Part shown: piece after piece, positions 1-26,887 of the stretch
Layout: each line of letters opens with the position of its first letter
Numbering within the stretch: position 1 is the first letter of the stretch
Assembly: GCA_030616165.1 (NCBI GenBank)
Contig: JAUWXV010000024.1
Coordinates: 1-26,887, forward strand
Reading direction: 5' to 3'
Source: a bacterium
Lineage (GTDB): Bacteria > SM23-31 > JAUVVT01
DNA: 26,887 nt
The notes under the pieces: model-generated
What the model was told of the DNA's origin: nothing
The model's input: the letters and a program-made list of their open reading frames with translations, nothing else
Databases searched by the model: none
Translations under genes and position numbers: made by a program

Positions 1-195
1 CTCCAAAGGCGGATTAGGAAAAAAATCCAAATATCAAAATAACTATAAATACACAAGTTTTGACATTTAGTCATTTGGATTTTATTTGGCATTTGTCCCG
101 CCTTGGCGGGATGAAATTTAAGCTTTTATTAGTAATATACCGTAAAACTGCTTTTTTCAGGTGCTAATATTTAAAGTTAATGTATTAACAAATCG
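1..195. repeat. Palindromic intergenic repeat at the left edge
   Basis: No gene is seen here. Two nested inverted repeats stand out. AAAATCCAAAT (22-32) is matched exactly by ATTTGGATTTT (73-83), and TCCCGCC (96-102) is matched by GGCGGGA (105-111) across a 2-base centre. The second hairpin lies downstream of the methyltransferase gene ending at 196 but has no T-tract on that strand, so I do not call it a terminator. The GC-rich palindrome resembles those near 23034 and 25631, which suggests a small dispersed element. Confidence 0.5.
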
Positions 196-1062
196 TTACA
201 CTAGCATCGGCTCTGCAATCACATCATGTGAGCGTGTATCTCTCACTACTGTATTATCTGAAGCATACAGATAAACATTTTTCTCTCGGTACGAATTTTT
301 TGAAGCTTCCTTTTTCAAGTTATTTAAACGATGCTTCTTGGTAACTGGTTTACGAAACTCGAGCCAGATACCATAGTTCACTCCTTCGCTGCCTGGGGGC
401 TTGGGAATTAGAATTCTGTAATCGTTGATTTCCAAAACCTGCATGATTTCTTGTAATTCATTCGCTGTCTTGGCAACATCATATTTAGGTCCCTTTCCTT
501 GATTCCGAATTTTTCGGGCAATCTCCACGGGGAGGTTCTCCGAGAATCCTCGTCCTATAAAAGCAATACCGCCTGGCTTTAGAACGCGATAAATCTCGGA
601 GAATGCTAATTTCTTGTCGTCCCAAAATTGGAACGAGCCTCGTGAGACGATAATTTCAGCATAGTCATTTTCAAATGGCAACACTTGCGCATCAGCGTGT
701 ACAGCACTGACCCTGTGCCCTACACCGGCTTCTTCAGCCTCCTTTAAAAAAAGCGGGAAGAAATTGGGATTGATGTCGGCATTTATCCACTGCATTCGCT
801 GGGTCTTTTTACAAAGTTCTATTATCAGGTTCCCAGGACCGCTCCCCAGATCAATTCCAATCCCCTTTTTTTCGGCGAGATTGTACTCAGTAACAATATG
901 CTCCGCCAACGGAGCATATACAGGCAAAAGTCTCGTATTGGCGACTCGCCAAAAATTTAAGGTGTCTTCACTGGTGTTGATACTGGATTCCGAGGCAGAC
1001 AGGCAGAGATGTCTGGCAATACACCACCACAGAAGTATCGCTGTTGATATTCTAAATCGCAT
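196..1062 (-). CDS. Exported class I SAM methyltransferase-fold protein
   Basis: This 288-residue protein has a class I methyltransferase Rossmann fold. Motif I is IDLGSGPG (residues 70-77), the acidic end of strand 2 is D96 in NADIN, D124 lies in HADAQVLPF, and the post-core strand LKPGGIAFIGRG sits near 161-172. Residues 1-24 (MRFR, then a hydrophobic run with WW) look like a signal peptide, which is odd because SAM is cytoplasmic. The ribosome site GAGG lies 5 bases before the ATG and supports this start. It follows the giant propeller gene by 83 bases on the same strand and is probably the last gene of that operon. The same fold is fused inside the three giant proteins here, so this may be a free-standing version of that module. 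The C-terminal 40 residues are unassigned. Substrate unknown. Confidence 0.85.
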   Translation of the reverse strand: MRFRISTAILLWWCIARHLCLSASESSINTSEDTLNFWRVANTRLLPVYAPLAEHIVTEYNLAEKKGIGIDLGSGPGNLIIELCKKTQRMQWINADINPNFFPLFLKEAEEAGVGHRVSAVHADAQVLPFENDYAEIIVSRGSFQFWDDKKLAFSEIYRVLKPGGIAFIGRGFSENLPVEIARKIRNQGKGPKYDVAKTANELQEIMQVLEINDYRILIPKPPGSEGVNYGIWLEFRKPVTKKHRLNNLKKEASKNSYREKNVYLYASDNTVVRDTRSHDVIAEPMLV

Positions 1063-1145
1063 CCTGTCCTCTATGTAACTATCTAATTAGATTTTATTTA
1101 CTCACTCAACGTTCTAGTACAGTGGGTAATGGAACATCATTTGCC

Positions 1146-4100
1146 CTAGTCATCGTCAACCTCAATGCCTAAGTTCCTGAGGTTGACAACCACCTGTTTG
1201 TGTATATCCTTATTAACAAACTCCAAGGCTTTCTTTAACATCTTGACAGCTTTCTGCTTATCACTTTTTACAGTATTGTTGGCGATAGCTAAATAAACCT
1301 TGGTGGCGCTGTTTATAAGCTCTGGATTAGGATCTTTGTAATCCCAAAGGATGCTTTCCTTAGCATTAGGACGAAGTACACCACGTCGACTATCTTCTAT
1401 GATAATGGGTGAATCATCCCTGCAGTATCTCGCTATCCTTCTCAAAGATTTCGGACTCCCAATAGCAGCCATTCCCTCCAGTGCCTCTTGTTTCAGATTA
1501 TCTGATGGAGCCGCATCCAAAACAGTATGATATTTTTCCAGAGCACTCTCATAATTTCTATTTCCGAGCTCTGATTTCGCCGTTCTCAGTAAGCTTTTAG
1601 CATTATTCATCGTAATAGGTATAACAGATTTTGGCCCCTCTGAGACCTCGACTTCGTCTTCTGTGATAACTTTAATAAAATTGATTATCGGTGCCTCTCC
1701 AATCGAAGGATTAGTTCTTTTTGAGGAGAGTTTGACCGTGAGAACATTTTCTACTTTAATCCCTTTGAACTCTTTAATGACTGCTTTGTTCGGGGCACCA
1801 GCCTCTCGGATAATGTCTAAGTCCTTCAGCACAGTATTGTCCTGAAGAATAACATCAAATACACGTTGACCAGCACGGTCTCCCGACGGAGCACTAAAAC
1901 CAAGACGCACGGTGTACACACCGGGTTTTTCTCCCCATGCATCATCTATCAAAGGCACCTCGCACTGTGAAAGCCCCAAACATCCGGAGGCGAAAAGCCA
2001 CGGCTCGTCTGCGCCTTCAATACTTGCACTTCTTGCATCGGTGCAAAAGTATCCCATACCTTGTAATATCTTGTCATGTAAATCAAACTTCACACCATAA
2101 TTGGGAAAATGATTGCTCATAGATACAGTTTTAGGATTAGGATATCCAAACCAGACGGTTCCCTCTTCATCCTTCATATCAGCCGGAGCACCGAAATTGA
2201 TGGCAAAGTGTTTAACAGGGCTCATCGCACCATGCGTGACAAATACACTCCATGGTTGAGTTCTTTTGGGTTTTTGTTTAAATGCAACAGAGCATCTGAG
2301 CGGAAACGAACATGTACAGCCGGAACTTCCTTCTGGAAAGAGCAATAAACCATTAGCCGGTATAAGATTAATTAAACAGTCCGGACGGATTGCGCCGAAG
2401 TGTGTCACCCCTCTATCTCCGGCAAGATCGTAAATCGCGGTGTGGAATGAACGATAGAATAGCATATTCACGCAGGCAGATGTAATGGAACAGCAATGCC
2501 CTGATCGTAAGAACTCCCACGGAACTTGCTCGCCGGTAATAGGATGTGAGCGCATCTTAATCTCGCCGGTGCGGTAATCACAAGCGCGTGGTTCTATTAT
2601 GAGTTCGTCACCAACAAGTAATGGACGGGTGCGGTAGTTGAGAGGTTTTGACCATATAATTTCACCGTTTTCGGCGGATAAAGCAGTAGTGCGCCGCCAC
2701 ATCAATGAACCATTAATAAACCTCCATGCATCATGGTTACCGAAGTTTCCAGAAAATAACAATACACCTTTATGATATATAGTCCCCATATGGTCGCCGC
2801 AGCATCCCGTCAAATCGATGGGCTTTTCCCAGAGTTTCTTACCAGTAAAAGCATTGAGAGCAACAACAATTCTCACATCAATATCGTCATCTTCCACATT
2901 CGCTTCTTCCCCCTCCTCGTATACTCCTCTCTTGATGAGTTCCTTTCTATACTCACGAGCACGTCTATTTTGCTCTCTTGTAACATCTTTTTTGGTCAAG
3001 AAGATTTTACCGTCTCCGATGGATATTGTTGAATGGACGATCCCGTCTCCTGTATATCTCCACAGCGTTTTCCCCGTTTCAGGGTCTAATGCGAAAATCA
3101 TGTTGCTGACCAGTACTCTATCGGTTGCAGCCCCCTCCAGGTAATATTCACCTCCTCTTGGAAAATTTGTCATACGATTCCATAACGCCCCGGACCTTTG
3201 AAAATCTGCCTTCAATCTTTCATCAGGCACAGGATATCTCGATTTGTAAGTTTCATACGCATCCCTGAGGTCAGGAGGAATATCATCATAGTTTCTCCAT
3301 TGTCCATTATCAACAAGAAGTTTCAACAAGTCAGCATATTCTCTCTCAAAGGGCATTGTCCTTGAGCCATAGAGAATATTGTCTGTGAATGATATATATC
3401 CCCAACGGCGTGAACTACCGTCAATAGTTGGAGGCAACTCGTACACCCGAACGGTCTCACCGGTGGCAGGGTCAAGGAGGTAACATTTATCGAAAGTAGC
3501 CACATAGAGTCCATCCTCGGTAAGTACGAGATTTCCGCAATCTCTATCAGCTCTTGCTCTCACCGCACCAGGTATTTCCCTTTCCCACAGGAGCGCACCA
3601 TTATATGCGTCATAAGCCATAATGATTTCATCTCCCTGGATGAAAAGGCGTCCATTCATCGATACAGGACTGGCCGCCTTTGCGTGTCGGTCTACTATTC
3701 TCTTAGGACCAGGATCTCCGAACCAAAGGACTCCAAGCGGACTTTTGACCAGTTGATCATCCGAGCAAGCCGTGTTTTGGGGATTGGCAAATTGCTGCGT
3801 CCAGCTTCCAGCCCCTTCTAACTTTCCACGTGTGACCTTTGCCCAAATACCATTTTCTTCAGTCACAACCGGTTTTGGTGCACCGGAGTCTCTCAGCAAT
3901 TCAAGTAGATTTTGTAAATTAAGAGACTTCACAACGTTTGATGCTTCAACGGGCTGGCCAAAATAAGCAACTCCGCCAAATGGTCTCAGAACTCGAAACA
4001 TCTCTTCAGATGAGCCTTTTATTATGCCCGTAATCATCATCTCATCTGAAATAATGAGGTTTGCGAAATAGTCCGGAAGAGACGATAAATCCCATTGTTC

Positions 4101-5858
4101 AACTACAACTCTGGAGCCGTATAATCCTGCGGCATCTAATCTCTTTTTTGCCTCCTCAACCTTCTTCGGGTCTTCCTCAATACCGATGATTTTCAGTTCG
4201 GTATTTCTTGCAAGCTCAAAAGCGAGCCGCCCTGTGCCAGAGCCAAGAACAAGGCAGTAACCCTTCTTAATACCCGTTTCTCTAACAATTTCCAACGCAG
4301 CGGATTCATAGATTTGGGTTAGTTTGTCTTCGCGGTAAGGCGAAGGGTTGATAATAGGTTTGCTCTCTTTTGCTCCGGATGTTCTGCCTTCTCCAAAGCA
4401 ATATATATTGCCGTTCTCGGTGCTGATAAAGAGATTTCCATTTGTAACTGCGAGCCCGCAGACTTTTCCGTCTACCTCTTCCTTCCAAAGTTCTTCACCC
4501 GTTTCTGCATCGACTGAAACAACCATCCCATCCCCTCCGGCAAACACATTATTACCGGCGAGAATCAGAGTATTCAGGTTCTTGTTGGGATATTCCCACC
4601 TGCAGATAGATGTTTTTAACCTCAACTCCGCTTCGCCTAAATCGCGTATCTTCTGCTCTATGTCGCTTGTTTGCTTATCGCGTTTATTAAGAGTTTCCTT
4701 ATCGGCGCCGGTTATTTTTCTTCTCAGGTTAGAGTATATCCCTGAAAGCTTTTGACGCTCTTTCACCACGTCATTCCGTTTATTGCGGATGCTCAGATAT
4801 TCTGTTCGGATTACAGCGTATATTCCGTTTTCGGTGAGGGTATAGGAAATATCAGGCGTCACGACCAGGTCAATTCCCGGGAACCATGCATGCACATCGT
4901 CCTTTCTCTCCCCCGTTTTTTCGTCATAGGTTACTTTAGCAGGAACACCGGAAAAATCTACGCCTGCTATAAGATTATTGTTATTATCCAGCAGAGCCCA
5001 TGTGCCACCTTTTTTCCCTCCGGGTATGCAATAATAAAGAAATTGTCCGCTCTTTTTGTCGAAAGCAGCCGGCATAGCCCTGCCGGAAGGCACATAGAGG
5101 ACGTTTTTGGAAGCAACAAGAAAGCTCTGAGGTGATATGCCTCCGTAAGCCAGTTCATAATCATGGTCACCAATTGTATCGTTTTTCCATATGATTCCAC
5201 CATCATTGGCATTTATGGCACAGATGTAAATACCTTCATAAGGGAATACACCTGCACCAAAATATACAATCCCATCGTCAACCAAAACGCTTGTCCTGAC
5301 GGGCCAAAGAGATATCATTCTGCCGTTTCCAAGCACTTTCTCATCGCTTGGACCTGCTCTGTACTTCCAAACAAGCCTCCCATTATTTGCTCTGAGGCAA
5401 TATACATAACCATCATCCGAGCCAAAGTAAACCCGATCCTTCCAGATTGTCGGAGGATAACGGACAGGTCCTTCTGTGAAGAAAGTCCAATCTATATTAC
5501 CTGTCTTTGCACTTAACGCATAAACTTTGTTATCGACTGGAGAACCGAAATAGACCATTCCCTTAGCCGAAGTAACATGGTGAGCATTATCAAAGTGCAT
5601 CCTCGCCATTTCTTCTCCAGGCTCCGGCCAGGCTGGTTTCGGTTTGTGAGTCGGCTTAAAAGTCCAGCGGAGAGAAAGCGGAGTAGTCAAGTGCACTGCT
5701 GTAATACCGCTCCGAGCATTGTCATGTCGATACGTCATCCAAACCCCGGTTCTAAAAATGTCACAGTTGATGAAAACAAGGATTGCAAGGCTGATAAAGA
5801 TAACACACCTCCTGCATAGATGCAGGACTGCCTTGAACACTGAGATTTGACGTTTCAT
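1146..5858 (-). CDS. Giant exported propeller-methyltransferase-propeller-malectin-TPR protein
   Basis: The protein has 1570 residues. Residues 1-33 are a signal peptide or anchor. Propeller 1 (about 38-490) has PQQ-like blade motifs such as VDAETGEELW (449-458), with a charged helical insert at 355-415 that is probably coiled coil. A class I methyltransferase fold (about 510-680) has an intact motif I, LGSGTG (538-543), and acidic E561. Residues 683-690 (GAGSWTQQ) mark the join to propeller 2 (about 690-1205), which carries the cysteines C1123, C1161, C1181 and C1183. A malectin-like carbohydrate-binding domain (about 1215-1400) contains YTVRLGFSAP and RVFDVILQ. Residues 1415-1570 are helical, TPR- or HEAT-like. 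The start has AGGAG 8 bases upstream and lies 18 bases after the ATPase gene, so it is cotranscribed with the transporter. 'PQQ-like' names the fold; PQQ binding is not implied. Function unknown, probably periplasmic or surface-associated. Confidence 0.9.
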   Translation of the reverse strand: MKRQISVFKAVLHLCRRCVIFISLAILVFINCDIFRTGVWMTYRHDNARSGITAVHLTTPLSLRWTFKPTHKPKPAWPEPGEEMARMHFDNAHHVTSAKGMVYFGSPVDNKVYALSAKTGNIDWTFFTEGPVRYPPTIWKDRVYFGSDDGYVYCLRANNGRLVWKYRAGPSDEKVLGNGRMISLWPVRTSVLVDDGIVYFGAGVFPYEGIYICAINANDGGIIWKNDTIGDHDYELAYGGISPQSFLVASKNVLYVPSGRAMPAAFDKKSGQFLYYCIPGGKKGGTWALLDNNNNLIAGVDFSGVPAKVTYDEKTGERKDDVHAWFPGIDLVVTPDISYTLTENGIYAVIRTEYLSIRNKRNDVVKERQKLSGIYSNLRRKITGADKETLNKRDKQTSDIEQKIRDLGEAELRLKTSICRWEYPNKNLNTLILAGNNVFAGGDGMVVSVDAETGEELWKEEVDGKVCGLAVTNGNLFISTENGNIYCFGEGRTSGAKESKPIINPSPYREDKLTQIYESAALEIVRETGIKKGYCLVLGSGTGRLAFELARNTELKIIGIEEDPKKVEEAKKRLDAAGLYGSRVVVEQWDLSSLPDYFANLIISDEMMITGIIKGSSEEMFRVLRPFGGVAYFGQPVEASNVVKSLNLQNLLELLRDSGAPKPVVTEENGIWAKVTRGKLEGAGSWTQQFANPQNTACSDDQLVKSPLGVLWFGDPGPKRIVDRHAKAASPVSMNGRLFIQGDEIIMAYDAYNGALLWEREIPGAVRARADRDCGNLVLTEDGLYVATFDKCYLLDPATGETVRVYELPPTIDGSSRRWGYISFTDNILYGSRTMPFEREYADLLKLLVDNGQWRNYDDIPPDLRDAYETYKSRYPVPDERLKADFQRSGALWNRMTNFPRGGEYYLEGAATDRVLVSNMIFALDPETGKTLWRYTGDGIVHSTISIGDGKIFLTKKDVTREQNRRAREYRKELIKRGVYEEGEEANVEDDDIDVRIVVALNAFTGKKLWEKPIDLTGCCGDHMGTIYHKGVLLFSGNFGNHDAWRFINGSLMWRRTTALSAENGEIIWSKPLNYRTRPLLVGDELIIEPRACDYRTGEIKMRSHPITGEQVPWEFLRSGHCCSITSACVNMLFYRSFHTAIYDLAGDRGVTHFGAIRPDCLINLIPANGLLLFPEGSSGCTCSFPLRCSVAFKQKPKRTQPWSVFVTHGAMSPVKHFAINFGAPADMKDEEGTVWFGYPNPKTVSMSNHFPNYGVKFDLHDKILQGMGYFCTDARSASIEGADEPWLFASGCLGLSQCEVPLIDDAWGEKPGVYTVRLGFSAPSGDRAGQRVFDVILQDNTVLKDLDIIREAGAPNKAVIKEFKGIKVENVLTVKLSSKRTNPSIGEAPIINFIKVITEDEVEVSEGPKSVIPITMNNAKSLLRTAKSELGNRNYESALEKYHTVLDAAPSDNLKQEALEGMAAIGSPKSLRRIARYCRDDSPIIIEDSRRGVLRPNAKESILWDYKDPNPELINSATKVYLAIANNTVKSDKQKAVKMLKKALEFVNKDIHKQVVVNLRNLGIEVDDD

Positions 5859-5876
5859 TAGAAAATCTCCTTTAAG

Positions 5877-6548
5877 TTATTTATTTTCAAATGATTTCTC
5901 GATTTGACCGTCTCTCAAATAAATTATACGGTCGGCATACTGGTCTGCCACCATTCCATGGGTTACGACGATTACAGTACCCCCACCGCGGTGAAACTCC
6001 GACAGATATCCGATAATCTGACCAGCGTTTTCAGGGTCGAGATTGCCAGTGGGCTCATCCGCTAGGATAATTCTTGGTTGGTTGAGCAACGCCCTCGCTA
6101 TGGCTGTGCGCTGTTTCTCCCCGGCGCTGAGCTCAGAAGGTTTGTGGTAATCCCGTTCCGACAAATTTAAACGTTCTAGTAATTTCCTTGCATCTGTTCG
6201 TCCAGGCCAATTTTTCCCCACACCAACAGGCAAGAGTACATTTTCAATGATATTTAAATAAGGCACAAGATGAAACAATTGAAAGATAAACCCGATATTC
6301 TCTGCTCTGAACTTTGCTCTCTCCTGCTTGCTCGTCGCATATATATCTCTCCCATTTGCGATAACCTTCCCTTCCGTTGGGCGGAGCATTCCTCCGATGG
6401 AAAGCAAAAGTGTTGTTTTCCCGCTCCCACTTGGTCCGCGTACGACAGCGAACTCGTTCTCTTTAATATGAAGGCTCACTTCATCAAGGGCTTTGACGTT
6501 GCCACGTCTGGTACGATATATCTTACTTACTTTTTCAAGGCGGACCAT
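5877..6548 (-). CDS. ABC transporter ATP-binding protein, MacB/LolD type
   Basis: This 223-residue ABC ATPase powers the permease encoded just upstream. Visible motifs are Walker [10 protein letters not shown], a Q-loop in [12 protein letters not shown], the signature LSAGEKQR, Walker [13 protein letters not shown] and the H-loop VTHG, all typical of the LolD/MacB/FtsE class that works with FtsX-like permeases. The frame is open upstream to 6626, but the ATG at 6548 is preferred: it has GAGG/AGGA just upstream inside the end of the permease gene, it follows the permease TAA by 2 bases, and the protein then begins with the family-like [11 protein letters not shown]. The paralogue at 18238 starts in the same way and with the same 2-base gap. 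The two ATPases look roughly half identical by eye. Transported substrate unknown. Confidence 0.95.
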
Positions 6549-6550
6549 GT

Positions 6551-7702
6551 TTATTCCTCCCTCAGTGTGATTGCCGGATCCTGAGTTATAGCTATCATCG
6601 CTGGAATGAAAAATGAAAGTGCACAAACTGCCGGGGAAGCAATAAGCGACCAGTAAAGTAATTCAATTGTAGGCTTTATAGTATTGGCAGTGACCTTGAA
6701 TATGTCAGGCCCAAACTTTAGAGCCAGGCCTGTCCCGATGCCGAAGCCCACAACGGCTCCAACCAATGCAATTGCAACTGCCTTACCGAGAAAAAGCAGT
6801 GCGATTTTGCCGGAACCATATCCAAGTGCCCGCATTATGCCTATCTCCTGTCGTCTTTCCTGGACGTTCATTATTGCTAAAACTCCTATCCATACCATGC
6901 ACACGACTAACACAATGGGCATTATAAACCCGAAATATTCTTCAGTCATCAATCTTTGATTTTCGCGGGCTGATGCGATGGATTGCATCAAAATCACTTT
7001 TGCATCAGGAAGAAATCTTGCAAGTTGTTCCCGAAGTAATGTAACAGAATTAATGTTTTCACCATTCACGAAACATAAACACTGCAGTGCTTTTATTTCA
7101 TTAATCTTATTTTCCATATTCATTATGTTCTGTACATCGTGGAGATGAGCATAGATGCGGATGTCATCTTCACTTCCGCTCTCTGATAGACACTGTGCGA
7201 TGGTGAATGGTTTGTCAAATATATCAATTACATCACCATTTTTAAGTCCCAAGTTACGCACTAGTTCAAATCCGATATAAACAGTTCCTCGCTCAATCGA
7301 GAAAACCATTGGGGGCTTCTGCATTCCAGGCGGGGACACCTCCGGTGCAATACCGGTCAAAATGACTTCAATACCTCGCCAGCTCACTTTCTTTTGGAGC
7401 ATAGCAGTCAGGTGTGCATAGGAAAGACCCTCATGAGAGGCGAAATCATAAACATAGTTCTCCGGCATTGTATATTCTGAGAAACCTGTCGCCCAAAACT
7501 TTTCCATATCGGTCTCTATGGGAATGATGCGCAGATTAAACCCTATGTCTCTCATCAGCCGAGTAGTCTCACGCTTAGAGGCTTCACCTGCTGTAAAAAA
7601 AGAAACAAATAATGCCACTGCCGTAACAATCGCCAGCAAACTGAAAATAAAATTCTGTTTTCTATGCATTATCTCTCGGATGATAAGATATAAAATTTTC
7701 AT
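6551..7702 (-). CDS. FtsX/MacB-type ABC permease with C-x36-C-x-C periplasmic motif
   Basis: The 383-residue protein has the MacB/FtsX layout: one membrane helix near 17-38, a large extracytoplasmic domain (about 40-255), then three helices (about 258-280, 303-328, 346-372). The C-terminal part contains the FtsX-type cytoplasmic stretch ERRQEIGIMRALGYG (282-296). The periplasmic domain holds C171, C208 and C210, with C208-L-C210 forming a C-x-C. The paralogue at 16955 has cysteines at the same spacing, and both share a GSxDDI block after the first cysteine. The start overlaps the upstream gene's stop by 4 bases and the ATPase follows 2 bases after the stop, so the three are translationally coupled. 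No membrane-fusion (MacA-like) gene is nearby; the thioredoxin-like protein occupies that place. Confidence 0.92.
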   Translation of the reverse strand: MKILYLIIREIMHRKQNFIFSLLAIVTAVALFVSFFTAGEASKRETTRLMRDIGFNLRIIPIETDMEKFWATGFSEYTMPENYVYDFASHEGLSYAHLTAMLQKKVSWRGIEVILTGIAPEVSPPGMQKPPMVFSIERGTVYIGFELVRNLGLKNGDVIDIFDKPFTIAQCLSESGSEDDIRIYAHLHDVQNIMNMENKINEIKALQCLCFVNGENINSVTLLREQLARFLPDAKVILMQSIASARENQRLMTEEYFGFIMPIVLVVCMVWIGVLAIMNVQERRQEIGIMRALGYGSGKIALLFLGKAVAIALVGAVVGFGIGTGLALKFGPDIFKVTANTIKPTIELLYWSLIASPAVCALSFFIPAMIAITQDPAITLREE

Positions 7703-8919
7703 GATATCTTTCCCCGCGACCTTAGCAGAATAAATAGACCTCCTGCAAAAATCAGTAAAACTATAATACTCGTTATAGTTAATGTCATTTTTAAGTTTAA
7801 ACCTGACTTGGGAGTGGCTGCCCCTGTCGAAGAAAGTTCACGAAGTTGAGCCGGGGATACCCTTCCTATGGCCGACTCCCTTTCATACTCTAAAACATCT
7901 TCTCTATATTCATCGAGTTCGTTTCCCGAACTCCTTATATTTCCATTATCCTCCATCCTTATGGAGCGATTCATAGACATAATACTACTTATTTCCATCT
8001 TTACCATTGGACTTTCAGCATCGAAGCCGAGATATTTCAACACATCTGATTGCATTTTCTCTCCCCACCTGTGAGGGATCAATGTACCTCTCGTCAATCT
8101 TGCGTCAAGTCCGCAGTCGCAAGATAAACCGATCACATAAAGAATATTAAATAGTACGCTTTCAGTAATTTGCTCTCCTTCGAGAAGAGGACCAATCCTC
8201 CGTCCTCTTCCATAGAGCACTGCCACACACGGCTCGGTTACTTCATTCTCATTCACGTCGAGACTCCATAGCAATATCGTCTCATGAGAGACCAATTCCC
8301 GAGGTATCACAATTATATAAGGAGGCTCATCGATGTGTTTTGGCAGCTGACTCATCATACCGGCTATCTTCTGGGTTGCAACGTCAACTGCCTCGTGCAC
8401 CCTTTTATTTTCAGCTGCATCCTCCCCTTCTACCAAAAGGACCACGCAGTATGCCTTGACAATGTGCTCTAAAATCTCTTCCCTTTTGGGGGAAGAGACA
8501 ACGTTCTCCAGGGAAGACCAAACTGTTTCCTTGAAAGGCTTGTTTGGAACCGAAATTGGCAGAATAAATGACCGCCCCTCTGGCGAAACCAAAATTGCGG
8601 AGGGGAATGATTGTATTTCCCAGAAATGGAAATATTCCATAGCCGGGTGGTTATTATTTTGTTCAACATTGATTATTTCAAACTCAACGTTGGTGTCCAT
8701 AAAGGTAGTATATGATATTTGTTTAAACGTGGAAGTAAGTTTTTCAGGTGTATCATCTCGGATAAAGCAGTAAATGCGGTACTGAGTAGGCAAAATAGTG
8801 ACGAAACCCGCATCACGAACGCTATACTCGCAGCAGAACGCCTCAGAAAAGTAAAAACTACATAATATGAAAATCACTAAAGTCCTTCTAATTCTCATCA
8901 CAATCACAGTCAATCTCAT
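7699..8919 (-). CDS. Exported single-pass protein with thioredoxin-fold-like domains and C-x-C
   Basis: The 406-residue protein has a signal peptide (to about residue 28), an extracytoplasmic body and a C-terminal helix (about 378-398) followed by RSRGK, so it is probably a type I membrane protein. Residues 45-125 resemble a thioredoxin fold: a beta strand, the INVEQ block, then SFPSAILVSPEGR with a likely cis-proline, but the CXXC active site is missing. Residues 155-275 may be a second such domain, ending in YGRGRR (236-241) and C267-D-C269. The paralogue at 15721 shares the mature N-terminal Cys, the GRGR motif, the C-x-C and the C-terminal anchor. It is first in the transporter operon and overlaps the permease by 4 bases. 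A start at 8898 (MRIRR...) would also give a good signal peptide; neither start has a clear Shine-Dalgarno. Function unknown. Confidence 0.8.
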   Translation of the reverse strand: MRLTVIVMRIRRTLVIFILCSFYFSEAFCCEYSVRDAGFVTILPTQYRIYCFIRDDTPEKLTSTFKQISYTTFMDTNVEFEIINVEQNNNHPAMEYFHFWEIQSFPSAILVSPEGRSFILPISVPNKPFKETVWSSLENVVSSPKREEILEHIVKAYCVVLLVEGEDAAENKRVHEAVDVATQKIAGMMSQLPKHIDEPPYIIVIPRELVSHETILLWSLDVNENEVTEPCVAVLYGRGRRIGPLLEGEQITESVLFNILYVIGLSCDCGLDARLTRGTLIPHRWGEKMQSDVLKYLGFDAESPMVKMEISSIMSMNRSIRMEDNGNIRSSGNELDEYREDVLEYERESAIGRVSPAQLRELSSTGAATPKSGLNLKMTLTITSIIVLLIFAGGLFILLRSRGKIS

Positions 8920-9240
8920 GAACTTTTTAAGTATATCTATTTTAATTCAAGTTTGACAAGTAAATTTGTAATTATTAGTAAAAATAATAATATATAAAAA
9001 TGTGTTGTCACTATACTGTTATTTATATTATTGTTTTTTGGCAATTCATGAAATAATGAAAATTATCTGAATATTTTTTATTACTGTTGATAAAGATAGT
9101 ATTGTGGGCGTATTATTTGAACACTATCTCATTATAGATGTACTTTTTTATTTCTTCAAGAATAAGGGATACCAGTATTTAGTTAAAACCTCTGCATTAC
9201 AATGTATTGTTATTGATGCAGGAATCTTGATATCTTTCAT
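8920..9240. other. AT-rich spacer between two minus-strand genes
   Basis: There is no supported gene in these 321 bases. The sequence is strongly AT-rich. Downstream of the 1025-residue gene, on the minus strand, CTGCAT and ATGCAG (about 9195-9222) could pair across a loop of about 20 bases, but no T-tract follows. The gap is long enough that the gene at 12318 and the cassette starting at 8919 may be separate transcripts. Confidence 0.5.
8930..8959 (-). promoter_or_regulatory. Possible sigma70-like promoter for the minus-strand cassette
   Basis: On the minus strand TTGTCA (8959-8954) is followed after 18 bases by TATACT (8935-8930). Initiation would fall only a few bases before the ATG at 8919, making the transcript nearly leaderless, which would agree with the absence of a Shine-Dalgarno. 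The region is very AT-rich, so chance matches are likely. Confidence 0.3.
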
Positions 9241-12200
9241 TTAGTTTCTTTGACCAAAGCAAAGAACATTACCATTTTCAAGTGTTACTATGGTACGGCC
9301 ATCGTGGTCTACAGCCATGCCCCAGGGAACCGGGGATGCGGGTAGCGGTTGTGCCCACAGTATCCTGCCATCCTGAAGATTCATGGCAACAATTTCAGCT
9401 TTTTTGGCAACTACCACGGCATTTTTGCACAAAGCTAAAGCGACGCTTTCCTCGCAGTCTCGCTCCCACAATGGTTTGTTGTAAATATCGAGTTTTCCCC
9501 ATGATGGGATTACATAATGCCCGGGATATTTACGTTCGAATACACTGTTGTTTAATAACTTCTTATCGATGGGAGTATAACATCTGATTATTTTATTGTC
9601 TATCCAAAGAATATCTCTTTCCCCCGTTGAAGTGTGTAATGCCTTTTCAAAGACAGTATCATCGATGACCGGGTAATCTGGGTCGCCATAGAAGGGTTGA
9701 CCGCCAACTACAACCTTATCTCCAATCAGATAAAGCTCCCAGCCGCGCAGAGATATAGATTCGCAGATGTTGAGGAGGTCCCCATTGTTAAGGCATTTAC
9801 CATCTGTGATATCATAGACTGCTGGCGAAACGGCGTTGCCGCCTGCCAAGTAGAGCTTTCCATCGTTAAGAAGCAGATGACCTTGCACGCTTACTCCGGT
9901 TCGGGCTTCAGCATTCAGATGACCAGAGGTATTATTCTGCCATTTGATTTTACCTGTTTCGGCATCAAGTGCATAGACGTGGATGCCGTCATAATTCGTG
10001 ATACCAGCCGCAATATATGCAATTCCGTTTTCTACAAGCACTCCACTTGCAGCAGGCCATGTGGAGAGTAATGCACCATAAACAGGTATCTTGCGTTCCT
10101 CAGGGGCTGCTCTAAAGCGCCATAGTAATTGTCCGGTCCGAGCTTCGAGAGAATAAACCCACCCATCGCCAGAACCTACTAGAACGCGACCATTCCATAC
10201 TGTCGGGGAGATGCGAACCCCGCCCCCAGTATAGAATATCCATTGCTGCTCTCCTGTCTCAGCATCCAAAGCCCGTACAATGCCATTCGAGCCACTGAGG
10301 AAAACCATACCTCCAGCTGTAACAGGGGCTGTTGGAGTGAATTTATTCTTTGGAGTAAACTGCCAAAGCCGATCGCATTTTTCAAAAATTATAGATTCGG
10401 TCTTTGCACTGCCTGTATTATTTCCACGAAATGTAGGCCAGTCAGCTGGTGACTCAGAAATGGCTGTAACCGCAGTAAAATCTATTGCATACTTTTCCAA
10501 TCGTTCCGCTTCAGTTGCCTGGGCGCTGAAGTTGAAGTCTCCCGCTGGGCCTAGACAGGTTGCCCCATAAAGAGTAAGCTGGCAATCACACACTGAAGGC
10601 CACCAGTAAAGAAGACCGTTGGCAATAGTTACACCGTCGTGACAGGAAGGACGCATTGGTGAAACATACTGAGGCCGGGAACTAGCCAAATCGAAGCGTA
10701 CCGTCCCACCATTTGCGCGTAAGAAAATAGCATCTGCAGAACCCGTTGGCCTAGTGCAAGCCCTGCGACCTATATCGAACTCTTCTAAAACCCTGCCAGT
10801 GAGGGGATCAAACTTTTTACTGACATTGTTTCCCCACGGGCCACTGATGCCATAAAGCGCATCATCTCCTAAGACCAACTGGAAATTGTTGTAAGGGTGA
10901 TGCCACATGACACTGCCGTCTTTGGCAGAAAGGGCAATCAGCTTGTCCATCATAGGACCTGAAAAATACAATGCCTTGTCACTACACTTGAGATATGCTG
11001 TAGTTCGCCAATTGGTTTGCCAACCCTGTCGATTCAAATTTGTACCTAGTTCTTTAAATACTTCCGGATCATTTTCTTTTGTCCTCTTCCATACTATCTT
11101 GCCGCTTTTCGCATTCAGACAGGTGAGGTACGCTCCAAATCGAAATAAATAAATTTGCCCGTTTTTCATACATACGGCACGGCTGTCTATAGGCTCATCT
11201 TCATGATAGTTCCATATGACCTTTTTTGTTTTCAGGTCAATTGCCAGAACGTTTCTCCCAAAACCCCAAGGATTCTCAGAGAGATTAAACCCTTTCGACA
11301 GAGGATTCCATGGCCAGCCATGTCCGGAATTGCTTCTACGCACTTCCGGGTCCTTCATCTCCTGCTCTCCTATAAGAGCATAGAGCATATCGTTTTCCAA
11401 TGCCATCCATTTCCAAAACGTTCCTCCAGCGATATCTTCCGGTGGGGAGATCTGGTCTTTTAATTCCCCTGTCGCTGCATCAATGAGTTTGCATGATTTA
11501 TCATCCCCGACATAGAGTATCGTGGGCGTCGCAATCATTGTATTGCGGTGAACCATAATTCCTGGAACTAAGTCACGCTTCCAAAGCATTGTGCCATTGT
11601 ATCCATTGTACGCCACAAGTGTATTGGCAAAAGCCTCTTCACGGGGTTTGAAAGCAATATGTCCCAATGCCCTGAACACACGGCCTGCAGAAGCCACTGT
11701 CATCTGAGGTATTGGTGCATAATGTGGACCAGCCAAGAATTGAGTCAGATACGGTGCTAAGGCGATTTTGTCTTTCGATTGCGGGTTGTTATCAGGTTCG
11801 TGATACGGATGGCTCCAATCGTCCACTCCCTTTGGAAAAGGTTTAATATATTTAATCTGCCCTACCAGAGCTTTTCCCTGTGGACACAAAACCCTGAGCG
11901 CCTCGGCTTTGGAAATTGTTGTTGCTTCCCCTTCAGCAATAAGAGCGTCCGCTATATTGTCAGCAAGATGAATTTTTGTCAGTGGTCCTTTTCCAACAAA
12001 GATACGTGTTCCATAGTACCCGGCTTCATCTATATTTCGACGAGCCGTTTCAACATCTTCATTTCGTTGCAACTGGACATAAATAGTAAGCTCGCTTTTC
12101 TTTGCTAATTCAATAGCTCTCTTGCCTTTAACATCCCCCAGTAACAAACAGATACCACGCGAAATACCAATTTCGTTAAGAATGGCTTTTGTACTTCTCA

Positions 12201-12318
12201 TATTATTGTTCCCACATTTTAAAATGGTTCCAGCCATAAAAATTGTCATAAATGACAATGCTAACGTCTTAACAAATCTTTTCCTTCCATTCTTACTAAA
12301 ATCTATTCTTGTAAACAT
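9241..12318 (-). CDS. Giant exported protein: methyltransferase-like fold plus two propellers, permuted order
   Basis: The 1025-residue protein begins with a signal peptide or anchor (about 12-32). Residues 45-160 align with the methyltransferase-like domain of the other giants, but motif I has decayed to LGDVKG (60-65). DDWSHPY (166-172) leads into the cysteine-bearing propeller (about 175-595) with C521, C559, C577 and C579. ADWPTFRGNN (625-634) then starts a propeller of the other type (about 625-1025), with blade motifs LDAETGEQQW and LDAETGKIKW. The order MT-P2-P1 is a domain-level permutation of P1-MT-P2 seen in the 1570- and 1268-residue proteins. It lacks the malectin-like and TPR tails. 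AGGAG lies 6 bases before the ATG, supporting the start. No transporter gene is directly attached; it sits between the two cassettes. Confidence 0.88.
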   Translation of the reverse strand: MFTRIDFSKNGRKRFVKTLALSFMTIFMAGTILKCGNNNMRSTKAILNEIGISRGICLLLGDVKGKRAIELAKKSELTIYVQLQRNEDVETARRNIDEAGYYGTRIFVGKGPLTKIHLADNIADALIAEGEATTISKAEALRVLCPQGKALVGQIKYIKPFPKGVDDWSHPYHEPDNNPQSKDKIALAPYLTQFLAGPHYAPIPQMTVASAGRVFRALGHIAFKPREEAFANTLVAYNGYNGTMLWKRDLVPGIMVHRNTMIATPTILYVGDDKSCKLIDAATGELKDQISPPEDIAGGTFWKWMALENDMLYALIGEQEMKDPEVRRSNSGHGWPWNPLSKGFNLSENPWGFGRNVLAIDLKTKKVIWNYHEDEPIDSRAVCMKNGQIYLFRFGAYLTCLNAKSGKIVWKRTKENDPEVFKELGTNLNRQGWQTNWRTTAYLKCSDKALYFSGPMMDKLIALSAKDGSVMWHHPYNNFQLVLGDDALYGISGPWGNNVSKKFDPLTGRVLEEFDIGRRACTRPTGSADAIFLRANGGTVRFDLASSRPQYVSPMRPSCHDGVTIANGLLYWWPSVCDCQLTLYGATCLGPAGDFNFSAQATEAERLEKYAIDFTAVTAISESPADWPTFRGNNTGSAKTESIIFEKCDRLWQFTPKNKFTPTAPVTAGGMVFLSGSNGIVRALDAETGEQQWIFYTGGGVRISPTVWNGRVLVGSGDGWVYSLEARTGQLLWRFRAAPEERKIPVYGALLSTWPAASGVLVENGIAYIAAGITNYDGIHVYALDAETGKIKWQNNTSGHLNAEARTGVSVQGHLLLNDGKLYLAGGNAVSPAVYDITDGKCLNNGDLLNICESISLRGWELYLIGDKVVVGGQPFYGDPDYPVIDDTVFEKALHTSTGERDILWIDNKIIRCYTPIDKKLLNNSVFERKYPGHYVIPSWGKLDIYNKPLWERDCEESVALALCKNAVVVAKKAEIVAMNLQDGRILWAQPLPASPVPWGMAVDHDGRTIVTLENGNVLCFGQRN

Positions 12319-12582
12319 TTTTTACTCCTGTTTATAAATTAAGTGTTCAATATTACTCTTGAGCAATCAGCAAACTGAACTTCGTCCTCTTTATTTTGTA
12401 CTCATACTTTAGAATGAATATCAGCAACAGGACTCTAACAAAAGAATTGGGGGACTGTTATAAAAACCACTCGTTTCCAAGTAGTCTTCCTGCTCTCTTG
12501 TGCAGTATCTCCATATTGCATCGCCAACTCCATCTCACTATCAATTTATTATTGACCTGGAAATCATTATTACAGAAGAACG

Positions 12583-12613
12583 CCTTTCGCCGAAAGTTGC
12601 CTCGTTGGGCAAC
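12583..12613. repeat. Two abutting hairpins
   Basis: CTTTC-GCC-GAAAG is followed immediately by GTTGCC-TCGTTG-GGCAAC. They lack a T-tract on either side, so a terminator role is not supported. They could be a small structured RNA element or the remnant of a mobile element end. Confidence 0.4.
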
Positions 12614-12824
12614 ATGATGTAAAGATTGGGTACGACAACTCGTATTATTCGAGACAGGCTTGGATTATAAAAATCTCACGATAAATAATCAATAATTAAA
12701 TATAATTATTCTCGGAATTGTAGTTAATTTTACGTCTCCAAAAGCTTTTTAAAGCTTTACACTGAATATTAAGATATAAATTTGATTTTTACAAGTATTT
12801 TTTTATTTTTTTCGCCGAAATTCT

Positions 12825-13086
12825 GACTCCTCCTTAATTGTATTATCTGCTGTCTGATCCATTCTGCTCTACAACTTAAAACATCACCAATTAGCATAAT
12901 TGACACCGTTGGGCACCATTGCTGCTACAAATAGACACATTTATTTTTTTTATTTTTATTTCGCTTGAAAAATTAATTTTATACAAAAAGTAGCAAGAAT
13001 TTGCCAGGTAAAAAAAATACTTGATAAAATAAAATCTATATGTTAATATTTAATGCAAAATGTTCAAAATGTTTTAAAGACATACA
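12825..13086 (+). repeat. Diverged intergenic repeat, copy A, upstream of the URO-D gene
   Basis: Positions 12825-12872 resemble 14355-14402 (copy B), sharing TTAAT, ATTAT and GATCC blocks in the same order. The core AAAAGTAGCAAGAATTT (12986-13002) recurs in copy B (14438) and at 24970. Positions 13036-13086 resemble 23280-23329 (copy C) at about 80 percent by eye. GCTAC (12924-12928) and GTAGC (12990-12994) could pair. Copy A contains the URO-D promoter, so the family may be regulatory. Confidence 0.5.
13021..13049 (+). promoter_or_regulatory. Sigma70-like promoter for the URO-D gene
   Basis: TTGATA (13021-13026) and TAATAT (13044-13049) are separated by exactly 17 bases. Transcription would start near 13056, giving a leader of roughly 94 bases before the ATG at 13150. 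Confidence 0.65.
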
Positions 13087-13149
13087 TCAGGATTAGATTT
13101 TTCCGGCAGGAGCATTTTTTAAATTATATAATTTTTTAAAAGTGATAAA

Positions 13150-14250
13150 ATGGAAATACCGTTAAGGCATCCATCACCTAATTTCGAAGAGTTAGAAAAA
13201 GTAATCAAAGGAGAAAAAATTCCGGAAAGAGTTTACTTTACGGAATTGGTAATTGATGAGGAAGTTAAAAAACATATCACTGAAAATTTTTTAGGAAAAA
13301 GGTGGGTTCACTCCCTGCCAGAAAATAAGAAAGATTATTTGAACCAGGATATATATTTCTGGTATAAAATGGGCTATGATTATATAAGAGTTTCAGGAGG
13401 AGGAAAAGTAACATTGACCTGGACAAAAAAGAAAAGAAAAACAAAAGATACTGCTCCTCTTTCGAGAGGAAATAGAGAGTGGACTGAAGAAGGAAAGGGT
13501 TTAGTTTCTTCATGGAAAGAATTTGAAAAATATTTATGGCCAGTACCAGAAGGAATTGATTATTCCCCATACGAATATACTTCAAAAAATTTGCCCGATG
13601 GTATGAAAATGCTTGTATGCCCCTCAGATGGCATTTTTGAAACAGTCAGTAGTTCAATTTTAGGTTTTGAAAATTTGTGTTATCTTATCCATGATAATTT
13701 TGAACTGGTAAAAGCAACATTCAGCAAGGTTGGAGAGTTGCTATATAATTTTTATAAAAATATTGTCGAGTTGGAGAACGTTGGCGGTTTTTTTCAAGGA
13801 GATGATTTTGGGTATAAAACTTCAAGTCTTCTTTCTCCAAAACTTCTTAAAGAACTTGTTTTGCCATGGCATAAGAAATTTGCTGAAATTGCCCATAAGA
13901 ATAGTAAAATGTACTGGCTCCATTGCTGTGGAAATGTATTATCTTTAATGGATGATTTAATAGAGTACGTAAAAATAGATGCTTTTCATTCTTTTCAGGA
14001 TGTTATTATTCCTGTTGAGGAATTTATGAAAAGATATGGGAATAGAATTGCTGTATTGGGTGGAGCAGATATTGATAAACTTACCCGGCAAACTGAACCC
14101 GAATTGAGAAAATATATAAGAAGAATCTTAAATGAATGTATGCCAGGCAGATATGCTTTGGGCTCAGGAAATTCTATAGCTAATTATGTTCCACTGCATA
14201 ATTATTTTACAATATTAGATGAAGGCTTAAAATGGAAAATAATAGAATAA
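13150..14250 (+). CDS. URO-D family protein, likely MtaA/CmuA-like methyltransferase relative
   Basis: The 366-residue protein belongs to the uroporphyrinogen decarboxylase superfamily. Landmarks are GDDFGYKTSSLLSP (217-230), the strand ending in HCCGN (258-262), GGADID (304-309) and a C-terminal GSGNSIANYVP (338-348). H258 and C260, with C330 further on, match the His-x-Cys...Cys zinc pattern of corrinoid:thiol methyltransferases such as MtaA, so a methyl-transfer role is more likely than haem synthesis. No corrinoid protein, substrate-specific methyltransferase or haem gene is adjacent. Standalone URO-D-like proteins are common in PVC-type genomes, often without known substrate. It has its own promoter at 13021-13049 and a terminator after it, so it is monocistronic. 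No clear Shine-Dalgarno precedes the ATG, but no alternative start exists nearby. Confidence 0.85.
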   Translation: MEIPLRHPSPNFEELEKVIKGEKIPERVYFTELVIDEEVKKHITENFLGKRWVHSLPENKKDYLNQDIYFWYKMGYDYIRVSGGGKVTLTWTKKKRKTKDTAPLSRGNREWTEEGKGLVSSWKEFEKYLWPVPEGIDYSPYEYTSKNLPDGMKMLVCPSDGIFETVSSSILGFENLCYLIHDNFELVKATFSKVGELLYNFYKNIVELENVGGFFQGDDFGYKTSSLLSPKLLKELVLPWHKKFAEIAHKNSKMYWLHCCGNVLSLMDDLIEYVKIDAFHSFQDVIIPVEEFMKRYGNRIAVLGGADIDKLTRQTEPELRKYIRRILNECMPGRYALGSGNSIANYVPLHNYFTILDEGLKWKIIE

Positions 14251-14306
14251 AAAAGATATGAAATGTTTCATAGTCTATCCATTAAAAAGATTGTAAAGAA
14301 AAATTA

Positions 14307-14332
14307 GAACCTGTTCAAAAGGTTCATTTTTT
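14307..14332 (+). terminator. Rho-independent terminator after the URO-D gene
   Basis: The stem GAACCT/AGGTTC encloses a 7-base loop (GTTCAAA) and is followed by A and six T. It lies 57 bases after the URO-D stop codon. Confidence 0.7.
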
Positions 14333-14354
14333 GTAAAATTTTTCTTAAGATTTT

Positions 14355-14456
14355 TAACTCTTCTTAATGCATTATTTGGTGTTAGATCCGCTCTATTTCT
14401 ACGATTTATATTGCCGCCATTCCCACGATTTAACACCAAAAGTGGCAAGAATTGGC
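14355..14456 (+). repeat. Diverged intergenic repeat, copy B, upstream of the barrel gene
   Basis: The first 48 bases match copy A (12825-12872). The rest shares CCATTCCCACGATT (14417-14430) and an ACACCA block with copy C (23170-23210). TTGCC (14411-14415) and GGCAA (14444-14448) could pair. The copy lies about 170 bases upstream of the start at 14629, in a 378-base gap that otherwise holds only the terminator and AT-rich sequence. Confidence 0.5.
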
Positions 14457-14628
14457 AAATAATTTTCAGAGATTAATATTATTATCAATTTACTATATTA
14501 CTCAAATAAATGCTTGTTTTAACCACGAAAAATATCTATTTTAAACTATGATTCAACAGAATTACAGTTATATGCTCATATAAAGTGGATATAGTGAATA
14601 TCAGATTAAGTCTTGTTTCATCAATAGA

Positions 14629-15325
14629 ATGAAAAGTAAAATTTTAGTATTTTCATATTTATTAATTATTTTAATTTCGCCATTATTCGCAGATAATAAA
14701 AATATTTCCGTTGAAACCGGATATGTATCAAGATATATCTGGCGTGGATTTGACATGATTCCTGATAATTATGATGCTATACAGCCTTCCATCACATATA
14801 CATTTGGGGGGAACCGGTTTTTGGATAAATTTCTTTAGTTCATTCGGAATAAAAGAAAGGACTAATACAAAATTTGCAGACGAACTGGATTGTTCTATCG
14901 GTTGCGATAAAATGATATTCAAAAGATCAGTAACTGTTTCAATAGGTCTTGCCTATTATACGTTTCAGCATCTTGAAGGTAAAAACACCACTCCTGAGAT
15001 TTTTGCAAACTTTATATTTTTAAAATCACAATATTCTCCGATAATCACTGTCTATTACGATATGAATATGGGAGATGGATTTTATATATTGAGTTCAATT
15101 TCACGAACAATAGAACCTTTACCACTCTCTTTTGGCATATCTCTGGGTTACAATAATAATCAATACATAGAAGATTCAGGTATCAGTGATATAATATTTT
15201 CTTCTTCGTATGAATTAACCATTAGTCAAGTGACATTAACTCCTACTATTTACTATGCATACATTCCAATGGATGAAGTTAACAATGAAAATGAGTTTTG
15301 GACAAGTATAAAAATAACGTTTTAA
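14629..15325 (+). pseudogene. Outer-membrane beta-barrel (putative porin), frameshifted
   Basis: Two overlapping frames together encode one protein of about 231 residues. The first frame (14629-14838) has a signal peptide ending near SPLFA and the N-terminal strand motif VSRYIWRGFD, typical of small putative porins of the TorF/Gcw_chp type. It then stops. The second frame continues from the same point with alternating barrel strands (VTVSIGLAYYTF, LSFGISLGYN) and ends in the aromatic ITF. The break is at a run of six G (14806-14811); five G would join the frames as TFGGTGFWIN. It could be a sequencing or assembly error, a phase-variable switch or a recent inactivation. No strong ribosome site is seen at 14629. 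The beta-barrel call is fairly firm, the family less so. Confidence 0.75.
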
Positions 15326-15450
15326 TTAACATATGTTCTTTTTTGTAATTTTTATAAAAAAATTTGACTGTAGTTAAGCACTTTTTTAATGAGAAAATAA
15401 AAAAAGTTCCTTAATTTTTATATTTATATAATTTTTAAAAATATGCTAAC

Positions 15451-15554
15451 GGACAGAACGCTGCCTGCACACTGTGCCTGCACTTTGTGTTCTGTCCCTA
15501 CATAATAATCATTTGTGATTAAATATATTGTAGGGACAGGACATTGTCCTGTCC
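15451..15554. repeat. Nested palindromic repeat built on GGACAG/CTGTCC
   Basis: Three interleaved inverted repeats are exact: GGACAGAAC (15451-15459) with GTTCTGTCC (15489-15497); TGTCCCTACA (15493-15502) with TGTAGGGACA (15529-15538); and GGACAGGAC (15534-15542) with GTCCTGTCC (15546-15554). A direct repeat GCCTGCAC occurs at 15463 and 15476. The block is far more GC-rich than its surroundings, which suggests an inserted small palindromic element. Confidence 0.65.
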
Positions 15555-15631
15555 TTCTGTTCTTATTATTTCTCTATTTCAAGAAATATCAAGAAAATAT
15601 ATATCATTTATTATTTAATAAGAACTAATTA

Positions 15632-15660
15632 TTGTATTCTGATGCTAAAAAATGAATAAT
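15632..15660 (+). promoter_or_regulatory. Possible promoter of the plus-strand cassette
   Basis: TTGTAT (15632-15637) and AATAAT (15655-15660) are 17 bases apart. The -35 box matches only half of the consensus, and AT-rich sequence makes chance hits likely. Confidence 0.3.
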
Positions 15661-15720
15661 AAACATTACTAAAATGTATCAATAATATTGGTAAATGTAA
15701 ATGGAGATAAGTATAGTAAA

Positions 15721-16854
15721 ATGAGAAAGTTAGGTTTATTTATTATTTTATGCTGTCTTTTTCTATTTTCAAATTCTGGTTTAGCCTGTAATGTGCCGGT
15801 ATTCCGATATGCCCTTGAACGATGGCCTGCCGAAAACTATGAAGTATTCATATTTCATCACGGACCTCTATCTGCTGAGGATAAATTAATTATCAACTGG
15901 CTTAAAGAATCTTCAAACAGCAAAATCCCATATTCGAATTATAACGTACATACTTTTGATTTATCTACAAGATTGGAAGGATATATCCGGGATATTTGGG
16001 ATTCGCTGGATTCACCAGAACTGCCATGTATGGCTGTTTTTTACCCAAACAGCTTTTTGTACGGGGAAAATATCTGGTATGGAGGTCTAACGGCAAAAGA
16101 TGCAAAAGAATTAATTAAATCTCCTGTACGCACGGAAATTGCAAGGAGAATTCTCAATGGAGAATCTGCTGTCTGGATATTTCTTGAAAGTGGAGACACG
16201 GAAAAAGATAACGCTGCTGCTGATATACTTCAAACTCAACTGAAAAGATTGGAAAATTCATTGAAACTGCCAATAATTTCAAGTGATGATATTTTTAATG
16301 ATTTTGTGAATATAAACGAAAACGGGCCGGAACTGCATGTTGTTTTTTCAATGATACGTCTTTCACGGTCAGATCCTGCTGAATCTTATTTTATCAACAT
16401 GTTGATGAAAAGCGAACCAGATCTTTTTGAATATATTTCATATCCTATGGCATTCCCTGTTTATGGAAGAGGAAGGGTTCTTTACACACTAATTGGTAAT
16501 GGTATCAACGAGAGGGTTATTCAAAAAGCTTGCGAATTTATTATTGGGCCATGTTCCTGTATAATCAAGGCTCAAAATCCGGGTGTCGATCTTTTAATGA
16601 TGACCAATTGGGAGGCATCACTTCAAGGGCGGTGGGTAGAAAATGTTGAATTTCCTACTCTAACCGGTCTTTCAGAATTGGCTTCTATAACAGCCGGGAA
16701 AGAAGTTCCCGAAACGGATATTGAAAAGATGGAAGTTGATGAATTGCCGAATCAACTGGCACGAAATATAATACTTATATTTGTAATCATTATTGCGGCT
16801 ATTATAATTTTAAGTTTAAACATAAAAAGATTTTACAATAAAGAGAATTTATAA
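15721..16854 (+). CDS. Exported single-pass protein with thioredoxin-fold-like domain and C-x-C, cassette 2
   Basis: The 377-residue protein is the paralogue of the 406-residue protein at 7699-8919. A signal peptide (1-22, ending SGLA) leaves a mature N-terminal Cys followed by NVPVFRYALERW. Residues 38-115 are thioredoxin-like with a probable cis-proline in ELPCMAVFYP and no CXXC. Residues 148-280 may be a second such domain, with YGRGR (248-252) and C278-S-C280. A membrane helix (about 349-367) precedes KRFYNK at the C-terminus. The frame is open from a TTG at 15688, but the ATG at 15721 begins directly with MRKLGLF and is chosen; GGAG lies 14 bases upstream, a long spacing. The permease gene follows after 100 bases. 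LAC is not a canonical lipobox because leucine is at -2 rather than -3. Function unknown. Confidence 0.8.
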   Translation: MRKLGLFIILCCLFLFSNSGLACNVPVFRYALERWPAENYEVFIFHHGPLSAEDKLIINWLKESSNSKIPYSNYNVHTFDLSTRLEGYIRDIWDSLDSPELPCMAVFYPNSFLYGENIWYGGLTAKDAKELIKSPVRTEIARRILNGESAVWIFLESGDTEKDNAAADILQTQLKRLENSLKLPIISSDDIFNDFVNINENGPELHVVFSMIRLSRSDPAESYFINMLMKSEPDLFEYISYPMAFPVYGRGRVLYTLIGNGINERVIQKACEFIIGPCSCIIKAQNPGVDLLMMTNWEASLQGRWVENVEFPTLTGLSELASITAGKEVPETDIEKMEVDELPNQLARNIILIFVIIIAAIIILSLNIKRFYNKENL

Positions 16855-16954
16855 GCTGCAGAACGCTAATAGCCGGGAGCTATTTATCTGCGTAATCCGT
16901 GGTTCATATTTTTATTAATAATATAGGAGTGAAACTTTTTTCATTGGAGAAACA

Positions 16955-18235
16955 ATGACCCTCTGGCAACTTGTTATTAAAGAAAGTAGATATCAAAGGC
17001 TGTCATTCTGCCTCGGTATTCTTGCAGTTATTGTAGCCGTCGGAGTTCTTGTTGCAGTACTGACCATTTTAAGGAGTCACGATCTGCAAACTCAAAAAAT
17101 TCTTGCATTAAAAGAAGAAGAGATGGAAAAAGAAATGTCTATTATGGAAGACGACTACCGGAAGATCATGAAGATATTGGGATTCAACCTGCTAATTCTG
17201 CCTGAAGGTCAGCAGCTTAGTGATTTTTACGCAGAAGGATATGCGACAAAAGATATGCCCGAAGAGTATGTTGAGAGGCTTTCTGCTTCCAATATTATGA
17301 CGATAAGGCATCTCTTACCAAGTATTGAGCAAAAAATAAGGTGGCCTGAGCAGAGAATGAGGACTATCATACTTATCGGAACGCGCGGTGAGGTGCCTTT
17401 TACAAAACGTGACCCCATGGAACCTATCCTTGTTGCGGTGCCACCTGAAAATATAGTTTTAGGTTATGAATTATGGAAAAGCCTGAATCTGAAAGTTGGT
17501 GATAAAATCAAGCTTTTAGGTAAGGATTTTAAGGTCAGTGAATGTCATCCGCAACGCGGAAGCAAAGACGATATTACTGCATGGATCGACTTGAAACAGG
17601 CACAGGAACTAGTTGGCAAGCAGGGGAAAATTAATGCGATTCTGGCATTGAAATGTCATTGTCTGGGTAATGAAATTGAAAACGTCAGAAAGGATATCAA
17701 AAATGTTTTACCAAATACTCAGGTCATCGAACTTGCAAGTAGAGTAATTACCCGGGCGGAAGCACGAGACAGAGCAAAGGAAACTGCTGAGTTTGTGCTG
17801 GTCAGCGAAAAAAATTACAGAATCAAACTCCGCAATGAAATAGAAGAGTTCGCCGCATGGTTTGTCCCGCTGATAATTCTGGGTTGTATTGTGTGGATTG
17901 GATTTCTCGCTTTTAACAATGTACGGGAACGAAAAGCAGAGATTGGAATTCTTAGTGCTCTCGGGTTGCGGTCAAAACAGATTCTTTTTGTTTTTTTGGC
18001 TAAAGCCGTATTACTTGGTATTTTTGGAGCTTTGATTGGTTGTATAGCCGGATTTATAGTGGGACTTGCCTCGGGAGAAACTGTTTTCAATTTTGAAACT
18101 GTAAGAACACTTTTTAATCCATTTTTGTTTTTGGTGGTAATGTTAACTGCGCCGATATTAGCTGGTGTTGCGAGTTGGATTCCAGCTCTGATAGCTGCTA
18201 AACAGGATCCAGCCGATATTCTCAGGAACGAATAA
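16955..18235 (+). CDS. FtsX/MacB-type ABC permease, cassette 2
   Basis: The 426-residue protein has a first membrane helix near 17-38, an extracytoplasmic domain to about residue 298, then three helices (about 301-322, 344-371, 389-412). The FtsX-type stretch ERKAEIGILSALGLRS lies between helices 2 and 3. C197, C234 and C236 (C-H-C) reproduce the cysteine spacing of the paralogue at 6551-7702 exactly, and GSKDDI (202-207) matches GSEDDI there. It is longer because of an acidic/basic helical stretch (44-70) and another near 265-296. TTGGAGAAACA precedes the ATG, a good ribosome site. The ATPase gene begins 2 bases after the stop. The 100-base gap before it holds a small hairpin, AATAGC/GCTATT (16868-16884), without a T-tract. 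Confidence 0.92.
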   Translation: MTLWQLVIKESRYQRLSFCLGILAVIVAVGVLVAVLTILRSHDLQTQKILALKEEEMEKEMSIMEDDYRKIMKILGFNLLILPEGQQLSDFYAEGYATKDMPEEYVERLSASNIMTIRHLLPSIEQKIRWPEQRMRTIILIGTRGEVPFTKRDPMEPILVAVPPENIVLGYELWKSLNLKVGDKIKLLGKDFKVSECHPQRGSKDDITAWIDLKQAQELVGKQGKINAILALKCHCLGNEIENVRKDIKNVLPNTQVIELASRVITRAEARDRAKETAEFVLVSEKNYRIKLRNEIEEFAAWFVPLIILGCIVWIGFLAFNNVRERKAEIGILSALGLRSKQILFVFLAKAVLLGIFGALIGCIAGFIVGLASGETVFNFETVRTLFNPFLFLVVMLTAPILAGVASWIPALIAAKQDPADILRNE

Positions 18236-18237
18236 TT

Positions 18238-18891
18238 ATGCTTTTTATCAAAAACCTAAGTAAGGTTTTTAAGGGTCCGAAAGGGATTGTTCAGGCGCTC
18301 GAGAGCGTTTCATTGAGTGTTAAAGCAAGTGAATTTGTGGCTGTGCAGGGACCAAGCGGTTCTGGTAAAACTACATTACTTCTCTCAGTGGGAGGGCTGC
18401 TTGTTCCATCCGATGGGGAAGTAACTGTTGATAATCAGAATCCATATCTAATGTCTCCTGATAATAGAGCCCACTTTCGTGCTTCAACTATTGGTTTTGC
18501 TTTCCAGCAATTTTATTTAGTTCCATACCTTAGTGTTCTGGATAATGTTCTTGTTCCTTCTCTTGCTTTTCCTCAATCAATCGCAATAGACCGAGCCAAA
18601 GAACTTATCAACCGTTTTAACCTGACAGACCGCATTGGTCATGTTCCTGGAGAACTCAGCACTGGCGAGCGCCAACGTACTGCTATGGCAAGAGCTCTCT
18701 TAAACAATCCAAAGCTTTTACTCGCGGACGAACCTGTTGGTAATCTGGATAATGAAAATGCCAATATTGTGCTTAGCGTTTTGGAAGAATTTGCCAGCTC
18801 AAGCGGAGCAGTTCTCATGGTTACACACGACAACCGCGCAGCAAAATATGCTCACAAAACTTTACAACTAAAAAATGGAAAATTATTATAA
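18238..18891 (+). CDS. ABC transporter ATP-binding protein, cassette 2
   Basis: The 217-residue ATPase pairs with the preceding permease. It has Walker [11 protein letters not shown]-loop FAFQQFYLVPYL, signature LSTGERQR, Walker B LLLADEPVGNLD and H-loop VTHD. It belongs to the LolD/MacB/FtsE group. It starts 2 bases after the permease stop, the same spacing as in the minus-strand cassette, with its ribosome site inside the permease end. No nucleotide-binding residue is missing. Confidence 0.95.
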   Translation: MLFIKNLSKVFKGPKGIVQALESVSLSVKASEFVAVQGPSGSGKTTLLLSVGGLLVPSDGEVTVDNQNPYLMSPDNRAHFRASTIGFAFQQFYLVPYLSVLDNVLVPSLAFPQSIAIDRAKELINRFNLTDRIGHVPGELSTGERQRTAMARALLNNPKLLLADEPVGNLDNENANIVLSVLEEFASSSGAVLMVTHDNRAAKYAHKTLQLKNGKLL

Positions 18892-19108
18892 ATTTTATGA
18901 ATTAAATACTAAGGAAGATGTAAGAATATACATCATGGATAACAACGATTTTCACATGTTTTGTGTATATAAAACGATTTAATTAAAATTGAGAAAATTT
19001 AAAGTTTTGACAATAATTTAAACTTTGAAACTAAATAAGTTTTTTAAAAATTTGTTTAGTTACATTTAGAAACGTTAATGCAACTGCTAATGTTAGGGAG
19101 AAATTGTT
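18892..19108 (+). promoter_or_regulatory. Spacer before the second propeller gene, with possible promoter
   Basis: This 217-base gap contrasts with 18 bases at the same place in cassette 1. TTGACA (19007-19012) is followed after 19 bases by TAAATA (19032-19037). The spacing is long, so the promoter is tentative, but a separate promoter for the propeller gene is plausible. No terminator is visible. Confidence 0.35.
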
Positions 19109-22100
19109 ATGTTCGTCTGTTGGAATAATTTGAAAAAATACTTTTTCAGCACATTCATTTTTTGTTTGACTTTTAACTGGTTTCTTCATATTCAAGATGT
19201 AACGGGTTCCGACTGGCCCATGTGGCGATATGATGCTGGGCGCACTGCTGCATCTCCTGTTGAACTTCCAGAACAACTGTATCTCCAATGGGTACTTCAA
19301 TATCCAAAGCGTACTATGGTATGGGATGATCCACTAAATCATGACTTAATGCCATATGACAGAGTTTTTGAACCGGTTGTAATGGGTAAGACTATGTTTA
19401 TCGGTTTTAACGACTTTGATAAAATAACAGCAATTGATACTGAAACTGGAGGAGAAAAATGGTCATTCTATGTAGACGGACCTGTACGTCTTCCTCCGGC
19501 TGCCTGGAATGGTAAGGTATATTTTACGAGTGATGATGGTTATCTTTATTGTGTAAGTGCCTTAAACGGAAAGCTGGTTTGGAAGTTTCGCGGAGGTCCT
19601 TCTGAGCAAAAAGTTCTTGGTAATAAACGCTTTATTTCCATGTGGCCAGCCCGTGGAGGTCCTGTCTTAAAAGACGGCACAGTCTATTTTACCGCCTCTA
19701 TCTGGCCCTTTATGGGAATCTTCATCTATGCGCTTGATGCGGAAACCGGAGAGGTTGTCTGGATAAATGACGGAACAGGTGCACAATATATGCTCCAGCC
19801 TCATAACTCTCCTTCTTTTGCAGGAGTTGCACCGCAGGGAGCACTTGCTGCAACAAAAAATAAACTGCTTATTCCGGGAGGTCGCAGTGTACCTGCATGC
19901 TTTGACCGGAACAGCGGAGAGTTTTTATACTACAAACTTTCTTCCAGCGGTAAAACCGGCGGATCCTTCGTCTGTACTACAAGTGGAGTATTTTTCAATC
20001 ACCACAGAGAAAAAGTAACAACTATGTATGGTCTTTCAGATGGAGATGCGATTGTAAAAAGAATAGGCAAACAACCGGTTCTGACTGAAGAAATATATTA
20101 CTTCTCAGGAAATTCAATAATTGCCATTGATGCTAAGAAGATTCAAAAAAATCCAAAAAAATTGAAAGAAAGCATTCTGTGGGAAGTTAAAGTCGATGCG
20201 TCTTACGATTTAATCAAGGCAGGAAATCACTTATATGCCTCAGGAAAACAAGGTATCACCGCAATAGATTTAATTGGTAGAAAAGAAAAACCGAATGTTT
20301 TATGGACAAAGAAGGTCGATGGACAAATAGAAAGGCTTATAGCTGCAGACGAAAAACTCTTTGCTGTAACACTCGATGGACGAATTATGGCTTTTGGAGC
20401 AAAAAAGACGACACCTGCAATAAACAAATATCAACTGGTTCTGACTGAAATTTCTGACCAAATTAACCAAAAGGCACGCTACGTTCTTGACCAGACAGGA
20501 GTAAAAGAGGGGTATGCCTTGTTGTATGGTATTAGCAGCGGGGATTTTTTAGAAGCTTTGCTGCGTAATTCAAATTTACATATCACTGCTGTTGATTCTG
20601 ACCCTTCGACTGTTGAAAAGATGAGACACCGGTTTAATATGTCTGAACATTATGGTAAACGCATTGCTGTTCACCATGGAGACCCATTTACATTCATTGT
20701 TCCACCTTATGTTGCATCTCTGACTATAATAGATGACCTTGAATCAGCAGGTTACCAATGCAGTAAAAATTTTCTAAAACGCATTTTTTACTCTATGCGC
20801 CCCTATGGTGGGAAACTCTGGCTGAATATTGAGAATGAGGAAAAAAGAGCGTTCTTGAAGATGGCTGAGGAAACCAAATTAGATGGTTTGCAGGATCTCT
20901 CTAAAGCAGGCATTACTATATTGTCTCGCGAAGGTCCCCTGCCGGGTTCAGCCGACTGGACTCACCAGTATGGAAACATCTCAAACACTACAAAATCGAA
21001 TGATAGTCTCGTCAAACTGCCCCTGGGGATAGCATGGTTTGGAGGAAACTCCAATCTTGATGTCCTCCCCAGGCATGGCCACGGACCTCCCGAACAAGTG
21101 ATAGGTGGAAGACTTTTTATTGAAGGAATGGACTGTATAAGTGCACGGGACGTTTATACCGGCCGCGTAATTTGGAAAACTAAACTGGATAATCTGGGGA
21201 ATTATGGCGTGTTTTTCGATGACACATATAAAGATGCTCCGACTGACCCGAGTTATAACCAGATACATATTCCCGGGGCAAATTCAAGGGGAACAAACTT
21301 TGTAGCCACACTTGACTATGTGTATGTTGTACAGGGAGGAGAATGCCACGTTCTTGATTCCGCAACGGGAAAAGTCGTAAAGATAATTTCACTGCCTGCT
21401 AAAGATAATGGAGAATTACCTCAATGGGGATATATTGGAGTTTATAAGGATTATCTTATTGCCGGCTCTGATTTTACAACATATTCTGAATTGGTTTCAA
21501 AAGATAGTACGTGGAAAGAATATTTATCAAAACTATCTTCAAGCGGACGCGTTTTTACCAATTTTGATAATTCCGCAAGTAAAGAACTGCTCGTTATGAA
21601 CCGCCATACTGGTAACATCCTCTGGCGCTATAATGCCAGGCATGGCTTTATTCACAATGCAATAGCCGTAGGAAGTGATAAAATATTCTGTCTGGATAAA
21701 ATCCCGCCTCTAATCGAAGAGCAATTGGAAAGACGGGGCTTATCACCTCCCGATACATACAGTCTGAAGACATTTGATATACGTACTGGAAAAATTATCT
21801 GGGAAAGTAATAAAGATATTTTTGGAACATGGCTGAGTTATTCAAAAGAATATGATATCCTACTTCAGGCATGTCGCCCTTCCAGCGACATGCTGAGGGG
21901 TGAAGAAGGTAATCGCATGATCACATACAAAGGACTGGATGGTACTGTATTATGGGATAAAAAAGAAAAATATAACACATTTCCAATACTGCATGGAGAT
22001 AAAATTATTACAGAAGGAAAAGTATCCAGCCTGTTGACAGGAGAACCATTATATAGAGATTCACCGCTAACGGGTAAAAAGGTTCCCTGGAATTGGCAGC

Positions 22101-22915
22101 GTCAATATGGCTGTAATTATCCTATTGCCAGCGAACATCTGATTACATTTCGGTCCGCTGCTGCCGGCTATTATGATTTTACCAATGACGGCGGTACCGG
22201 GAATTTAGGTGGTTTCAAATCAGGATGTACTTCTAATCTAATTGTTGCTGATGGTGTTTTGAATGCACCCGATTACACGCGGACGTGTCAGTGTTCTTAC
22301 CAGAACCAAACTTCACTGGCACTTATTCATATGCCTGATGTTGAAATGTGGACGTTCAATATTATTGATTTGGATGATGCTCCGGTCAAAAGGGTAGGTA
22401 TTAACTTCGGTGCACCCGGAGACCGTATGGCGAACAATGGAACACTCTGGTTAGATTACCCAAGTGTCGGTGGTCCATCACCGAATATTCAAATTGGTAT
22501 AACCCCTGAAGAGCCGGAATGGTTTCGCCATCATTCATCACGTATTGAAGGTGAAGAACTCAAATGGGTTGCGGCATCAGGTTGCAAAGGAATGAAGAAC
22601 ATAACAATAAGACTGGCAAAGAAATCAGAGAAAGAGCGCTCATATACAGTGCGTCTTCACTTTGCTGACCCGGAAGATTTACTGCCAAACAATCGTGTTT
22701 TTGACATTTCAATTCAGGGAAAGCAAGTATTGAAGAACTTGGATATTATAAAAGAAACGGGTGCTTCATATAAAACACTTGTGAAAGAATTTAAAAATAT
22801 TCTTATTAAGGATAACTTGAATGTTGAATTTAATCCGAGCGATATTTTGAATAAAAACGCTCCTATTATCAGCGGTATCGAGATTTTTGCTGAAGAAATT
22901 GACAAGTTGGAATGA
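19109..22915 (+). CDS. Giant exported propeller-methyltransferase-propeller-malectin protein, cassette 2
   Basis: The 1268-residue protein parallels the 1570-residue protein of cassette 1. A signal peptide or anchor (about 8-30) is followed by DWPMWRYDAGR and propeller 1 (about 35-430), with blade motif LDAETGEVVW (209-218). Residues 440-605 align with the methyltransferase domain, but motif I is YGISSG (473-478) and has lost the glycine pattern, so SAM binding is doubtful. SADWTHQY (614-621) opens propeller 2 (about 625-1080), with C1002, C1040, C1060 and C1062 at the conserved spacing. A malectin-like domain (about 1093-1265) has YTVRLHFADP and RVFDISIQGKQVLKNLDI. It lacks the coiled-coil insert and the TPR tail of its paralogue. 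GGGAG lies 8 bases before the ATG. Role unknown; probably periplasmic or surface-exposed. Confidence 0.9.
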   Translation: MFVCWNNLKKYFFSTFIFCLTFNWFLHIQDVTGSDWPMWRYDAGRTAASPVELPEQLYLQWVLQYPKRTMVWDDPLNHDLMPYDRVFEPVVMGKTMFIGFNDFDKITAIDTETGGEKWSFYVDGPVRLPPAAWNGKVYFTSDDGYLYCVSALNGKLVWKFRGGPSEQKVLGNKRFISMWPARGGPVLKDGTVYFTASIWPFMGIFIYALDAETGEVVWINDGTGAQYMLQPHNSPSFAGVAPQGALAATKNKLLIPGGRSVPACFDRNSGEFLYYKLSSSGKTGGSFVCTTSGVFFNHHREKVTTMYGLSDGDAIVKRIGKQPVLTEEIYYFSGNSIIAIDAKKIQKNPKKLKESILWEVKVDASYDLIKAGNHLYASGKQGITAIDLIGRKEKPNVLWTKKVDGQIERLIAADEKLFAVTLDGRIMAFGAKKTTPAINKYQLVLTEISDQINQKARYVLDQTGVKEGYALLYGISSGDFLEALLRNSNLHITAVDSDPSTVEKMRHRFNMSEHYGKRIAVHHGDPFTFIVPPYVASLTIIDDLESAGYQCSKNFLKRIFYSMRPYGGKLWLNIENEEKRAFLKMAEETKLDGLQDLSKAGITILSREGPLPGSADWTHQYGNISNTTKSNDSLVKLPLGIAWFGGNSNLDVLPRHGHGPPEQVIGGRLFIEGMDCISARDVYTGRVIWKTKLDNLGNYGVFFDDTYKDAPTDPSYNQIHIPGANSRGTNFVATLDYVYVVQGGECHVLDSATGKVVKIISLPAKDNGELPQWGYIGVYKDYLIAGSDFTTYSELVSKDSTWKEYLSKLSSSGRVFTNFDNSASKELLVMNRHTGNILWRYNARHGFIHNAIAVGSDKIFCLDKIPPLIEEQLERRGLSPPDTYSLKTFDIRTGKIIWESNKDIFGTWLSYSKEYDILLQACRPSSDMLRGEEGNRMITYKGLDGTVLWDKKEKYNTFPILHGDKIITEGKVSSLLTGEPLYRDSPLTGKKVPWNWQRQYGCNYPIASEHLITFRSAAAGYYDFTNDGGTGNLGGFKSGCTSNLIVADGVLNAPDYTRTCQCSYQNQTSLALIHMPDVEMWTFNIIDLDDAPVKRVGINFGAPGDRMANNGTLWLDYPSVGGPSPNIQIGITPEEPEWFRHHSSRIEGEELKWVAASGCKGMKNITIRLAKKSEKERSYTVRLHFADPEDLLPNNRVFDISIQGKQVLKNLDIIKETGASYKTLVKEFKNILIKDNLNVEFNPSDILNKNAPIISGIEIFAEEIDKLE

Positions 22916-22997
22916 TATTAATTATTCACTAACTGTTTCTTTTGATTATTTCGTATTTTAAAGTAAAATAAATATAATAATTTTAGGTAATTACAAA

Positions 22998-23086
22998 TGG
23001 TGGGCGATACTGGACTCGTCCTCCTGAGGCGGATCCGCCTATGGCGGAAACCAGTGACCTCCTGCTTGTAAGACATATGCTCCTAC
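22998..23086 (-). pseudogene. Degenerate tRNA-Val (UAC) remnant with interrupted T-loop
   Basis: Read on the minus strand, the 3' part of a tRNA is clear: anticodon loop CTTACAA (anticodon UAC), stem strand GCAGG, variable AGGTC, T-stem ACTGG/CCAGT, acceptor strand ATCGCCC, discriminator A and encoded CCA (22998-23000). The T-loop reads TT...CGAGT, split by about 30 bases (23019-23048). The 5' anticodon strand is TATGT rather than the expected CCTGC, and the D-arm and 5' acceptor strand are not recognisable. It is therefore a broken copy. tRNA 3' ends are common integrase attachment sites, so an att remnant is possible. Confidence 0.7.
23019..23048. repeat. Palindromic element inserted in the tRNA T-loop
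   Basis: AGGCGGATCCGCCT (23027-23040) is a perfect palindrome, and TCCGCC/GGCGGA (23034-23039, 23043-23048) forms a second hairpin with a 3-base loop. The same style of GGCGG/CCGCC palindrome occurs at 96-111 and 25611-25651. Confidence 0.6.
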
Positions 23087-23096
23087 TTTTTAAATA

Positions 23097-23329
23097 ACTT
23101 TGTAACTCTTTAAAAATCAACTTAACCACGTATGGCTGCTGAATTTACAAAAACGCTTTAAATTCCCACCATTCCCACGATTGCCACGATTTTTACACCA
23201 TTATTGGCAAGGTCGATAATATGTAAACTAAAAATTTTTTTTAATGTATTTTTTTACTCTTCTGAAATTAAAATAAAAGCTATATTTTAATTTTTAAGGC
23301 AAATTATTTAAAATGTTTGTAGGCATACA
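23097..23329 (+). repeat. Diverged intergenic repeat, copy C
   Basis: CCATTCCCACGATT (about 23169-23182) is shared with copy B. TTGCCA (23181-23186) and TGGCAA (23205-23210) can pair across 18 bases. Positions 23280-23329 align with the URO-D leader 13036-13086. At the promoter positions the boxes have become CTGAAA and TAATTT, so the promoter looks decayed. No plus-strand gene follows. Confidence 0.5.
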
Positions 23330-23413
23330 ATTTATTAACATAACGGTTGGTTTATCAAATGCCAAAACTTTATATAATACTAAAGAATTAATGAAATCTT
23401 TTAACATTATTAA

Positions 23414-24808
23414 CTATTGTTTCTTCTGATTTTTAAAATGAATATCAGCAAAGTCCATATAACGCTCCCAATCGTATATGGTTACATCATGCCTCCCAGG
23501 CCTGATGTGGTACCCAATTGTGCTAAAGACTGGTTCATTAACTCTGGGCATTTCAGTAACAGCTAAACCTTTGGTACCAAGAAGACGGTATACAGGATCT
23601 GCAAATAGTGCCGAAAGAAACTCACCGCGTGGGTCAGCCCATAGATCTTCCTCTGCACTAACTATGTACACTGGGCGCGGAGCAATCAATGTGATGAGCA
23701 TATGTTGGTCTATTGGTAAAGCGTTTTCATTGTCGTTGTATTTCTTGAAATTTTCACAAAACCAGTGTGGAAAGCTATTGTTGATTAGCTTTACGGTCTC
23801 GCCGAACCTTCTTCGTGACAGCGCTGCACCTCCGCAGCCTGAGTTATTTGAGATAACCAATGCAAAACGTTGGTCTTGTGCACCTGCCCACAACGCTGTT
23901 TTTCCGAGGCGCGAATGACCCATAACAGCGACAAGTTCCTGATTTATATCTTCGTCGGTTTCAAAGTAATCCATCGCACGGCTTAATCCCCACGCCCACG
24001 CACCTATTGAACACCATTCATCGGGCATCGGCCTTGTCTGTCCTGTTTTATAAAATAGAGGATGTACTCCGTTTTTAAAACCATCATCAAAATCCGGGTC
24101 TAGGTCACCATAATAAATAGTAGCCAGAGCATAGCCACGCTCAAGGATACGCTCAACTGGCCATCTACTGGCTGCCATTCCACGAGACGCTTCAGTAGCT
24201 CGATTTTCAATTATACCGAATTTCTTATTGTTTCGCATCCACTGTCTCGACAATGTGATACTTGGATCATTATGGATTGCATGGTTGCCGTTAAAGGTTA
24301 GTCCTAAAAATAAAGGTACCGGTTTCGGTTTGTCGTTAGGCAGATAGATTAGGATGTCCATTTTTGGACCATCATTTCTACCTGTGAGATAGACAGTAAC
24401 CTCTTTGCTGGTTGCCATGCCATCAAGTGCTTTCTTGTCCACTGATGTAACATAAAAGGTCATATCCTCGGGTTTCCCCGGTATTTTGCCATAAACATTC
24501 TGCTCGAATAGTTCGAGGATTTCCTGCCTTCGCTGTTCCCACCATATTTTAGAATCTGTTACCTTTCTTCCATTGGAAAGTACAAGTGGATCAGGCAGTT
24601 TGTACTCTGGCACCTTAGTTTCATCATAGTTGACATCTTGTCTCTGTCCAGCAATATTCATAACACATACTATTAGCAATACAAAAAGGCTCTTCCACAC
24701 AAATTGATTTATGTTGCTAAACATAATTAAAAACACTTTGAATCGGTTAATCCCAAGCCGCATAAACTGCGACAACCTTGAAATACTAATTTTTTCCAAA
24801 TACTTCAT
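23414..24808 (-). CDS. CE15-type esterase (glucuronoyl esterase-like alpha/beta hydrolase), exported
   Basis: The 464-residue protein matches bacterial carbohydrate esterase family 15, often annotated as acetylxylan esterase. Landmarks are RYxL-like N-terminal LPDPL, the [21 protein letters not shown] block (215-235), the nucleophile elbow GHSRLGK with S299, [14 protein letters not shown] (320-333), [21 protein letters not shown] (376-396) with a candidate acid at D388, and [16 protein letters not shown] (432-447) with the catalytic His near 434-440. CE15 enzymes cleave esters between glucuronic acid on xylan and lignin. The start at 24808 has AGGAA 8 bases upstream and a strong promoter, giving a long basic N-region before the hydrophobic helix at 38-52; an internal ATG at 24724 would give a more usual signal peptide but has no ribosome site. 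It is probably exported, acting on plant-type polysaccharide. Confidence 0.85.
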
Positions 24809-24852
24809 TTTAAATATTCCTTATATAAATTTTAACAAAATAACTATCATAA

Positions 24853-24881
24853 ATATTAATAATAAATTAAAAAATTGTCAA
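24853..24881 (-). promoter_or_regulatory. Strong sigma70-like promoter for the esterase gene
   Basis: On the minus strand TTGACA (24881-24876) is followed after exactly 17 bases by TAATAT (24858-24853). Transcription would start near 24846, leaving a leader of about 40 bases that includes the AGGAA ribosome site. Confidence 0.75.
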
Positions 24882-25290
24882 GAGATAATCTGTTTACTCA
24901 GAAAAAATCTAAATCATTTTATTTTATTTGTAATCTAACACAATAATTGGAATCCTGACATTTAATATTAAAAGTAGTAAGAATTTAAATTTAGGGACAC
25001 AATGCATATTTTTTTTATTTTTTAGTTTTTTTCCCCGTTTTTTTGGTGAAATAATGCGTACAATACTATTGCGGAATGTTAAATACGAAAATGTATAATT
25101 TTTTAGCCATATTGTCAAGAAATAAGTACTATGTCTCCGAATTTATTGAAGGAAGAATGAGGAAGTACGAATGACGAATGAAAAATAGAGGCACAAAGGG
25201 GAAGAGGGAAAAGAAGTACGATTTACGATAATTGAACCGCTGACCCACAGGGCAAGGGCGCAGAAAAAAGGGTTTATGATTTTAGAAATT

Positions 25291-25342
25291 CCCCCTTAGC
25301 AAAGGGGGATTAATACGCCATATTTACGGCGTATTAAGGGGG
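25291..25342. repeat. Palindromic CCCCCTTA/TAAGGGGG element
   Basis: CCCCCTTA (25291-25298) pairs with TAAGGGGG (25335-25342), enclosing the inner hairpin TAATACGCC/GGCGTATTA (25311-25319, 25328-25336, overlapping the outer arm by 2 bases). The left arm can instead fold locally as CCCCCTT with AAGGGGG (ending 25308). Mutually exclusive hairpins of this kind are common in dispersed small palindromic repeats. Confidence 0.6.
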
Positions 25343-25458
25343 TTGTATATCTTCAATCCATGTTTCAATTATTTTCAAATATAGTTGAATTTTGAAAGAT
25401 GAGGATATTCAGGGTGCGACAACTCCAGCCAATCGAGCCATACGAAGTAGTAATTTTT

Positions 25459-25553
25459 ACCCTGATTAAAATCGTAGGGGCGGATTTATCCGCCAATATT
25501 CTAAGTTTTTTAGTTGACCCTGATTGAAAATCGTAGGGGCGGATTTATCCGCC
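25459..25553. repeat. Direct repeats of a GTAGGGGCGG-containing palindromic unit
   Basis: Two nearly identical 37-base copies begin ACCCTGATT and contain AATCGTAGGGGCGG then ATTTATCCGCC (25459-25495 and 25517-25553), separated by 21 bases. Within each unit GGCGGAT and ATCCGCC pair. An inverted, G-for-A variant lies at 25631-25651 (GCGGGTAAACCCGC followed by CCCTACG). Confidence 0.65.
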
Positions 25554-25610
25554 CAAATTCATTGTGTTGTTACTGCTTAAGACCATATTCATTAATTATT
25601 AAACAAGAAG

Positions 25611-25651
25611 GGCGGGCAAGCCTGCCAGAGGCGGGTAAACCCGCCCCTACG
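25611..25651. repeat. Inverted copy of the GTAGGGGCGG repeat
   Basis: GGCGGGCAAGCCTGCC is followed by AGAGGCGGG, TAAA, CCCGCCCCTACG. GGCGGG and CCCGCC form a hairpin, and the end CCCCTACG is the reverse of the CGTAGGGG in the direct repeats at 25473 and 25532. Confidence 0.55.
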
Positions 25652-25866
25652 CTCTTTTGGTGACAAAACCAACAGAGAGCAGAAAAGGGATTTAATATAT
25701 ATAATTTCTTTTTTAAGTTGACCCTAAGCAGTTTAGAGGTAAAGAAATTAAACAGAAAAAAATGTAAAGATTTAAAATAAACATTTACTGATGAACCTAC
25801 CTGAACTAATTTGAAGCATTGAGCTTAAGTCTGCTGGATACCTGTGTTAGAAAATATTTATATAAG

Positions 25867-26265
25867 TTAATAGTCTAAGACTTCTGATGAAATATCGATT
25901 GCTTTTTCTTTCGTTTTTTTAAGCTTTTCAGAAAACTTTAAAATTCCTTCTCTATAAAGGATTATATGTAGAGTAAGTGGTATTTCCTTTGGCCATTCTG
26001 GATGATTTCTATAGTCAGCTTCTATATTTTCAACAACAATTCTTCTTCTCAATGGAACTTTAAGTAGACTTTTGCGTAGATCTTCAAAATTTAATCCTTT
26101 ATACGAAATAAAGAAATCAATATCTTTTGCATCATCTATAGGAATTGTTAAAGTTGAACCAAATAGCATAACTCTATCGATATGATTTTTGTACTTTATA
26201 ATTAAAGATTTTAAATCATTAATAGCCTTTTTAATTTCATGATGTTTAATATTAAAATAAATCAT
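25867..26265 (-). CDS. Small nucleotidyltransferase-fold protein (MNT-like)
   Basis: The 132-residue protein has the core of the polymerase-beta nucleotidyltransferase superfamily: VMLFGS (32-37) followed by D48-x-D50 in DAKDIDFFI. A third acidic residue is a candidate in VVENIEADY (77-85). Such small proteins occur as the nucleotidyltransferase half of HEPN/MNT toxin-antitoxin pairs or as lone enzymes. The neighbour on the same strand is not a HEPN protein, so pairing is not supported here. GGAG lies 9 bases before the ATG. The upstream gene ends 31 bases away, so the two may be cotranscribed. Substrate unknown. Confidence 0.75.
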   Translation of the reverse strand: MIYFNIKHHEIKKAINDLKSLIIKYKNHIDRVMLFGSTLTIPIDDAKDIDFFISYKGLNFEDLRKSLLKVPLRRRIVVENIEADYRNHPEWPKEIPLTLHIILYREGILKFSEKLKKTKEKAIDISSEVLDY

Positions 26266-26296
26266 GACTGATTACTCCAAATTATTTAAAGTTGTA

Positions 26297-26887
26297 TTAA
26301 ATATTCCATATAAAATATACTATCTGTGAAATTATTGCTCCTGCGATTAACCAGGAAACATTCGCAATTTTTTGAGCAATTATTGGTTTTATACCAAAAA
26401 GTCGTTTTTCATAAGTAATTAAAGCTAAAAAAAATTCACTTTCTATAAGTCCTTTTTGCTCAAAAATAATAGAATTATCGTTTTTTTGCTTTGGTGTTGG
26501 ATGAGTTGCCGTAGAAGTTACTTTTTTAGGAAGTGTAAATGAAACTTGAATTTTATCACAAGGATAATCATGTGCACACCAGAACCAAATACAACCAATC
26601 CCTCCTAATGTCGTAATATTTTTTACTTTTTCAATTTTTGTAAAACATTTATATTTAAATTCATATGTGTCTCCAATTTTTAAGGATTTGCCAAAGTATA
26701 TTTCTAAACAGCCATTTTCCTCGGCAGTTTTAAGTGATGACATTGTATATCTAAGTCCATCACCATCTTTGTCTTCAACATAATTAATATATACTTCATC
26801 AGCTTTATAGGCGAAGGTCTCTCTAAATACATCTTTTCCATCTTTCTTCTTTTTGAGAATATAGGAGGTTATATAATCAGCACTTTC
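26297..26887 (-). CDS. Hypothetical protein with C-terminal membrane helix, cut by the window edge
   Basis: The frame is open without a stop to the window end, so the ATG at 26743 is probably internal; 196 residues are visible and the true start lies outside. The visible part is mostly beta-rich and polar, with KKKKDGKD near the edge and the acidic EDKDGDG, then a cysteine-containing stretch (CIWFWCAHDYPC). It ends in one hydrophobic helix, VSWLIAGAIISQIVYFIW, at the very C-terminus, so it looks tail-anchored or single-pass with the body on one side. I do not recognise a family. It precedes the nucleotidyltransferase gene by 31 bases. Confidence 0.7.
   Translation of the reverse strand, partial: ESADYITSYILKKKKDGKDVFRETFAYKADEVYINYVEDKDGDGLRYTMSSLKTAEENGCLEIYFGKSLKIGDTYEFKYKCFTKIEKVKNITTLGGIGCIWFWCAHDYPCDKIQVSFTLPKKVTSTATHPTPKQKNDNSIIFEQKGLIESEFFLALITYEKRLFGIKPIIAQKIANVSWLIAGAIISQIVYFIWNI

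Follow-up and report, generated by a model that had tools for sequence, protein, structure and literature searches.

The locus studied here raises two questions: how two similar sets of genes for membrane and exported proteins came to lie side by side in one genome, and what the products of such a set do together. The window, a single contig of 26,887 nucleotides, comes from a draft genome of 3.74 Mb in 343 contigs that is 90% complete; another genome of this class bears the label candidate division KSB1. Cassette 1 lies on the minus strand and cassette 2 on the plus strand, and the two diverge, facing away from each other. Reading rightwards, cassette 2 encodes a thioredoxin-like (Trx-like) anchor (15721..16854, ATG at 15721), an FtsX/MacB-class permease (16955..18235), a LolD/MacB-class ABC ATPase (18238..18891) and a giant exported protein (19109..22915). 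Reading leftwards from 12318, cassette 1 encodes a permuted giant exported propeller protein (9241..12318), a Trx-like anchor (7699..8919, likely start at 8898), an FtsX/MacB-class permease (6551..7702) whose gene shares 4 bases with the Trx-like gene, a LolD/MacB-class ABC ATPase (5877..6548, ATG at 6548), a further giant exported protein (1146..5858) and perhaps a methyltransferase (196..1062), which has an intact SAM motif and a signal-like N-terminus and is assigned to the cassette from its position only. The initial annotation of this DNA had reported one gene order occurring twice on opposite strands, with 2 bases between the permease and ATPase genes of each copy, and the order, the coordinates and both gaps are confirmed. 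Its description of a four-gene set does not hold, since cassette 1 has at least five genes: the permuted propeller gene had been left out, and the methyltransferase is a possible sixth. Between the cassettes there are a URO-D family protein, standing alone at 13150-14250 on the plus strand, and one protein without assigned function. A glucuronoyl-esterase-like exported protein (PF22244; 23414-24808, minus strand) lies downstream of cassette 2.

The class of the transporter can be assigned from its sequence matches. The permeases of both cassettes match PF02687 at E values of 1.4e-16 and 4.5e-17, a PDB search with the permease profile hits MacB and LolC/E chains, and LolD is the best-scoring named model for the cassette ATPase (3.4e-61). 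By these criteria the permease and ATPase classify as a type VII (MacB-fold) ABC transporter, the group that includes MacAB-TolC, LolCDE, FtsEX-EnvC and YbbAP-TesA (PMC5985334; PMC12646458). The cassettes share with these systems an FtsX-core permease and a LolD/FtsE-class ATPase. They differ from them in a CxC motif in the permease ectodomain, in a linked anchor with tandem thioredoxin folds and a linked propeller, and in the Mod/Moa genes that relatives add, while MacA-, EnvC- and TesA-like proteins are absent among the window genes. Two readings follow the nearest named families. In the first, the transporter would extract or sort the propeller as a lipoprotein, in the manner of Lol. The ranking of LolD, the presence of lolCE among the top permease models and a cysteine that closes the hydrophobic N-terminal segment of several cassette 1 propellers agree with it; however, no lipobox is seen in the cassette 2 propeller and most of those of PVC bacteria, whose signal peptides look ordinary, the scores of all members fall well short of the LolCDE equivalog cut-offs (LolD 206.6 against 307.75 bits, lolCE 58.3 against 362.45 bits), and neither the CxC motifs nor the Mod/Moa genes would be explained, so that we regard Lol-like release as very unlikely. 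In the second, a MacB-like pump would provide efflux of, or resistance to, a toxic thiophile, and the propeller would be a surface protein associated with it. Although the permease and ATPase are of MacB class, their genes are separate in the cassettes, no MacA-like adaptor is found in the window, and an exporter needs no importer and sulfur carrier in the same operon, and we consider such a pump very unlikely too.

The anchor that precedes the transporter genes is predicted to be an exported protein held at the membrane. In cassette 1 it shows a signal peptide, a cysteine at 8830-8832, two thioredoxin folds, a CxC at 8113-8121 and a C-terminal membrane helix; the corresponding cysteine and CxC of cassette 2 lie at 15787-15789 and 16552-16560. 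The AlphaFold model (mean pLDDT 80.4) contains two thioredoxin folds, the CxC, a disordered linker and the membrane helix; each half aligns with thioredoxin folds at Z about 9 over 85-100 residues, and Foldseek matches the protein to ERp57 bb' with probability 1.00. Thus, the name Trx-like given in the initial annotation is right as to the fold, but the CxxC active site is not conserved: the family alignment shows no conserved CxxC at the thioredoxin active-site position, which sets the family apart from the thioredoxin/DsbA oxidoreductases, and invariant cysteines occur instead where the signal peptide ends and in the CxC. A profile of the family finds no match among PDB sequences. Two consecutive thioredoxin folds are also the feature of PDI bb', ERp44 and archaeal PDO, from which the Trx-like protein differs by its N-terminal cysteine, by the CxC after the second fold and by its C-terminal membrane anchor. 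This likeness could suggest a thiol-disulfide machine, in which the Trx-like protein and the permease act as an ATP-driven disulfide reductase or isomerase that corrects the Cys-containing exported propellers. The CxC is a possible dithiol motif and the putative clients carry several invariant cysteines; against this stand the missing CxxC and the oxyanion importer, MoaD-MoeB pair and Cys-bearing binding protein described below, which such a machine leaves unexplained. We consider the disulfide reading unlikely, though deserving of some weight.

The giant exported proteins have an unusual architecture. Those of cassettes 1 and 2 consist of propeller A, a methyltransferase-like (MT-like) domain, propeller B (with a CxC at 2310-2318 and 22286-22294, respectively) and a malectin domain, and the 9241-12318 protein is a permuted member of this propeller family, with the MT-like domain followed by propeller B (CxC 10582-10590) and propeller A. 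Permuted propeller genes also adjoin Trx-like genes in L050, L063 and L076 and lie downstream of the ATPase gene in L061, while in L074 propeller A is encoded by its own gene. In the AlphaFold model of the permuted protein (pLDDT 79.5, with the CxC loop under 50), propeller B resembles Rv3035 (Z 29.3, rmsd 2.9, 337 aligned residues) and propeller A resembles YxaL (Z 29.0, rmsd 3.2, 316 aligned residues) and also BamB. The likeness to BamB, YxaL, Rv3035 and tetrathionate hydrolase lies in the propeller fold, whereas the joining of two propellers via an MT-like domain, the invariant Cys set and the frequent malectin domain distinguish the present family. The propellers score 33.5-77.5 bits with the PQQ-dependent dehydrogenase model (TIGR03075), for which the cut-off is 480. 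Some members, P0002 among them, retain the glycine-rich SAM motif of the MT-like domain, and many have lost it. Because of this frequent loss, and because the proteins carry export signals, a structural role is probable for the domain in many members, and an exported catalytic methyltransferase is not supported.

What the exported parts have in common is the CxC motif, which is nearly invariant across the permease, the Trx-like protein and the propeller. In the permease ectodomain, where it lies at 7073-7081 in cassette 1 and at 17654-17662 in cassette 2, it occupies one alignment position in 36/36 proteins of a first set and in 75/76 of a larger one, and the family also has an invariant His, H97 in P0004. 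The one permease that departs from this CxC pattern belongs to a tandem pair (L119:6870-9406); it has lost the second Cys of the motif while its neighbour retains both. In the Trx-like proteins the CxC is found at one position in 83 of 86 and the cysteine at the signal peptide end in 81 of 85, and in propeller B the CxC occurs in 37/37, in two registers and together with further invariant cysteines. By comparison, any CxC is present in only 2 of 25 other FtsX-like permease frames of the window's phylum. Three Trx-like proteins lack the CxC (L132, L133 and L138); no permease lies near them, nor is one found in their genomes (G211, G205 and G167). The motif can equally be a redox motif as a ligand-holding one. 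Its sharing by permease, anchor and propeller across at least 8 phyla provides a testable handle on giant propellers that are functionally uncharacterised.

That these parts work as one system, as had been proposed from the two cassettes, is supported by linkage, by co-occurrence in genomes and by co-divergence. A permease scan of named genomes finds relatives in Verrucomicrobiota, Planctomycetota, Armatimonadota, Poribacteria, KSB1, Aminicenantes, Zipacnadia and Hydrogenedentota, as well as one in a MAG labelled Bacteroides, and the core set is present in at least 8 phyla. The Trx-like profile detects the anchor in 19/193 Verrucomicrobiota and 35/195 Planctomycetota genomes. We ran the linkage check suggested in the initial annotation with the Trx-like gene as query, using 60 loci drawn evenly from these two phyla and profile searches of stop-to-stop frames for the neighbouring genes. 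Within 10 kb, a permease is found in 39/60 loci, permease and ATPase together in 36/60, a propeller in 24/60 and a permease or propeller in 49/60; all four parts occur together in 13 of the loci, and 8 contain no other gene that was searched for. At the level of genomes, the permease family (E below 1e-70, G293 showing partial matches only) is present in 45 of 54 Trx-positive genomes and in none of 26 Trx-negative genomes, which are a chosen subset of the negatives (Fisher p 9e-14). The propeller is the loosest member of the set; 36/60 loci are without one in the neighbourhood, and it may not be the only client, or may not be the client at all. Universal linkage of permease and Trx-like gene is ruled out by a Planctomycete subclade (L052, L053, L059, L060, L067, L068, L069 and L079) that has the CxC permease without an adjacent ATPase or Trx-like gene; in the three genomes tested (those of L052, L059 and L068), a Trx-like gene is found at another site, next to an ATPase gene. 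An MFS-like transporter gene is located upstream of the subclade permease in L052, L059, L067, L068 and L069.

How the two cassettes came together is answered by comparing their components. The initial annotation had them as a duplicated cassette with four paralogous pairs. Relatedness far beyond chance is evident for the permeases (E 9e-59), the ATPases (E 6e-69) and the propellers (E 4e-176), but the Trx-like proteins hardly match directly (E 0.007) and are joined only via the family profile; this profile was built by way of intermediate sequences, with both proteins among its seeds, and gives them 433 and 314 bits. Their CxC, GRxR and other columns do align, and the Trx-like protein of cassette 2 has an orthologue at 76% in the sister genome G002. 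FastTree trees were built for the 56 cassettes in which permease, Trx-like protein and ATPase are all present. In all three, cassette 1 clusters with Aminicenantes/KSB1, with Aminicenantes L057 as its closest neighbour, while the closest neighbour of cassette 2 is the sister genome G002 (L046), followed by PVC members. The distance between cassettes 1 and 2 equals that of the median pair of all cassettes for permease and ATPase and is larger for the Trx-like protein. As judged from these trees, a local duplication of one cassette is ruled out; the cassettes group apart in every component tree, which argues that they moved as units and that the genome carries two anciently separate versions of one gene set brought together, rather than a recent duplicate. 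The components also co-diverge: their distance matrices correlate (permease-Trx 0.85, permease-ATPase 0.77, Trx-ATPase 0.64) well above the Mantel permutation null maximum of 0.21, although shared organismal descent explains part of this co-divergence. Of the initial annotation as a whole, the two cassettes are confirmed and the single system is supported, whereas the duplication, the four genes and the catalytic methyltransferase are not supported; the shared CxC motif and the relatives' ModABC/MoaD/MoeB genes are additions to it.

These latter genes form a second conserved block near the cassettes of relatives, found via neighbour clustering, with examples identified by Pfam and NCBIfam. The block comprises a tandem ModA-like binding protein, a ModB/WtpB-like permease, a ModC/WtpC-like ATPase, a MoaD/SAMP1-like ubiquitin fold and a MoeB-like E1. 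In the Planctomycetota and Verrucomicrobiota sample, some block gene lies within 10 kb in 37/60 Trx loci, the ModA-like gene in 34/60, all three Mod genes in 30/60 and MoaD with MoeB in 19/60, while by our own estimate a given single locus would fall by chance in a random 20 kb of a 6 Mb genome in about 0.3% of cases. The block is often contiguous and co-stranded with the cassette, as in L139, L143, L147, L159 and L163. The ModA-like examples score 107 and 105 bits with TIGR01256 (cut-off 62.5), and the ModB- and ModC-like genes score below the cut-offs of their own models; by family match the ModA-like protein belongs to the molybdate/tungstate importers, with Mo/W as its putative substrate. 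The tandem protein has three conserved cysteines, two of them in domain 2 in 38/38 sequences, and one of the three replaces, by our reading of the motif, the oxyanion-binding Ser of ModA. Thus, the binding protein, permease, ATPase, ubiquitin-like protein and E1 of the relatives match the ModABC/WtpABC and MoaD-MoeB families, and what sets them apart is the tandem binding protein with invariant second-domain cysteines, the extra MoaD and the operon shared with the CxC cassette. In L126:8337-9455, L127:10517-11635 and L128:8300-9415 a second MoeB-like gene with a rhodanese-like tail is located directly upstream of the Trx-like gene.

The simplest use of such a block would be as an accessory locus for ordinary pyranopterin Mo/W enzymes, in which ModABC, MoaD and MoeB serve the usual synthesis of the cofactor, while the ABC, Trx-like and propeller proteins have some other task. 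In agreement with it, MoaC is present in 31/40 and MoaE in 26/40 cassette genomes. However, a canonical-looking MoaD stands beside MoaE, away from the cassette, in all 12 genomes checked, so that the cassette MoaD is an extra copy, which speaks against simple Moco supply. Eight of the 40 cassette genomes have neither MoaC nor MoaE, though these are drafts in which absence is no proof; in three of the eight (G053, G134 and G163) ModABC-like genes nevertheless lie at the cassette, where MoaD or MoeB was not found. AOR (PF01314) is absent from 24/34 cassette genomes, the window's own included, on which ground a role as accessory to AOR/tungsten oxidoreductases is rejected. We therefore hold the pyranopterin reading to be rather improbable. 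The block is also not universal. The window's own genome contains one MoaC and no tandem ModA-like gene, AOR or MoaE, and the tandem ModA-like gene was not found in the Aminicenantes and KSB1 genomes tested, so universal dependence on a ModABC-like importer is ruled out and the Mo/W link is drawn from relatives.

Taken together, the reading that we tentatively prefer, while giving it somewhat less than an even chance, is that of a periplasmic maturation machine in which a type VII ABC engine drives the CxC hand-over of a thiophilic ligand to the propeller. For permeases of this class it is established that ATP hydrolysis moves the ectodomain, and the cassette ATPase and FtsX-class permease would form such an engine, cytoplasmic hydrolysis being converted into movement of the permease ectodomain. 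The Trx-fold anchor and the ectodomain would each present a CxC that holds and passes on the ligand, for which a metal or metal-sulfur group is the likeliest candidate, and the client would be the exported double-propeller protein, whose propeller B brings invariant cysteines and a CxC of its own. The linked oxyanion importer of ModABC-like type and the dedicated MoaD-MoeB sulfur carrier may supply the precursors of the ligand in many PVC relatives, and this linkage suggests a sulfur-ligated Mo/W-type centre. Complex formation, ligand hand-over, the client role and the identity of the ligand are what we infer here; the observations that count for them are the linkage, co-occurrence and co-divergence of the parts, the conserved CxC compared with the 2/25 control, the Mod/Moa linkage and the extra MoaD, to which may be added the occurrence of CxC-less Trx-like proteins without permease, the cysteines of the tandem binding protein, the MacB/LolCE class of the permease and the Mod genes at cassettes of genomes without detectable MoaC and MoaE. 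Several points weigh against the maturation machine: the window's own genome has neither a tandem ModA-like gene nor MoaE, so that not every member has the oxyanion and sulfur parts; 36/60 Trx loci have no propeller within 10 kb; the CxC can as well be a redox motif; and a match to a ModA-like family does not establish Mo or W as the substrate.

A functional analogy is offered by NosDFY-NosL, which delivers copper to the propeller enzyme N2O reductase and likewise combines a dedicated ABC complex and a metal chaperone for an exported propeller enzyme. The analogy does not extend to membership: the permease class and the chaperone fold differ, and among the cassette proteins there is no NosD beta-helix, NosY-class permease or NosL match in Pfam/NCBIfam. 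The established tasks of type VII ABC engines are the sorting of lipoproteins, efflux, cell division and the extraction of lipids, and we know of none that acts via thiols or delivers a cofactor. The engine of the cassettes belongs to a known kind, and what appears new is its combination with a CxC anchor, a CxC propeller and oxyanion/sulfur genes. We found no description of this combination in the open-access literature searched, in agreement with the earlier remark that no characterised system was known to couple such a transporter to a giant exported propeller protein. The operons shared with oxyanion uptake and an extra MoaD-MoeB raise the question of whether these bacteria form a Mo/W-sulfur centre by a route distinct from the one known for molybdopterin. 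Since a shared operon with molybdate/tungstate-type uptake and sulfur-carrier genes is seen in many other bacteria, the gene set may build a metal-sulfur centre of an unrecognised type outside the cell membrane. We also speculate, with low confidence, on the full form of this idea, namely that dedicated oxyanion uptake and MoaD-MoeB make a molybdopterin-independent, sulfur-ligated centre (of Mo- or W-type in many members) and that the type VII ABC engine and CxC relay install it in exported propellers, the whole being built outside the cytoplasmic membrane. Elsewhere in the window's own genome, contig C92 (L014:1597-5550) carries NuoE/NuoF-like and ferredoxin-type genes; next to them stand genes for small PQQ-like propellers and a further LolD/FtsX-type pair.
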